From Blautia sp. (GTDB lineage Bacteria > Bacillota > Clostridia > Lachnospirales > Lachnospiraceae), in assembly GCA_023667395.1 (NCBI GenBank), contig JAMPAC010000016.1:1-58452 (forward strand): 58,452 nucleotides of DNA, in the 5' to 3' direction. Below the pieces are notes generated by a model. That model had not been told where the DNA came from. It saw nothing but the letters and a program-made list of their open reading frames with translations, and did not search any database. A program made the translations under genes and the position numbers. This document shows, piece by piece, positions 1-58,452 of the stretch (position 1 is the first letter of the stretch; every line of letters begins with the position of its first letter).

Positions 1-103
1 CAGCACTGCGTTGCTCCGTCCGCACAGAACAGGGCAGCACGTCTCCGCCGTCCCTTGGTCTGTAAATCACCACACTGACGCACGCAAAATGAATTTTCAA
101 CTG

Positions 104-712
104 TCATATTGTCCGTTTCTTCCATGCCTCGATCTCTGAAAAAACTTTTTCCAAGTCAATTTGGGAGAAATCCGTTGTATCAATCCTGATCAGCCCCCCG
201 CCCGCGCGAAAGTCATCAAACCCTCTTTTCCGCATCCTCTGCACATACTGTTCAAAAGAAAGAACCGGCGCTTTCGCCTGCTCCTGAGCCGTCTTCTCTT
301 TTTCCGGATAGCAGTCGTTTACCACATGTCCCCTATGCCTTTCAGGACTTTTATCCCGTTCCAGGAAACGCCTGTAGATCACCGGATAATCCCCCGTCAG
401 GCTGAGTGTCAGCGCGGGATATTGATATTTTTCCAAAAGAAGCTTGATGCCATTCTCCGATGCCTCAAAATTATTCTCCAGGATAAAAGGCTGTCCTGCT
501 TTCATCAGCTGCTCCGCCACATGGTACATGATTTTCATGCTGGCGATCCCCAGATTCACTTTTTCCTCCCTGGACTGAAAGCCCACATGGTCAAACAGCT
601 GTTCCTTGATGGAATCCTTTGAAATGACAGGCAGTTTAAACCTTTCCGCCACGGCTTTCGCTACAGTGCTCTTTCCCGTCGCCGGCATTCCCGCTACTAA
701 AATGCAGTACAT
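104..712 (-). CDS. AAA_33-type P-loop kinase/ATPase, unknown substrate
   Basis: A 202-residue soluble protein that opens with a Walker A loop (GMPATGKST, residues 8-16), typical of the AAA_33 / zeta-toxin-like small kinase group. Such proteins transfer phosphate to small molecules, RNA ends or unknown targets. A basic stretch near residues 113-127 (RFLERDKSPERHRGH) could form the nucleotide-binding lid. There is no membrane segment or signal peptide. It is divergent from tadA, with about 110 bp between the two starts. Nothing nearby tells the substrate; a toxin role is not suggested because no antitoxin partner is visible. The fold is well supported, the function is not. Confidence 0.8.
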   Translation of the reverse strand: MYCILVAGMPATGKSTVAKAVAERFKLPVISKDSIKEQLFDHVGFQSREEKVNLGIASMKIMYHVAEQLMKAGQPFILENNFEASENGIKLLLEKYQYPALTLSLTGDYPVIYRRFLERDKSPERHRGHVVNDCYPEKEKTAQEQAKAPVLSFEQYVQRMRKRGFDDFRAGGGLIRIDTTDFSQIDLEKVFSEIEAWKKRTI

Positions 713-742
713 CCCCCGATCCTCCTTTGCGAAACATTTTGC

Positions 743-771
743 ATTTGACGTATCCCTTTTCCCATTTTATA
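743..771 (+). promoter_or_regulatory. Sigma-A promoter of tadA
   Basis: TTGACG at 743-748 and TATACT at 766-771 with a 17-bp spacer, about 50 bp upstream of the tadA start. Seen directly; activity is inferred from the consensus match. Confidence 0.7.
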
Positions 772-821
772 CTATATGGCAGCGGATTGCAAACAACAAC
801 CGTTCCGCGCGGGGAGGCATT

Positions 822-1322
822 ATGGCTGTCATAAAGAATATTCAGGAAAAGTACATGAAAGAGGCCCTGAAACAGGCGAGAAAAGCGTATGCCCTGGGGG
901 AGGTGCCCATCGGCTGCGTCATCGTCCATCAGGGAAAGATCATAGGCCGGGGGTACAACCGCCGGAATACGGACAAGAATACTCTTTCCCACGCAGAGAT
1001 TACCGCCATCAGGAAAGCCAGCAAGATGATCGGCGACTGGCGGCTGGAGGAGTGTACGCTGTATGTGACCCTGGAGCCCTGCCAGATGTGCGCCGGGGCC
1101 ATTGTCCAGGCCCGGATCCCCGAGACTGTTATCGGCTGCATGAATCCCAAGGCGGGCTGCGCCGGTTCTATATTAAATGTGCTGGAAATGCCGGAATTTA
1201 ACCATCAGGTCGCTGTCACAAGGGGCGTCCTGGAGCAGGAATGCAGCGAGATGTTAAAGACCTTTTTCGCGGAACTGCGCGTCAGGAACAAGGCGGAGAA
1301 AGAGGCGAGGAAGCTTTTATGA
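822..1322 (+). CDS. tadA: tRNA-specific adenosine deaminase TadA
   Basis: Deaminates adenosine-34 to inosine in the wobble position of tRNA-Arg(ACG). The 166-residue product has the complete cytidine-deaminase-fold zinc site: His57-Ala-Glu59 (catalytic Glu) and Pro86-Cys87-x-x-Cys90. The reading frame stays open 72 codons further upstream, but the ATG at 822 follows a GGGGAGG Shine-Dalgarno at 811-817 and gives the usual family length. The SRP RNA follows downstream, the arrangement seen in B. subtilis and many Firmicutes (tadA-scr-dnaX), except that a small unknown gene overlaps its stop here and dnaX is not next. Confidence 0.95.
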   Translation: MAVIKNIQEKYMKEALKQARKAYALGEVPIGCVIVHQGKIIGRGYNRRNTDKNTLSHAEITAIRKASKMIGDWRLEECTLYVTLEPCQMCAGAIVQARIPETVIGCMNPKAGCAGSILNVLEMPEFNHQVAVTRGVLEQECSEMLKTFFAELRVRNKAEKEARKLL

Positions 1323-1693
1323 TATATACGGAACGCGATAAAAACACAGAATACTTTATCCCCTATATCGAACAGGCAGTATCAAAACTGGCAGTTCAGG
1401 ACTATTCCGCATTTCTGGATATGTTCGACAGCAGTCGGCTATCAGAAGAAGATATGATCTCAGCCTTAAAATTTCTGGATGACGATTGGCCAGTCACAAG
1501 AATTGACGATCCGCTGATAACAAAATGTGAAAAACGTAGGATTGATATCTTTCAATATAATGATGGCAGTGGATATCATATAGACTATGACCTGTCTACA
1601 GACGGTGAACGGAACGACTTAACGCTGTCCTGCGAATTTCTGAAAACTGCGGACGGCTATTATGTGTCTGTTTTGGACTTGCATACGCTATGA
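1319..1693 (+). CDS. Hypothetical protein, translationally coupled to tadA
   Basis: A 124-residue acidic soluble protein that I do not recognise with certainty. It starts at an ATG overlapping the tadA stop (ATGA at 1319-1322), so it is probably translated by coupling. The frame extends upstream inside tadA, but the overlap start is the natural one. The sequence has a helical N-terminal half (EQAVSKLAVQDYSAFLDMF) and a beta-rich C-terminal half. The size, acidity and layout recall immunity-protein-like or DUF-type single-domain proteins, but no toxin gene is adjacent. It is AT-richer than tadA, which suggests a later arrival between tadA and the SRP RNA gene. Confidence 0.7.
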   Translation: MIYTERDKNTEYFIPYIEQAVSKLAVQDYSAFLDMFDSSRLSEEDMISALKFLDDDWPVTRIDDPLITKCEKRRIDIFQYNDGSGYHIDYDLSTDGERNDLTLSCEFLKTADGYYVSVLDLHTL

Positions 1694-1767
1694 GTTGAAC
1701 AGTTCAGAGCAGACTGCTCTATTTCAATTAGCCACTCAACTTTCTTGACTCAAACGGACATATCACC

Positions 1768-1796
1768 TTGACAAACACCCCGAAAACCGCTAAACT
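1768..1796 (+). promoter_or_regulatory. Promoter of the SRP RNA gene
   Basis: TTGACA at 1768-1773, exactly 17 bp, then TAAACT at 1791-1796. The first paired base of the RNA (G1803/C1804) lies 7-8 bp downstream of the -10, the expected start point. Confidence 0.85.
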
Positions 1797-1802
1797 AAAG
1801 TA

Positions 1803-1955
1803 GCCGTGCATTTCGGCGTTGCGCGATAATGAAATTCGGTCTCACGCAATGGGAATCTGCGAACCGTGTCAGGTTGGGAACAAAGCAGCACTAAGCAGAA
1901 CCTCCCATGTGCCGTGAGGTCACCGGGTGGAGTCGTGCGCGCCGGGTGCACGGTT
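1803..1955 (+). ncRNA. ffs: Signal recognition particle RNA (4.5S/6S-like), without Alu domain
   Basis: The RNA scaffold that binds Ffh for co-translational membrane targeting. The conserved helix-8 region is at about 1866-1905, with GTGTCAGGTTGGGAACAAAG followed by the CAGCACTAAGC arm. The flanking strands pair all along: CCGTGC (1804-1809) with GCACGG (1948-1953), then CGGCG with CGCCG, GCGCGAT with GTCGTGC, ATTCGG with CCGGGT, CTCACG with CGTGAG, ATGGGA with TCCCAT. This makes one continuous rod of about 152 nt. There is no room for the 5' Alu domain of the ~265-nt Bacillus form. TTTT at 1954-1957 may mark the 3' end. The location downstream of tadA supports the call. Confidence 0.93.
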
Positions 1956-2013
1956 TTGTGCTGTACGAAAAGACGCGGATGCACACGGATTTGCAGCGCG
2001 GAATCCCAAAGCA

Positions 2014-2052
2014 GCAAGTTAGCTTGCAGGAAACGCTGATGAAAGCGTTTCC
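2014..2052 (+). other. Two tandem hairpins between SRP RNA and radical SAM gene
   Basis: GCAAG/CTTGC (2014-2018 with 2023-2027) and a perfect 8-bp stem GGAAACGC/GCGTTTCC (2029-2036 with 2045-2052). No U-tract follows, so these are not classical terminators. They may be part of the precursor 3' trailer or of the leader of the next gene. Confidence 0.5.
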
Positions 2053-2078
2053 CGAAGCAACCCGGAAAGGAATGCCAT

Positions 2079-3002
2079 ATGTCCATAACTCCCACCCTGA
2101 TTGACAACCTTATGTCCGACTGCACCCTATGTCCCCGCATGTGCCATGCAGACCGCCTGGCAGGACAGACGGGCTTCTGTGGGCAGACTGCGGAACTGAC
2201 CGCCGCAAGGGCCGCCTTGCACTATTGGGAGGAACCCTGTATCTCCGGCGATACGGGCTCCGGCGCGGTATTTTTCTCCGGCTGTAACCTGCAGTGCGTC
2301 TTCTGCCAGAATCACAATATTGCCCTGGGAAAAAGCGGTAAAAACATTTCCATCGAGCGGCTGACGGAAATTTTTCTGGAATTGCAGGACAAAGGCGCCG
2401 CTAACATCAACCTTGTCACCAGCACCCATTTTATCCCGCAGATTGCCCTGGCCCTTTCCTCCGCAAAGGCGCAGGGGCTCGCCATTCCTGTGGTATACAA
2501 CACCGGAAGCTACGAGGAAGCCGCTTCCCTGCAGCTGTTGGAGGGGCTGGTGGATATCTATCTGCCTGACCTGAAATATTTTTCTTCCGAGCTTTCCGCA
2601 AAATACTCCCATGCCGCCGATTATTTTGAGAAGGCATCCGCCGCCATTGCAGAAATGTACCGACAGACCGGGCCGCCCGTCGTGGATGCCCGCACCGGAC
2701 TGATGCGTCGGGGCGTCATTGTGCGCCACCTGCTGCTTCCGGGGGAAACAAAGGATTCCAAGAAAGTCCTCCGGTATCTGCATGAAACTTATGGAAATGA
2801 CATATATGTCAGCATTATGAATCAATACACCCCGCTGGAACATGTGGCGCAGATTCCTGCCCTGAACCGCAAAGTGACGGAAGCGGAATATGACAGGGCG
2901 CTTGTTTTCGCGGAACGCCTCGGTATCGAGCAGGGCTTTTATCAGGAGGGCGGAACCGCCAGCGAAAGCTTCATCCCTGAATTTGACGGGGAGGGGCTGT
3001 AG
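2079..3002 (+). CDS. PflX-type radical SAM protein (COG1313-like)
   Basis: A 307-residue radical SAM enzyme related to pyruvate-formate-lyase-activating enzymes. The SAM/[4Fe-4S] motif is Cys69-x3-Cys73-x2-Cys76 (GCNLQCVFCQNH). An N-terminal group of cysteines (CTLCPRMCHADR and GFCGQ, within residues 13-33) could hold a second cluster, as in PflX-like proteins. A Shine-Dalgarno GGAAAGGA at 2064-2071 precedes the ATG. It probably activates a glycyl-radical enzyme or modifies a protein, but no glycyl-radical enzyme is in the window, so the partner is unknown. It may be read from the SRP RNA promoter or an unseen one. Confidence 0.85.
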   Translation: MSITPTLIDNLMSDCTLCPRMCHADRLAGQTGFCGQTAELTAARAALHYWEEPCISGDTGSGAVFFSGCNLQCVFCQNHNIALGKSGKNISIERLTEIFLELQDKGAANINLVTSTHFIPQIALALSSAKAQGLAIPVVYNTGSYEEAASLQLLEGLVDIYLPDLKYFSSELSAKYSHAADYFEKASAAIAEMYRQTGPPVVDARTGLMRRGVIVRHLLLPGETKDSKKVLRYLHETYGNDIYVSIMNQYTPLEHVAQIPALNRKVTEAEYDRALVFAERLGIEQGFYQEGGTASESFIPEFDGEGL

Positions 3003-3046
3003 TATTCAGGCGGATTCCCGCACATTCAGCAAAAACATGCAGAGTA

Positions 3047-4912
3047 TTACAGCTGCGTCCGCATCATATAATACCCGAAATCTCCCGCCTGGGCGGGTTC
3101 CGTTCCGCACTCGAAGCTTTCAAAACCGAACATGATGGCAACTTGTTTTTCCCTTTCATAATAATTTCCGGGGACACCTATGTAATAGGATACTTCTCCC
3201 CTTTTCTCGATCCTGGTCAGGATCAGATGGTCGTAATTGTAATATCCGTGCAGCAGGAAGCTGTTATTTGCCGCCCGGTATGCCTCGTCAGGCAGCAGCA
3301 CGAAATCTGCGGGGCTGATGGAGAGGTACTCCCTCTCGTCCTGAAAGGGATGGATGTGGGGATAGATTGCCCAAATCTGCTGCCACTTGTCCTCCATCAG
3401 TCTGACCGGCTTCCTTTTCTGCTCCAGGGAATTGCCGGATGATGTTCGTTGGGCTGGTCTTTCTGTGCGGCGTTCCGGATTCCTGATTGACGTTCTATTT
3501 TCCATATTCATACTCCGCCCCCCTGTCCTTGTCTGATTTACGCCGATTCTGCCCTGTCTTGCGGTTCTGTTTCCTGGCGGTTTTGCCCCGGCTGCCGTTT
3601 CCCCCATCCTCTTTTCTTTGGCTGACATTCTTTCCAAAGCGGCTGTTTCTTCATCCATTCTCCCCCTGGTGGCGGCTTCCCCTGGCATTCTTTCCCAGGA
3701 TGACGGTTCGTCTGTGATTTTTCCCTGAACCGTCGATCTTCCTGTCCTCATCTCCTGGGCTGACGGTTTTCCATCCGCTTTTTCCCTAAATGGCTCCCCT
3801 GCCCTCGTTCCTTGGGCTGTCGGTTCTTCTGTGATTCTTTTTCTGGTGAATGTTTCTCCGTTCATACTTTCCGCCGCTTCCCGTTCCGTCCGGTTTCTTT
3901 GTGTCGCCCACTCCGTCGCTAATTCCCTTTCAGCGTTTCCTGACACGCCTGTGTCCATCGGCCCCCTTTCGATATTCCCTGATATGCCCCGTTCCGCCGA
4001 TTTCCTTTCAACACTTCCTGGCACGCCTGTGTCCAACGCCAGTTCCCTTTCGACGTTCCTTGGCACGCCTGTGTCCGATGCCGGTTCCCTGTTGACGTTC
4101 CCTGGCACGCCTGTGTCCGACGCCGGTTCCCTGTTGACGTTCCCCGACATGCCTGTGTCCGATGCTGGTTCCCCTTTAGCGTTCCCTGGCACGCCCTGCT
4201 CCGCCGCTTTCCTTTCGATATTCTCTGACATGCCCCATTTCGCCGATACTCTTTCAGCGTTCCCTGGCATACCCTGTTCCGCCAGTTCCCTTTCGATATT
4301 CTCCGGCATGCCCCGCTCCGCTGCTCTCCATGCACTGCTCTCTGCAGGCTTCGACATCATTTTATCCACCCGCTCCAGGGATTCTTCCACCGCTTTTATC
4401 TCGTCCCAGGGAATCAGCTGGATTTCCCGCGGTTTCTTTGCCTTTCGCTGTTTCTCCGCTTCCACATCCCTGGCCGCATTATCGGATGGCCCATGATCCT
4501 GATGACCGCTCTCCTGTGCGGCGTTCTCCTGCGCAATGTCCGGCTGCGCAATGTTCCTTTTCGCCGCCGAAGACCTCTTCTCCTCCTGCCATTTACAGCA
4601 GATTTCCCTGACGCCGTCCAGAACGATCCTTATGCCCCGCAGCTGGGAATGATCCATGACCGTATGATATCTGAATTCCCCCTGTCCCCCTTTCAATGCG
4701 ATCCTGCCCAAAGCAGACTCTCCGTCACCCGCCTGCAGCATCACTTCTCTCTCGTAAGTATCCGTGGGATGCAGGCCCTTAACAACAATTGTGAGGTTTA
4801 TATCCATCCCCCTCACTTCCGTCTTGATAAATCCGGCTCCACCGGTACGTTCTCCGTTTTCCATCAGGTCAAGGTATTTTATCTTTCGCTCATAATAATT
4901 GTTGTCAACCAT
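3047..4912 (-). CDS. Repeat-rich two-domain protein (DUF6128-like), unknown function
   Basis: A 621-residue protein with a conserved N-terminal beta-rich domain (residues about 1-110, beginning YYERKIKYLDLMENGERTGG), a long hydrophilic repetitive middle (about 120-480) and a conserved C-terminal domain (about 500-621, with WAIYPHIHPFQDEREYLSI). Ends of this kind match a Lachnospiraceae family I know as DUF6128; I hold that name loosely. No signal peptide or membrane segment is seen. The middle contains a 42-bp in-frame tandem repeat. The Shine-Dalgarno (GGGGG) lies in the arm of a 15-bp hairpin just upstream. The function is unknown; the layout suggests two folded ends joined by a length-variable linker. 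Confidence 0.75.
   Translation of the reverse strand: MVDNNYYERKIKYLDLMENGERTGGAGFIKTEVRGMDINLTIVVKGLHPTDTYEREVMLQAGDGESALGRIALKGGQGEFRYHTVMDHSQLRGIRIVLDGVREICCKWQEEKRSSAAKRNIAQPDIAQENAAQESGHQDHGPSDNAARDVEAEKQRKAKKPREIQLIPWDEIKAVEESLERVDKMMSKPAESSAWRAAERGMPENIERELAEQGMPGNAERVSAKWGMSENIERKAAEQGVPGNAKGEPASDTGMSGNVNREPASDTGVPGNVNREPASDTGVPRNVERELALDTGVPGSVERKSAERGISGNIERGPMDTGVSGNAERELATEWATQRNRTEREAAESMNGETFTRKRITEEPTAQGTRAGEPFREKADGKPSAQEMRTGRSTVQGKITDEPSSWERMPGEAATRGRMDEETAALERMSAKEKRMGETAAGAKPPGNRTARQGRIGVNQTRTGGRSMNMENRTSIRNPERRTERPAQRTSSGNSLEQKRKPVRLMEDKWQQIWAIYPHIHPFQDEREYLSISPADFVLLPDEAYRAANNSFLLHGYYNYDHLILTRIEKRGEVSYYIGVPGNYYEREKQVAIMFGFESFECGTEPAQAGDFGYYMMRTQL
3930..4335. repeat. 42-bp in-frame tandem repeat
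   Basis: Copies starting GGCACGCCTGTGTCC recur at 4020, 4062 and 4104, with diverged copies on both sides (for example a GACATGCCTGTGTCC copy one period on). Spacing is exactly 42 bp, encoding a 14-residue unit such as GVPGNVNREPASDT on the minus strand. Flanking units are 13-14 residues and more degenerate. Confidence 0.9.
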
Positions 4913-4920
4913 AAAAATTA

Positions 4921-4975
4921 CCCCCTGAATATACTGATAACAGGCTCACTGCCTACCATAAGTATATTCAGGGGG
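4921..4975 (-). promoter_or_regulatory. Long hairpin enclosing the Shine-Dalgarno of the downstream gene; possible terminator/attenuator
   Basis: A perfect 15-bp inverted repeat (4921-4935 with 4961-4975) with a 25-nt loop that can form a second small hairpin (AGGC/GCCT). On the minus strand the 3' arm ends in GGGGG, followed by TAATTTTT and the ATG at 4912. The same bases could act as terminator of the CdaR-like gene and as the buried ribosome binding site of the next gene. Confidence 0.7.
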
Positions 4976-4997
4976 TTGTCCCCTGATGCTTCCAATC

Positions 4998-6080
4998 TTA
5001 ATTACTTTCCAGATACTTCATGTAATTTACCACCATCAGGGCAATCTTAAATGTAAGGGCGTCATCAAAATTCCTCAGATCCAGCCCTGTGCTCTTCTGA
5101 ATCTTCTCAATACGGTAAACCAGCGTATTCCTGTGCACGAACAATTGCCGGGATGTCTCAGATACATTCAGATTATTTTCAAAAAATTTGTTGATGGTAG
5201 TCAGGGTCTCATCATCCAGCTGACTTGGAACATTTTCCCCGAAGATCTCCTCCACAAAAAGCCTGCACAGGTTTACGGGCAGCTGATAGATCAGGCGGCC
5301 TATCCCCAGGATGCTGTAGGCGACCACATTCCTTTCCGCATAAAATATCTTGCCCACATCCAGTGCCATCTTGGCTTCCTTATAGGATTTTGACACATCT
5401 TTCAGTTCCTGCACCACGTTGCCGAATGCCACCCTGACATTGAGCATGGCTTCCGCGTTCATCATTGCCACAATGGTATCCGCCACGGCCATCATATCCT
5501 CATGGGAACTGCCGGATGCCAATGATTTGATCAGGATCACATTGCTTTCATCCACAGCGGTAATGTAGTCGCCAGACTGGCTGGAAAACATTCCCTTTAA
5601 CAATTCGGTGACAATGCCGTCTTTCTCCATCCTTGCTTCCACCAGAAATACCACTCTGGGCATCCGGGCTTCAATATGAAGTTTCTTTGCCCTGTTATAA
5701 ATATCCACTAACAGCAGATTATCCAGTATCAGGTTCTGGAAGAAGTTATTCCTGTCAAATCTTTCCTTATAGGCAACCGCCAGATTCTGGATCTCACACA
5801 CCGCGATCTTGCCTATCATATAGGCATCTTCATCAAACCCTTTCGATACCAGGACAAATAAAAGATCACCTTCGTCCCATATTTTCAGAAGATGATGCGT
5901 ACCGATCACCTGACTGTCAGCTGGTGAATTTGCAAATCCGCCGATCAGATCAGCTGTAATGTCCATCTTTTCCGCCGTAGAAGCAACGATCGTTCCAGAT
6001 GGATCATATACGCATAAATCCACCTTGGTAATTGCTTTTAACTCATCTATACTGGTCTGAATAGTCTGGCTTGAAATCAT
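4998..6080 (-). CDS. CdaR/PucR-family transcriptional regulator (sugar diacid regulator type)
   Basis: A 360-residue regulator. Residues about 1-130 look like a putative sugar-diacid/ligand-sensing domain, the middle (about 140-270) like the GGDEF-related domain of this family, and the C-terminus (about 300-350; NVSETSRQLFVHRNTLVYR) is the PucR-type helix-turn-helix that binds DNA. The start follows AGGAGGATAT. It lies downstream of the ABC ATPase and YesL genes on the same strand, behind a terminator, so it is probably a separate unit. Family members control use of sugar acids or purines; here, beside sugar-transport genes, carbohydrate control is the likely role, but the ligand is unknown. 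Confidence 0.85.
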   Translation of the reverse strand: MISSQTIQTSIDELKAITKVDLCVYDPSGTIVASTAEKMDITADLIGGFANSPADSQVIGTHHLLKIWDEGDLLFVLVSKGFDEDAYMIGKIAVCEIQNLAVAYKERFDRNNFFQNLILDNLLLVDIYNRAKKLHIEARMPRVVFLVEARMEKDGIVTELLKGMFSSQSGDYITAVDESNVILIKSLASGSSHEDMMAVADTIVAMMNAEAMLNVRVAFGNVVQELKDVSKSYKEAKMALDVGKIFYAERNVVAYSILGIGRLIYQLPVNLCRLFVEEIFGENVPSQLDDETLTTINKFFENNLNVSETSRQLFVHRNTLVYRIEKIQKSTGLDLRNFDDALTFKIALMVVNYMKYLESN

Positions 6081-6094
6081 ATATCCTCCTACTC

Positions 6095-6113
6095 CGGTTC
6101 CGAGACCGTTTTT
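6095..6113 (-). repeat. Leader element, 5' half only
   Basis: Minus-strand CGGTCTCGGAACCGGAGTAGG running into the AGGAGG of the CdaR-like gene. It matches the GTCTCGGAAC half of the element found before other genes in the window; the GAGACGGAAC half is absent. Confidence 0.55.
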
Positions 6114-6123
6114 CAGCTATCAG

Positions 6124-6149
6124 AAAAGGGGTGCTGTCACCAGCACCCC
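6124..6149 (-). terminator. Intrinsic terminator after the ABC ATPase gene
   Basis: Minus strand: 9-bp stem GGGGTGCTG/CAGCACCCC with a GTGA loop (6128-6149), followed by TTTT (6124-6127). It lies 16 bp past the stop codon. Confidence 0.9.
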
Positions 6150-6165
6150 CCTTGCTTACTATTTA

Positions 6166-7278
6166 CTAGTTTGTGATAGTCTGCTCGGTTTCCTTATCAA
6201 ATACATGAATCTTGTCGATATCGAATGCAAACTTGATGGAATCACCAGGTCTAGCAGATGTACGAGGATCAACTCTTGCAGTGATCGGGAACTCATCCAG
6301 ATCAAAGTACAGGTTAACCTCTGCACCAAGCAGCTCGTATACCTTAACGGTGGACTCAAATACGCTTGAAGGCGCACCCTCAAGATGCTTGCCGGAGTCA
6401 TATACATCCTCAGGACGGATACCGAAAGTAACAACCTTTCCGTCATAGCCGCCAGCGATCAGTGCTTTGGACTTAGCAGCGGGAAGAGGAATGCTGTAGC
6501 CTGCGATCTCCAGATTAGCGGTATCGCCGGTAACCTTAACCTTTGCATCAAGGAAGTTCATCTGAGGAGATCCCATGAATCCTGCAACGAACAGGTTCTG
6601 GGGCTTCTCATACAGATTCTGAGGAGTATCTACCTGCTGAATAACGCCATCCTTCATAACTACGATTCTGGTACCAAGGGTCATAGCCTCTACCTGGTCA
6701 TGTGTAACGTAGATGATGGTGGTGCCCAGTCTCTGATGCAGCTTGGAAATCTCAACACGCATCTGCACACGCAGCTTAGCATCCAGGTTGGACAGAGGCT
6801 CATCCATCAGGAACACCTTAGGGCTACGAACGATTGCACGACCCATGGCAACACGCTGTCTCTGACCACCGGACAGAGCCTTGGGTTTACGATCAAGGAG
6901 GGGAGTCAGATCCAGGATCTTCGCTGCTTCCTTAACCATCTTGTCGATCTGATCCTTGGGAACCTTTCTCAGCTTCAAACCAAATGCCATATTGTCATAC
7001 ACGGACATATGAGGATACAGAGCGTAGTTCTGGAATACCATTGCGATATCACGATCCTTGGGCTCTACGTCGTTGACCACTCTGTCACCAATCTTCAGTT
7101 CGCCGGAAGAGATATCCTCCAGACCCGCGATCATACGAAGGGTGGTGGACTTACCGCAGCCGGAGGGACCTACGAAGATGATGAACTCCTGATCCGCGAT
7201 CTCAAGGTTGAAATCCTTAACAGCTTCAAAACCGTTGGGATATACCTTGCAGACATTTGTTAAAGATAAACTTGCCAT
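6166..7278 (-). CDS. msmX: Carbohydrate ABC transporter ATP-binding protein (MsmX/UgpC family)
   Basis: The cytoplasmic ATPase of sugar ABC importers; MsmX-type proteins energise several different sugar transporters. The 370-residue product has Walker A GPSGCGKST (37-45), signature LSGGQRQR (about 134-141), Walker B VFLMDEP and a C-terminal regulatory domain (about 240-370). I chose the ATG at 7278 because AAAGGAG precedes it; the frame is open 11 codons upstream. No permease or binding protein is adjacent, which fits a shared ATPase serving transporters elsewhere. Codon use is highly biased, as expected of an abundant protein. A TATACT at 7361-7366 could be its -10, without a good -35. Confidence 0.92.
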   Translation of the reverse strand: MASLSLTNVCKVYPNGFEAVKDFNLEIADQEFIIFVGPSGCGKSTTLRMIAGLEDISSGELKIGDRVVNDVEPKDRDIAMVFQNYALYPHMSVYDNMAFGLKLRKVPKDQIDKMVKEAAKILDLTPLLDRKPKALSGGQRQRVAMGRAIVRSPKVFLMDEPLSNLDAKLRVQMRVEISKLHQRLGTTIIYVTHDQVEAMTLGTRIVVMKDGVIQQVDTPQNLYEKPQNLFVAGFMGSPQMNFLDAKVKVTGDTANLEIAGYSIPLPAAKSKALIAGGYDGKVVTFGIRPEDVYDSGKHLEGAPSSVFESTVKVYELLGAEVNLYFDLDEFPITARVDPRTSARPGDSIKFAFDIDKIHVFDKETEQTITN

Positions 7279-7512
7279 AATAGAAACTCCTTTCATGTTT
7301 ACATGATTCACATCATCTGTTTAGTCGTTGGGCGATGACTCGCCGCTCCACTTGATGAATAGTATACAGAAAAATCAGGTTTTGCGCCATACCACTATTT
7401 CACAAAGATTTTCAATCTGATTGTAAAAATTGCTTATAAACATACGAATTTTGCCCAACACTTGTCACATTGAACAAAATCCCTCTGCTTTCTTGGTCAT
7501 TTTATACAAGGC

Positions 7513-8229
7513 TCACTCCTGTGTCTGCTCTTCGACAACCAGATTTTCATCCACTACATCACTGAAAATGTGCTCATCATCATTCGGAACCTCTTCCGGC
7601 GGATCCTCAGCCAGTACCTGATCTTCCAGTTTCTTGAAAAATTTGCTATACAAATGCGCACAGAGCCATGCCGGACCGGACAGGCCAAACAGGAACACGA
7701 TGGGAACCGTCCTCCATGAAATGAAAAGCAGCAGCCCGGGCAGCGCCCAGATCACGATCATCAGCAGCGTTTTGGGAAACTGCATGATACTCATTAAAAA
7801 TGCGTTCTTGATGGTCCTGAAGATCGTGTTGGCGAACTTTGCCAGAACCGGATAAACATACAGTTCCGTAAAGAGGAACAGCACCGCGACGATGGTGATC
7901 AGGATCTGGAGGTATTTGCTGAATCCCAGGTCGGGATTTCTCAAAAGCACAAAGTCGCCCACCAGGATCAGCAGCACTGCCAGCGATATGATGCCGATCA
8001 CCATACCCTGCAGGAAATTCTCCTTAAAGGACTTAAAAAAGCCCTTTGTGATATAGCATTCCTCGTTCCTCACAATTTTCAGCGCCATATAATTCATGGC
8101 TGTCAGGGACGGCCCTATGGTGATGATAGGGATACAGCAGATCATCGTCAGGATGTTGAGCCACATCAGATCCGCCACCTTTCCCAAAGCCTGCATAACA
8201 GGACTGTCCAAATTAAAGATACTACCCAT
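7513..8229 (-). CDS. YesL family membrane protein (DUF624)
   Basis: A 238-residue integral membrane protein with four to five hydrophobic segments (about 20-45, 70-95, 100-125, 140-165, 168-190) and an acidic tail. The N-terminal pattern (MGSIFNLDSPVMQALGKVADLMWLN) is characteristic of YesL/DUF624 proteins. Genes of this family commonly accompany sugar ABC transporters (for example yesL in the B. subtilis pectin cluster), consistent with the ABC ATPase about 230 bp downstream. The biochemical role is unknown. The ATG follows AGGAGGAATAAAT and is preceded by a copy of the leader element. Confidence 0.88.
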   Translation of the reverse strand: MGSIFNLDSPVMQALGKVADLMWLNILTMICCIPIITIGPSLTAMNYMALKIVRNEECYITKGFFKSFKENFLQGMVIGIISLAVLLILVGDFVLLRNPDLGFSKYLQILITIVAVLFLFTELYVYPVLAKFANTIFRTIKNAFLMSIMQFPKTLLMIVIWALPGLLLFISWRTVPIVFLFGLSGPAWLCAHLYSKFFKKLEDQVLAEDPPEEVPNDDEHIFSDVVDENLVVEEQTQE

Positions 8230-8241
8230 ATTTATTCCTCC

Positions 8242-8302
8242 TATGATAGTTCCGTCTCTGCGCTGCTGCGCCTTTGCATGCGCCCCCGCTCCGAGACTGT
8301 TT
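8242..8302 (-). repeat. Leader element copy before yesL
   Basis: On the minus strand AACAGTCTCGGAGCG (8288-8302), a GC-rich middle, then GCAGAGACGGAACTATCATAGG (8240-8261 region) running into the Shine-Dalgarno. Both conserved halves are present; GTCTC and GAGAC can pair. Confidence 0.7.
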
Positions 8303-8785
8303 CTAAAATACTTTCTCCATCTCCGTGACGCGGATGCCGGAATACTCTTCTTCCGGCTTCACTGTGCGGAAGCCAAGTTTACGGTAAAAATCCACCGCGT
8401 AGGGAGCCGCTTTCAGGGACATGGAATGTTCCCCGGCCTCTTCTTTCAGGTAGCGGCACAGCCCGTTGATGATCGCTTTTCCCACGCCCCTGCGGTGATA
8501 GTCCTCGTCCACAAACAGCAGGGAGAGATGATTCCCGCCGCGTATGGTTCCCGCCCCTATGACCCTGCCGCTCTCCACGGCCACCATCATCTGGTAATTC
8601 CCCCTCAGGAAAGCCGTGTACAGTTCGTCATCCGTGATGAATTCAAAAAAGTGCTGAATCCCCTCTCTTGTATAATCCTTTCCCTCATATTTTAAAAAGG
8701 TTCTCCAGATCATTTTCATGGCAGGCGCCCACTCCGAGTCATACGCCCACCGGATCTGGTAAGTCCGTACCGCCCCTGTGTCCAT
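8303..8785 (-). CDS. GNAT family N-acetyltransferase
   Basis: A 160-residue acetyl-CoA-dependent acyltransferase of the GNAT fold. The acetyl-CoA loop is seen in the DEDYHRRGVGKAIINGLCRY region (about residues 100-120), followed by the FYRKLGF motif and a C-terminal strand. The acceptor substrate cannot be read from the sequence. A GTG 24 bp upstream is in frame, but the ATG at 8785 lies just past the stop of the upstream hydrolase gene (8790) behind GGGAAA, so I use it. It is probably co-transcribed with the hydrolase. Confidence 0.85.
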   Translation of the reverse strand: MDTGAVRTYQIRWAYDSEWAPAMKMIWRTFLKYEGKDYTREGIQHFFEFITDDELYTAFLRGNYQMMVAVESGRVIGAGTIRGGNHLSLLFVDEDYHRRGVGKAIINGLCRYLKEEAGEHSMSLKAAPYAVDFYRKLGFRTVKPEEEYSGIRVTEMEKVF

Positions 8786-8789
8786 GCCG

Positions 8790-9743
8790 TCATTTCCCAA
8801 CTTTCTCACGCAGCACCTTTTTCACGATCCATTGATAGATATCCTGCATGACGTCCCTGCGGTTCGTCTCGTTCAACAGTTCATGCCTGCCGCCCTCGTA
8901 CAATTTGATCGTGGTGTCCTCCAGTCCTACTGCCCGCAGGGAAATGTACGCTTTCCGCACGCCTTTCCCATAATCGCCCACCGGATCGGCGTCTCCCGAC
9001 ACCAGAAAGACGGGAAGCTTTTTGGGAATGCGCTCCAGGTTCTCCGAATGATAGAGCCTGCTGATCAGTTCGAACAGGGTCTGGAAGCCGTTGATGGTAA
9101 ACACAAATCCGCACATGGGATCGTCCATATACTGTTTTACCCGCTCCCCGTCCCGGCTGAGCCAGTCAAAAGGCGTTTTGGGATTCGCTATGCGGCGGTT
9201 GTAAACGCCGAAAGCCAGCTTATCCAGCAGTTTTCCCTTTTTCTCCGGGCCAAATAACATTCCCTGTGCGGCCGCTATCGTCCTGGACAGCACCAGAAGC
9301 GCCTGATGCTGCATTCCGGTTCCCATGACCACAACGCCGTCGATTGCCGCGCCATAGCGGAACATGTAATTTCTGGTAATAAAGGAGCCCATGCTGTGTC
9401 CCACCATCACGTAAGGGACGTTGGGATAAAGTTCCGCCGTGGCTTTCTTCAGGCGGTGCACATCCCGCACCAGAACCGTAGCCGGATCCTGTTCGCAGAA
9501 ATAGCCATACCTGCCGTCCCTGCCCACGGACCTGCCGTGTCCCATATGATCCTCGCCAACCACCACGAAGCCGCGATCCGTCAGGAATTCCGCAAATTCC
9601 TCATACCGCTCCACATATTCCGACATGCCGTGCACGATCTGGACAACGCAGCGGATGTTTTCCGGCTCGTCCGGGGTATACCGGACGGCATGCAGTTTGC
9701 TTTTCTTGTCCCGCGAATCATAATAAAATTCTTCCTTAACCAT
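8790..9743 (-). CDS. Alpha/beta hydrolase, monoacylglycerol lipase / lysophospholipase-like
   Basis: A 317-residue cytoplasmic alpha/beta hydrolase of the Hydrolase_4 / PldB group. The nucleophile elbow is GHSMG with Ser117; an Asp in SGDADPVGDY (about 250) and His in GGRHELLNE (about 285) complete the triad, and HGMSEYVERY near residue 38-47 is the usual oxyanion-loop signature. It likely cleaves an acyl ester from a lysolipid or monoglyceride; the substrate is inferred from family only. A TATACT-type -10 at 9783-9788 (minus) suggests its own promoter. The GNAT gene follows without a gap. Confidence 0.87.
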   Translation of the reverse strand: MVKEEFYYDSRDKKSKLHAVRYTPDEPENIRCVVQIVHGMSEYVERYEEFAEFLTDRGFVVVGEDHMGHGRSVGRDGRYGYFCEQDPATVLVRDVHRLKKATAELYPNVPYVMVGHSMGSFITRNYMFRYGAAIDGVVVMGTGMQHQALLVLSRTIAAAQGMLFGPEKKGKLLDKLAFGVYNRRIANPKTPFDWLSRDGERVKQYMDDPMCGFVFTINGFQTLFELISRLYHSENLERIPKKLPVFLVSGDADPVGDYGKGVRKAYISLRAVGLEDTTIKLYEGGRHELLNETNRRDVMQDIYQWIVKKVLREKVGK

Positions 9744-9837
9744 AATTTACCTCATCCTTACAGACAACAGCGCCTATAAAGAAGTATACCTTATTTCCGT
9801 GTGAAAATTAAGTACTTTATATAAATTTCACATATTA

Positions 9838-11835
9838 TCAGCAGATCTCCGCCCCCGCAGGCATATCTGTTTCCGGTTTCATCAGCGCCAGATGACCCTC
9901 CGCATCCTCGGCGCAGAGCAGCATTCCCTCGGAGACCACGCCAGCAAGGGTGGCAGGCTTTAAGTTCACCAGCACCATGACCTTTTTCCCCACCATTTCC
10001 TCGGGGCTGTAATATGCCTTGATACCGGATACGATCTGCCTTACCTGGCTGCCGATCTTTACCTTGCTGCAGAGAAGCTTCCTGGACTTGGGCACCGCCT
10101 CGCAGGCAATGATCTCGCCTACCTGGAACTGAAGTTTCGCGAAATCGTCATAGGTGATCTCAGGCTTCGCTTCTAAATCAGTGGCGTCCGTGCCAGTGGC
10201 GTCCATGCCACCAGCGTTCTCCTTTTCATCCTGTGCGGCTTTTTCCGCAGCTGCCATGGCCGCCGCCAGTTCCTCCTCTTTCTTTTCCACATCTTTCATA
10301 TTCAGGCGGGCAAAAAGGATCTCCGGCGCATCCGTGACCTTATTTCCGCTCTCATACAGGCCGAACCTCTCCAGCTGGTCAAATTCCCTCAGGGAAACGT
10401 TCAACTGCCCGGCGATCCTGGCCGCAGTCTCCGGCATATAGGGCTCCAGCAGGGAAGCGCCGATGACAATGCTTTCCACCAGGTTGTACAGCACAGTGGA
10501 AAGACGGTCCGACCTGGCCTCATCCTTTGCCAGCACCCAGGGCTCTGTCTCGTCAATATATTTGTTGCAGCGTTTGAAAATATCGAAAATCTCCGTTAGT
10601 GCATCCGCTATCCGAAGCCCTGCCATTTTCTCTGTCACTTTGGCGTAAGCCCCCGTGGCTACCGCTTTCAGATCCTCGTCAACTGCCTCGGAAACGCCCC
10701 TGTCAGCCACCACGCCGCCAAAATACTGGTTGCTCATGGAAATGGTGCGTTTCACCAGATTGCCCAAAGTGTTGGCCAGGTCGGAGTTAGTACGCTCGGC
10801 GATCAGTCCCCAGGTGGCGCTGCCGTCATTTTCAAATGGCATCTCATGGAGCATATAATAACGCACCGCGTCCACGCCGAAGAAATCGATCAGGTCGTCC
10901 ACATAAATCACATTTCCCGTGGATTTGCTCATCTTGCCACCGCTCATCAACAGCCAGGGATGTCCGAAGATCTGTTTGGGCAGCGGCTCCCCCAGCGCCA
11001 TCAGGAAAATGGGCCAGTAGATGGTATGGAAACGGATGATATCCTTGCCGATCAGATGCAGGTCCGCAGGCCAGAGTTTCCGATACTGCTCCGTGCTGCT
11101 GCCGTCCGCGTCATAGCCAATGCCGGTGATATAGTTGGACAGCGCGTCCAGCCACACATAAACCACATGCTTCTCGTCGAAATCCACCGGAATCCCCCAT
11201 TTGAAAGAGGTTCTGGAGACGCACAGATCCTGGAGTCCGGGCAGGAGGAAATTATTCATCATCTCATTCTTCCGGGATACGGGCTGAATAAATTCCGGGT
11301 GTTCGTTAATGTGTTTGATCAGTCTGTCCGCATATTTGCTCATGCGGAAGAAATATGCCTCCTCCTTGGCGGGCTTTACCTCCCTGCCGCAGTCCGGACA
11401 CTTGCCGTCCACCAGCTGGGATTCCGTCCAGAAAGACTCGCAGGGGGTACAGTACAACCCCTCATAAGACCCTTTATAGATATCCCCCTGATCATACAGG
11501 CGCTTGAATATCTTCTGCACCTGCTTCTCATGGTAATCATCGGTGGTGCGGATAAATTTATCATAGGAAATATTCAGCATATCGCACATTCCCCGGATGA
11601 TACCCGCCACTTTATCCACGAATTCTTTGGGGGTGACGCCCGCTTCCTGGGCTTTCAGTTCGATCTTCTGCCCGTGCTCGTCGGTGCCGGTCTGGAAGAA
11701 AACCTCATAGCCTTCCTTTCTCTTAAAGCGCGCTATGCTGTCCGCCAGCACGATCTCATAATTGTTGCCAATGTGCGGCTTGCCCGATGTGTAGGCAATG
11801 GCCGTGGTCAGATAATAGGATCCTTTGTTCTGCAT
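9838..11835 (-). CDS. metG: Methionyl-tRNA synthetase, long form with C-terminal tRNA-binding domain
   Basis: Charges tRNA-Met and initiator tRNA with methionine. The 665-residue protein has the class-I HIGH-type motif GKPHIGNNY (about 18-26), a zinc knuckle with two CxxC pairs (CTPC, CPDC, about 128-150), the KMSKS loop (GGKMSKSTG, about 296-304), an anticodon-binding helical domain (about 380-500), an Ala/Glu-rich linker (about 525-560) and a C-terminal Trbp111/EMAP-like tRNA-binding domain (about 560-665) used for dimerisation and tRNA capture. AAAGGAG precedes the ATG. A T-box leader upstream makes expression respond to uncharged tRNA-Met. Confidence 0.96.
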   Translation of the reverse strand: MQNKGSYYLTTAIAYTSGKPHIGNNYEIVLADSIARFKRKEGYEVFFQTGTDEHGQKIELKAQEAGVTPKEFVDKVAGIIRGMCDMLNISYDKFIRTTDDYHEKQVQKIFKRLYDQGDIYKGSYEGLYCTPCESFWTESQLVDGKCPDCGREVKPAKEEAYFFRMSKYADRLIKHINEHPEFIQPVSRKNEMMNNFLLPGLQDLCVSRTSFKWGIPVDFDEKHVVYVWLDALSNYITGIGYDADGSSTEQYRKLWPADLHLIGKDIIRFHTIYWPIFLMALGEPLPKQIFGHPWLLMSGGKMSKSTGNVIYVDDLIDFFGVDAVRYYMLHEMPFENDGSATWGLIAERTNSDLANTLGNLVKRTISMSNQYFGGVVADRGVSEAVDEDLKAVATGAYAKVTEKMAGLRIADALTEIFDIFKRCNKYIDETEPWVLAKDEARSDRLSTVLYNLVESIVIGASLLEPYMPETAARIAGQLNVSLREFDQLERFGLYESGNKVTDAPEILFARLNMKDVEKKEEELAAAMAAAEKAAQDEKENAGGMDATGTDATDLEAKPEITYDDFAKLQFQVGEIIACEAVPKSRKLLCSKVKIGSQVRQIVSGIKAYYSPEEMVGKKVMVLVNLKPATLAGVVSEGMLLCAEDAEGHLALMKPETDMPAGAEIC

Positions 11836-11851
11836 GTCGTTCTCCTTTCTT

Positions 11852-11895
11852 ATTCCAGTTCCGTCTCTTCGCTGCTGCGCCCTTGCGCCCCTTTA
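11852..11895 (-). repeat. Leader element, 3' half, between T-box and metG
   Basis: Minus strand GAAGAGACGGAACTGGAATA just before AAAGGAG of metG, preceded by GC-rich GGGCGCAAGGGCGCAGCAGC that resembles the middle of the yesL copy. The 5' half is missing, replaced by the T-box terminator region. Confidence 0.55.
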
Positions 11896-11909
11896 CCCCG
11901 GGTAAATTT

Positions 11910-12253
11910 AAAAAGCCCGTCTTCCTGTATTTTTTACATAGAAGACGAGCCTATACCCGCGATACCACTTCTTTTTATCCGCTCCTCACAGAGCGAACCT
12001 CATCGGGTTCATGGCCATTTCCCGCCGTAAACCCTGTCCGCTATAACAGGCGGAACCTGTCGCAGCCTTACCTGGGCAACTTTCCCCGGCTCGGTGCGCT
12101 GCTCGGAAGCCATCTTCCGCGTCTCCCCGCCCCATTCCTCTCAGCTGCCAGCCTCTCTCGCCCCGCCGGGGACGACCGGATGACCGGAATGTTCTCTGTA
12201 AAGCATCCAATACGCGTACTCTCTTCGTCACTGCGTTTACTTCATTCTCATTA
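11910..12253 (-). promoter_or_regulatory. T-box riboswitch of metG (predicted methionine specifier)
   Basis: A leader RNA that senses uncharged tRNA. The conserved T-box itself, AAGTGGTATCGCGGG, lies at about 11957-11970 (minus strand). The competing terminator stem pairs 11941-11950 with 11915-11924 (GCTCGTCTTC/GAAGACGGGC), followed by TTTTT (11910-11914). The stem I base begins near 12228 with the GACGAAGAGAGTA pattern. A candidate AUG specifier is at 12113-12111 in GGAAGATGGCTTCCGAG, matching the downstream gene. T-box class is certain; the specifier position is a reading by eye. Confidence 0.9.
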
Positions 12254-12259
12254 GAACAT

Positions 12260-12289
12260 AGTCTAGCACATGAAAACCATGGATGTCAA
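12260..12289 (-). promoter_or_regulatory. Promoter of the metG T-box transcript
   Basis: Minus strand TTGACA (12289-12284), 18-bp spacer, TAGACT (12265-12260) preceded by TGC, an extended -10. It places the start near 12253. Confidence 0.8.
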
Positions 12290-12303
12290 TGCAGAGTTTT
12301 CCG

Positions 12304-12332
12304 TTGACTTTTTATTAAAAATATGATATGGT
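12304..12332 (+). promoter_or_regulatory. Promoter of the small coiled-coil gene
   Basis: TTGACT (12304-12309), 17 bp, TATGGT (12327-12332), divergent from the metG promoter 15 bp away. Confidence 0.65.
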
Positions 12333-12370
12333 TACGGCACACTGAAATATAAGAAAGGAGGAGCAAGTAA

Positions 12371-12658
12371 ATGGCATTGACAAATGAGGATCTGATGGCA
12401 ATCTCAAATCTGATGGATCAGAAGATATGTCCCATCAACGACAGGCTTGACTGCATAGAGATCAGGCTTGACCGCATGGAGATCAGGCTTGATAAACTTG
12501 AATCCGACGTATCCGCACTGAAAGTCGGACAGGCCGAACTCAGCAGTCGCTTAACAGAAATCGATAAAAAGGTTTCCTACACTTATCAGCTGGCTCTTGA
12601 CGCATGGGGCACAAGCACGGAAAACAGAACCTGGCTTGAAACCGGACTGAAAGCATAA
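12371..12658 (+). CDS. Small coiled-coil protein, unknown function
   Basis: A 95-residue soluble protein. Residues about 20-65 form a heptad repeat (DRLDCIEIRLDRMEIRLDKL) that should make a parallel coiled coil; the heptads are encoded by near-repeats of GAGATCAGGCTTGA. Small proteins of this kind are frequent, often multi-copy, in Lachnospiraceae genomes and some form the tail of larger accessory proteins. A very strong AAAGGAGG ribosome site and its own promoter make it a genuine gene. There is no partner gene to suggest a role. Confidence 0.8.
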   Translation: MALTNEDLMAISNLMDQKICPINDRLDCIEIRLDRMEIRLDKLESDVSALKVGQAELSSRLTEIDKKVSYTYQLALDAWGTSTENRTWLETGLKA

Positions 12659-12790
12659 AAAAGTCCGTACTTTGTTCTGCGCACAAAACATCTCCGCATG
12701 ATCTTTTTTTACCCACCAACACCAAAACATATGCCCAAATATTAAACCGTTAGTTTGCAGTGATATTCTCTGGATTCCCCTCGAAATATC

Positions 12791-12799
12791 TGTTATACT
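12791..12799 (+). promoter_or_regulatory. Extended -10 promoter of the acyltransferase gene
   Basis: TGTTATACT at 12791-12799 (TGn plus TATACT); no clear -35. The start codon follows 34 bp later behind ACGGAGA. Confidence 0.6.
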
Positions 12800-12833
12800 A
12801 TCACTTAATATATGAATCCGAACGGAGACCGAT

Positions 12834-14009
12834 ATGAGCGATAAGTTAAAAACAGACAAAAGATCCGGCATAACCGCACAGGCGGATCCCAATGCAAAAG
12901 GCGGGCGCATGGCCAACCTGGAACTGCTGCGGTGTATTGCCATGATGATGGTAGTGGTACTGCACTTCCTGGGCAAGGGAAATCTCCTGCCGCCATTGGA
13001 CGGACAGAGCATGAGTACAGCCGGTTATGCCGCCTGGCTGCTGGAAAGCTTCTGCATTGTAGCGGTGAATGTCTACATGATGATCAGCGGTTATTTCCTG
13101 TGTACATCTCATTTTAAATTGAGCCGTCTGATCGGGCTGTGGTTCCAGATCGCGTTCTACTCCATAGGCTTCGGTCTGATCGGCGCGCTTACGGGAATCC
13201 TGGTGGAAACTCCCTTTGACATCCACTATATCCTGACCCTGGTCTTCCCAATCTCCATGGGACATTACTGGTTCCTGACGGCATATGTTTTCCTGTATCT
13301 CCTGCTGCCTTTCATAGGGCGGGCGGTCAGGCAGATGAGCCGCAGTCAGCTGCAATGGTCCATAATGCTGCTGTTCTGCGTGTTCTGCCTGTTAAAAAGC
13401 ATACTCCCCATGCGTCTGGAGATGGACAGCATGGGATACGACTGCCTCTGGTATCTGTGCGTATTCCTGGCCGCCGCGTACATCAGGCGGTTTGGCGTGC
13501 CCTTTCTGGAGAAAAAGGGGCGCGGGCTTCTGACCTATGCAGTCTGCTGCCTGGCCATCTTTGCGGGGACCATGGGACTGCGGGGCATTTACCTGAAAAC
13601 GGGGAGTTTCGGGCTGATGCTGAAAATGTTCCTCGAATACAATCACATCCTGCCATTCCTGGCGGCTGCCGGATTGTTCACGGCTTTTGCGGGATGCAGG
13701 GTAGAGGGCAGGCTTGCCGCCTTTATAACGCGTATTTCCCCTTACACGCTGGGCGTCTACTTACTGCATGAAAATATCGGCTTCCGCTACAGCTGGCCGA
13801 AATGGTTCGGCGCCGCCGATGTGGATTCCGTCCCGGGCCTGCTGTTTTGCACTCTGGCGGCGGTGGTCTGCGTATTCTGCTGCGGCGTCCTGATCGACAT
13901 GGTGAGAAGCATTTTAATGAAAGGACTGCACAGCCTGCTGCAGAAATTAAAGATTTATCGGAAAATGACGGAAAAAATATACAGCGTGGATGCCATATTC
14001 CGCGCCTGA
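12834..14009 (+). CDS. Membrane acyltransferase (Acyl_transf_3 / OafA-like)
   Basis: A 391-residue polytopic protein with about ten transmembrane helices. The N-terminal pattern NLELLRCIAMMMVVVLHF (about 28-45) includes the family's catalytic-region His. These enzymes move acetyl or other acyl groups from the cytoplasm onto cell-surface polysaccharide, peptidoglycan or lipid. The substrate is unknown because no glycan gene cluster is adjacent. It is preceded by its own extended -10 promoter and followed by convergent genes, so it is monocistronic. Confidence 0.88.
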   Translation: MSDKLKTDKRSGITAQADPNAKGGRMANLELLRCIAMMMVVVLHFLGKGNLLPPLDGQSMSTAGYAAWLLESFCIVAVNVYMMISGYFLCTSHFKLSRLIGLWFQIAFYSIGFGLIGALTGILVETPFDIHYILTLVFPISMGHYWFLTAYVFLYLLLPFIGRAVRQMSRSQLQWSIMLLFCVFCLLKSILPMRLEMDSMGYDCLWYLCVFLAAAYIRRFGVPFLEKKGRGLLTYAVCCLAIFAGTMGLRGIYLKTGSFGLMLKMFLEYNHILPFLAAAGLFTAFAGCRVEGRLAAFITRISPYTLGVYLLHENIGFRYSWPKWFGAADVDSVPGLLFCTLAAVVCVFCCGVLIDMVRSILMKGLHSLLQKLKIYRKMTEKIYSVDAIFRA

Positions 14010-14075
14010 TATTCTTTCAACTTATGGTGGAACCGCCTGTCTCCCCTGCGATATAAAAACTGCCGATATTTAATC

Positions 14076-14780
14076 CTATTTCTTCGTGGTAAGCCGGGAA
14101 TATTCTCCCCTGCGGTCATAGGAATCCATGAGATAATTATCCTCTGTGCGGGCACAACTGATCTCCACCGTATCCCTGCGATGCCTGCTGTGCCTGTGCA
14201 GGTCTTCTTTGGACTGTTCCCGTTCTGTCCGAAAGAGTTCCCTGGTCTGTGCGTCCAGGGACTTTCCGGCGCGCCTGTCATGCAGCTGCCCTGACATATT
14301 GCGAAAACGATCTTTCACTTTCCGGAAAAGATTTTGTCTCTGCTTTCGTCTCTCCTTTGCAGTTTGATATCCTGTGTTATTTATTTTGTCCGGCTGTGAT
14401 GCCGCAGGAACCGCCGCAGCGGCCGCAGATACCATAACAGTCGTTTCTGTATGGCCTGCGGCCTGGGATACCGCCTGCCCATTTTCAGCGCCGCTTACGC
14501 CCGCCCTGCCGCTTGCAGAATTTCCAGCGGATGCCTGACCCTCACCCCAGAAGTTCAGCAGGAATCCCTTACCGTTTCCCAGCGCGTTCTTCAGCCAGGA
14601 CGTCAAGGAAAAGAGACTTTCCTGCTGCAATTCCGCTTTTGCCCCCTGGACATCTGCAGCGGCGGAAGATTTCATTGCCATCCCGCCGGTATGATTCTGG
14701 GTATCATGATGGTCATGTATGCAGTTTGTCACATGATGATCCCCGGTGCCATGGCTTCCGCCCAGTCCGCCGATCTGCAT
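14076..14780 (-). CDS. Hypothetical protein with His-rich N-terminus and basic tail
   Basis: About 234 residues, not recognised. The frame opens at 14828, overlapping the rpe stop, but the ATG at 14780 is preceded by GGAGGCGGAGG and is preferred. Features: a His/Asp cluster (GTGDHHVTNCIHDHHDTQNH, near residues 8-27), a low-complexity Ala/Gly/Ser middle, and a basic C-terminal part (KERRKQRQNLFRKVKDRFRN). No signal peptide or clear membrane helix. The His cluster could bind metal, but nothing else supports that. It follows rpe in the same operon. The composition is unusual, so a disordered protein is likely. Confidence 0.6.
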   Translation of the reverse strand: MQIGGLGGSHGTGDHHVTNCIHDHHDTQNHTGGMAMKSSAAADVQGAKAELQQESLFSLTSWLKNALGNGKGFLLNFWGEGQASAGNSASGRAGVSGAENGQAVSQAAGHTETTVMVSAAAAAVPAASQPDKINNTGYQTAKERRKQRQNLFRKVKDRFRNMSGQLHDRRAGKSLDAQTRELFRTEREQSKEDLHRHSRHRRDTVEISCARTEDNYLMDSYDRRGEYSRLTTKK

Positions 14781-14818
14781 AGCCTCCGCCTCCATTTCCA
14801 TTGAATCGTCTCTTGAAG

Positions 14819-15478
14819 TCACTGGCATTTCATTCTATTCAGAAATTTTCTCACATTGGCATCTACATCGTTATGGAACACGGACGACCCCGATACGATC
14901 ACATTCGCGCCGGCTGCAAGAACCTCTCCCAGATTTTCCTCGGTGACTCCCCCGTCAACCTCGATATCCACATGATCAAGTCCCCTATCCGACAAAATAT
15001 GACGGATTTCCTGCACTTTTTCCAGACACGCAGGCATCAGCTTCTGTCCCCCGAATCCTGGTTCCACGGTCATAACAAGCACCATATCCACTAATTCCAG
15101 ATAGGGCTCCACATCTTTTACAGGCGTTGCAGGTTTTATCGTAACGCCTGCTTTTTTGCCAAATGAACGAATTCTTTCAATAACACTCGGCACATCATCT
15201 GTCGCTTCTACATGAAAATTAATAAGATCGGCGCCGCATTCGGCAAACTCCCCGATATACCTCTCCGGCTTCTCGATCATCAGATGAACGTCAAAAAAAA
15301 GATCCGTACATTTCCGGATCGTCCTGATCACGGGCATACCAAAAGAAATGGACGGCACAAACACTCCATCCATTACATCAATATGCAGGTACTGCGCCCC
15401 CGCAGTGCCTGCCTGTCCAATCTGCTCTCCTAATTTAGAAAAATCCGCTGCTAAAATAGACGGCGCTAAAATGTTCAT
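14819..15478 (-). CDS. rpe: Ribulose-phosphate 3-epimerase
   Basis: Interconverts D-ribulose-5-phosphate and D-xylulose-5-phosphate in the pentose phosphate pathway. The 219-residue TIM-barrel has APSILAADF at the N-terminus, the HIDVMDG(VF)VP metal/substrate motif (about 33-42), HLMI (about 65), a VEPGFGGQ loop (about 138-145) and DGG near 175 for phosphate binding. The frame is open 10 codons further, but the ATG at 15478 has AGGAGG at the right distance and gives the standard start MNILAPSIL. It supplies the pentose pathway shared with the transketolase genes at 20-22 kb. Confidence 0.95.
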   Translation of the reverse strand: MNILAPSILAADFSKLGEQIGQAGTAGAQYLHIDVMDGVFVPSISFGMPVIRTIRKCTDLFFDVHLMIEKPERYIGEFAECGADLINFHVEATDDVPSVIERIRSFGKKAGVTIKPATPVKDVEPYLELVDMVLVMTVEPGFGGQKLMPACLEKVQEIRHILSDRGLDHVDIEVDGGVTEENLGEVLAAGANVIVSGSSVFHNDVDANVRKFLNRMKCQ

Positions 15479-15557
15479 CCCATCGTTTCCTCCTGAGTCC
15501 ACTTCCACACCGTCTATTTTATCAAATATTTCACACTACCGCAAGAGGCATATCATT

Positions 15558-16931
15558 TTAAAGCTTTTCCGCCACGTCGCTTTTCAGTTTTGCCCATGCG
15601 TCCTCATGTTCCGCATAGTAAATAGGACATTTCTTTCCGCCGCAGTCATAATGGCGTAAAATATCATCTGTTGTTAAATCGTAGGCATCCGTAAGCCACG
15701 CCAGCAGTTCGATCAGGGAATCATATGTTTCCTGTGTAAAAGAACCGTCCGTGGACTTGTAACAGCACTCGATGGAAACGGAATCATAATTCCTGGTCTG
15801 CACCGCGTAGGCAATCTCATCCAGGGGAATGCACTGGACGATTTCGCCGTTATACCCGATGATAAAATGAGCCGATGCGCTGGTGATATGGGTATCCTTT
15901 AACTGCTCAAAATAACTTCTGTTCTGCGCCGCGCTGGTATTGGGATTGGCTGTATAATGTACAAAAATACTGTTGACCTCCTCCAAAGCCTCCCCGGGAC
16001 GGGAATACTCATTGGGCGTCAGGAAATTTTCCTCCCATTCAGGATGTTGGGCAAATTCTGTGGCGGAAAGTCCCTGTACCATTCCCAGGGAGGTAGCCGC
16101 AGGTAAAATACCATCTGTTACTTTTACCTGCTGATCCTCATGCCCCGGCTCCACCGCTTTTGCGTCCATGCGTTTTAAATATAAGATGCCACAGAGCAGG
16201 GTGATGCTGAATATTCCTACCATCAGCGCCATCCGCTGCATTTTCACAATGCGCCTGCGCCGCAGGGCGGCACGCTTTTTCTCCATTGCGGCGCGTCTGT
16301 TCCTTTCCTGTTCCCCCTGAGATATTCTCCTGATTTCCAACTCGCGCTGGGACATCCTCTGGGACACCCTGTCCGCTTTCCGGCTCTGCTGCGGCATTCG
16401 GCGGAACACCCTGTCTATCTCCTGACCCTGCGGAACTGTTCTCTGCGATGCTTTTTCCATTTCCCGGCTCCGCTGCATCAGCCTCTGCGACTCCCCTCCC
16501 ATCTCCTGATCCTGCCGACTCATCTGCCGTGGCATCCTGTTCATCTCCTGACCCTGCGGCATCGTCCGACGGGACACTCCGTCTGTCTCCCGACCCTGCG
16601 GCGACACTCTCCGTGGCATCCTGTCCATCTCCTGACCCTGCGGTATCGTCCGACGGGTTCCCCCTCTCATTTCCCGGCCTTGCTGAGCCATTCTTCGGGG
16701 CGCTTCCTCCATCTCCCACTCATGCCGGACTTCCTGTCCTCCCTGCGGTCTTCTCTGCATTCTCTGAAATGACCTCTGTCCTCCCTCTCCTTGGGGCGTC
16801 CTCTGTCCGCCATATCCCCGCAGTCTTCTCTGCTGTTCATAATCCACCAGATATGGATTCCTCCTTATGCCGATCACATCCGGTTCATCCTCCATATACA
16901 TTTCTTCTTCCCTGTAAGCTTCCGCGCTCAT
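15558..16931 (-). CDS. Membrane-anchored N-acetylmuramoyl-L-alanine amidase (Amidase_2/PGRP) with repetitive cytoplasmic tail
   Basis: A 457-residue type II membrane protein. The N-terminal part is charged and repetitive, with nine 14-residue units (about 79-204). A single helix (MALMVGIFSITLLCGILYL, about 228-246) is followed by an extracytoplasmic amidase domain (about 300-457). Zinc ligands are visible as His in FVHYTA, His in LRHYDCGG and Cys in GKKCP, the Amidase_2 arrangement that cuts the MurNAc-L-Ala bond of peptidoglycan. The ATG at 16931 has a good GGTGGGGGAAG; a GTG five codons upstream is less likely. It is divergent from the blaI/blaR1-like genes, so joint regulation is possible. 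Confidence 0.88.
   Translation of the reverse strand: MSAEAYREEEMYMEDEPDVIGIRRNPYLVDYEQQRRLRGYGGQRTPQGEGGQRSFQRMQRRPQGGQEVRHEWEMEEAPRRMAQQGREMRGGTRRTIPQGQEMDRMPRRVSPQGRETDGVSRRTMPQGQEMNRMPRQMSRQDQEMGGESQRLMQRSREMEKASQRTVPQGQEIDRVFRRMPQQSRKADRVSQRMSQRELEIRRISQGEQERNRRAAMEKKRAALRRRRIVKMQRMALMVGIFSITLLCGILYLKRMDAKAVEPGHEDQQVKVTDGILPAATSLGMVQGLSATEFAQHPEWEENFLTPNEYSRPGEALEEVNSIFVHYTANPNTSAAQNRSYFEQLKDTHITSASAHFIIGYNGEIVQCIPLDEIAYAVQTRNYDSVSIECCYKSTDGSFTQETYDSLIELLAWLTDAYDLTTDDILRHYDCGGKKCPIYYAEHEDAWAKLKSDVAEKL
16320..16697. repeat. Nine-copy 42-bp tandem repeat in the amidase gene
   Basis: The minus strand encodes nine consecutive 14-residue units, for example RRTIPQGQEMDRMP, RRVSPQGRETDGVS, RRTMPQGQEMNRMP, QRTVPQGQEIDRVF. 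Period is exactly 42 bp across 378 bp, with divergence towards the 3' end of the gene. Confidence 0.9.
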
Positions 16932-17074
16932 TCGTACTTCCCCCACCTTACTGTACTACCTGAATTTATAAAGGAATAACGCTTGTCCTCTATATGTTAG
17001 ATACAGTGTAATATAGAAATGTATCATTTTTGTTTATCTTTTTCTTAATATTTTTTTATTTTTGAATTATTTTA

Positions 17075-17126
17075 TTGACACGTTTGTCTAATAGTGTTAG
17101 ACTAGCATTGTCTAAAGACGTTAGAC
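17075..17126 (+). promoter_or_regulatory. blaI promoter with two BlaI-type operators
   Basis: TTGACA (17075-17080), 17 bp, TAGACT (17098-17103). Two dyads of the same form overlap and follow it: GTCTAA-5-TTAGAC at 17086-17102 (covering spacer and -10) and at 17110-17126. Their centres are 24 bp apart. The position and duplication are typical of autorepression by a BlaI/MecI repressor. Confidence 0.85.
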
Positions 17127-17154
17127 ACGGGTACAAAGGAGGCATGATACCAAT

Positions 17155-17523
17155 ATGGAACAATATAAGCTTGGAGAAATGGAGCAGAAATTCGCGGACA
17201 TCATATGGGAAAACGCGCCCATCGGCTCCGGCGAACTGACAAAATTATGTGAAAGCGCGTTCGCATGGAAACGGACCACTACCTATACCATGCTGAAAAG
17301 ACTCTGCGACAGGCGGATATTTGCCAATCGCGGCGGTACAGTGACCGCCCTTATGACCAAAGAAGAATTTCAGGCGGCCCAGGGCGAGCAGTTTATTAAC
17401 GAAACTTTCGACGGCTCCCTGCCTCGTTTCCTGGCGGCCTTTTCCAGACGGAAGAAACTGAGCGACAGGGAAATCCTGGAGTTGAAAAAGCTGATCGATT
17501 CTTATGGGGAAGAAACACCTTAA
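17155..17523 (+). CDS. blaI: BlaI/MecI/CopY-family transcriptional repressor
   Basis: A 122-residue winged-helix repressor. The N-terminal domain (about 1-75) contains FADIIWENAPIGSGELTKLC and the recognition region WKRTTTYTMLKRLCDR, the signature of BlaI/MecI; the C-terminal part (about 80-122) is the dimer arm, the segment normally cleaved when the partner sensor is activated. AAAGGAGG precedes the ATG. A BlaR1-like protease gene follows 106 bp downstream, and two matching operators lie in the promoter. It probably represses both genes; whether the signal is a beta-lactam is not shown. Confidence 0.93.
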   Translation: MEQYKLGEMEQKFADIIWENAPIGSGELTKLCESAFAWKRTTTYTMLKRLCDRRIFANRGGTVTALMTKEEFQAAQGEQFINETFDGSLPRFLAAFSRRKKLSDREILELKKLIDSYGEETP

Positions 17524-17529
17524 AAGTCA

Positions 17530-17578
17530 ATGACCCCACTGCAAGCATGGCCATTTGCCTCATTGCTCGCGGGACAAG
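17530..17578 (+). repeat. Degenerate copy of the palindromic intergenic repeat, between blaI and blaR1
   Basis: The outer parts match the copies at 20258 and 24752 (TGACCCC..., TTTGCCTCATTGC, CGCGGGA), but the central GGGAATCATGATTCCC palindrome is missing. Confidence 0.5.
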
Positions 17579-17629
17579 ATACACCTGATCGATTAAAATG
17601 CCGCTTAGGCGGCGGAATGAGAGGTAAAC

Positions 17630-20221
17630 ATGATGGAGCGATCCTTTATTTCTGTGCTGAACATGAGCCTGACGGGCAGCCTTGTGATCCTGGCTGTTTT
17701 AGCCATACGAGTCCTTCTGCGAAAAGCGCCGCGCATTTTTTCCTACTGCCTGTGGGCGGTGGCGCTGTTTCGGCTGCTGTGCCCTTTCTCCTTCACTGCG
17801 GCATTTTCGCCGCTGAACGCCCTGCAGGTTCCCTCTGCGGAGCATGGGCGGATGGAATACATTACAGAAGACATCCTGCAGTACCAGCCCTCCGGCTCGC
17901 CGCTTGCCATGTCGGAGGGAAATATTATAACAGGTGTTTCTCAACAGGCCGAACCCCTGACTACCGGAACCTTAACTCCTTCCGAATTGATAGTAAGGGT
18001 TGTCTCCGGAATATGGCTTGCCGGAATTGCGGTCATGACGTTCTACAGCGTCATAGCGCTGGCGCGGCTGTTGAAAAAGCTAAAAACCGCCTACTGGGAG
18101 CGGGACAATATTTATATTTCAGGCGCTATTTCCACTCCTTTCGTGATTGGACTGATACGCCCCAGAATCTATCTGCCCGCCACCCTGGGCAGAGAAGAGA
18201 TGCGCTACATCCTGCTGCATGAGCAGATTCATCTGAAAAGAGGAGACCACCTTGTCAAGATCGTATCCTATGTAACGCTCTGCCTGCACTGGTTCAACCC
18301 CCTTGTGTGGGCGGCATTTTTCCTCAGCGGGAAAGATATGGAAATGTCCTGCGATGAAGCGGTCATCCGCAGGATTGGCAGCGGCGTGAAAAAGGATTAC
18401 ACCACCTCCCTGCTGTGCCTGTCCACCGGAAAACGCATTGTAAACGGCATTCCCCTTGCTTTCGGCGAGGGCGACACGGGCAGCCGGATCCGGAATGTCC
18501 TCCGCTATAAAAAGCCTGCTGCCTTCGTCATGGGCGGCGCGGCGATCGTCTGCGCCATAGCGGCGATCGTCCTGCTGGCTAATCCCGACAAATCCACAGA
18601 CCATGCGGAACCTGAAGAACTTCTGACAGAATACGGCGTCATTATGGAGGTTGAAACAGACGGCGTTACCCGTCAGATGTTCATAAGCCCCTGGTCCGGC
18701 GCCAGGGAAATTCCTGAAGCCCAGACCATCGATACTTATTTCGAACCCGGGGATACGAGGGATCCTCACCAGCTTTTACCGGGCGATCTGGCGGCCATTA
18801 CCTTTGCCTCCAGGGAGGACATCGAAGCCCAGGAAGACTCGCCCACCCGCTATTCCGGTCCTGCGGAAAGCATCACTATCATGTCGGAAAGATTTTCCCT
18901 ACGAAATCTTGGCAGCGAACCCCCCAGCCTGTTGGAAGGCGCATACCTTTTGACTTTCCCCGGAGGCGTGGTTCCGGAGGTTTCAACCGCAAAACCGGGA
19001 GATATCCTGTCCCTGTACTGGGAGGAGAACGAGGATGAGGCCTACCTGCCGCTGATTCCGGAAAGCAGCCAGTCCAGGCTGATCGCTTCCACTCCCATTC
19101 TCGCCGTCACCGAGAATGAATACGGGGGCAAAATGCTCACGGTAGGATTGACCCAATCCGATGTTTTTCAGATGCTTGCGGGCTTTGGATTCCATATCCG
19201 GTTTGCATTAAACACCGGCGACCTGCCTGCCGACACGGAACTCCAGGCTGCGGAAACAGCTCAGGCCTACCTGGACAGCCTGAACCTGCAGGAACAGGAC
19301 GCACAGGCTGCCCCGGCGGAAGAAACCACGGCCCCGCCCAATACCTATTATGTGAATATCCGCAGTGTATCGCGGAGCAGCAGGGTGATCGATACCTATG
19401 TGGCGGACGATGATTTCCCCTACGACGGCGAAATGCTTGCATTTGCAGAAAACTGCGTCTTTCAGGTCAACTACAGCAAGGTCAATATTGATTACAGGGA
19501 AGTATCCCTTGACGACTTTGCGGATCTGATAGATGCTGCAGATCATATGCAGAATAAACCGTGTCTCCTGACTTTTGAAGATGGCCTGGTGACAGAGGTG
19601 CGCCTGCTGAGCGCATGGTTCCATTACGGGATCAGCTTTGACACGTTTGGCTCCAATGCGTCTATCTATGAATACCTGTTGGAAAATGAGGGGGAAGACG
19701 CTTTTGACACCTATTATTCCCTGGTCGATACGGAAAGTATGGATATCTCCGATCACGAGGGCATCGAGACCATAGAAGTTTACACCGGTAATATCGGCGA
19801 CGGCGACAGCGGCATTGTGCTGTTCAAGAGCGTGGAGGGCGAACTGCTTTACACACAGGACGCCCATATTGCCCGGGCGGGCTGGAATAATATTTACCTC
19901 GGCGAGAGGGACGGCGTTCCCTTTATCATGAACGTGTACATAGAGGACAGATGGGATTACGGCGGATATGGCTACTGGGTGTACCGCCTGGACGAACAGG
20001 GCGGCATCCGGCAGATCGCAGGCTCCCGGTTTGATTTCCAGTTGGGTGAGGAATTCCTGACATATGACGACAACCTGTTCCGGGAATGGGTGGAGGGCAT
20101 GACCGGATGGCTGGCGGACAGCCGCCTGATCCTCAGTTCCCAGGAGGGGGAAATTCGGACGGAAAAGGTGTCCGATGCAGACTTATATAATTATGACACC
20201 CTGAATTTGAAAGACAGGTAA
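17630..20221 (+). CDS. BlaR1/MecR1-like M56 metalloprotease sensor with large non-canonical ectodomain
   Basis: An 863-residue membrane protein. Four hydrophobic helices (about 3-25, 33-55, 119-138 and 305-325) surround a zinc protease domain with HEQIH at residues 197-201 and EMSCDEA (about 240) supplying the third ligand, as in M56 (BlaR1) peptidases. After the last helix comes a 540-residue extracytoplasmic region that lacks the Ser-x-x-Lys penicillin-binding motifs of BlaR1 (about 600 residues) and that I do not recognise. It probably senses another envelope signal and triggers cleavage of the adjacent BlaI. GAGAGG precedes the first ATG. The hairpin at 20222 ends the unit. Confidence 0.88.
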   Translation: MMERSFISVLNMSLTGSLVILAVLAIRVLLRKAPRIFSYCLWAVALFRLLCPFSFTAAFSPLNALQVPSAEHGRMEYITEDILQYQPSGSPLAMSEGNIITGVSQQAEPLTTGTLTPSELIVRVVSGIWLAGIAVMTFYSVIALARLLKKLKTAYWERDNIYISGAISTPFVIGLIRPRIYLPATLGREEMRYILLHEQIHLKRGDHLVKIVSYVTLCLHWFNPLVWAAFFLSGKDMEMSCDEAVIRRIGSGVKKDYTTSLLCLSTGKRIVNGIPLAFGEGDTGSRIRNVLRYKKPAAFVMGGAAIVCAIAAIVLLANPDKSTDHAEPEELLTEYGVIMEVETDGVTRQMFISPWSGAREIPEAQTIDTYFEPGDTRDPHQLLPGDLAAITFASREDIEAQEDSPTRYSGPAESITIMSERFSLRNLGSEPPSLLEGAYLLTFPGGVVPEVSTAKPGDILSLYWEENEDEAYLPLIPESSQSRLIASTPILAVTENEYGGKMLTVGLTQSDVFQMLAGFGFHIRFALNTGDLPADTELQAAETAQAYLDSLNLQEQDAQAAPAEETTAPPNTYYVNIRSVSRSSRVIDTYVADDDFPYDGEMLAFAENCVFQVNYSKVNIDYREVSLDDFADLIDAADHMQNKPCLLTFEDGLVTEVRLLSAWFHYGISFDTFGSNASIYEYLLENEGEDAFDTYYSLVDTESMDISDHEGIETIEVYTGNIGDGDSGIVLFKSVEGELLYTQDAHIARAGWNNIYLGERDGVPFIMNVYIEDRWDYGGYGYWVYRLDEQGGIRQIAGSRFDFQLGEEFLTYDDNLFREWVEGMTGWLADSRLILSSQEGEIRTEKVSDADLYNYDTLNLKDR

Positions 20222-20256
20222 TCAAATACCCCGCAGCAAGCTGACGGGGTATTTGA
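20222..20256 (+). terminator. Terminator hairpin after the BlaR1-like gene
   Basis: A perfect 12-bp stem TCAAATACCCCG (20222-20233) / CGGGGTATTTGA (20245-20256) whose outer bases supply A- and T-rich flanks; starts one base past the stop codon. Confidence 0.8.
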
Positions 20257-20257
20257 C

Positions 20258-20329
20258 CCTCGCGGCATTCGCCAAGGTCCAAGGGAATCATGATTCCCTG
20301 GACTTTGGCTCATTGCCCGCGGGAATAAA
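20258..20329. repeat. Palindromic intergenic repeat, copy 1
   Basis: About 70 bp of imperfect palindrome: CGCGGCATTCGCCAAGGTCC on the left, a perfect core GGGAATCATGATTCCC (20283-20298), then GGACTTTGGCTCATTGCCCG on the right. The same sequence occurs inverted at 24752-24822. Confidence 0.85.
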
Positions 20330-20344
20330 CAACTTATAAAATTA

Positions 20345-20369
20345 CAGGTCGGGAATCTCTCCCGACCTG
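20345..20369. terminator. Terminator of the transketolase operon
   Basis: 10-bp stem CAGGTCGGGA/TCCCGACCTG with loop ATCTC. AT-rich tracts lie on both sides (TAATTTTAT on the minus, ATTTTT on the plus strand), so it may serve both convergent units. Confidence 0.85.
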
Positions 20370-20380
20370 ATCATTTTTCC

Positions 20381-21340
20381 TTACAGGAACTCTTTCACAG
20401 ACTTATATACGCCCTCCGCGTCCAGCCCGTACTTCTGCACCAGAGCCGCTGCGGAACCGGACTCGCCGAACACATCCTGCATTCCCAGCTTCTTCACTTT
20501 CGTAGGCAGGTTCGCGCTGAGACAGTCGCAGACCGCGCTTCCCAGGCCTCCGATCACGGAATGCTCCTCCACGGTCACCACTTTACCCGTCTTCCTCGCG
20601 CTGTTTATGATGATCTCCTCATCCAGGGGCTTGATGGTACAGATGCTCACCACCTCGGCGCTGACGCCATCCGCCGCCAGCTTTTCCGCCGCCCCCAGCG
20701 CGGAATCCACGCAGATGCCGGTTGCCACAATGGTCACATCCGTTCCCTCGCGTACAATGGAACCCTTGCCGATCTCAAAATGATAATCCGGCCTGTCATT
20801 GATCACGGGAACCGCCGCCCGCCCGAAACGGATGTAAACGGGACCCTGATATTCCAGCGCGGCGCGTACAGCCGCTTTTGCCTCCACATCATCCGCAGGA
20901 CACATTACCACCATGCCGGGAATCGTCCGCATCAGGGCGATATCCTCATTACACTGATGGGTTGCGCCGTCCTCGCCCACCGTGATGCCCGCATGGGTTG
21001 CTCCGATCTTCACATTCAGATGGGGATATCCGATAGAGTTCCGAACCTGCTCGAAAGCGCGTCCCGCCGCGAACATGGCAAAGGAACTGACAAAGGGAAT
21101 CTTTCCCACCAGGGACAATCCCGCCGCAATGCCCATCATATTCGCCTCCGCGATACCGCAGTCGATATGGCGTTCAGGATATGCTTTCCGGAAAATGCTG
21201 GTCTTGGTAGCCGCCGCCAGATCCGCGTCCAACACCACCAGATCAGGGAATTCCTCCGCCAGATCTTTCAGGGCATTGCCGTAGCTTTCACGAGTTGCAA
21301 CTTTCTTGACAATTGTGTCCTTTGCATTTTTTTCCGCCAT
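20381..21340 (-). CDS. Transketolase, C-terminal subunit
   Basis: The 319-residue half of a split transketolase carrying the pyrimidine-binding domain and the C-terminal transketolase domain. Visible parts are the thiamine-activating Glu region (CGIAEANMMGIAAGLS, about 59-74), the GEDGATHQ loop (about 124-131) and the C-terminal domain from about 190. It works with the preceding N-terminal subunit to shift two-carbon units between sugar phosphates. The ATG at 21340 overlaps the upstream stop (TGATG), showing coupling; an in-frame GTG one codon earlier is less likely. This split form is widespread in Clostridia. Confidence 0.93.
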   Translation of the reverse strand: MAEKNAKDTIVKKVATRESYGNALKDLAEEFPDLVVLDADLAAATKTSIFRKAYPERHIDCGIAEANMMGIAAGLSLVGKIPFVSSFAMFAAGRAFEQVRNSIGYPHLNVKIGATHAGITVGEDGATHQCNEDIALMRTIPGMVVMCPADDVEAKAAVRAALEYQGPVYIRFGRAAVPVINDRPDYHFEIGKGSIVREGTDVTIVATGICVDSALGAAEKLAADGVSAEVVSICTIKPLDEEIIINSARKTGKVVTVEEHSVIGGLGSAVCDCLSANLPTKVKKLGMQDVFGESGSAAALVQKYGLDAEGVYKSVKEFL

Positions 21341-22182
21341 CACGCCTCACCTGCTTTCTCTAATTCTGCGCCGATCTTCTCCAGATCCGCCATAGCCACC
21401 GCGTACTCCTCATCGTTGGGCGCCTTGCCGTGCCAGTCGATGCTGTTCTCCATATAGGATACGCCCTTGCCCTTCAGGCTGTGGAGCACGATGCAGGTGG
21501 GCATCCCCTTTGTTTCCCTTGCCTCCTGAAACGCCGCCCGCAGCGCGTCGAAATCATGGGCGTCCACATTGATCACATGGAAATTAAAGGCCTCGAACTT
21601 CTTGTCGATGGGGTAGGGGGAGCATACCTTGTCGATGGGACCGTCGATCTGGAGCCCGTTATTGTCCACAATGACGCACAGGTTGTCCAGCTTACGGTGT
21701 CCAGCGAACATGGACGCCTCCCAGACCTGTCCTTCCTCCAGTTCACCGTCGCCTAACAGGGTATACACACGGAAACTTTCCTGATTCATCTTCGCCCCCA
21801 GGGCAATGCCAACTGCGGCGGAAATGCCCTGTCCCAAGGAACCGGAGGACATGTCCACACCTGGAATGTGGAGGCAGGGATGCCCCTGGAGATAAGAGCC
21901 CAGATGACGCAGCGTCTTCAGGTCCTCCACCGGGAAAAATCCCCTGTTTGCCAGCGTGGAATATAATCCGGGCGCAGTATGCCCCTTTGACAACACAAAT
22001 CGATCCCTGTCTTTTTTATCCGGATCCGCCGGGTCGATGTTCATTTCCTCAAAATACAGGAACGTAAACGCATCCGCTGCGGAAAGAGACCCGCCGGGGT
22101 GACCCGCTTTTGCGCCGTGAACTGCGGTTACAATGCCTTTTCGCACTTCGTTCGCGTGCTTTTGCAGTTCTAAATTGTTCAT
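21340..22182 (-). CDS. Transketolase, N-terminal subunit
   Basis: The 280-residue half carrying the diphosphate-binding domain for thiamine diphosphate. The TPP/Mg motif is visible as GDGELEEGQVWEA followed by VDNN (about 150-180), with KGHTAPGLY and HPGGSLSA near the active site. GGAGGAAAC precedes the ATG. It forms the functional enzyme with the overlapping downstream gene. It sits after araD and the FGGY kinase, so xylulose-5-phosphate made there can enter the non-oxidative pentose pathway directly. A TGCTAGGAT extended -10 at 22303-22311 may give it an extra promoter. Confidence 0.93.
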   Translation of the reverse strand: MNNLELQKHANEVRKGIVTAVHGAKAGHPGGSLSAADAFTFLYFEEMNIDPADPDKKDRDRFVLSKGHTAPGLYSTLANRGFFPVEDLKTLRHLGSYLQGHPCLHIPGVDMSSGSLGQGISAAVGIALGAKMNQESFRVYTLLGDGELEEGQVWEASMFAGHRKLDNLCVIVDNNGLQIDGPIDKVCSPYPIDKKFEAFNFHVINVDAHDFDALRAAFQEARETKGMPTCIVLHSLKGKGVSYMENSIDWHGKAPNDEEYAVAMADLEKIGAELEKAGEA

Positions 22183-22373
22183 GTTTCCTCCATTCTGCCC
22201 AGGGCTGTGCCTGAAGCTTCCTTATTCATCCTGTGCAGGCACATCCATTTCCAGAGATTTCGTTCCGCAAAATGTATATGCGCCTGGACGTTCCTCAAGT
22301 TTATCCTAGCACAGATTCCCCTCCGCGTCCAGCGATTTCAGCCAAAAAATGCCGAATGTGCACGAGCACGAGG

Positions 22374-23066
22374 CTATTGCCCATAGTAGGCGTTCTCCCC
22401 ATGCTTCCTGTAATAATGCTTGTCCTGCAGTTCCTGGGGCGCAGGCTGGATCCGGGGATTGATGGTCTCCGCGCGGTAAGCCATCTTAGCCACTTCCTCC
22501 AACACTACCGCGTTGTGTACAGCCTCCTTTGCATCCTTTCCCCAGGCAAAGGGGCCGTGATTTTTACAGAGCACAGCGGGCACCGCCACGGGATCCTTTC
22601 CCAGACGCTTAAACTCGTTGACGATCAGATGCCCGGTATTCTCCTCATACGCCTCCTCGATCTCCTGGGCGGTAAGACACCTGACACAGGGCACTTCCCC
22701 ATAAATATAATCCGCATGGGTAGTGCCGTAGCAGGGAATATTCCGTCCCGCCTGTGCCCAGCTGGTGGCGTAGGAGGAATGGGTATGGACAATGCCGCCG
22801 ATGGCGGGAAACGCCTTGTAAAGTTCCCTGTGGGTAGCCGTGTCGGAGGAAGGATTGTAACGTCCCTCCACCTTGTTCCCATCCAGGTCCACCACCACCA
22901 TATCCTCAGGCCGCAGCCTGTCATACTCCACGCCGCTGGGCTTGATCACAAACAGCCCGCTCTCCCTGTCAATGGCGCTGACGTTGCCCCACGTAAAAGT
23001 TACCAGCCCATACTTAGGCAGATCCATATTGGCCTCATAGACCAGATTTTTTAATTCCTCTAACAT
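22374..23066 (-). CDS. araD: L-ribulose-5-phosphate 4-epimerase
   Basis: Converts L-ribulose-5-phosphate to D-xylulose-5-phosphate. The 230-residue class II aldolase-fold protein shows the zinc histidines in [13 protein letters not shown] (His about 97) and the KNHGPFAWG motif (His about 168), and the [19 protein letters not shown] start typical of AraD/UlaF. AAAGGAG precedes the ATG; it is 12 bp downstream of the kinase gene. Together they would carry out the last two steps of L-arabinose (or L-ribulose/ascorbate-type) use. An L-arabinose isomerase is not in the window. Confidence 0.93.
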
Positions 23067-23078
23067 GCAAACTCCTTT

Positions 23079-24677
23079 CTAAACCAGGCTCTCCACCGCC
23101 GCTTTCTCCGCTTTCAGCGCGCTCTTATACTTCTCGATATAGGCATCGAAACCTGCTGCGTCCTCCGCTTTGGGCGCAATGGTTGTTCCGCTCTGTCCCG
23201 CGAATATCTTATCGCCCAGGTAATCCGCCAGGGTCTCGTCATCCGCCTTTTCCGCCATATAACAGGCAAGTATTGCCATGCCCCAGGCGCCGCCCTCGCT
23301 TGCCGTGTCCATCACCGTAACCGGCGCGTTCATGGCCGCCGCCATCAGCTGCTGCCCCACCACCGGGGTCTTGAACAGACCGCCGTGCCCCGTCAGGGAA
23401 TCCACCTTTACCTGCTCCTCTTTCAGCAGAATGTCGTTGCCGATCTTCAGGGTAGCCATGGCGCTGTAAAGATTGCTGCGCATAAAGTTGGCAAGGGTAA
23501 ACTTCGCGTCAGGCGTGCGGACGAACAAAGGCCTGCCCTCGTTCAACCCCGTTACCGGCTCCCCGGAGAAATAATTATAGGAAACCAGACCGCCACAGTC
23601 CGTATCCCCTTTCAGCGCCTCCCTGTAAAGGGTTCCGTAAAGCTCATCCATATCCGTCTTCATGCCGAACGTATCCGCAAACTGCTGAAAGAGCCCCACC
23701 CAGGCATTCAGGTCGGAGGTACAGTTATTGCAGTGCACCATGGCCACGGGACTGCCGTCGGGAGTGGTCACCATATCGATCTCCTCATGCACCTTCGACA
23801 GCGCTTTCTCCGTGACCACCATGGAGAAAATGGACGTCCCTGCAGAAATATTTCCGGTGCGCACCCTGACCGCGTTGGTGGCCGTCATGCCGGTTCCCGC
23901 ATCGCCCTCGGGAGGACACATGGGAACGCCCGCCTGCAGAGTCCCTGTGGGATCCAACAGTTTCGCCCCCGCCTCGGTCAGCGTGCCTGCCGCCTCACCC
24001 GCTTTCAGCACTTTAGGCAGGATCTCTTTCAACTTCCAGCCAAAACCGTTGGGCGCAACCAGACGGTCAAACTGCTCCAACATCTTTTCATCATAATTGC
24101 AAATATTGGAATCAATGGGAAACATGCCGGAAGCCTCACCCACGCCCAGCGCTTTCTCACCGGACAGCTTCCAGTGGATATAGCCCGCCAGGGTGGTCAG
24201 GAAAGCGATGTCCTTCACATGGGGCTCTCCGTTGATGACTGCCTGATAGAGATGGGCAATGCTCCACCTCTGGGGAATGTTAAAATCAAACACGGATACC
24301 AGCTTTTTGCAGGCTTCCTCCGTCATGGTGTTCCTCCAGGTGCGGAAAGGAACCAGCAGTTCCCCCTCCCTGTCAAAAGGCATATAGCCGTGCATCATCC
24401 CCGAAAACCCCAGCGCGCCCAGTTTCGTCAGTTCCACGCCGTACTTTCCCCGCACATCCTCCGCAAGACTTCTATAACAGCCCTGCAGGCCGTCCCAGAT
24501 ATCCTCCAGGCTGTATGTCCAGATATTGTTCTCCAGACGGTTCTCCCAGTCGTGGGTACCCATGGCAATGGGCGCGTGGTTTTCGTCCACCAGCACCGCC
24601 TTGATCCTGGTGGAACCGAATTCGATGCCAAGCACCGCCCTGCCCTCTTCAATCGCTTTCTTCGCTGTTTCGCTCAT
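23079..24677 (-). CDS. FGGY-family carbohydrate kinase, probable ribulokinase
   Basis: A 532-residue sugar kinase with the actin-like FGGY fold: an N-terminal phosphate loop ([16 protein letters not shown], about 17-32), the substrate region [13 protein letters not shown] (about 92-104), a second ATP loop ([13 protein letters not shown], about 276-288) and the C-terminal [14 protein letters not shown] / [10 protein letters not shown] segment. Relatives of this length in Clostridia are annotated variously as xylulokinase or AraB-like. Being first in a unit with araD argues for L-ribulokinase, but D-xylulose cannot be excluded. CGGAGGAGC precedes the ATG. Confidence 0.88.
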
Positions 24678-24751
24678 TGATCTGCTCCTCCGTTCTGCCG
24701 CCCTGCGGCCTTAATCTTATCCTATCAATTTCGGCGGGGTTCGTCAATCAT

Positions 24752-24822
24752 TATTCCCGCAGGCAATGAGCCAAAGTTCAGGGAATCATGGTTCCCTTGG
24801 GTCTTGGCGAATGCTGCGGGGT
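24752..24822. repeat. Palindromic intergenic repeat, copy 2 (inverted)
   Basis: The reverse complement of copy 1 with few differences: CCCGCAGGCAATGAGCCAAAG, core GGGAATCATGGTTCCC, then GGGTCTTGGCGAATGCTGCGG. It fills the start-side gap of the kinase gene, 74 bp upstream of its start. Confidence 0.85.
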
Positions 24823-24943
24823 CTGTGATCGCCGGAAGCGGTCGATCTACATAAAAAAGCGACTGATACCCAATCCCCAGGTATCGCCGCTCTCCCTGTC
24901 CTGCTAAATTCATTATAACAAAAAATCCCGCAAAATACCAGAC

Positions 24944-24972
24944 TTGAATTTCGTTCATTCTTCTGATAAATT
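24944..24972 (+). promoter_or_regulatory. Promoter of helD
   Basis: TTGAAT (24944-24949), 17 bp, TAAATT (24967-24972), 36 bp before the helD start. The rest of the 24678-25007 gap holds the palindromic repeat and nothing else that I can identify. Confidence 0.6.
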
Positions 24973-25007
24973 TTCATTACATTTCAACTGTCAGGAGGAG
25001 CAACGCA

Positions 25008-27215
25008 ATGGAGAAAATCGATTTTCAGGACGAAGAGAACTATTTTAACAGAGTGGAAGAAATCATCAGGAAAAAGCTGGCGAAATTACATGCAGACAAG
25101 GCTCTGCTGAGAGACCGGGTTCTGCGTGAGCGGAAAGAGATGTGGGATGAAAGCCGTCACCTGATCCGCGATTTTGACGATGTGATCCTGCTGAGTTCCC
25201 AGGATGCCGACGTAAGCCGCGCAGAGGATCAGTATGAGCGGAATGAACTGGAAATCCGGCGGCTGACTAAAATGGAGAAATCCCCCTATTTTGGCCGCCT
25301 GGATTTTACAGAAAACATAACCGGCGAAGAAAACACCATCTACATTGGGGTATACAGTCTTATGGAAGAAGATTCCTATGCAATAGCCGTGGTTGACTGG
25401 AGGGCGCCCATCTCTTCCATGTTCTACAATTTTGACCTGGGGCCGGCCTGGTACGAAGTAAACGATTATAAAGAAGAGGTCTGCATCACGAAAAAGAGGC
25501 AGTACCGGATTGAAGGCGGACGCCTCCTCTATGCCTATGACACCGAATCGTCCCTGTATGACGATATCCTTGGGGCGGTTCTTTCCAAATACTCCGACCA
25601 TAAACTGAAAGTCATCGTCGGGAGTATCCAGAAAGAACAGAACCTGGCGATACGAAGCGACACCAGGCGTTCCTGCCTGATCTACGGGCTGGCGGGCAGC
25701 GGCAAGACAAGCATAGGACTTCACCGCCTTGCGTACGTCCTTTACCACAATAAGGATACCATGAAATCCGAGAATATCCTGATCCTGTCAAACAACAACA
25801 TATTCAGTTCCTACATTTCCGCCATACTCCCGGATCTGGGGGAGAAGCCTGCGGAAACCAGGGTTTTCGCCGATCTCCTGGAAGCGTTTCTGGACAAGGG
25901 CATGGAGATTGAGGATTACTACAGCCAGCTTAAGCGGATTGAGAGTTTCCCCGCCAGCGAAAGGGTGAAACGGCTCCGGGCCAGGAACTCAGCGGATCTG
26001 CTGGAATACTGTGTTCATTATTTTGCTTCCTTTCCTTTTCAGATACCTGAGATCCGTTACAGGGAGATGACCATACTATCGCCGGAGATGATCCAACGCA
26101 GATTGAACGCCGGAAATTTTTCTTCCTTCCAGTCCCGGTACGAGATGCTGGAGCAGCTGCTCACAAAAGCGATAGAGGATTTCTTCCTTTCCCATAAAGA
26201 CGAAATATACAATGAGATTGAAGAAAGCCATGACGAAATTTTATCAGCGAAAGAAGCAGACCTGCTCTATCGGAAGACCCTGCAGGCATACGTGCAGTCG
26301 GCAAAGGACGAGACCATCCGCCTGAACAGTCTGGACTCCAAAACCCAGACCGCTGCGGTTCTGTCAGGTTACCTGCGCCAGGCGGGAGAAAGCGATGACG
26401 AAGCGGTAAACCTGTCCGATTCGCTGCAACGCGGGAAGCTGCTGTACGAAGACGCGCTCTTCTACCTGCTGGTCAAAGTACTGATGGGCGAGACAGCGCC
26501 TTTTCCCAATATCCGCCATACCGTTATCGATGAATCCCAGGACTATAGCCTGATGCAGCTGTATCTCATGAAATGCCTGCTGCCAAAGAGCAGTTTCACC
26601 CTGCTGGGCGATATTTACCAGACGGTCAATTCCGTCACGACCATGCAGGAATACGAGGATTATCAAAGGATATTCGGCGACGGCCTGATGCAAATCCGGC
26701 TCAGTAAATGCTATCGCTCCTCCAGCGACATTAACGCGCTGGCTTTCCAACTGATCGACCAGGCGGACCGCCCCCTGGCGAAAGATTATTCCTATTTCAC
26801 GCGTGCAGTCAGGAAGCCGCAGTATGTCATATGCCGGGATCTGTTTTCCTGCCTTGTGCCGATCCTGAATCGGCTGGAGAAGTACCATTCCGTTGCGGTC
26901 ATTGTAAACAATGATGAAGAAGCCATGGCAGTCCAATCGCATCTGGGGGAATCCAAAGAAGCCCAGCTGATCATATCGCCTGAGGACGAGATAAAGAACC
27001 GGCTGGTGATCATTCCCCTGCTGCTTGCGAAAGGGCTGGAATTTGACGCCGTGGTTTTATTCAACTGCATTGATTCCAACCAAAACAACGACCATCTCAG
27101 GCGCAAAGTGTACCTGGGATGCACGCGGGCTCTGCATGAATTATATTTCGTGGAAAGAGACATCCTGCCGGATTCCCTACGGGAATGCGGGGCGTATATG
27201 GAAATAGCAACGTAA
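25008..27215 (+). CDS. helD: RNA polymerase recycling motor HelD (UvrD-like)
   Basis: An SF1 helicase-like ATPase that frees stalled RNA polymerase from DNA. The 735-residue protein has an N-terminal coiled-coil arm (about 1-90), the HelD-typical VVDWRAPISSMFYNF motif (about 127-141), Walker A GLAGSGKTS (about 226-234), Walker B VIDESQDYS (about 507-515) and the C-terminal KGLEFDAV and CTRA-type helicase motifs (about 675-710). AGGAGG precedes the ATG. It stands alone between unrelated genes. The secondary-channel and clamp arms are inferred from the family. Confidence 0.93.
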   Translation: MEKIDFQDEENYFNRVEEIIRKKLAKLHADKALLRDRVLRERKEMWDESRHLIRDFDDVILLSSQDADVSRAEDQYERNELEIRRLTKMEKSPYFGRLDFTENITGEENTIYIGVYSLMEEDSYAIAVVDWRAPISSMFYNFDLGPAWYEVNDYKEEVCITKKRQYRIEGGRLLYAYDTESSLYDDILGAVLSKYSDHKLKVIVGSIQKEQNLAIRSDTRRSCLIYGLAGSGKTSIGLHRLAYVLYHNKDTMKSENILILSNNNIFSSYISAILPDLGEKPAETRVFADLLEAFLDKGMEIEDYYSQLKRIESFPASERVKRLRARNSADLLEYCVHYFASFPFQIPEIRYREMTILSPEMIQRRLNAGNFSSFQSRYEMLEQLLTKAIEDFFLSHKDEIYNEIEESHDEILSAKEADLLYRKTLQAYVQSAKDETIRLNSLDSKTQTAAVLSGYLRQAGESDDEAVNLSDSLQRGKLLYEDALFYLLVKVLMGETAPFPNIRHTVIDESQDYSLMQLYLMKCLLPKSSFTLLGDIYQTVNSVTTMQEYEDYQRIFGDGLMQIRLSKCYRSSSDINALAFQLIDQADRPLAKDYSYFTRAVRKPQYVICRDLFSCLVPILNRLEKYHSVAVIVNNDEEAMAVQSHLGESKEAQLIISPEDEIKNRLVIIPLLLAKGLEFDAVVLFNCIDSNQNNDHLRRKVYLGCTRALHELYFVERDILPDSLRECGAYMEIAT

Positions 27216-27323
27216 TGTCAGCGCCAAAAGGCCATGCCATACAGGTGGAACCATTCATGTATCATAGTCCGGGCATCCGCCGCATATATTGAATCAATCT
27301 CTCAGACCCGGCGGTGATTCCAC

Positions 27324-29138
27324 TTGAAACGAAGAAATCCCCTTTCCGCAAAACAGCTGGCGCTGGCGGTAAGCGTTTTCCTTGCCTTTTCTGCCGTTAC
27401 CATATTCCTCTTTACCTATAAACAGGATGAGAAACGCTTCACCCATATCACATCCACGCTGTTTACGGAAGAAATGCGCTCCAACACGCTGAACATGCAT
27501 TATACCCTGGCATACCCGGAGAATTACAGCATCCATGACTACGAGCCCGTGCTGGCCTGTTACAACAGTAACTCTGCTGTGAGCGATCATGCCGCTGTGG
27601 AAAATACCCTGACCGCATTACATGCCATCCATACGGAAAACCTTTCGGAGACGGACGCCTGGCTCTGCAAGCTGCTCACCCGCTCCCTGGAAAATTCCCT
27701 TGCCATGGCAGAGTATCCCTATTACAATGAACCCCTGTCCCCCAATTCGGGGATGCAGTCCCAGCTGCCCATCCTGTTGGCGGGGTACACTTTCCGCACC
27801 AGGCAGGATGTAACTGATTACCTTGCCCTGCTTGATCAGACAGACGAGTATTTTTCCTCCCTGCTGACCTTCGAGCAGGAAAAGGCAGCCGCCGGGATGA
27901 TCATGCCCGCCTCCTCCCTGCAGGAGGTAAGAAAGCAATGTGACACCATTGTCACAAAAGCAGACCTGGAAAACGGTACCCATTTCCTGCAGACCACTTT
28001 CACAGAGCGTCTTGCGCCGCTTTTACAGTCGGGTGAAATTACGCAGACCGAGGCGGACGCCTATATCGCCCAGAACGACCGCCTGTTGAAGACGGTGCTG
28101 CTGCCCGCTTATATTGCCCTGGGCGACGGGCTGATCCTGCTGGAGGATGAAAGCATTTCCCTGTCGGGTCTGGGCAGCACGGAGGAAGGAAAAGAATATT
28201 ATCAATATCTGCTGGTCTCGGAAACCGGCTCCTACCGCTCCGTGGAGGAAATACAGACGCTCCTGGTCGAAAAGTTTCGGGAAGAATACGAGGCCATGCA
28301 CAATCTGGTGACCGCCTACCCCGAACTTTTTACAGACGGGGCGGACAACGCACAAAACCCGTTTCCCTATACGGACGCCGCCGGAATGCTGACGGACCTG
28401 CAGCGCCGGATGCAGGGACAGTTTCCCCCTGTATCCGGGGACAGCACCACCGTCACCATCAGGCCCGTTTCCCCCAGCCTGGAAAAATATACCGCGCCTG
28501 CCTTTTATATTGCCACACCACTGGACGACACCACCCGGAACACCATACATATCAATACCAGCAAGACTCCCGCCGGTCTGGAACTGTACACCACCCTTGC
28601 CCATGAGGGGTATCCCGGCCATCTCTATCAATCCGTCTACTATAACCGGAAAGCTTTGGAAATCGAGGAACGCCCCGCCAGGGAACTGTTGTGGTATGGC
28701 GGCTATCTGGAGGGCTGGGCGCTGTATGTGGAATTCCTCTCCTATGACTACGCTGCGGAACTGCTGCGGGCACAGGGTTACAACGCCGACGCCGTTATCA
28801 CGGAACTGGAAAAGCACAACCGCAGTATGCAGCTGTGCCTGTATTCCATGCTGGATATCATGATTCACTATGAGGGCGCTTCTTATAATAAAATAGCGGA
28901 GATCCTGGCAAAATTCGGCGTCACCAACAGCAGTTCCACCCACGCCATCTACGCCTATATCGCCCAGGAGCCCTGCAATTACCTGAAATACTACCTGGGG
29001 TATCTGGAGATCCTGTCCCTGCAGGAGCAGGCCAGGGAACTCTGGGGAAGCACATATTCCGACTATCGCTTCCACTGCTTCTACCTGGACTGCGGTCCCG
29101 CCGATTTCCTGTCCCTGCAGGAGCGGCTGGCGTCTTAA
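27324..29138 (+). CDS. DUF885 family membrane-anchored protein, probable metallopeptidase
   Basis: A 604-residue protein with an N-terminal transmembrane/signal-anchor segment (LALAVSVFLAFSAVTIFLFT, about 12-31) and a long extracytoplasmic DUF885 domain. The family's zinc-peptidase-like motif HEGYPGH is at residues 427-433, followed by a conserved Glu-rich region (EGWALYVEFLSYDY, about 466-479). DUF885 proteins are distant relatives of M32-like helical peptidases; peptidase action is inferred. It starts with TTG behind GGCGGTG; no better start retains the anchor. It lies 108 bp downstream of helD, possibly read from the same promoter. Confidence 0.85.
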   Translation: MKRRNPLSAKQLALAVSVFLAFSAVTIFLFTYKQDEKRFTHITSTLFTEEMRSNTLNMHYTLAYPENYSIHDYEPVLACYNSNSAVSDHAAVENTLTALHAIHTENLSETDAWLCKLLTRSLENSLAMAEYPYYNEPLSPNSGMQSQLPILLAGYTFRTRQDVTDYLALLDQTDEYFSSLLTFEQEKAAAGMIMPASSLQEVRKQCDTIVTKADLENGTHFLQTTFTERLAPLLQSGEITQTEADAYIAQNDRLLKTVLLPAYIALGDGLILLEDESISLSGLGSTEEGKEYYQYLLVSETGSYRSVEEIQTLLVEKFREEYEAMHNLVTAYPELFTDGADNAQNPFPYTDAAGMLTDLQRRMQGQFPPVSGDSTTVTIRPVSPSLEKYTAPAFYIATPLDDTTRNTIHINTSKTPAGLELYTTLAHEGYPGHLYQSVYYNRKALEIEERPARELLWYGGYLEGWALYVEFLSYDYAAELLRAQGYNADAVITELEKHNRSMQLCLYSMLDIMIHYEGASYNKIAEILAKFGVTNSSSTHAIYAYIAQEPCNYLKYYLGYLEILSLQEQARELWGSTYSDYRFHCFYLDCGPADFLSLQERLAS

Positions 29139-29221
29139 ATCCTGGCCAGACCTGTGACTGTCCAGATCCTGCCCAAAAACACTGCCTGTTTCCCCGGTCT
29201 GTGGCTCTCGTCCAGTCACTG

Positions 29222-29260
29222 TTCCCGCCGCAGGCAGCAAATCATGGTTCTTCGCGGGAA
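29222..29260. terminator. Hairpin between convergent genes; degenerate intergenic repeat
   Basis: TTCCCGC (29222-29228) pairs with GCGGGAA (29254-29260). The minus side starts right at the next gene's stop codon (29261-29263). The inner CGCAGGCA and AATCATGGTTC match fragments of the palindromic repeat at 24752. Confidence 0.5.
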
Positions 29261-31588
29261 TCAAAAATTTTCGTCCAGATAAAGCTGCACCCGATTCTGG
29301 ATGATCTCCACGCACTGATCCACCGTTTTATCCCCGGCAAAGTAAGCCTGCGTCTCCTCGGCCACAATGCCGGAAATCTCCCCGTTTCTTATAATCTGTG
29401 ACATGCGCAGATGCTCCACCATATCCCGGAGCATCTGTATGGTCTCCTCGGAAGTATGGTCATCCGCCATATTATAGACAGCGTGATATGGCCTTTCCAG
29501 ATAAGCCTCAAAAGCGTCTTTCCGCACCGGAAATCCGCCCAGATCGCTTCCATACCAACTCTGTTCTTCCTCCGACAGCAGAAATTCCATGAAAGCCCAG
29601 GCGCCTTCCTTGTTGGGGGAGTTACTGTAAATGGAAAACTGCATCAGGGGATTCATCAGGTAGCACGGTTCCCCGTCCCGGGTCGGATACCCCACATCCC
29701 TCGCCTTATCCTGATACTGGAACTGTATCCTGCTGTGATCATAAGGACATAAATACATGTTATACTGGAGCAGATATTCCTGATTCAGGAACTTCCGGGC
29801 CTCCTCGTCGTTATAAAAGACCGTCTGCCTCTCCTCGTTTTCCGGATAGGAAAGCCCTCCGACATTTTCCAGCAGCCGCTTAAATTCCGGCGAGTCATAA
29901 TGGCACTCCCCTTTTTCCCAGTCCACGTAAGAGTCCAGCGTAAACTCCAAAAGCCTCCATACGGAATTGTATGTGTACACATCCAGAAGTTTGATATCAG
30001 GATAATCCCCGGCCAGTTCAAAAAGCTGATCATAAGTCCATCCATCCGTGGGAATCGTCTCCGCCGTGGTGTGGATGGTCTGTATGTAAAATCCCGACAT
30101 CATGCTGGTCAGTTTCCCGTCGGTCTCGCAGACGTCCCTGACCGCTTCCATGATATCATCCTCGCTCACCACGCCGCTTGCCTGCATATAAGGCCTTAAA
30201 TCTTCCAGAAGCCCTTTCTCGTCCAGCATATCCCTGTCAACCCAGCTCAGCTCCAGAATATCCGCCACTCCCTCCGGATGAAAGAGCAGGTCTTCCGTGA
30301 AAGCATCCACATCCTCATAGCTTTTCGTAATGACCTCATACTCCATACTGGACCGGTTAAAGCGGCGCACCATCTGCCCCAGCTGCGTGGTGGACACAGA
30401 CGCCAGGCCAAGGGTCACAGTCTGTTTCTCAGGCATATATCCCCGGTCCATATGCCCCACATGGACAATCTCCGGCGGGACGGAACTGGACCACTTATAG
30501 GACAAAGCCTCCAGAACGGGAGACATCTCCAGCACATTTTCAGGGCTTGTCCCCTCTTCCATGGACGCGGCCTGAGGTTGTGCCGTGTATCCGCCCAATT
30601 CTTCCAATGGCAGCTCTTTTGCCAGAAGCCGGACCGCCGATATGGCGGAACCGTCCACCCCCAGCTTCTGCCAGTCCAACAATTCCGTATACTCCCCCGT
30701 ATTATACTCGTAGGAGTAAAGCTTGTTCTCCATGGAGATCAGAATACCCAGCCCATAGCCGCTCAGCACGGAACCGTTCTCCAAACCGCCCATCTTTGTC
30801 ACAGACAGATCCCTGGTCTCCACCGCACCCATCCCGCCCTTGTCCATATCCGCCCTCTGGATCTGATAGTTCATCAGGCTGCTGCCGTTCCAGTCCTGCC
30901 TGATCAGGAAAACGCCCTGTTCTCCCCCGTCTATGATCTCACCCTGGGAGACCTGTATGGCGTCACATCCCATATACCGGCCTTCCGCATCAAAGAAATA
31001 TCCCCGGTCATCGTGATCGATGAACAGGAGCCTCCCCTCTATGTCCACATGCATATCAGAAAAATAAGCCATAGACTGCGCCGCCGTAGGAAAGTCCCCA
31101 TGCTCCAACTCCTGAAGCCAGACCTCCTGAAGATCACCGTCCATCTTCCGCAGATAAAGCGTTCCCGTGCCATCCTCCTCGCTCTTCCACTCCAGGAAGT
31201 AAAAACAGCCGTCCTGCCCTATATCAAAATCCAGGATGGAATGCTCCTCGGAAATGCCCTTGTAGAGCGCTTCCGGCGAGCCCGTGCCGTCCAGGTTCGC
31301 CTGATACAGCGTACCCTGGGACATACCATGATCCCACACCCTCTCCAGATAGATCAGACGGTCGCCCTGCCACACATAATGCTCCAGTTTACTCAGGTCA
31401 AATTTGACCTCCTGGAAGTTTGCCACCGGAACCATCTCGCCTGTGAGGGCAACCTCCCGGTTTCCCGCATTTTCTGTGTTTTCCGCGCTGCCCGATCCGT
31501 CCGCGTCTCCGCAGCCGGTGATCCCCAACAACAGCGCGCCTGCTAACAGCAGAGAGCCGATATGTTTGCCTAAGTTCCGACAGTTCAT
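29261..31588 (-). CDS. Lipoprotein with propeller-like N-domain and solute-binding C-domain
   Basis: A 775-residue secreted lipoprotein: signal peptide with lipobox GITGC (Cys26). Residues about 60-330 read as repeated short strands with W/Y-containing turns, like a beta-propeller; residues about 370-775 match family 1 extracellular solute-binding proteins of sugar ABC importers (QLGQMVRRFNRSSMEYEV, SWVDRDMLDEKGLLEDLRPY, NKEGAWAFMEFLLSEE). Such fusions are common in Lachnospiraceae. No permease genes are adjacent, and MsmX-type ATPase at 6-7 kb could serve it. It may instead be a sensor. AAAGGAG precedes the ATG. Confidence 0.85.
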   Translation of the reverse strand: MNCRNLGKHIGSLLLAGALLLGITGCGDADGSGSAENTENAGNREVALTGEMVPVANFQEVKFDLSKLEHYVWQGDRLIYLERVWDHGMSQGTLYQANLDGTGSPEALYKGISEEHSILDFDIGQDGCFYFLEWKSEEDGTGTLYLRKMDGDLQEVWLQELEHGDFPTAAQSMAYFSDMHVDIEGRLLFIDHDDRGYFFDAEGRYMGCDAIQVSQGEIIDGGEQGVFLIRQDWNGSSLMNYQIQRADMDKGGMGAVETRDLSVTKMGGLENGSVLSGYGLGILISMENKLYSYEYNTGEYTELLDWQKLGVDGSAISAVRLLAKELPLEELGGYTAQPQAASMEEGTSPENVLEMSPVLEALSYKWSSSVPPEIVHVGHMDRGYMPEKQTVTLGLASVSTTQLGQMVRRFNRSSMEYEVITKSYEDVDAFTEDLLFHPEGVADILELSWVDRDMLDEKGLLEDLRPYMQASGVVSEDDIMEAVRDVCETDGKLTSMMSGFYIQTIHTTAETIPTDGWTYDQLFELAGDYPDIKLLDVYTYNSVWRLLEFTLDSYVDWEKGECHYDSPEFKRLLENVGGLSYPENEERQTVFYNDEEARKFLNQEYLLQYNMYLCPYDHSRIQFQYQDKARDVGYPTRDGEPCYLMNPLMQFSIYSNSPNKEGAWAFMEFLLSEEEQSWYGSDLGGFPVRKDAFEAYLERPYHAVYNMADDHTSEETIQMLRDMVEHLRMSQIIRNGEISGIVAEETQAYFAGDKTVDQCVEIIQNRVQLYLDENF

Positions 31589-31647
31589 AATTGATATCCA
31601 CTCCTTTCGCTTCGTTCAGGCACAAACCATCAGGAAAATAGATTTCA

Positions 31648-32631
31648 TCAGCCGCCGGACTGCCGTTTCCGCTCCTCATACATCTGTCTCAGCCTCTCCC
31701 TCGGTCTGATTTTTTTCCTGACCCCATACTCGTACACTTTCAGCCATAGATCGTCCTCATCCATGATATCTACGATTTCAAGCGCACGGTAAAGCGTGAT
31801 CTCCCTGTCTCGCTCCATGGAATGCTTAAAATAGTATTCCACACCCTTTTCCGGTTCCGCCAGGCTGATGGATATCAGTAAAATCATGTTGCAGAGTTCA
31901 TTGACCGCCTCCCGCAGATCATACCGCCGATTATCATTCTGTTTCAGCGCCGCCAGCCTCCCTGTCCGCTCCTCCACCAGCTTTTGCGCCTCTTCCATGG
32001 CCATATATTTGACATCGCTTGTCCTTAAACCGTTCAGAAGCGCTAATTCCTGTTCTATATACAGGGATTCCCTGCTCAATCCGCCGGTAGCGGCATAGAG
32101 AAGCAGGTTCGAAATACTCTCCCTGGAATATCCGGCGGCAAATGTCTTTGATACCAATAACGCAAATAATTTTGACTGCCCCCACCCGATAGAGCGGAAC
32201 GGATCTTCCGTGGAAAACAGATAGATCTGGCAGGCTCTGCAGAGCAGACAATATAAGTCTGTCAACAGCTTTACCGCCTGCGGATAATTCCCGCTCTCCG
32301 GGGGAATCTTTTCCAATTCCTTAATGAAATTCTTTACCATAAACCGCCATTTGGGACGCTGGTTTTTGGGAATGACGCGGTTAGGCGCAAAATAATTCTG
32401 TTCATAGGCATTTTGGAGAAAAATAACGATCTGCTGCTCCAGTTCCTCAAAGTTGACGGAATCTTCCGCTTTCCTTTGCTCCACCGCCCTGCCCTGCAAA
32501 AGATCGATCAGTCCCTGGTCGATCTCTTCTTTCTGGCCTTTGCGCAGCTGCTTATAACACTCCACAAACGCTTTCTCCAAATGTTCCCTGTCGGACGAAC
32601 TTAATAAATTCCGCAATTCCTGTACTTTCAT
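31648..32631 (-). CDS. Hypothetical alpha-helical protein upstream of the lipoprotein gene
   Basis: A 327-residue, almost wholly helical, charged cytoplasmic protein without signal peptide or membrane helix. I do not recognise a domain. It begins MKVQELRNLLSSSDREHLEKAF and ends with a basic stretch (KKIRPRERLRQMYEERKRQSGG). Regularly spaced Leu/Ala helices recall helical-repeat regulators, but this is only an impression. GGAGG lies 13 bases before the ATG. The lipoprotein gene follows 59 bp downstream on the same strand, so the two are probably co-expressed. Confidence 0.7.
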   Translation of the reverse strand: MKVQELRNLLSSSDREHLEKAFVECYKQLRKGQKEEIDQGLIDLLQGRAVEQRKAEDSVNFEELEQQIVIFLQNAYEQNYFAPNRVIPKNQRPKWRFMVKNFIKELEKIPPESGNYPQAVKLLTDLYCLLCRACQIYLFSTEDPFRSIGWGQSKLFALLVSKTFAAGYSRESISNLLLYAATGGLSRESLYIEQELALLNGLRTSDVKYMAMEEAQKLVEERTGRLAALKQNDNRRYDLREAVNELCNMILLISISLAEPEKGVEYYFKHSMERDREITLYRALEIVDIMDEDDLWLKVYEYGVRKKIRPRERLRQMYEERKRQSGG

Positions 32632-32846
32632 GGGCTGGATTTATCCTCCGGATATGTATTTGATCATTTCATCATCAGCAGTTATGATAATTCCCTTATT
32701 TGGAGCAGCCTGCGGTCAAATAACCCACCATGATCAATTGCAACATAATTGACAATATAATCGTTTGGCTCATACTGCCTTTTATCAAAGTATATCTTAA
32801 AAGCGGATGGCCTTCAACACTAACGTTCACTCCGCCCCCGGAATTT
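32632..32846. other. Intergenic gap, nothing identified
   Basis: 215 bp of AT-rich sequence between the helical hypothetical gene and spmB. I see no convincing promoter pair, terminator, RNA or small gene. Confidence 0.5.
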
Positions 32847-33392
32847 TCACCCCATCCTCCCCGCCAGCATCACGCTTGCCACCGTCCCCGCCAAAGTGGC
32901 CAGCAACGCACCGGTCAGGGTGTAACGGGTCTTCGTCACTTTCGCCGCCAGGAAATAGACGCTCATGGTATAGAATACCGTTTCCGTGCAACTCATCAAA
33001 ATCGAAGTCACCAGCCCCGCATAGGAATCCGGGCCGGAGGTTCTGAAAATGTCCAGCACCAGCCCGGTAGCCGCAGAGGAGGAAAACATTTTCACGATCA
33101 GAAGCGGAAGCAGCTGCGCCGGAAGCCCCACCTGTTCCGTCAAGGGAGCCAGCACCTTTCCCAGCATGTCAAAAAAGCCGGAGGCTCGCAGCATCCCTAC
33201 CGCCACCAGCAGCCCGATCAGCGTGGGTACGATATCCACCACGATCTTCAGACCGTCCTTCGCTCCTTTCAGAAAGGATTCATATACTTTTACCCCGGAC
33301 ACCGCGCCGTAACCTACAATGAAAAAAATGAGTATGGGAATGATAATGTCCGAAAGATGCGCTATGGCTTTCAATGCTTCACGCTCCCGCAC
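32847..33392 (-). CDS. spmB: Spore maturation protein B
   Basis: A 181-residue membrane protein with four to five hydrophobic helices, of the nucleoside-recognition (Gate) family. SpmA and SpmB together help dehydrate the spore core in B. subtilis. The motif GAKDGLKIVVDIVPTLIGLLVA (first 20 shown: GAKDGLKIVVDIVPTLIGLL, about 41-60) and the C-terminal SCTETVFYTMSVYF segment match SpmB. It starts at a GTG (no better ATG). It follows the transglutaminase gene by 49 bp. Unlike the usual order, spmA is 8.3 kb away on the same strand. Confidence 0.9.
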   Translation of the reverse strand: MREREALKAIAHLSDIIIPILIFFIVGYGAVSGVKVYESFLKGAKDGLKIVVDIVPTLIGLLVAVGMLRASGFFDMLGKVLAPLTEQVGLPAQLLPLLIVKMFSSSAATGLVLDIFRTSGPDSYAGLVTSILMSCTETVFYTMSVYFLAAKVTKTRYTLTGALLATLAGTVASVMLAGRMG

Positions 33393-33441
33393 TGTGATTA
33401 CTATACTCTATGTTGTTTTGTGTCAGAAAATGCGCCGGTTT

Positions 33442-35862
33442 TCAAAATCTGTACCGTTCCAGATACAGCCTGACCTGGCAGTAAAACCAGGTCCATCTCC
33501 GCTCCTGCTTCAGTCTTTCAAGCAGTCTGTCCCTCTCATCCGCCGCGTCCCTTATCATGGCTTCCCCCACAGGTTCGCCGCCGTAGACCGCTTTCTCATA
33601 ATTTCCCATAAACCGGAGGAGCGGTTCTTGTTCGCTGTCCCGCCATTCCAACAAAAGCCGGGCTCTGTCCCGGAATTCTTCCAATGTCTCCCACTCGTTC
33701 CTTTTCAGTCCAAAGCAGGATAACACCGTCAGATTGCGGAACATTTCCGCCCGAAGCCTCTTTTCCGGCTCCATCTTTCCATAACGGTATTTGCCCAGGG
33801 CATTGTCAATCGCCAACAGGATTCCGCAGACTGCCAGCACCGACAAACAAACCATGCCAAACAGACGCCAGGAATAGCCGGAACCATTCTCTCCCTCCAA
33901 CTCCGCTTCCTCCGCATCTTCTTCCGTTGCATTTTCCTCCTCATACTCTATTTCCGGGACAGCCCCGAAATCCACCGCAGGATCCGCCTCCGTTTCCGTC
34001 ACCGCCTGCCGCATCGCCCATGATTCATACCGCCTGCTGCCATATCCGGGAGTGGGCTCAAAAGGAATCCAGCCCACTCCCTCCACATAGGCCTCCGGCC
34101 AGGCGTGGGTCATATTGGAAGATACGGATGCCTCTCCCTGTTCCCCTATGGGGACACAGTATCCCTGCACATAGCGGGCGGGAATCCCCTCCGCCCTTGC
34201 CAGCAGCGCAAAGGCCGTGGCAAAATAAGTGCAATACCCCTGCCTGCCCTCCAGCAGGAAATAATCCAGGAAATCCCCGGCATCCCGCACGCTTTCCGGT
34301 AATTCTCCCGGGGTGAGCGTATAGCTATAAGCGGACAAAGCGGTTTCCAACGCCCGCAGCTTCTCCACGTCCGTTTCTGCGCCTGCCATGATCTCCTCCA
34401 GGTAATGTCCCAGTTCCCCTGATAGATTTTCCTTTGTAAAATCCCCATTCCCCAGATAAAGTCCATATATTTCTTCCCGGTAATCCTCCCTGTCCTGAAG
34501 CGTAAAAGTCCGTCCGTTACGCCTCTCACATTCTTTCATGATCTCTTGCCAGACTGCTTCGTCCACATCCCCCATTTTACCGGCTTCCTCCAGGAACAGG
34601 TCAAACTGCTGCCCCGCATTCATACAGAAATACCGCAGTTCATACTCCGTCCCATACCCTTTCTGCCCATTCCAGCACAGAGTCCCGTCCCCACAGGCGT
34701 CCTTTAAAATCTTTTCCTGCCCTGTTTTATGGGAAGTTCCGTTTGAATGTTCCACCTCTAATCCCCAGACTTTCAAAGGCGCAAACACGTAACCCGTACT
34801 GAAATCTTCATACCTGACATTCACTTTGACCTCTTTCAGATAGTCGTTCCTGTAATTGTCATTGTAATTCCTCACAGCATACAAGGTCTGCGCCGTATCC
34901 AGAAAGATCCTATCGGAACCACCCTGCCGTGTCTGGCTCCATTCCCGGCCGTCAAAGGTATCATACACCGTTCCCGTCAGATACAGATACCCTACAGACG
35001 CAGGCTGCACCTGTACCCCCATGATTTCCCGGGTATTCTCCTGCACATCTCCTCCCAGCGTCCCCTCCCGGGAAAATCCGGTAAAGGACATGCCGAATCC
35101 CTCCCTGTTCCCCCACTTGATATCCTGGGTCCAGGTATGGATGGATTCCTGCAGCTGCCGGTACGCCCTTTTCACCCACATCCAGTCATAGGGCTCCTCC
35201 GGCGCAGGCATGAGCAGCAGCAATACAAGATACAACGCGAAAAAAGGAAAGACCCATACCATATGCGCCTGAAAACCATTTTCCCGTATCCGCTTCTTTT
35301 CCCAATGCTTCTGGATCCATTCCGCCCCTGTCAGAACCAGGAAACAGAGCAGGAAAGCCATCCCCGGCCGACTCATTTCCCATCGGGACAACAGGCAGAC
35401 GATCAGTGCGCCTGCCAGAAAAACCGCTGTTCCCACCTTAAACGCCGGGATTTTCTCAAAAAGGATCTGCGCCAGGTAACAGCCCACAGCCAGTAGTGCA
35501 ATCTGCAGCAGTCCATACCACATTTCCCACCCCTGGGCTGCCGTCCCCTGTCCCGCCAGCCAGGAAAAGAATGACCGCCAGAAGTCCATGCCTCCCGCAA
35601 AACCTGTCACCGCGCCCAGCATGAGAAACAGCGCCGTCAGGCAGAGCGCCTTTCCCCGTACCGTCATGCCATTCACTGCCGTCAGGACACCCAATACAAC
35701 GAAAGCCGCCGCAAAAGGAACCGCCCCCGGTTCCCCGCTCCCAGAGAACCGCTCCACGCCAAACAATGCCATGCAGACCAGCAAACATGCGTTCACCGCC
35801 CTGTAAGCCGCTTTTTCATGGAGACCATGGGAAACATGGGAACGAAGCCATTCTATCATCAC
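33442..35862 (-). CDS. TgpA-like membrane transglutaminase-domain protein
   Basis: An 806-residue protein with five to six N-terminal membrane helices (about 20-220), an extracytoplasmic transglutaminase-core domain (about 480-610) and a further helix near 650-670 followed by a cytoplasmic tail. The catalytic residues are visible as Cys in GYCTYFATAFALLAR, His in MTHAWPEAYV and the acidic residue in WIPFEPTPG. The gene overlaps the DUF58 gene by four bases (ATGA) and is third in a MoxR-DUF58-transglutaminase operon found widely in bacteria. Its role is unknown; envelope protein modification or proteolysis is inferred. Confidence 0.9.
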   Translation of the reverse strand: MMIEWLRSHVSHGLHEKAAYRAVNACLLVCMALFGVERFSGSGEPGAVPFAAAFVVLGVLTAVNGMTVRGKALCLTALFLMLGAVTGFAGGMDFWRSFFSWLAGQGTAAQGWEMWYGLLQIALLAVGCYLAQILFEKIPAFKVGTAVFLAGALIVCLLSRWEMSRPGMAFLLCFLVLTGAEWIQKHWEKKRIRENGFQAHMVWVFPFFALYLVLLLLMPAPEEPYDWMWVKRAYRQLQESIHTWTQDIKWGNREGFGMSFTGFSREGTLGGDVQENTREIMGVQVQPASVGYLYLTGTVYDTFDGREWSQTRQGGSDRIFLDTAQTLYAVRNYNDNYRNDYLKEVKVNVRYEDFSTGYVFAPLKVWGLEVEHSNGTSHKTGQEKILKDACGDGTLCWNGQKGYGTEYELRYFCMNAGQQFDLFLEEAGKMGDVDEAVWQEIMKECERRNGRTFTLQDREDYREEIYGLYLGNGDFTKENLSGELGHYLEEIMAGAETDVEKLRALETALSAYSYTLTPGELPESVRDAGDFLDYFLLEGRQGYCTYFATAFALLARAEGIPARYVQGYCVPIGEQGEASVSSNMTHAWPEAYVEGVGWIPFEPTPGYGSRRYESWAMRQAVTETEADPAVDFGAVPEIEYEEENATEEDAEEAELEGENGSGYSWRLFGMVCLSVLAVCGILLAIDNALGKYRYGKMEPEKRLRAEMFRNLTVLSCFGLKRNEWETLEEFRDRARLLLEWRDSEQEPLLRFMGNYEKAVYGGEPVGEAMIRDAADERDRLLERLKQERRWTWFYCQVRLYLERYRF

Positions 35863-37022
35863 AGCCTCCCTTCCAAGGGTTCTTCCATGGGAATCTGTAT
35901 GATCCGTCTTCTTCCGTCGCCCTGCTTTTCATATTCCCTGATATCCCGGTCGGTGACGGCATAGATCACCACCGCCATGCCTGCCGCCGCCAGCTGCCGC
36001 GTGATCTCCATGATCCCTGCGTCCGGTTCGTGAAGCACCAGGAACGCGATCCCGCTGTCCCACAACCCGCCCCGGGCCAACGCCTGACCCACCAGATCCG
36101 TGAAATCCCCCTTTTCCTCAAAACGAACCTCCGCCACGCCCTGATAAAATCCGTCAAAATCTTTCATCCCCCTGACCTGCCTGCACACCGGCCCTCCCTG
36201 CCCGTAACAGGCGGTAAAGCCCATATCTTTCCGGGCAAAAAAATACCCCAGCGCCAGGAATGTCTCCAACATCTTATTTTCCAAGGGCAGATACTCCTCC
36301 GCTTTCCTGCCAAACCGGGTCATATCACAGAAGATGGAAATCCCCTGCTTTTCCTCGCCTGTGCTGATCCTGGTCAGCAGTTTCCCCTCCCTTGCCGCAG
36401 CTTTCCAGTGGATCTGTCTCAGGGAATCGCCTTCCATATAATTCCTGACCAGGATATCCGGCTCCGCGCCTGTCAGCGTCTCCCGCCGCAAAGGCGTCCG
36501 GAATTCCTCAAGCCCTCTCAGTTCCTCCAGCTGCACAAGCTTCGGGCGCACCAGCGCCTTAATAGCGCCTGGATTGGCATAGCGCACCCGAAACAGCCGC
36601 AGGAAATCCGTCACGATCACCTCTTTTACGCCAACCTCGTACTCTCCCCGATACCTGCACACCAGCCTGGTCCGATAGGTAAACTTATCCCCGGGCAGCA
36701 GTTCATACTCCTCGTCCCCGGGCAGTTCCTCCACATAGGAAAACCGGGAAAACAGCCGGACGCTGACCCCTGTAAAAGCGAAAGAATTTTCATTCTGAAG
36801 GATAAAAAAATAGTCCTCCGGCTGACCGCAGACCATATTTCTGTTCCCAATTTCCTGATAAATTTTAAAATGTAAATAGACGCAGAGAATATAGATGAGG
36901 GAAACGACCGGAAGCAGGCACATGCCAAAAAAGAAGCCGTAACTGATCACGCCCCCAAAAAAGCTGATCGCCGCCAGGGATAAGACCCAGAGGCACAGAA
37001 ATAATAACCTGTATTTCCTCAT
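35859..37022 (-). CDS. DUF58 domain protein
   Basis: A 387-residue protein with two N-terminal membrane helices (about 5-25 and 28-50) and a cytoplasmic von Willebrand A-like DUF58 domain. The family motif NYMEGDSLRQIHWKAAAREG (about 190-209) is clear. DUF58 proteins work with MoxR AAA+ ATPases; here the stop/start overlaps with moxR and the transglutaminase gene are both four bases. The role is probably as adaptor in an ATPase-driven envelope assembly, an inference from the conserved operon. Confidence 0.9.
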   Translation of the reverse strand: MRKYRLLFLCLWVLSLAAISFFGGVISYGFFFGMCLLPVVSLIYILCVYLHFKIYQEIGNRNMVCGQPEDYFFILQNENSFAFTGVSVRLFSRFSYVEELPGDEEYELLPGDKFTYRTRLVCRYRGEYEVGVKEVIVTDFLRLFRVRYANPGAIKALVRPKLVQLEELRGLEEFRTPLRRETLTGAEPDILVRNYMEGDSLRQIHWKAAAREGKLLTRISTGEEKQGISIFCDMTRFGRKAEEYLPLENKMLETFLALGYFFARKDMGFTACYGQGGPVCRQVRGMKDFDGFYQGVAEVRFEEKGDFTDLVGQALARGGLWDSGIAFLVLHEPDAGIMEITRQLAAAGMAVVIYAVTDRDIREYEKQGDGRRRIIQIPMEEPLEGRL

Positions 37023-37957
37023 ACCGGCACCTTTGCTTTCAGGATAAGGCTCTTTAAGATGCCCGCCCCGTCGGCTTTCTGGATCCTGGCCTCCGGGGAC
37101 AGCGACAGCCTGTGGAGAAGCACCTGCATGGCCACCGCCTTCACATCATCCGGCTTCACATAATCCCTGCCCCGCAGGAAAGCCCTGCCCTGGGACGCCC
37201 GCATCAATGCCAGCATGGCCCTGGGGCTGGCTCCCATGGCAAAACGGGGCTCCTGCCTGGTAAGGGCGACGATATCCTCCATGTATCCCAGAAGCGGTTC
37301 CCGCACCGTAATCCTTCGTACCGCTTCCATAATCTCCAGCACATCCTCCGCGCTGCACACCGCTTCCGCCGTGTCCGGCGTCCGTCCCTCCAGCGCCTGG
37401 GACGCCATTTTTATTTCCTGCGCCCTGTCCGGATACCCTATGGAAAGCCGCATCATGAAACGGTCCATCTGAGCCTCGGGCAACGGATAAGTGCCCAGGA
37501 ATTCCACCGGATTCTGGGTGGCGATCACAAGGAAAGGCCGGGGCAGTCCATGAATTTCCCCGTCCACCGTGACCTGCCCCTCCGCCATGGCCTCCAGCAG
37601 GCTCGCCTGGGTCTTGGGGGCCGTCCTGTTGATCTCGTCCGCCAGCAGGATCTGGTGCATCACCGCTCCCGCCCGGTATTCAAATTCGCCGGTTTTCATA
37701 TTGTAAACGGACACCCCGCACACGTCCCCCGGCAGGGTGTCGGGGGTAAAGGAAATCCTTCCGAAACTGCACCCAATGCTTTTTGCAAGGACTGACGCCA
37801 GCGTGGTCTTTCCCACCCCGGGCACGTCCTCCAGAAGCACATGCCCTCCTGCTGCCAGGCAGATCAGCAGATTCTCCACCACATCTTCCTTGCCCACAAA
37901 TACACGGTTGATATTGTCCTTCAGTTTTTCCGCCAGTGTGATCTCTTTCTGTTCCAT
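37019..37957 (-). CDS. MoxR-family AAA+ ATPase
   Basis: A 312-residue AAA+ chaperone-like ATPase. Walker A LEDVPGVGKTTL (about 37-48), Walker B LLADEINRTAPKTQASLLEA (about 104-123), sensor and arginine-finger region DRFMMRLSIGYP (about 166-177). MoxR proteins remodel or insert cofactors into partner proteins, typically VWA/DUF58 proteins like the next gene. It is first in the operon and has a strong promoter overlapping the end of ptsI. Confidence 0.93.
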   Translation of the reverse strand: MEQKEITLAEKLKDNINRVFVGKEDVVENLLICLAAGGHVLLEDVPGVGKTTLASVLAKSIGCSFGRISFTPDTLPGDVCGVSVYNMKTGEFEYRAGAVMHQILLADEINRTAPKTQASLLEAMAEGQVTVDGEIHGLPRPFLVIATQNPVEFLGTYPLPEAQMDRFMMRLSIGYPDRAQEIKMASQALEGRTPDTAEAVCSAEDVLEIMEAVRRITVREPLLGYMEDIVALTRQEPRFAMGASPRAMLALMRASQGRAFLRGRDYVKPDDVKAVAMQVLLHRLSLSPEARIQKADGAGILKSLILKAKVPV

Positions 37958-37980
37958 CCCTGCTGCCTTTCTTCTCTATG

Positions 37981-38009
37981 AGTATACTCCAAAAAGGCTT
38001 TGCGCTCAA
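37981..38009 (-). promoter_or_regulatory. Promoter of the moxR operon
   Basis: Minus strand TTGAGC (38009-38004), 17 bp, TATACT (37986-37981). The -35 overlaps the ptsI stop codon. Confidence 0.8.
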
Positions 38010-39652
38010 CACTTTTCCAGATGTGAAAGACTATCCCTTATCTCGCGAATCCGCTTCCTTACTTTCAATACCATAGAGGGCGCTACCGACAATTCATCCA
38101 CTCCCATCCTCACAAATTCTTCCGTCAATTCCAGATCGGCGCCCAGTTCTCCGCAGATGCCTGCCCATTTGCCACATTTGTGGGCATTGTCAACCACCAT
38201 CCGTATCATTTTTAAGACCGCCTTGTGATGTGGATTATAAAAATCGTCCAGCTTTGCATTCTGCCTGTCAACCGCCAGGGTATATTGCGTGAGATCATTT
38301 GTCCCAATGCTGAAGAAATCAACGATTTCCGCCAGTTCATCGCTGATCATCACTGCCGCCGGGGTTTCGATCATGATCCCCTGTTCCGGGATCTTATAAG
38401 GGATCTGAATGCTGTCCAGTTCCTCCTGCACCTCTTTTACGATCCCATAGATCTGCTGCACTTCTTCCACGGATGTTATCATGGGATACATGACGGAAAT
38501 ATTGCCAAATACCGCTGCGCGGAACAGCGCCCTGAGCTGTGTTTTGAATATTTCCGGCTGCTTTAAGCAGATGCGGATCGCCCTGTAACCCATGGCCGGA
38601 TTATCCTCCTGTCCCAGATTAAAATAATCCGCCTGCTTATCAGCCCCGATATCCAGTGTCCTGATGATGACCTTTTTCCCCGCCATCATCTGTGCTACCT
38701 GCTTATATGCCCGGAACTGTTCCCCCTCTGTAGGGAACGAAGTCTTCCCCAAATACAGGAACTCACTGCGGAACAGTCCGATTCCTTCGGCGCCATTTTC
38801 CAACGCATATCCCACGTCCCCTGCATTGGCTATGTTGGCATACAGATTGACCTTACGCCCATCCAGGGTTATTGTTTCTTTTGCTTTCAGCGTCTGCAGC
38901 AGCCGTGCCTTTTCCCTTTCTTCTTTGACCTTTCCCTTTGTCCGCCCTCGGATTTCCTCTGACGGCTCAAAGATCACTTCCCCCTGAAACCCGTCCACAA
39001 CAGCCTCCATGCCGTTATGTATTTCCTGCAGTTCCATGGGCGTCCCGATCAGGGCCGGTATGTTCATCATACGGGCGAGAATCGCCGTGTGGGAATTCGC
39101 AGAACCATGCACCGTCACAAAAGCCAGTATTTTTTCTTTATCCATCTGCACTGTCTCGCTTGGACTCAGATCGTCCGCAACAATGATCGATGGATCCATG
39201 GAAGAGAAGTCCGCATCTTCTTTCCCCTGCAGAATTTTCACAAGCCGGTTGGAGATGTCTTTTACATCCGCTGCCCTTGCTTTCATATAATCATCGTCCA
39301 TGCCGGCAAACACTTCCGAGAAATTATCCCCTGTGACTGCTACGGCATATTCCGCATTCACCAGTTCTGTCCGGATCATATTCTGTATGGATTCCAGATA
39401 ATCCTCGTCCTCCAGCATCATCTGATGGACTTCAAAAATAGCCGCATTTGCTTCCCCTACTTCTTTTAATGCCTTGTCATACAATTCCTGAAGCTGTTTC
39501 CTTGCCGTTTCCCCTGCCCTGTTCACTCTGGCAATCTCGGAATCCGCATCCTTTATCCGGTATCTCTTTACCTGCTGTTCCCGGTCTTTTAAGACAATCA
39601 CTTTCCCCATTGCAATCCCTTTGTATACGGATTTTCCCCTATATGTTTTCAT
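38006..39652 (-). CDS. ptsI: Phosphoenolpyruvate-protein phosphotransferase (Enzyme I)
   Basis: Takes phosphate from PEP and passes it to HPr, the first step of PTS sugar uptake. The 548-residue protein has the His-containing swivel motif [14 protein letters not shown] (about 187-200), the PEP site ([23 protein letters not shown], about 285-335) and the C-terminal GICGELGAD Cys loop (about 508-516). The frame is open 41 codons upstream inside the acetyltransferase remnant, but the ATG at 39652 behind GGAGG gives the standard length and start [16 protein letters not shown]. No ptsH or Enzyme II gene is adjacent. Confidence 0.94.
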
Positions 39653-40004
39653 CCCTTCTCCCTCCATGATCCATGAAGCAGATTTCATCGATTTCCCTAT
39701 CCCTGAAATAATATTTCCGGTCATGCTCCCCCACTTCACGCATAACCCTGCAGGGATTTCCCACCGCGAACACATTTGACGGAATATCTTTGGTCACAAC
39801 ACTTCCTGCACCGATCACCACATTATCGCCAATCGTCACACCCAGCATCTTTTTCAACATTTCTGTTCTTTTTTCTCCTTCCGACGGTTTGGTTTGATTG
39901 TACTCATACAACAAATCCTGGTACATCCTCTGTTCCTTTGTCATTTCTTCATCATCCGGAAAATAAAGTTCTCCTGTGTGCAGCCTTGCTTTCATGTCAC
40001 TCAT
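39639..40004 (-). pseudogene. Sugar O-acetyltransferase (Maa/LacA type) with core deleted
   Basis: About 121 residues where the family has about 200. The N-terminal maltose-acetyltransferase cap ([17 protein letters not shown] ... RTEMLKKML) is joined in frame directly to the end of the left-handed beta-helix ([19 protein letters not shown]) and the usual C-terminus ([15 protein letters not shown]). The missing 75-80 residues hold the catalytic His and most hexapeptide repeats, so the product cannot be active. The frame itself is open. GGAG precedes the ATG at 40004; the end overlaps ptsI. Cap-only expression is conceivable but unproven. Confidence 0.85.
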
Positions 40005-40054
40005 CTTAAAAATCTCCATTTGTTGTACTGTTGGAAAGTCCCGAGAACAGCTTT

Positions 40055-41497
40055 TCAGAGCGGCGCCCTTTCCTGTAATACGCTGGCCTCTACTTTTTCC
40101 TTTCCCGCCTGTGGCGAGCAGTCAACTCCCGTATCGATGGTAAACTGTTGTGCAACTTCCTGATAGGACTTGTTCTCTTTCAACATCTCGCTGAATTTTG
40201 GCCAATAGTCGTTTATATATATCAAATGCTCTACAATCTCTCCGCGTATGTCCTCGAACTTCCTATTCAATGTATTGACTGTCGCATCTATTCCTTCCGC
40301 AAAGAATATATCGGGAAAGCATTCCTGGCATCATTGGTTGCCATAGACAGGGCATTCCTGAATTTTTCATTATCATTGATTTCTCTCTGCATTTGAGCCG
40401 CTATCTCATCTTTATCCTTTTCACGCAGGCTTTGGGGCGTAATATCACAAAGTACTCTGGGATATGCCGAGAAAAAGTGATTTATTTGCATAATTCGCTT
40501 TTCTGAACGCGTTACCGCCAAATAAATAAAATGCCATAAACCGTAAGACCAGTTCCTCGTCCGCCATTCTTGCAGCGCTTATGCTTTTTCTGGTAGCATG
40601 TAAAAAATTTTCAGACCTGGACAACTCATGCAGAAAACTCCTTGTTCTGCCATTCGCCAGGCAATTTCTGATTTCCTGATTATTCAGCGCCTTTCCTCCC
40701 GTATTGATACGCTTGAAAATATCATACTTTACCTTGCCGGGAGTCTGGGGATCTATTACATTCACGAACAGCTGGGGCTGCTCTATACGTCTCACATACA
40801 TATCTTCAAGACTATCCGCCTTGTCGCTTGCCTTTTTAAAATACTTTCCGTTACATTCTGCAAGATATTCCAGATTTTTCAGTTTAAATTCATTCTTCAT
40901 AAACGAATTGATGACCGTCAGTCTCTGCACCCCGTCCACCACCTGAAACAAACCTTCTTCATCCTGTGCAAAATAAAACACCGGAATGGGTATTCTCAGC
41001 CACAACGATTCCATCAATCTGGATTTCCGAGTAATGTCATTCCACACAAAACCCCTTTGGAAATCAGGCGAAAGGTCAACATCTCCCCCTTCAATCATCT
41101 CATTCATCTGCCGGATGGAAAAAGGTTTCGTATCCACACGTATCAACTTCAGATTATATGGATTGTATTTTATGCTTTCATTTCCCTCTTCTTCATCTGC
41201 ATCGTCGAACCCGTCCTCCATATTGATAAGCTGATTCATTTTATTCTCAAATAATGAATCGGAAAACTTACGCCTGATCTCTTCTTCCTCCTCGATTATC
41301 GTATCGCTTGCTTTTATTTCCCCGACGGTTCTCATTTCCTTATCCGTAATAATCTCTACTGCAAATCGTTCATTCCGGAATTCTCATACGACTAAATCCC
41401 CATGATTCTGGCGTTCTAACTGAAAAGCATGTGTTTGGTTGTCATTGTCTGTCAAATGTATTATCAATTTCTGAATCTCACTGTTTTTATATTCCAT
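40055..41497 (-). pseudogene. DUF262 domain protein, broken by a stop codon, frameshifts and probably a deletion
   Basis: Reading on the minus strand, an ATG at 41497 (after GAGAGG) runs to an in-frame TGA at 41384-41386. The same frame continues through a DUF262 core (DFQRGFVWND, VVDGVQRLTVINSF, IFKRINTGGKALNNQE) to a TGA at 40445. Around 40500 sequence typical of the middle is joined to FGGNAFRK, which belongs nearer the end, implying an internal deletion. The remaining family-like sequence (LREKDKDEIAAQMQREINDN, then TVNTLNRKFEDIRGEIVEHL) lies in two other frames (40521-40288 and up to about 40055). DUF262 proteins are ParB-like nucleases or modification-dependent enzymes; this copy is dead or dying. 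Confidence 0.85.
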
Positions 41498-41691
41498 ATC
41501 ATTCTGCCTCTCAATGTATTTTAAGACTTTTCAGCCTGTTTTCTTCCCTGCAGGACAAACCGTATCCTGAGTGCTTTCTTATCTTTTTCTATCCTCATTA
41601 TACCAATGTGGTTATCCTTCGTCAAATAATTATTAACGCAATTATATTTCAATATGCAAAAACTCCGAATCTTAGCGCCCTCTTCTTTCCC

Positions 41692-42507
41692 TTACTTTCC
41701 CCTGAATGAGGTTTCTTTGTTTTCCCTGGTTTTACGCCCGCCCTGGACATATCCTCTGCCATTGCTCCCGGATACCCTGCTGCCTATAGCGGCATCCTTT
41801 ACCTTGCAGTACACCACCGCCACCGCCGTACTCACCGCCGTCGCCACAATGGCGGGCGCGATGATGACCGCAGGGTTGACGCTGCCGTACTGGCTTCTGT
41901 AAGCGATCATGTTTACGGGAATCAACTGCAGCGAAGAAATATTCAAGATCAGGAATATGCACATTTCGTCGCTGGCGCGTCTGTTCTTCCCTAGGGTTTT
42001 GTCCTGCGGCATCTGCGTTGTTCCTTTCCTGCCAGCCGTGTCATGGGCGTATCCGGCCCGCGCCCGCTCCTGCTGTCCTGGCAACGCGGATTTTTGCCCG
42101 CTTATATCCGCCTCCATATACTCCGGGTTCCCGCGTTCCGCCTCCAGTTTCGCCAGTTCCTCCATGGCCTTCAGCCCCGCCGGGGTACAGGCCCAGCCCA
42201 GCCCCAGCACATTGGCTATGATATTCGTCGCTATGTACTCCCTTGCGGGATGCGTCTCGGGAATCCTGGGGAACATGAATTTCAGGAAAGGGGAGATTCC
42301 CCTTGTCAGCTTCCGTATCAGTCCCGCCTGCTGGGCAATCTCCATCAGCCCCATCCAGAGTGCCACTACCCCCGCCATGGTCAGGCACAGGGAGATAGCC
42401 TCTCCTGCGCTGTCCAGCGCCGCGTTTGTGACTGCGCTCATATTTCCGCTGCATGCCGCATAGATGACTGCCAGCAGGATCATTGCCGCCCAGATTGCAT
42501 TTAACAT
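41692..42507 (-). CDS. spmA: Spore maturation protein A, with extra hydrophilic insert
   Basis: A 271-residue nucleoside-recognition (Gate) family membrane protein. N-terminal helices and GLGWACTPAGLKAMEEL (about 101-117) are the SpmA hallmark; FLILNISSLQLIPVNMIAYR (about 178-197) begins the second membrane block. Between them lies a hydrophilic stretch of about 50 residues (SGQKSALPGQQERARAGYAH...), longer than I expect in B. subtilis SpmA (about 196 residues). The ATG at 42507 has GGTGGATAT; one upstream at 42522 is weaker. Its usual partner spmB is 8.3 kb away. Confidence 0.88.
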   Translation of the reverse strand: MLNAIWAAMILLAVIYAACSGNMSAVTNAALDSAGEAISLCLTMAGVVALWMGLMEIAQQAGLIRKLTRGISPFLKFMFPRIPETHPAREYIATNIIANVLGLGWACTPAGLKAMEELAKLEAERGNPEYMEADISGQKSALPGQQERARAGYAHDTAGRKGTTQMPQDKTLGKNRRASDEMCIFLILNISSLQLIPVNMIAYRSQYGSVNPAVIIAPAIVATAVSTAVAVVYCKVKDAAIGSRVSGSNGRGYVQGGRKTRENKETSFRGK

Positions 42508-42658
42508 ATATCCACCATTCACTTGCTATTCTTATCTTTTCAATATATGAAAAGGCGCCACCGGATATACTTCCAATGGCGCCTTCTTCCTGTCTTTCCG
42601 CAAAACTGCATATAGTGCCTTGCACCATTCATGGCGCTCTGTCCATCTGTGGCGCTTG

Positions 42659-42913
42659 TTACAAAGTCCCCTGTGTGAAAAGGCTCTTCACATGCTCGAC
42701 CTCTTCCTCGGTGGCCTTGCTTGCGGGAACATAATAGGACTTTTCCCTTGCAATCTGGTACAGTTCCTCCTGTGACTGCTCACAGGCATTGCGGAACTGC
42801 TTCAAAGTGGTCTTCAGTTCCTTGTTCTCGGACTGTGCGATCATACCCGCATAGCGGGTCAGTTCTCCATTGATACCGGCGAGGGTATCCGCAACCATAA
42901 TTTTCTCCTGCAT
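42659..42913 (-). CDS. CotF-like spore coat protein (small)
   Basis: An 84-residue helical protein. It resembles one half of a CotF-type coat protein: GINGELTRYAGMIAQSENKE followed by a long helix and the SYYVPASKATEEEVEHVKSL end. The frame runs upstream through the leader element to 43108, but the ATG at 42913, seven bases after GGAGG, is the true start. It is paired with the 61-residue gene at 43195; paired small CotF-like genes are common in Clostridia. A leader-element array separates the two genes. Confidence 0.8.
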   Translation of the reverse strand: MQEKIMVADTLAGINGELTRYAGMIAQSENKELKTTLKQFRNACEQSQEELYQIAREKSYYVPASKATEEEVEHVKSLFTQGTL

Positions 42914-42921
42914 AATCTGCC

Positions 42922-43049
42922 TCCATTCCAGTTCCGTCTCTGCACTCCAATGCCCTTGCTCTGAAAGAAATTTCATCTGCAAAGTTCGCAGCTGAAAATT
43001 TCTTTCATGTGCTTTCAGCACATTGCATTTCCCGTTCCGAGACTGTTTC
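42922..43049 (-). repeat. Leader element copy A
   Basis: Full copy on the minus strand: ACAGTCTCGGAACGGGAAA at the far end, an internal hairpin of about 19 bp (GAAAGAAATTT ... AAATTTCTTTC arms with GCAGCTG/CATCTGC), then TGCAGAGACGGAACTGGAAT merging into the GGAGG of the next gene. Confidence 0.85.
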
Positions 43050-43194
43050 CATTCCAGTTCCGTCTCTACACTCCAATGCCCTTTCTCTGAAAGAAATTTC
43101 ATCTGCAAAAAACGCAGCTGAGAATTTCTTTCGGCATTTCCGTTCCGAGACTGTTTTTCAATTGCCGTTTACGGCAATTTGTTCCGTCTCTGCA
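43050..43194 (-). repeat. Leader element copy B plus an extra half copy
   Basis: Copy B (43050-43156) repeats the layout of copy A, including the GAAAGAAATTT hairpin, and abuts it directly. Further upstream GCAGAGACGGAACAA (about 43178-43192) is a separate half copy, joined by the perfect hairpin ATTGCCG-TTTA-CGGCAAT and lying at the stop codon of the 43195 gene. Confidence 0.85.
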
Positions 43195-43380
43195 TCAATT
43201 TAAAAACTTCATCAGCTGCTGCTTGTTGTCCATGGCAGACTTTGCACCCTTTTCAAAGAACTGTTTGATCTGAGGGTCTGTAGCCTGCTGTGCATACGCC
43301 TGCATCTTGCAATGTGTGGTGTCGTAACCGCCGATCAGATGACGCAGATTCTGCAAGTCCAATTCAGAAATGTTTGCCAT
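43195..43380 (-). CDS. Small CotF-like spore coat protein
   Basis: A 61-residue helical protein (MANISELDLQNLRHLIGGYD ... KQQLMKFLN) resembling the first half of CotF-type proteins, ending in a Gln-rich helix. AGGAGG lies nine bases before the ATG at 43380 (an ATG two codons upstream is closer to the Shine-Dalgarno and less likely). It belongs with the 84-residue partner downstream; the two probably form one coat component. Sporulation role is inferred from the family and from neighbouring spmA. Confidence 0.75.
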   Translation of the reverse strand: MANISELDLQNLRHLIGGYDTTHCKMQAYAQQATDPQIKQFFEKGAKSAMDNKQQLMKFLN

Positions 43381-43394
43381 AACCATAACCTCCT

Positions 43395-43447
43395 GTTTTA
43401 GTACTGTCTCCGCACTTTGGCGCCAGGCGCTTCCGTTCCGGGACCGT
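43395..43447 (-). repeat. Leader element copy C, short and diverged
   Basis: Minus strand ACGGTCCCGGAACGGAAGCG at the far end, GGCGCCAAAGTGCGGAGACA, then AGTACTAAAACAGGAGG. Both conserved halves are recognisable, with substitutions, and it again ends at the Shine-Dalgarno of the coat-like gene. Confidence 0.7.
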
Positions 43448-43486
43448 TATTATTTTACAAGGTTATTGTTGACCCTCGGGACAAAA

Positions 43487-46039
43487 TTATACTGTTTTAA
43501 AAGAAATATTTACAATGAACAGATCCGCGTTGAATTCCATCCCGAACTGTCCCCCGCAGGCCTCCGTGAAACTCTGGGCAATGGACAGGCCAAGGCCACT
43601 TCCGCCGTCCGTGCGGCTCTTATCCCCCCTGACAAAGCGTTCCGTAAAATCTTTTTCCTCGTCCAGTTCCATATGGGAGGTATTCTTCACGCTGGCAACC
43701 GCCAGTTTCCCGTCTGTTTTCAAAGTCACGTACACTCTGGAACCGGCCAGGGAATATTTCAGGGCATTCTGGAACAGGTTCTGGAACACCCGGTACATCC
43801 TCTGTCCATCAGCCATGATCATCACCGGATCCTCGGGCAGTTCCGTGCGGAACGACACGCTGCTGCCCTGGATCTCCTCGTCCATATCCGCCATGGTCTG
43901 GCGCAGCAGTTTGCCGAAATCCAGTTTTTCCATATTCATGGGCAGTTCCCCCGATGCCGCCTTGCTCACCGCAAACACATCCTGCACCATGTTTTTCAAC
44001 CTCTGGGACTTCTCGTCCAGAATCTTCACATAGTCCTGCACGTGTTCCGGCAAACCCTCCTCATCTTTCAAAAACTGCACATAGCTGATAATGGATGTGA
44101 GGGGAGTCTTGATATCGTGGGACACATTGGCAATCAGTTCCACTTTCATGCGCTCGCTCTTCATCTGCTCGTCCACCGCGCTTGCCATGCCCTGGCGGAT
44201 ATTTTCCAGCTGCGCCATGGTATCGCCCAGGTCATGCCCGGCGTATGCTGTACTGCCTGCTGCCATATTATCGCTATAATTTCCATTACAGATCTCATTA
44301 ATCCGCCTCGACAACGCCTCCATATCCCTGGCTGCCTTAATATTCTTTCTGCCCACCAGGTAGACCGCCACAAGCAGGAATACCGTCACAAAGGCGCATA
44401 CCAGGAATACTTTCCATAAGTCGAGATATCTCCTGTATTCATTCGCAATACCCAGCATGCCCACCAGCAGCAGGATCCCGCTGACAAGGATGACCGCAAA
44501 AAGGATCCCGTTCCGGCGTACCATCCGCCGCGCCAGGGGCAGCTTTAATTCCCTAGAGGAATAGGCTTGACAGCATTTCGCGATCAGCCCCTGTCTCCAG
44601 ACCTTTTTATTATGCTTCAGGTCGTTTGCCGTGAAATATACCGTCCAGAACAGTACCACCCAGAAAAGGGGCATATACCACAACAGGGAAAACAGTTCGC
44701 CGCCGTACACCCCGAACGCCTCCACCATATTAAAATCATAGCTGTATATCACTTCATGCCACAGATCGCCATAACCATAGCTGTCATAAATAAAATATTC
44801 CCTCACTCCCGCACACAAGAAAAGGATCAGGAACAGCACCTTGCATTCCACCCATATCTTCCCCTGGACAGAAGCAATCTTTTCCAACGCTTCCCCTCTG
44901 CCTTTCCTGCAAAAGCAGGAGAAAAACAGCAGCGCCATGCCCACTGCAAGCCCCAGCAGATCGCGGCGTAACATCTTCCAGTCCCGCGAATGATAATATT
45001 GCATCCAATACAGGGAATTATTCCCCTGCTGATATCCGCCGTCCTGATCAACCCCCGTGGTATACAATACCGGCTCTTTTGCCGCCGCCATGCAGATCAC
45101 GGTCTTTTTCATCTCCTCATTGACAGGAAAATTGCGGTATCCGGGGACATACCAGTCATTGTCCGCATCCCGGTAATAGCCGTCCCCATAGACATCGGCT
45201 TCCTTCCCATCTTTCATGATCCTGACTTTCTCCCCATCGAAATACAGCAGGAAATTATACCCCTCCGGAGCCTGCATACTGTCATCCGCCGCAAGCTGAT
45301 CAGAGTTAGAATACAGAAGCTTTCCGTCATAATAAATGCTGTAAAGCAGGTTCTTATCCTCCTCCATATCGGCAAAGTACATCCGGGTCAGGCGTTCCTT
45401 CTGCCTGGCAAGCAATTCTTTCTGTTCCTCCGTAAGCTGCTCAGGCGGCACTGACCATAACCAGCTGTCATAACCGTACCCGCCGTATTCCCAATATCCC
45501 GAGCCACGCAGCACACCCAGGGCATCCATGTACTCCTCGTAGCCCTCCATGTACCCCTCATAGGTCTCCATGTATTCCTCGTATTCTTCCTCACTTCCGC
45601 CCATTTCCAGCCAAAGATCAAGGTTCCCCACGAAATCCCAGCTGCCATCCCGCGCCACGTCCTCGCTTACGGCGCTGTTCCGCAGTGTCTCCGTTACCGG
45701 CAACGGAACCGGATCCTGAACTGCCCCTATGCCTTCCATGACCGTTGTCGCCGTGTTCTGACCGTAACTGTAAGTATCACCCCAGCTGTAATAATCCCAG
45801 CCCGCAGGACTTCCGTTGACCGCTATGGAGAAGAAATTCTCCAGACGGTTTGTAATGCAATGCTGAAATTCCCAACTCCGCTGGTAATCCTCCTCCCACA
45901 GCTTTCCCGACGCCCAGGAGGATGTGATTTTGTCCCACCGCCGCAGCACTCCCGACAGGTTGTACAGCGTCAGACTCATTCCCAGAAAGAAGATCAGAAA
46001 ACTCAATGCCTTTTTAATGCTTTTCCATTTTGTATCCAA
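43487..46039 (-). CDS. Membrane sensor histidine kinase
   Basis: An 850-residue kinase. A membrane helix (about 10-28) is followed by a Tyr/Glu-rich extracytoplasmic region (about 30-370) with repeated EEYMEGYEEYM-like residues, then four to five further helices (about 375-565), a linker, a HisKA domain (ANVSHDIKTPLTSIISYVQF, about 642-661) and a HATPase domain (NLFQNALKYS, GGSGLGLSIAQSF, about 740-850). It starts with a TTG overlapping the end of the response-regulator gene by 26 bases. The signal is unknown; the large Tyr-rich sensor region is unusual. Confidence 0.92.
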   Translation of the reverse strand: MDTKWKSIKKALSFLIFFLGMSLTLYNLSGVLRRWDKITSSWASGKLWEEDYQRSWEFQHCITNRLENFFSIAVNGSPAGWDYYSWGDTYSYGQNTATTVMEGIGAVQDPVPLPVTETLRNSAVSEDVARDGSWDFVGNLDLWLEMGGSEEEYEEYMETYEGYMEGYEEYMDALGVLRGSGYWEYGGYGYDSWLWSVPPEQLTEEQKELLARQKERLTRMYFADMEEDKNLLYSIYYDGKLLYSNSDQLAADDSMQAPEGYNFLLYFDGEKVRIMKDGKEADVYGDGYYRDADNDWYVPGYRNFPVNEEMKKTVICMAAAKEPVLYTTGVDQDGGYQQGNNSLYWMQYYHSRDWKMLRRDLLGLAVGMALLFFSCFCRKGRGEALEKIASVQGKIWVECKVLFLILFLCAGVREYFIYDSYGYGDLWHEVIYSYDFNMVEAFGVYGGELFSLLWYMPLFWVVLFWTVYFTANDLKHNKKVWRQGLIAKCCQAYSSRELKLPLARRMVRRNGILFAVILVSGILLLVGMLGIANEYRRYLDLWKVFLVCAFVTVFLLVAVYLVGRKNIKAARDMEALSRRINEICNGNYSDNMAAGSTAYAGHDLGDTMAQLENIRQGMASAVDEQMKSERMKVELIANVSHDIKTPLTSIISYVQFLKDEEGLPEHVQDYVKILDEKSQRLKNMVQDVFAVSKAASGELPMNMEKLDFGKLLRQTMADMDEEIQGSSVSFRTELPEDPVMIMADGQRMYRVFQNLFQNALKYSLAGSRVYVTLKTDGKLAVASVKNTSHMELDEEKDFTERFVRGDKSRTDGGSGLGLSIAQSFTEACGGQFGMEFNADLFIVNISFKTV

Positions 46040-46712
46040 TTCCCCACACCACCTTTAAATATTCTGGCTCTTTCGGATTCAGTTCCATTTTTTCACGGAT
46101 GCGTCTGATATGCACCATCACCGTATTTTCCGACGCAAAAGCATCCTCCTCCCACACCCGGCGGTAGATCTCCTCCGCAGGAAAAACACGCCCGGGATTG
46201 CGCATGAGCAGGTCAATGATGCCGGTCTCCCTGGCGGTCAGCTTTACCGGCTCGCCGTCCGCGTAGAGCGTCCTTTCGTCCGTTCGGTAAAGCAGTCTGC
46301 CGTTGCGGATCTCCCCGATCCGGTTGCCCGCGTTCACATCCCCCAGACAGGTATATCTGCGCAGCTGGCTCTTGACCCGGGCCGCCAGTTCCTGGGGATT
46401 GTAGGGCTTGGACACATAGTCATCCGCCCCCATGGACAATCCCAATACCTTGTCGGTCTCCTCGCTCTTGGCGCTGAGGACAATGACCGGGATATTCTGC
46501 TTTTCACGGATGCGCATCAATGCCGACAGACCGTCCAGCTTCGGCATCATCACATCGATGAGCACCAGCCTGACCTGACGGCTCGCAAGGATGTCCAGCG
46601 CCTGCAGCCCGTCATAGGCTTTCAGCACCTGGTATCCCTCGCCCTCCAGCAGGATACTGATCGCTTTCACGATCTCCCTGTCGTCATCCACCACTAATAT
46701 ACACTCGCTCAT
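46014..46712 (-). CDS. OmpR/PhoB-type response regulator
   Basis: A 232-residue regulator with receiver domain (1-120; phospho-acceptor Asp in LVLIDVMMPKLDG, about residue 54, and Lys in SKPYNPQEL) and a winged-helix DNA-binding domain (about 135-232; ARETGIIDLLMRNPGRVF, NTVMVHIRRIREKM). It is co-transcribed with, and overlaps, the histidine kinase gene. GGGAGGA precedes the ATG. A weak trace of the leader element (GGAGACGGGAGGAACG, and AAGACAGTCTGGAAAA upstream) is present. Confidence 0.95.
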   Translation of the reverse strand: MSECILVVDDDREIVKAISILLEGEGYQVLKAYDGLQALDILASRQVRLVLIDVMMPKLDGLSALMRIREKQNIPVIVLSAKSEETDKVLGLSMGADDYVSKPYNPQELAARVKSQLRRYTCLGDVNAGNRIGEIRNGRLLYRTDERTLYADGEPVKLTARETGIIDLLMRNPGRVFPAEEIYRRVWEEDAFASENTVMVHIRRIREKMELNPKEPEYLKVVWGIGYKMEKH

Positions 46713-46834
46713 ACGTTCCTCCCGTCTCCATGATGCTTTTCCAGACTGTCTTTGTCATAAGTCTTGAAACCGCCCCGCATTTAACTGTATCCTAAGGCTG
46801 ATACCAGAATACACTGCCTTTTTTACAAAATAAT

Positions 46835-46871
46835 AGAGGGTTTTCTTACAAATTTCTTACAAAAACCCTCT
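46835..46871 (-). terminator. Terminator of the Cys-rich microprotein gene
   Basis: Stem AGAGGGTTTT/AAAACCCTCT (46862-46871 with 46835-46844) with a 17-nt loop that itself holds GTAAGAAATTTGTAAG; followed by ATTATTTT on the minus strand. Confidence 0.75.
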
Positions 46872-46878
46872 GCCTCTC

Positions 46879-47058
46879 TTAGTTCTGATGCCGCACCACA
46901 CCGTATTCGTCGTCCAGCCGGAAGTAGGGACATTCCCGCTGGGTACCCGACAAGAAACGGTACATCTCATCCTCGTCCAGATTTACCAGACAACAGTAGC
47001 ACTCATAATCCTCGTCATATACATAATTGACACATGCGTCACAATTTTCCGCCGCCAT
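46879..47058 (-). CDS. Cys-rich microprotein (DUF6472-like)
   Basis: A 59-residue acidic protein with five cysteines: CDAC and CYCC near the N-terminus (about residues 6-9 and 20-23) and one later (QRECPYFRL). The composition suggests a small metal-binding (zinc) protein. It matches a family I recall as DUF6472, found in Clostridia; the name is from memory. AAGGAG is five bases before the ATG and a terminator follows, so this is a complete single-gene unit. It lies between rsmI and the two-component genes. Confidence 0.82.
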   Translation of the reverse strand: MAAENCDACVNYVYDEDYECYCCLVNLDEDEMYRFLSGTQRECPYFRLDDEYGVVRHQN

Positions 47059-47150
47059 TTATATTCTCCTTACTCAATCGCTGCCTGCCAGTCTTTATTG
47101 ACATATTGTCGAACCGCAGGCTATTATCTTTCCATATCCGCGTTATTCTT

Positions 47151-47182
47151 GTAACAGTTCAGACAGGTCACTGAACTGTTAC
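47151..47182. other. 12-bp inverted repeat at the end of rsmI
   Basis: GTAACAGTTCAG (47151-47162) and CTGAACTGTTAC (47171-47182) with an 8-nt loop. It spans the rsmI stop codon; no U-tract, so possibly an RNA stability element or weak terminator. Confidence 0.6.
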
Positions 47183-48027
47183 TTATTCTTTCCATGCAGA
47201 TACGCATAAATCTCCCGTTTTCCCACGCCTCTGTCCTTTGCCACCTGCTTCATGGCGGACTTGCTGTCCATGCCCTGCTGTCCGTAATAAGCCATATGCT
47301 CCTGGATGGTCATGGTCTCCCAGGAGGCGATCTCCTCCCTGCGCTTCTCCTCGCGGCTCCTGCCCTCCACCACCAGGACATACTCCCCCCTGGGCTCCTC
47401 GTTCCGATAATATTCCAGCGCCTTTTCCAGCGTGGTGGGCATCACCGTCTCAAACTTTTTCGTCAGTTCCCTGCAAAGGCTGATCCGCCGCTCTCCCAGC
47501 GCTTTGTAAAGTTCCTCCAGGGTCTTCGCCAGATGATGCGGAGCCTCATAGAGGATCATGGTACGGCTCTCCGACGCAAGCTCCTCCAGCACCTCCCGGC
47601 GCTCCTTTTTCTCCGCAGGCAGGAACCCTTCAAAGCAGAATCTCCTGGTAGAAAGCCCTGACAGCGTCAGCGCGGTAATGCAGGCCGCCGGACCTGGCAG
47701 GGAAGTCACGGGCACATTGTTCTCCTGGCACATCCGCACCAGCACCTCCCCGGGGTCGGAGATGGCGGGTGTTCCCGCGTCGGTGATCAGGGCGATATTC
47801 CGGCCTGAGAGCAGCTGATCCACCAATTGTTTTGCTTTCTCCACCTTGTTGTACTCATGGTAGCTGGTCATGGGGGTGTGGATATCGAAATGGTTCAGCA
47901 GTTTTATGCTGTTCCTGGTATCCTCCGCCGCGATCACGTCCACCATCCGCAGCGTATCCGCCACCCGGGGCGTCATATCCTGCAGATTCCCTATGGGAGT
48001 GGCGCATAAGTATAATGTACCTGGCAT
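47179..48027 (-). CDS. rsmI: 16S rRNA (cytidine-1402-2'-O)-methyltransferase
   Basis: Methylates the ribose of C1402 in the decoding centre of 16S rRNA. The 282-residue protein starts with the tetrapyrrole-methylase-like LYLCATPIGNLQDMTPR (about 4-20), then AAEDTRNSIKLL (about 34-45), ALITDAGTPAISDPGE (about 78-93) and PVTSLPGPAACITAL (about 104-118), all typical of RsmI. The ATG at 48027 follows AAAGGAAAC; 20 upstream codons belong to overlap with trmN6. It ends a YaaR-HolB-RicT-TrmN6-RsmI cluster shared with B. subtilis. Confidence 0.95.
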   Translation of the reverse strand: MPGTLYLCATPIGNLQDMTPRVADTLRMVDVIAAEDTRNSIKLLNHFDIHTPMTSYHEYNKVEKAKQLVDQLLSGRNIALITDAGTPAISDPGEVLVRMCQENNVPVTSLPGPAACITALTLSGLSTRRFCFEGFLPAEKKERREVLEELASESRTMILYEAPHHLAKTLEELYKALGERRISLCRELTKKFETVMPTTLEKALEYYRNEEPRGEYVLVVEGRSREEKRREEIASWETMTIQEHMAYYGQQGMDSKSAMKQVAKDRGVGKREIYAYLHGKNK

Positions 48028-48070
48028 ATTGTTTCCTTTCCCTTTCATATCTTCTGAAATCTGCTCTCCC

Positions 48071-48808
48071 TCAATACCCATAAACATCCCTGATCTCCGG
48101 CATATACTCCCCCGGCGCCCTGAATACGATCAGCGGCTTTTCCACGGTCATGCGGGGATTCCCGCCGCGCACTGCCTCCAGGAGCACCATGTTGGGTTCC
48201 CTGTCCACATAGGGGTAGACCAGCTGCATCCGCTTGGGCTCCAGCTTATATCGGACTAACTGCGTCATGATCTCCGCCAGCCGGAACGGACGGTGCACCA
48301 GGAAAAAATGTCCCCCCGGCTTCAGCAGTGCGGCGGCCTGCCTTACCACATCCTCCAGGGTGCACAGGATCTCGTGCCGGGCAATAGCCTTGGAATCCTG
48401 GGGATTGGTAAGACCATGGTTTCCGATCATATAGGGCGGATTACAGGTAATGCAGTCAAAAGAAGCAGGCGGGAACAAACTGCCTGCTTCTGTGATATCT
48501 CCGGTCACGATCTCTATTTTCTCCGACAGATCGTTTAACGCCACGCTGCGCCGGGCCATATCCGCACTTTCCGTCTGGATCTCCAGTCCGGTCAGGCGGC
48601 GGCATCCATACTTCGCCTCCATAAGCAGGGGAATGATCCCCGTGCCTGTGCCCAGGTCCAACAGCGTATCCGATGCTTTCGCACGGGCAAAACCGGTTAG
48701 CAAAACTGCATCCATGCCAAAGCAGAACTTCTCCGGGCTCTGGATGATCCGGTAGCCGTTGCGCTGCAAGTCGTCGATCCTTTCGTTTTCCTTAAGACTG
48801 ACTGTCAT
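48071..48808 (-). CDS. trmN6: tRNA1(Val) adenine-37-N6-methyltransferase family (YabB/TrmN6)
   Basis: A 245-residue SAM-dependent methyltransferase: LLDLGTGTGIIPLLM (SAM loop, about 50-64), acidic TGLEIQTESADMA and the NPPY catalytic motif (CNPPYM, about 124-129) that marks N6-adenine methylation of RNA or DNA. The ATG at 48808 follows AAAGGCAGG. The frame stays open much further upstream, inside ricT, but that extension is a shadow of ricT repeats. The gene overlaps ricT by 17 bases. B. subtilis yabB has the same place. Confidence 0.92.
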   Translation of the reverse strand: MTVSLKENERIDDLQRNGYRIIQSPEKFCFGMDAVLLTGFARAKASDTLLDLGTGTGIIPLLMEAKYGCRRLTGLEIQTESADMARRSVALNDLSEKIEIVTGDITEAGSLFPPASFDCITCNPPYMIGNHGLTNPQDSKAIARHEILCTLEDVVRQAAALLKPGGHFFLVHRPFRLAEIMTQLVRYKLEPKRMQLVYPYVDREPNMVLLEAVRGGNPRMTVEKPLIVFRAPGEYMPEIRDVYGY

Positions 48809-50441
48809 CCTGCCTTTGTCTTCCTTCCTGCCTGGGTCTGGTATCATGACGGTATCTGGGCTTGTAATCACGGCGCTGGTATCCCTCCTGGCGCTGGCCA
48901 TCCTGCCTGTGGTCATTCTGTCTCTGGCGGCTGTACTGCCTGTCCTGACGCTGACGGTTGTCCTGGCGTTCCTGGCTGTCACGGCGCTGGCCGTCGCGGT
49001 TGTCCTGGCGCTCCTGGCTGTCACGGCGCTGGCCATCGCGATTATCGCGGCGCTGATACCCCTCCTGACGCTGGCCGTCCTGCCTTCGGTTATCCTGCCT
49101 GTCCTGACGCTGGCGGTTATAGGGTCTGTCCTGTCTCTGACGATTGTCCTGACGCTCCTGGCCGCCTCTGCGCTGGCCGTCACGGTTATTCCGGTACTGA
49201 CCGCCCGCCTGCTGCCCTTCCTGACCGGCCTGCGGCCGGACATTGTCCGAACAAAAACCTTCCGAATGTCCCTCAGGATTCTCTCTGTAGGGCACACTCT
49301 CCTGAGGGGATTCTTCCGCCTGACCCTCATAATGACTGCGAGGCTGGCGCAAATCCTCTGACTGCCCATCCTGGCGGTAATTACTGCGCCGCTGACTATT
49401 GCCCTGGAAATAATTCTCCTGTTGTCCCTCCTGACGGTATCCGCTGCGGTACTGACTGTTATCCTGGCGCCGTTCCTCCCGCTGCCTGTCCTGACGGTTT
49501 CCGCCGCGCCGCTGGCTGCTTTCCTGCCTTTCCCCGCTCTCCTGGATCTCCTGGACTTCTTCCTCCTCCAGCCGCTCCAGTTCCTTTAACTCCTCCTTGG
49601 AAAGTTCCACATTCTCCTTTTTCCCATGCCTCCGCTTAAAGGCAAGCCTGCCCACCTCATATTCGCGGATTTCCTTTTCATCCCCCATATCCACCACTAC
49701 CTTGACCAGCTGGCGGAGTACGTTGACGCTCTGTACCTCCCCTTTCAGCCCGTCATTCGTGGTCACATGGTCGCCGATGCCGGGCAGCCTGCGGTTCAGT
49801 TCCTCATAGGTTTCCTCCTCGTTTTTCAGGCAGCACATCAGCCTGCCGCATACGCCGGAAATCTTGGTGGGATTCAGGGAAAGGTTCTGCTCCTTGGCCA
49901 TCTTGATGGACACGGGAACAAAGTCCGAAAGGTAACTGTGACAGCATAAGGGACGTCCGCAGATCCCGATGCCCCCCACGATCTTGGTCTCGTCACGGAC
50001 GCCGATCTGGCGCAGTTCGATCCTGGTCTTAAAAACGCTGGCCAGATCCTTCACCAGTTCGCGGAAGTCAATACGCCCGTCCGCAGTAAAATAAAAGAGA
50101 ACCTTGTTATTGTCAAAGGTATACTCCGCGTCGATGAGTTTCATCTCCAGACCATGTTTCTGGATCTTCTCCAGACAGATCTGAAAAGCTTCTTTCTCTT
50201 TCTCCTTGTTGCCCGCCTCCTGCTCCATGTCCCGCTGGTTGGCAATGCGGATTACAGGCTTCAGGGGCTGTACCACTTTCTCGTCATCCACCTCGGTGAC
50301 GCCGGACACCACAGTGCCGTACTCGATGCCCCTGGCGGTCTCCACGATCACATGGTCGCCGCGCTTTATCTCAAACTGCAGAGGGTCGAAGAAATAAATC
50401 TTTCCCGCCGTGCGAAATCTTACTCCGATTACTCTTGTCAT
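48792..50441 (-). CDS. ricT: PSP1-domain protein RicT (YaaT) with long repetitive Gln/Arg tail
   Basis: A component of the Ric (YmcA-YlbF-YaaT) complex, which in B. subtilis affects RNase Y cutting, biofilm and sporulation. The core (about 1-290) contains the two Cys sites CGRPLCC (about 177-183) and CGRLMCC (about 209-215) that bind iron-sulfur clusters in the complex, and the typical end. The B. subtilis protein is about 275 residues; this one is 549, with a tail of about 255 residues rich in Arg, Gln and Asp (DGQRRDSQERQDNR repeats). The leader at 50442-50545 has a possible promoter and a GGCTGCC/GGCAGCC hairpin. Confidence 0.93.
   Translation of the reverse strand: MTRVIGVRFRTAGKIYFFDPLQFEIKRGDHVIVETARGIEYGTVVSGVTEVDDEKVVQPLKPVIRIANQRDMEQEAGNKEKEKEAFQICLEKIQKHGLEMKLIDAEYTFDNNKVLFYFTADGRIDFRELVKDLASVFKTRIELRQIGVRDETKIVGGIGICGRPLCCHSYLSDFVPVSIKMAKEQNLSLNPTKISGVCGRLMCCLKNEEETYEELNRRLPGIGDHVTTNDGLKGEVQSVNVLRQLVKVVVDMGDEKEIREYEVGRLAFKRRHGKKENVELSKEELKELERLEEEEVQEIQESGERQESSQRRGGNRQDRQREERRQDNSQYRSGYRQEGQQENYFQGNSQRRSNYRQDGQSEDLRQPRSHYEGQAEESPQESVPYRENPEGHSEGFCSDNVRPQAGQEGQQAGGQYRNNRDGQRRGGQERQDNRQRQDRPYNRQRQDRQDNRRQDGQRQEGYQRRDNRDGQRRDSQERQDNRDGQRRDSQERQDNRQRQDRQYSRQRQNDHRQDGQRQEGYQRRDYKPRYRHDTRPRQEGRQRQDDSQS
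48795..49541. repeat. Repetitive coding region of ricT tail
   Basis: Low-complexity DNA encoding Arg/Gln/Asp repeats. Near-identical 42-bp copies begin at 48976 and 49018 (CTGTCACGGCGCTGGCC). Other RQDGQRQEGYQRRD-like units lie nearby. Confidence 0.85.
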
Positions 50442-50479
50442 CTATCCACCTCACTGGCGTTTTACGCCTTATTATTATG

Positions 50480-50544
50480 GGCTGCCCCCTGGCAGCCGTA
50501 CAAACTACAGCCGACAGCGCCACGCGCCACCGACTGTCATTTTA
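50480..50544 (-). promoter_or_regulatory. Probable promoter and leader hairpin of ricT
   Basis: Minus strand TGTTAAAAT (extended -10, hexamer 50539-50544), then a GGCTGCC/GGCAGCC hairpin (50480-50497). They lie in the 194-bp gap after holB, showing ricT can be read separately. Confidence 0.5.
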
Positions 50545-50635
50545 ACACATTTTTTCTGAAAAAGCCACCGTTTTCAGGCCATTTACTGCAATTACCATTA
50601 TCGGCTGTTTCCTGTTCACTCCATGACCAGCAGCA

Positions 50636-51628
50636 TCAGCTGTTTTCCTGGATGGTCAGCATCAGCATCTCCATGGTCAGTTCGAAATTCACATTGGCGT
50701 CCAGACGCCGTTTTGCTTTCTCCAGGGCGTCAATAATATTCTCTATTCCCTCATAACTGCTGTGCTGCGCCGTCTTTCTCAGGGACTGGATCTCCTCCCG
50801 AAACACCAGATGATTTACGTCATTAGTGGCCTTGAAAAGCAGCACGTCCCGGTACCAGATGGCAATGATATCCAGGTAATCGCTGATCTCCAGCTTATAC
50901 TCCGTTATCTTCTTGATGGCGGCGATCATCTCGCTCAGTTCCATCTCGCGGATATATTTTAAAAGGGACAGCGCCTCCGCTTTCACATTCTCAAAGTCCT
51001 CGCTGGAAGCCAGAGCTTTCGCCTTGCCGATATTGCCCCGGGCAAAGGCCACGCAGATTTCCGCCTTGTAATCCGGCACTTCCATCTGATGCATCAAAAA
51101 TTTCTTCACCAGTTCATCCGACACCGGTTTCATGTTCAGCACCACGCAGCGGCTTAATATGGTGGGAAGCAGGGAATTCACGTTGGCTGTCAGAAGCAGG
51201 ATCACCGTGTACTCCGGCGGCTCCTCCAGCGTCTTTAACAGCGCGTTCTGAGCCTGCACGGTCATTTTCTCCGCCTCGTTGATTATGTATACTTTCCGGG
51301 GGCTGCTGTAGGGCTTGATCGCCACGTCGTTATTCACCTGCCTGCGGATATCGTCCACGCTGATGGTATTGGGTTTCTCATGCATCACACGTATGATATC
51401 GGGGTGATTGTCGGAAAGCGCCTGCTTGCAGGAATGACATTCCTGGCAGGGATCCGCCCCGCCCTTTTCACACTGCAGCGCCATGGCGAACACCCTGGCG
51501 ATAAATTCCTTGCCGGAGGACTTTTCCCCATTGATGATATACGCATGGGAAATTTTCCCCGTGATAAGGGCATTATGCATGTGCTCCTTGATCTGTTCCT
51601 GTCCGATGATGTCCTGAAATCTCGCCAT
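50636..51628 (-). CDS. holB: DNA polymerase III subunit delta'
   Basis: Part of the clamp loader that places the sliding clamp at primers. The 330-residue AAA+ protein shows FQDIIGQEQIKEHMHNAL, a non-canonical P-loop (NGEKSSGKEFI, about 36-46), a zinc module (CEKGGADPCQECHSCKQ, about 53-69) and sensor 1 (LLLTANVNSLLPTILSRC, about 143-160). The ATG at 51628 is preferred, because GAGGGGG directly abuts the ATG two codons earlier. It lies between yaaR and ricT, as in B. subtilis. Confidence 0.95.
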   Translation of the reverse strand: MARFQDIIGQEQIKEHMHNALITGKISHAYIINGEKSSGKEFIARVFAMALQCEKGGADPCQECHSCKQALSDNHPDIIRVMHEKPNTISVDDIRRQVNNDVAIKPYSSPRKVYIINEAEKMTVQAQNALLKTLEEPPEYTVILLLTANVNSLLPTILSRCVVLNMKPVSDELVKKFLMHQMEVPDYKAEICVAFARGNIGKAKALASSEDFENVKAEALSLLKYIREMELSEMIAAIKKITEYKLEISDYLDIIAIWYRDVLLFKATNDVNHLVFREEIQSLRKTAQHSSYEGIENIIDALEKAKRRLDANVNFELTMEMLMLTIQENS

Positions 51629-51663
51629 CGCCATCCCCCTCTGTTGTTCCTCGAAGTGTTTTC

Positions 51664-52104
51664 TTAAGTAAATATGTCCAGGAGCAGTCCCCTGATCTCA
51701 CCGATCTTGTTCAGGATCGCAAGATTGTCTTTCTCGTCTTTCATCAGTTCCTGGGCCAGCTGATCCAGGTTCTCATCCACCAGACGTATGATACCGTATA
51801 CCCTGTGGCGTCCCCGCCTGTCCAGGAAATTCTCCCTGGAAAAGGAATGGGATCTGGTCACTACCTCATTCATAAATTCCTTTACCAGCCCCCTGTAGTG
51901 CCTCATATCCTTTACGTCGCGGCGTTTGGCAAGCTTTTCGCCCTGCATGGTGATCTCCTCCATCAGCGACTGTAATCTCGCCTGCAGTTCCGCCTCCTCC
52001 ACATGGCTGGCAAGCATAAATTTAAAGGAACCGTCCGTAGGCTGATTTGTCTGCACTTGTTCCACCGGCATCGGCTGGTTCACCTGGCCTACCTTAATCT
52101 CCAT
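51664..52104 (-). CDS. yaaR: YaaR family protein (DUF327)
   Basis: A 146-residue helical cytoplasmic protein. Its signature [20 protein letters not shown] (about 62-81) and [20 protein letters not shown] (about 96-115) matches YaaR/DUF327, a conserved Firmicutes family found beside holB; the molecular role is unknown. AGGAGGGC precedes the ATG. A diverged leader element lies between it and the gmk-like gene. Confidence 0.9.
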
Positions 52105-52114
52105 GAGCTTGCCC

Positions 52115-52234
52115 TCCTGTTCCAGTTCTTCACGATATCACCCCTGCCCTGAAAAATTTCACCTGCAAAAATCGCGGCTGGGAATTTCTTTTATGAGCCA
52201 TTCTTTGGCACATTAGACTTTCGTTCCGAGGCTG
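52115..52234 (-). repeat. Leader element copy D
   Basis: Minus strand AACAGCCTCGGAACGAAAG at the far end, an internal hairpin with GAAATTCCCAGCCGCG and GCAGGTGAAATTTTTCAGG, then GTGAAGAACTGGAACAGGAGG merging into the yaaR Shine-Dalgarno. It is diverged from copies A and B but has the same plan. Confidence 0.75.
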
Positions 52235-52846
52235 TTATCCATAATTTATATCGGCATATTCCCCCGCATTGTTTATGTACGCGGAAATCTCCGCCAGACA
52301 ACGTTCCAGGTCGTCATTCTGAAAGCGGCGGCGGATGCCCGCTTCCCGAATCTTTTCTTCCGAAAAGTCCTGGCAGTCCGCCAGGAATCTGCGGCACATC
52401 TCCTCATATTGGGGAGGTTTCTGCTTCCGCTCCCTGCTCAGGGCCCGTTCCAGCCTGACGCCGTCATCTAATTCTATCATAACGGGCAGCATCCTGTCCT
52501 CTCCAAAATATTCCTTCATTTTCAGATAAGCCTCCAGCGTCCCGATCATGATATAATTCTGTCCGTCCCACCGGATCTGCCCGTCATCTATGGTAAAATA
52601 CCGCCAAAGCCCCTGATAAGTCCGATATGCACGTTCTTCAATGATCCTGCCGCCCTCTTTCAGTTTCCGGTACCCGTCCTCATCCGTGAAAAAGTACTCC
52701 AGCCCGTCCCGTTCCCCCCTGCGGATGGGTCGAGTTGTATATGGAACAATGGTCTTCAACCCCATTGCTTCATCCGCCAGGAGCCGCTTGAAAATGGTGT
52801 CCTTTCCTGACGAACTTTTCCCCATAAGATATACGATCCTGCCCAC
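52235..52846 (-). CDS. Guanylate-kinase-family protein
   Basis: A 203-residue P-loop kinase: GKSSSGKDTIFKRLL (about 9-23) replaces the usual GxSGxGKST, and TTRPIRRGERDGLEYFF (about 37-53) is the guanylate-kinase GMP-binding region. It may phosphorylate GMP or a related nucleotide. It starts at GTG, right after pyk stop (52849), because a later ATG would remove the P-loop strand. In B. subtilis thymidylate kinase occupies this place in the yaaO-tmk-yaaQ-yaaR-holB cluster; a Gmk relative here is a variation. Confidence 0.82.
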   Translation of the reverse strand: MGRIVYLMGKSSSGKDTIFKRLLADEAMGLKTIVPYTTRPIRRGERDGLEYFFTDEDGYRKLKEGGRIIEERAYRTYQGLWRYFTIDDGQIRWDGQNYIMIGTLEAYLKMKEYFGEDRMLPVMIELDDGVRLERALSRERKQKPPQYEEMCRRFLADCQDFSEEKIREAGIRRRFQNDDLERCLAEISAYINNAGEYADINYG

Positions 52847-52848
52847 TT

Positions 52849-54264
52849 CTACTCTACCTCAACCACATGAATCATATTCGTCGTGCCTGCCACGCCCAGA
52901 GGCACGCCCGCCGTTATGACAACCCTGTCGCCTGTCTTTACATAACCGGCTTTTTTTGCCTCTTCCACAGCCGCCGTAAACAGTTCGTCACTGCTTTCCT
53001 TGCGCCCGATGAGCAGCGGATTCACGCCCCAGAGCAGGTTCAGCTGCTTGCAGACCCGGTCGTTGACGGTACATCCGATCACGGGGCATATGGGCTTAAA
53101 CCGTGAAATAGCCTCTGCGGTAAATCCGGACATGGTGACAGTGATGATGGCCGCAGCGTTCAAATCTGCAGCAGCAGTGCAGGTAGCGTACGCAATCGCC
53201 ATGGTAATGTCCGACTTATCCCCCTCGCCGTGCTGCTTCATCCTGTCACGGTAATCAATATTTTCCTCCGTGCTGACAGCAATTCTTGCCATGGTTTTCA
53301 CCGCCTCCACGGGATACAGGCCTGCGGCGCTCTCCCCGGAAAGCATGATGGCAGTGGTGCCGTCATAGATCGCATTGGCAATATCCGTTGCCTCCGCCCT
53401 GGTGGGCCTGGGATTCTTGATCATGGACTCCAGCATCTGGGTAGCCGTGATTACATGTTTTCCGCGGGCATTGGCCATCCTGATCATCTTCTTCTGAAAA
53501 GCGGGAACTTCCTCCAAGGGAATCTCCACGCCCATATCTCCCCTTGCCACCATGATGCCGTCGGAAGCCTCCAGGATCTCCTCCAGATTCTGTATTCCCT
53601 GCATATTCTCAATCTTGGCAATGATCTTCATATCGCTGCCATGCTCTTTCAGGATCCCCCGGATCTCCTGGATATCCTCCTTTGTCCTTGCAAAGGACGC
53701 CGCAAGGAACTCAAAACCCATCTCAATGCCAAACAGGATATCCGCCCTGTCCACATCACTGATATAAGGCATGGAAAGAATGGCGCCGGGCACGTTTACC
53801 CCCTTATGATTGGAAACAAATCCGCCGTTCACCACCCTGCACACGATCTCCTCTCCGGAAATCTCCTCCACTTTCATCTCGATCAGCCCGTCGTCGATCA
53901 GAATGGTGGTTCCCACGGAAATATCGTTTTTCAGATTTTTATAGGAAATGGCCGCCCTCTCGGAAGTACCCAGGATTTCCTCCGTAGTCAGCACGAACCG
54001 CTGCCCCGCTTTCAGTTCCGCCCTGCCGCCCTCAAAATCCCTCAGGCGGATCTCCGGTCCTTTGGTGTCCAGCAGCGTAGCCACCGGAAGCCCCAGTTCC
54101 TCACGTACTTTCAGGACACGTTGGAATTTTTCTTTCTGCTGCTCGTGGGTTCCATGGGAGAAGTTAAATCTCGCCACGTTCATTCCCGCAAGCATCAGTT
54201 CGCGCAGTCTCTCCTCGCTCTCACTGGCAGGTCCTATGGTACAGATAATTTTTGTTTTTCTCAT
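52849..54264 (-). CDS. pyk: Pyruvate kinase
   Basis: Converts PEP and ADP to pyruvate and ATP, the last step of glycolysis. The 471-residue protein starts MRKTKIICTIGPAS, has the NVARFNFSHG active-site loop (about 31-40), DTKGPEIRL (about 65-73), IAKIENMQGIQN (about 215-226) with catalytic Lys, MVARGDMGVEIPLE (about 240-253) and a C-terminal regulatory domain to residue 471; it lacks the extra C-terminal PEP-utiliser-like domain of Bacillus enzymes. AAAGGTGA precedes the ATG at 54264; GTG and ATG upstream are less likely. The gmk-like gene follows at once. Confidence 0.96.
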   Translation of the reverse strand: MRKTKIICTIGPASESEERLRELMLAGMNVARFNFSHGTHEQQKEKFQRVLKVREELGLPVATLLDTKGPEIRLRDFEGGRAELKAGQRFVLTTEEILGTSERAAISYKNLKNDISVGTTILIDDGLIEMKVEEISGEEIVCRVVNGGFVSNHKGVNVPGAILSMPYISDVDRADILFGIEMGFEFLAASFARTKEDIQEIRGILKEHGSDMKIIAKIENMQGIQNLEEILEASDGIMVARGDMGVEIPLEEVPAFQKKMIRMANARGKHVITATQMLESMIKNPRPTRAEATDIANAIYDGTTAIMLSGESAAGLYPVEAVKTMARIAVSTEENIDYRDRMKQHGEGDKSDITMAIAYATCTAAADLNAAAIITVTMSGFTAEAISRFKPICPVIGCTVNDRVCKQLNLLWGVNPLLIGRKESSDELFTAAVEEAKKAGYVKTGDRVVITAGVPLGVAGTTNMIHVVEVE

Positions 54265-54322
54265 ATTCATCACCTTTCTGCGCTTTCTATAAGCGGCTTT
54301 CTATTTTACGGTTTGACCGCTG

Positions 54323-55870
54323 TCATTCCTCTTCGAGGATACAAATCCGTATGGAACTTTTATCCGCCTGCAGACCCTGCACATTCAAACCCTTTTTCAG
54401 GTAACGCCGGATATTCTCCAGCAGCTGCGCAGTAATCCTCTCTCCCGGAACCAGCAGGGGGATTCCCGGCGGATACAAATTTACAAATTCACCGACGCAG
54501 TGACCCACACTGTCCTGCAGTTCTATATATCGTTTCTTCCTATCCCACACGCAGGCCAGGGGCAGCGTTTTCGTGTCAGGCAGACTTTTCACAGGATATA
54601 GTCTGTTGATACCGGGATTGGTTCCTGCCAAGGGATTCACCTCGTTAACAAATGCTCTCTCCACCGGATGAACTGTCCCGGCGGAGCACATTTCTGCCGG
54701 ACATCCTACGCCAGCCGCAGAATCCGGGTTCTCAGGATACGCCGCTTTCTCAGCAGCTTCCAGTTCTCCGTCAATCCGCAAAAGCGCCGTTTTCATCCGC
54801 TCATAGCCCTCCTCCGTGTCATTCACGGTAAACATGGCAAGGGCATAGGTTTCAGCCACCATTTCCAGCTGTATATGATATCTTTCCAGTATAATGTCAT
54901 ACAGTTCTTTTCCTGACACATTTGTCATTTTTGTGGATATCAACAATTTCCCGATATCCTGCTTTCCCTGCTCCAGCGGCGGAAAGCGCAGATGCTTACA
55001 CGCTGTCAGATCCGCAAGCAGTTTTCTGTAATTTCCGGCAAAGGCGGCAAAAGCCTCTGCCCCCTCTTTCTCCACATATTGCAGCGCATTGTCAATGCTT
55101 GCCATCAACAGATAGGATGGGCTGCTGGATTGATAAATATGCAGAAAACGGCCAAGCAGCGCCCTGTCCACCCGGCCGCCGTTTACATGCAGGAGAGCTG
55201 TCTGGGTCAGCGCTGGCAGCGTCTTATGCACACTGTGAATCACCAGGTCGGCGCCTGCCCTGCAGCTGTTTTCCGCAAAATCCGCCGAAAACCCAAGATG
55301 CGCGCCATGAGCCTCATCCACGATCAACGGTATGTTCCTTTTATGGACGATTTCCGCAATCTTCCTGATGTCGGAAATCCTCCCCTCATAGGTGGGTGAG
55401 ACAATCAGCACCGCGCCGATATCCGGCTCCCGCTCCAGGGCTTCCTCCACCTGTTCCGGCGCAATCCCATCCACGATATCATAGTCCTCCATCAGAGGCG
55501 GATACAGGTAAGAGACGGTTAAATTCCTCAGATACGCAGCATGATACGCCGCCTTATGACAGTTCCTGGCCATCAGGATATGACCGCCCGCAGGCAGTGC
55601 CGCACTGATTGCACTCAGTATGCCCGAAGTACTGCCGTTTACCAGGTAAAAGCTTTCCTCCGCGCCATAGAGAACTGCGGCCTGCTCCTGCAGTTCCCGC
55701 AGGATGCCCTCCGGCTGATGCAGGTTGTCAAAACCGTCTATCTCCGTAATATCCCGGAGAACCATTTCCTCCGGAAGCTTTCCCCAGGGTCTTCGTTTAT
55801 GGCCGGGCATGTGGCAGGGATAAATATTGCCCCTCCCATATGCCTCCAGTTTATCAAATAAATGTTCCAA
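54323..55870 (-). CDS. Orn/Lys/Arg decarboxylase-like PLP enzyme (YaaO type)
   Basis: A 515-residue fold-type I PLP enzyme. The PLP site is visible in DEAHGAHLGFS (about 184-194) and the Schiff-base Lys in HSVHKTLPALTQTALLH (about 211-227, Lys about 215). MPGHKRRPWGK at the N-terminus and CVGEFVNLYPPGIPLLVPGE near the C-terminus are typical. Short members of this group lack the N-terminal wing domain and act on arginine, lysine or ornithine, supplying polyamines. B. subtilis yaaO lies in the same cluster. It starts at TTG behind GGGAA. HD gene stop is adjacent. Confidence 0.9.
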   Translation of the reverse strand: MEHLFDKLEAYGRGNIYPCHMPGHKRRPWGKLPEEMVLRDITEIDGFDNLHQPEGILRELQEQAAVLYGAEESFYLVNGSTSGILSAISAALPAGGHILMARNCHKAAYHAAYLRNLTVSYLYPPLMEDYDIVDGIAPEQVEEALEREPDIGAVLIVSPTYEGRISDIRKIAEIVHKRNIPLIVDEAHGAHLGFSADFAENSCRAGADLVIHSVHKTLPALTQTALLHVNGGRVDRALLGRFLHIYQSSSPSYLLMASIDNALQYVEKEGAEAFAAFAGNYRKLLADLTACKHLRFPPLEQGKQDIGKLLISTKMTNVSGKELYDIILERYHIQLEMVAETYALAMFTVNDTEEGYERMKTALLRIDGELEAAEKAAYPENPDSAAGVGCPAEMCSAGTVHPVERAFVNEVNPLAGTNPGINRLYPVKSLPDTKTLPLACVWDRKKRYIELQDSVGHCVGEFVNLYPPGIPLLVPGERITAQLLENIRRYLKKGLNVQGLQADKSSIRICILEEE

Positions 55871-55871
55871 T

Positions 55872-56432
55872 CTAACGTTCCCTTAATTTGGGCAGCAGCG
55901 CACCGTGCCCTTTGTGAATGTGTATGGTCTCCATCAGCGAACAGTACTTATCCGCCGCCGTAACGATCCAGGCTTCCCTGCACATGGGCGGCACCGCCGT
56001 CAGGGGCCACATATGCTTTCTGATGATATCCTTTTCCCGGTCCGTCAGGTCATACTCCTTCATCGCGTTTGCCAGCGCAATGCCCGGATGGAAAAAGCCG
56101 TGCAGCTTCAATGGGTTCACCTTATGGGGCTCATGCCAGTCATAGAGGAAATAATCATGGAGCAGCGCTCCCCGGATCAATTCTTTTTGGTGGCATGGTA
56201 TATGAAGCTTATCGCTGAGCGCCACACTGTACCTTGCCACATTCAATACATGCTCATTGACCGTAACATCCCCATGCTGGATATGCTGTCTTGTCCTGCG
56301 GAAGTTGGCGGACTGCAGGATATCAGACGCATTTTCCCTGATCAGCCGCTGTATCTCCCTGTGGCGTTCAAGCGCCCTTTTCCAGTCCTCCGCCTGTTTT
56401 GCTGTGCGCCGTTTTCTCACTGGCTCCGACAT
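55872..56432 (-). CDS. HD-domain phosphohydrolase
   Basis: A 186-residue protein with an HD domain: HVLNVARYSVALSDKLH (about 63-79), HD dyad in GALLHDYFLYDW (about 110-111), and KHMWPL plus ADKYCSLMET (about 140-173) completing the metal site. Such proteins cleave nucleotides or phosphate esters; the substrate is unknown. GAGGAG precedes the ATG. Stop and start of neighbours nearly touch, so it is co-transcribed with the L,D-transpeptidase upstream and decarboxylase-like gene downstream. Confidence 0.85.
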   Translation of the reverse strand: MSEPVRKRRTAKQAEDWKRALERHREIQRLIRENASDILQSANFRRTRQHIQHGDVTVNEHVLNVARYSVALSDKLHIPCHQKELIRGALLHDYFLYDWHEPHKVNPLKLHGFFHPGIALANAMKEYDLTDREKDIIRKHMWPLTAVPPMCREAWIVTAADKYCSLMETIHIHKGHGALLPKLRER

Positions 56433-56437
56433 CTTTC

Positions 56438-58270
56438 TTACTCCTCATCACCACTGTCATCATACCACTCCTCTGCCACCGGCGGCTGGACGGCAAGCGG
56501 ATCCACCTGATAATAATAGCAGATGACGGGAAAGCCTGCGGACACATGCTCATATATGGTTGCCGCTGAACCCAGGGGCAGGTTCACACATCCATGGGAT
56601 CCGTTCGTAATATAGATCTGTCCGCCGAACTCACTTCTCCAGGTAGCGTCATGCAGACCATAATTTCCATAAAAGGGCATCCAGTAGTTCACCGGTGTCT
56701 CATAGGTAGCGCCCCGCAAAACGGCATTTGTAGTCTTATAGCTGATTCCGAAAACGCCCTCCGGCGTCACGCACCCCGGATCGGAAGACATATTCCCGGA
56801 CACGAAATCCGTCTCAAGTATAATCGCACCATCCTCGTAAAGATAGAGGTGCTGATGCGTCAAATCCACCTCCACATAAGAATTGCCAATGTCACTCCTG
56901 CCTTTCTGCATGGCCGAGTTGGCATATACAGGTTCCCGCGACAGGGTTCTCCCCTGTTGGATCGCTTCGATCAGTCCCGCTGTCTCCGCTTCCCTGTCTG
57001 TCTGCCAGCCGTAATAACCGCTGGGCAGGGACAATTCCACCCCGAGAGTAGTCACAAAATTTCTTCTCTTCCCATATGTATCGTTCTCCGCCGCCTGCTC
57101 TTTCACAAACGCCGCCACAGCCTCTTCATCCAGTACCGGACCATCCTTTTCCATAGTGATCCATTCTTTTAAAAGTTCCGTATCCACAACTACTTCCGCG
57201 CCGTTCCAGTCATAGGTAATTTTCGCGCCGAGCCACTGGTTGGCTGTCTCCACAGCTTCTGTCAATTCGGCTGCATCCTGTCTGACTGTCGGTTCCGCAT
57301 AACATCCCGCTGCTTCCAGGTCAAGAGATGTTTCCTGGGAATGGATTGCCACATTCATCAGTTCCAGAAGCATCTGGATGTCAAATTCTGTTCCCTCCAC
57401 TTCGGGAACAACCTCGTAGCCTTTCAGCTTTTCAGAATACTCGCTGATATAAGCGTCCTGAGGCGCTGTCATATGCCCGGGCAGGCATGCCTCCCATCCG
57501 TTCACCAGACTTATTAATTTCTCCTCATCATAGGCAACGCCCTGGGATATGTCAAAAGAATATGTATCATCGGACAGCCTCCGGTACAGCCATGTAAAAA
57601 TATCCTGCTGCGCCAGAAGATCGTCCACTGCTTTCCTGCTGTCCGCGCTGTATGTCAGGGAAATGTCCTCCGCGGTAATCTGTCCCAACAAGGTTCCTGA
57701 ATCGCCACTTGCCCAATCACGCCCCGTAACTTCCAGGAGGTATGTCTGCAGCTGATTTTCCAGCATACCCGCTACCTGCGCTCCATCCAGTTCCGTACAG
57801 TCGATACCATTGACCCATGTTCCCGGCAGGAATTTATCCCTGTAAGAAAATGCAGTTACAGTGTACATCCCGCCGCAAACCATCAATAAAACAAGCATAA
57901 TTGCTATGGGTATCAGTATTTTTTTCATTTTCCCGGACTTCTTTTTTGTACTGTCGGCTGCACCGTCAGCTGCATCCTCTGCTATAGTTTGAAACGTCTC
58001 TTCTGTTTTCTTCTTTTCGGCTTTATCAGCTGCTTCCTGTAAATCTTTCCTGTCATCCGCATTCTCCTTTATATCTGTCTGGTCTTTCACAGAATCTTCC
58101 TTTTTCATCATCTGTTTGGTCTCCTGCAGACCATGATCTGCGGTTTCATTCCCGTCTGCTTCCTGTTTTTCAACGGGAACCGAATTTTCTTTTTTTTCCA
58201 TGTTGCTTTCCCTGTTTTCCATACCTCTCTCATTTTTTTCTTCTTTACTTTTCATTTCTTTCTGTTTCAT
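56438..58270 (-). CDS. Membrane L,D-transpeptidase (YkuD) with PG-binding domains
   Basis: A 610-residue protein. A charged cytoplasmic N-terminus (about 1-115, rich in Glu and Lys), one membrane helix (ILIPIAIMLVLLMVCGGMYT, about 122-141), two putative peptidoglycan-binding regions (PG_binding_4-like, about 160-430) and a YkuD catalytic domain (about 460-595). The catalytic motif is NGSHGCVNLPLG with nucleophile Cys561; a His about 18 residues before it is consistent. It makes 3-3 crosslinks in peptidoglycan or anchors proteins. It is preceded by its own extended -10 promoter. Confidence 0.92.
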   Translation of the reverse strand: MKQKEMKSKEEKNERGMENRESNMEKKENSVPVEKQEADGNETADHGLQETKQMMKKEDSVKDQTDIKENADDRKDLQEAADKAEKKKTEETFQTIAEDAADGAADSTKKKSGKMKKILIPIAIMLVLLMVCGGMYTVTAFSYRDKFLPGTWVNGIDCTELDGAQVAGMLENQLQTYLLEVTGRDWASGDSGTLLGQITAEDISLTYSADSRKAVDDLLAQQDIFTWLYRRLSDDTYSFDISQGVAYDEEKLISLVNGWEACLPGHMTAPQDAYISEYSEKLKGYEVVPEVEGTEFDIQMLLELMNVAIHSQETSLDLEAAGCYAEPTVRQDAAELTEAVETANQWLGAKITYDWNGAEVVVDTELLKEWITMEKDGPVLDEEAVAAFVKEQAAENDTYGKRRNFVTTLGVELSLPSGYYGWQTDREAETAGLIEAIQQGRTLSREPVYANSAMQKGRSDIGNSYVEVDLTHQHLYLYEDGAIILETDFVSGNMSSDPGCVTPEGVFGISYKTTNAVLRGATYETPVNYWMPFYGNYGLHDATWRSEFGGQIYITNGSHGCVNLPLGSAATIYEHVSAGFPVICYYYQVDPLAVQPPVAEEWYDDSGDEE

Positions 58271-58320
58271 CGTATTTCTCCAATATTATAAAAATTTTCA
58301 TCTTCATGATATACAGAAGA

Positions 58321-58329
58321 ATTATAGCA
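58321..58329 (-). promoter_or_regulatory. Extended -10 promoter of the L,D-transpeptidase gene
   Basis: Minus strand TGCTATAAT (58329-58321); upstream T-rich tract but no clear -35. Confidence 0.7.
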
Positions 58330-58402
58330 TGATTTACTGCAAAAAAATAGCACTAAAAGAAAGAAACTTTCCTTTCAGCGCCATCATTTTCTGCATACGG
58401 AA

Positions 58403-58452
58403 TGCCCAGAACCGGAATCGAACCAGTGACACGAGGATTTTCAGTCCTCTGC
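58403..58452 (-). tRNA. tRNA-Phe (GAA), 5' part outside the window
   Basis: The 3' two-thirds of a tRNA on the minus strand. Anticodon loop CTGAAAA with GAA at 58442-58440, T-arm ACTGG-TTCGATT-CCGGT, acceptor strand TCTGGGC plus discriminator A at 58403. CCA is not encoded. The missing 5' part lies beyond base 58452. Confidence 0.9.

Follow-up and report, generated by a model that had tools for sequence, protein, structure and literature searches.

A recurrent structured leader element, probably mobile, beside ribosome-binding sites of Blautia sp.

The minus-strand leaders described here, in a 58,452-nt stretch of Blautia sp. DNA (hereafter the window), probably belong to a family of mobile structured 5′-UTR elements that insert beside ribosome-binding sites and leave the Shine-Dalgarno sequence (SD) open. 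The computed basis of this reading consists of structure, covariation, position, orientation, the comparison of filled with empty sites, and change in copy number. The family is dispersed: covariance-model searches of the 4.43-Mb genome yield at least 140 matches, at least 136 of them at E ≤ 0.01, which group into at least 103 places (clusters). The numbers of matches and places are lower bounds, since 150 of 2393 candidates were scored. The element is mostly 93–122 nt long, and the 15 nt of its left end (≤2 mismatches) occur 168 times genome-wide vs. 14 times for a reversed-pattern control.

The original prediction held that a structured leader recurs on the minus strand of the window; the copies lie where it put them, and the family turned out to be larger than it proposed. 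Covariance model R1 recovers the tandem pair (proposed at 42922-43049 and 43050-43156) and the copy before yaaR (52115-52234), and the yesL copy (8242-8302) is present as a short form (Table 1). In folding against shuffles, the long tandem unit adopts the consensus structure (z −3.4). The pair is headed by a further element end carrying a small hairpin, overlooked in the first reading; this part is missing from the relative G001 together with the whole array, and is found in the sister genome G480. The gene that follows has its ATG at 42913 on the minus strand, and the empty G001 site retains GGAGGCAGAT. The description of coat genes is borne out for this gene by its Coat_F domain, but not for the small gene 5′ of the array, which matches no Pfam family. 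A degenerate copy does stand where one had been proposed before a coat gene (43395-43447), but R1 does not list it. The yaaR copy begins right after the stop codon of a guanylate-kinase-domain gene (PF00625) and looks decayed, because it folds no better than shuffles (z +0.8). In the yesL copy, which is unlisted by R1 at E ≤ 1, helix P1 encloses a small inner hairpin, and this leader beats most shuffles in folding (z −2.5; 5/200 as good). Both proposed half copies are real, the one before the regulator gene having been placed at 6095-6113. In the sister G480 the metG site holds a longer, partly masked array, and at the regulator site G480 shows a short leader of related type and G001 none. A trace suspected before the response regulator (46712) was not corroborated, no element being there in 5/5 relatives read. 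The motif GAGACGGAAC, with at most 1 mismatch, occurs 11 times in the window vs. 3.1 expected (0/100 shuffles as high); the excess of GTCTCGGAAC at the same tolerance is weaker (7 vs. 2.4; 2/100 shuffles as high).

Table 1. Element copies and adjoining features in the window.
Feature	Position	Strand	Evidence
Remnant GGTCTCGGAACCGGAGTAGGAGG before PucR/CdaR-like regulator gene (PF13556)	6085..6107	-	Sequence; related leader in G480
Short element before yesL-like gene (DUF624, PF04854; start 8229)	8249..8299	-	SD AGGAGG at 8238-8243
3′ half copy between T-box leader and metG	11852..11895	-	Exact GAGACGGAAC
Gene 3′ of tandem array, Coat_F domain	42659..42913	-	Pfam PF07875, E 6e-14
Tail TGGAAT (between-copy homology stops), then the gene's own SD GGAGG	42914..42930	-	Position profile
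Full element, long form (extra hairpin), second tandem unit before Coat_F-domain gene	42931..43045	-	R1 125.1 bits, E 2.1e-26
Full element, short form, first tandem unit	43057..43153	-	R1 103.8 bits, E 3.4e-21; z −3.6
Element 3′ end GAGACGGAAC and small hairpin module AAATTGCCGTAAACGGCAATT, left part of tandem-pair insertion	43160..43190	-	Sequence
Small gene 5′ of array, ends at array	43195..43380	-	Open frame; no Pfam family
Degenerate short copy before first small gene	43401..43445	-	Left end, 1 mismatch; unlisted by R1 at E ≤ 1
Diverged copy ahead of yaaR (DUF327)	52119..52234	-	R1 E 5.8e-10; PF03885

The predicted fold is a long helix. It opens with P1 (about GTCTC/GAGAC, as originally proposed, with CGGAAC at both ends). 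Beyond P1, a 2-bp helix is flanked by two purine loops, the first a small internal one, and the structure continues into an inner helix and then one or two hairpins. The 3′ end of the element is an unpaired GGAACTGGAAT tail in the model, and for this reason the host gene's own SD would lie outside the fold. The stems covary strongly, also across species. When 31 own copies are aligned with MAFFT, pairing reaches 97.0% vs. 92.7% after shuffling, and double changes are found at 18/35 pairs vs. 5.4. An alignment of 114 distinct rows from several species contains 416 double-change cells vs. 92, along with 169 other mismatches in stem cells. The covariation score is reached by 0/500 shuffles in both alignments, while further pair types in the own-copy alignment give a measure reached by 26/500. 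Compensatory changes exceed both column-shuffle and slid-pair controls, as expected of a structured RNA, and on the sense strand wobble G.T outnumbers A.C by 60 to 23. Modelled SD openness is slightly higher with the element than with its shuffled sequence (0.596 vs. 0.541), and 70 of the 99 places entered in this comparison show the increase.

Unpaired G/A positions and the tail are conserved, and GGA motifs recur, sitting in the internal loops and tail of the modelled fold. Leaders regulated by CsrA have their GGA in hairpin loops that overlap the SD. Since GGA recurs, a CsrA-like protein suggests itself as a binder, and the element might be a regulatory leader on whose purine loops and tail a trans-acting RNA-binding protein sets the translation of a dispersed regulon. 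The strict 5′-UTR position and six CsrA-family matches in the genome also speak for this reading, which we nevertheless regard as rather unlikely. As read by the analyst, the downstream genes have no shared function, and many of the approximately 100 are read as core genes, e.g., infB, carB, and purA. In the sister genome 10/18 downstream genes match own ones at ≥80% identity, whereas in other genomes, the sister excluded, only 2/79 (76 distinct) match any of 101 own genes at that identity. This rate appears to be about the chance level if roughly 4000 genes per genome are assumed, which argues against a conserved regulon. The exception is ybaB, where the element is present in 4/7 carrier genomes read (detected by model in our own genome and in G067, and by eye in G065 and G083), an occupancy that exceeds the expectation from independent rare insertions. 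CsrA itself is present in 50/61 genus genomes regardless of the element and was not found in the carrier G020 (80% complete genome); since its presence does not track carriers, it was rejected as an explanatory partner. That the element sets translation could still be entertained as a hypothesis drawn from sequence.

The placement of the copies is highly regular, and the sense position just before the ribosome site, noticed originally in the window, holds genome-wide. An SD with a start codon lies downstream on the sense side in 94/103 places vs. 1/103 on the antisense side, when 5-mers are used, the element tail is excluded, and the start is required to have a frame of ≥50 aa. With 4-mers the numbers are 98 vs. 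5 of 103, and a looser test that counts the element's own GGAAT as SD gives 94 vs. 5. If an SD is not required, a start with such a frame is common by chance (101/103 sense, 51/103 antisense). Among the remaining 9/103 places, eight have a start codon by eye, two of these without a clear SD. One place, L018, is cut by a contig end, and none of the 102 readable places lies after genes, between convergent genes or antisense. Homology between copies stops at TGGAAT, ahead of the SD.

A sense reading frame of ≥60 codons ends within 100 nt upstream in 80/103 clusters. This would suit a role in mRNA processing or stability, with the helix acting as an RNase III substrate or 5′ stabiliser, so that the operon mRNA is cut between cistrons and its downstream part protected. 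The strength of the stems agrees with such a role (two copies in the window have z of about −3.5), and ERIC and Correia repeats are reported to bring RNase sites (PMC3049150). However, processing alone does not explain why the element abuts on the SD and why no copies are found elsewhere, and we consider this explanation, too, rather unlikely. Even less probable seems an ordinary MITE-like repeat, inserting at random, of which purifying selection alone spares the sense copies before SDs. MITEs typically have a patchy distribution and amplify within genomes, and both traits are seen here. The P1 strands form near-terminal inverted repeats, but CGGAAC is also found at both ends as a direct repeat, and the sites read show no clear target-site duplication. 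Copies landing behind a gene, between two convergent genes or antisense would be expected to be nearly neutral, yet 0/102 readable places are of this kind. The BOX repeats of Streptococcus pneumoniae, classic repeats of the MITE-like sort, provide a contrast, 16 lying between convergent genes vs. 70 upstream of a CDS (PMC3049150, Table 1).

Comparison with relatives supports, at the level of sequence, the mobility that the original prediction had suggested. The element is matched in 29/138 genomes of the genus and in six other genera of the family, one carrier being the named isolate Bacterium D16-50. All orthologous sites read in G001 (9/9) are without the element; model R2 detects nothing at E ≤ 0.1 in 13 G001 stretches around eight sites, nor in the G001 ybaB stretch. 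The yesL site is empty in both G480 and G001, and the coat-gene array and ybaB sites are empty in G001, the stop codon TAG overlapping the SD at the former. The comparison of filled with empty sites places the insertion point between the upstream stop codon and the SD. At yesL, G480 still has AAACAG ahead of the SD, so the vacancy there could be the footprint of an excision. Sister genomes do not carry the same number of tandem copies, examples being 3 vs. 1 and 2 vs. 3. Among relatives at other loci, the one nearest to a copy is in the same genome in 62/126 cases vs. 20 expected; when the sister pair is merged, the numbers are 96 vs. 36.

A riboswitch, T-box, attenuator or intrinsic terminator appears highly improbable, even though the leader is structured and one half copy adjoins the T-box before metG. 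Against Rfam (4227 families, gathering score), the window matched nothing but SRP RNA and the end of a tRNA. Of 20 loci, 2 of this genus and 18 of other genera, none matched at gathering, and at a relaxed threshold the best weak match to the element is Gut-1 with 19.9 bits vs. 50 needed; the original impression that the element fits no named RNA class is in line with this. The coat locus has terminator-like sites on the plus strand only, with no stem and T run in sense, which gives no sense-strand support for taking the coat copies as promoters or terminators. Unrelated downstream genes and tandem copies that vary between sisters also argue against this group of leaders. Mobilisation by Y1/RAYT transposases was rejected too: PF01797 has 0 matches in the copy-rich genome G000 (94% complete) and occurs in 20/61 genus genomes, carriers and non-carriers alike. 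No other mobilising enzyme was found, and no long autonomous copy turned up among the left ends that lie in model hits, 100 of the 168 having been listed. Nor is carriage by phages or plasmids supported, the coat array being unmatched in either and the tail pattern occurring in 0 viral contigs.

Literature searches returned no description of the element in Lachnospiraceae or Acetatifactor, a statement that holds for those searches only. Mycobacterial interspersed repetitive units (MIRU) occur in tandem copies. According to PMC12548453, they are small, apparently mobile repeats that insert at translation starts while hardly affecting the gene, and carry an ORF coupled to it at −4 nt spacing. 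The present element is likewise small, apparently mobile, tandem and placed near translation starts, but it is a covarying RNA fold located 5′ of the SD, whereas MIRU insert at the start codon; SD and start remain the recipient's own. BOX, built of boxA, boxB and boxC sequence modules, resembles the present element: as described in PMC3049150, it is modular and tandem-variable, has a predicted RNA fold and can affect downstream genes. It differs in occurring also between convergent genes, every readable copy here lying in sense before a start. The TAACTGA direct repeats of marine Beggiatoaceae are, according to PMC4679880, mostly in one orientation just upstream of the start codons of unrelated genes and patchy across lineages, with a translational role proposed; they are heptamers for which no secondary structure is predicted, they overlap the expected ribosome site, and only about 10% of such regions have an SD. 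Our element shares the single orientation, the unrelated downstream starts and the patchiness, but is about 100 nt long, highly structured and keeps the SD. REP/BIME, which go with RAYT (Y1) transposases of the HUH type, are palindromic intergenic repeats amplified within genomes. Amplification within the genome is common to both, but the copy-rich genome is without a Y1 match, and the orientation and position of the element are fixed to gene starts.

In the preferred reading, a mobile 5′-UTR element would insert in sense in the short gap between the upstream stop codon and the next SD and would often duplicate there in tandem. Once transcribed, it would fold as a long helix with the gene's own SD kept outside. 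The downstream gene, shifted about 50–440 nt from its upstream neighbour, would keep a working, separate ribosome entry, so that the element could spread through compact operons at little cost. We infer that insertion is targeted near SDs, that its route is RNA- or single-strand-based, and that translation is left unaltered or uncoupled by the element. More tentatively, it may represent a new kind of mobile element that targets the ribosome-binding region: the mobile form would be its structured RNA or else the corresponding single strand of DNA, a host or element-borne factor would place it beside SDs in sense, and coupled cistrons would become separately initiated. If the preferred reading is right, the intergenic leaders at about a hundred genes would owe their rebuilding to a single family of structured insertions that leaves the ribosome-binding site intact. 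The family would then offer a natural system for studying how operons cope with, or exploit, an insertion lying between a stop codon and the next SD, and which machinery can pick out translation starts as its targets; since D16-50 is a named isolate, the question is directly testable.

The motifs that the original prediction had placed on the minus strand before yesL, two coat genes, yaaR, a CdaR-like gene and metG are present at all of these places. They belong to a dispersed structured element, mostly 93–122 nt long, which lies between an upstream stop codon and the Shine-Dalgarno (SD) sequence. A whole-genome DNA search with window positions 42900–43060, holding one full copy, returned 107 matches. 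From these loci, 31 full-length copies were aligned with MAFFT, and a structure obtained with RNAalifold and inspection gave a covariance model, R1. With 150 of 2393 candidates scored, R1 found at least 140 matches in the Blautia sp. genome at a cutoff of E ≤ 1; of these, 136 also pass E ≤ 0.01. The matches form 103 clusters (75 single, 21 double, 5 triple and 2 quadruple), four of which are supported solely by matches at E 0.14–0.69.

Owing to its palindromic stems, a copy can also match weakly on the opposite strand (105 vs. 33 bits in one example), and each cluster was given the strand of its listed match. When the SD was sought beyond the element body, with the element's own GGAAT excluded, an SD and a start codon turned out to follow 94 of the 103 clusters on the sense side vs. 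1 on the antisense side for 5-mer SDs, and 98 vs. 5 for 4-mers. Dropping the SD requirement gives 101 vs. 51. Inspection by eye found a start codon in eight of the nine clusters missed with 5-mers, among them L013 and L101, whose SD is unclear; the ninth, L018, is cut by the contig end. The upstream stop codon lies within 5 nt of the element's beginning in 20 of the 103 clusters. No common theme was found among the downstream genes, which from our own reading of the N-termini we take to include putative infB, truB, carB, purA, radA, ybaB, clpB and glyS. A putative T-box leader precedes metG, and the half element in the window is thus located between this leader and the SD of metG.

Helices of the element and neighboring features
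Feature	Location	Arms or sequence	Remark
P1 helix		GTCTC/GAGAC	
2-bp helix		AC/GT	
Inner helix		AATGC/GCATT	with variants
Optional hairpin		ATGTGCC/GGCACAT	
Longer hairpin			
Small hairpin module	window 43160–43180, L009 and L013, among many loci	AAATTGCCGCAAGCGGCAATT or AAGTTCCTGCAAGCAGGAACT	
T-box leader	window 11938–12240 (−)		Rfam RF00230, 68 bits, E 1e-14; gathering score of 93 not reached
Second dispersed repeat	L309:11823–12105 (contig C11 of genome G000)		~280 bp, near the element yet distinct

With z −3.4 and −3.6, two window copies fold far better than their shuffles, unlike the yaaR copy (z +0.8). The MAFFT alignment of the 31 copies was made without structure, but the structure was later derived from it; paired cells reach 97.0% vs. 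92.7% shuffled, both-side changes occur in 18 of 35 pairs vs. 5.4, and the covariation score is 0.164 vs. 0.092, with slid partners at ≤0.060. A less clear measure, further pair types, gives 27 vs. 24.2, a value reached by 26 of 500 shuffles. The multi-species alignment (126 copies, 114 distinct) is model-guided and leans towards the structure because it is fitted to it; its paired cells amount to 94.1% vs. 82.2% shuffled, with double changes in 27 of 35 pairs vs. 18.3 (416 cells vs. 92). P1 occurs as GTCTC/GAGAC, GCCTC/GAGGC, GTTTC/GAAAC and GACTC/GAGTC. G8, A10, G130 and A132 of the first internal loop, G13, G125 and A127 of the second, and the G, G, A and C of the GGNAC end are each at least 94% conserved, and the conserved loop bases may form G.A pairs. 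Stem wobbles are 60 G.T vs. 23 A.C (169 other mismatches) in the multi-species alignment and 18 vs. 9 (21 others) in the first. This excess suggests that the folded strand is the sense one, but with related rows it is no clean test.

Comparison of filled and empty sites argues for insertion. The element is absent from all nine sites read in the relative genome G001 (yesL, the coat pair, ybaB, yaaR, metG, the CdaR-like gene and three places on contig C11), all picked for having an element in the Blautia sp. genome. At E ≤ 0.1, R2, a covariance model from several species, gave no match in the ybaB stretch of G001 or in the 13 stretches surrounding the other eight sites. At yesL, the sister genome G480 reads TTTTAAAAACAGTAGGAGG and G001 TTTTAAAAGTAATAGGAGG; in the window, the element stands between AAACAG and TAGGAGG. 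The coat pair of G001 reads AAATTAGGAGGCAGATATG, its stop overlapping the SD, and the window carries ~265 extra bases there, with two units vs. one in G480. The ybaB gap is 16 nt in G001 vs. 183 nt in the Blautia sp. genome. Tandem units also differ between the latter and G480 (3 vs. 1, 2 vs. 3), and one place in this comparison keeps the small hairpin and tail alone. Pointing the other way, ybaB has an element in four of seven carrier genomes read (the model finds it in our own genome and G067, and it was seen by eye in G065 and G083); therefore, some sites are shared or hot. Copy numbers at L069 (G000, contig C147) and L312 (G480) are uncertain, since N runs (assembly gaps or masking) lie within these tandem arrays.

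R1 matched 8 of 61 genomes (our own included), all within the genus, and 0 of 24 others. R2 matched at least 29 of 138 genus genomes and at least 7 of 397 family genomes, one each in 7 of 334 genera (our own included); both figures are lower bounds, because the scoring covered 29 and 10 candidates per genome, respectively. By eye, genus genomes with matches seem larger, mostly 3.3–6.0 Mb; among 20 listed of the 109 without, many are 2.2–3.2 Mb. The exact tail plus SD pattern occurs in 73 stretches of the public genome collection, all under record titles of Lachnospiraceae, Acetatifactor or unnamed bacteria; the isolate Bacterium D16-50 is among the carriers. Copies cluster by genome: when relatives at other loci are compared, the nearest one belongs to the same genome for 62 of 126 copies vs. 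20 expected (96 vs. 36 with the sister pair merged). Copies in other genera have the same architecture in different letters, and a start follows all 20 copies with readable downstream sequence among the 23 listed.

Similarity between copies runs 3′ to TGGAAT and then drops, where an SD-like motif starts (at offset 1 in 39 of 66 direct tails). In 30 of 99 places, the small hairpin, recognized by its first letters, separates GGAAC from the SD. It is also present between tandem units, its arms vary together by eye, and the module may move independently.

By placement, MIRUs (PMC12548453) and TAACTGA repeats (PMC4679880) are the closest known kinds, and BOX (PMC3049150) is the closest by modular folded build; the element differs from each in an examined feature. 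We class it broadly among small mobile intergenic repeats. In G480 the second dispersed repeat has several matching places at 85–94% identity; its matches in G001 are weaker and mostly shorter. On contigs C130, C40 and C143, the copy-rich genome G000 has one standard CsrA gene and five divergent CsrA-family matches, three of the latter within ~13 kb on C130.

The SD lies outside the element fold. Its mean predicted unpaired probability is 0.596 vs. 0.541 when the element is shuffled (8 times each), and it is more open in 70 of the 99 places used out of 103; in these predictions the gain in accessibility is real but small. At the empty sites of coat, yesL and ybaB the genes overlap or have gaps of at most ~20 nt, so that insertion would separate closely spaced, possibly coupled cistrons.
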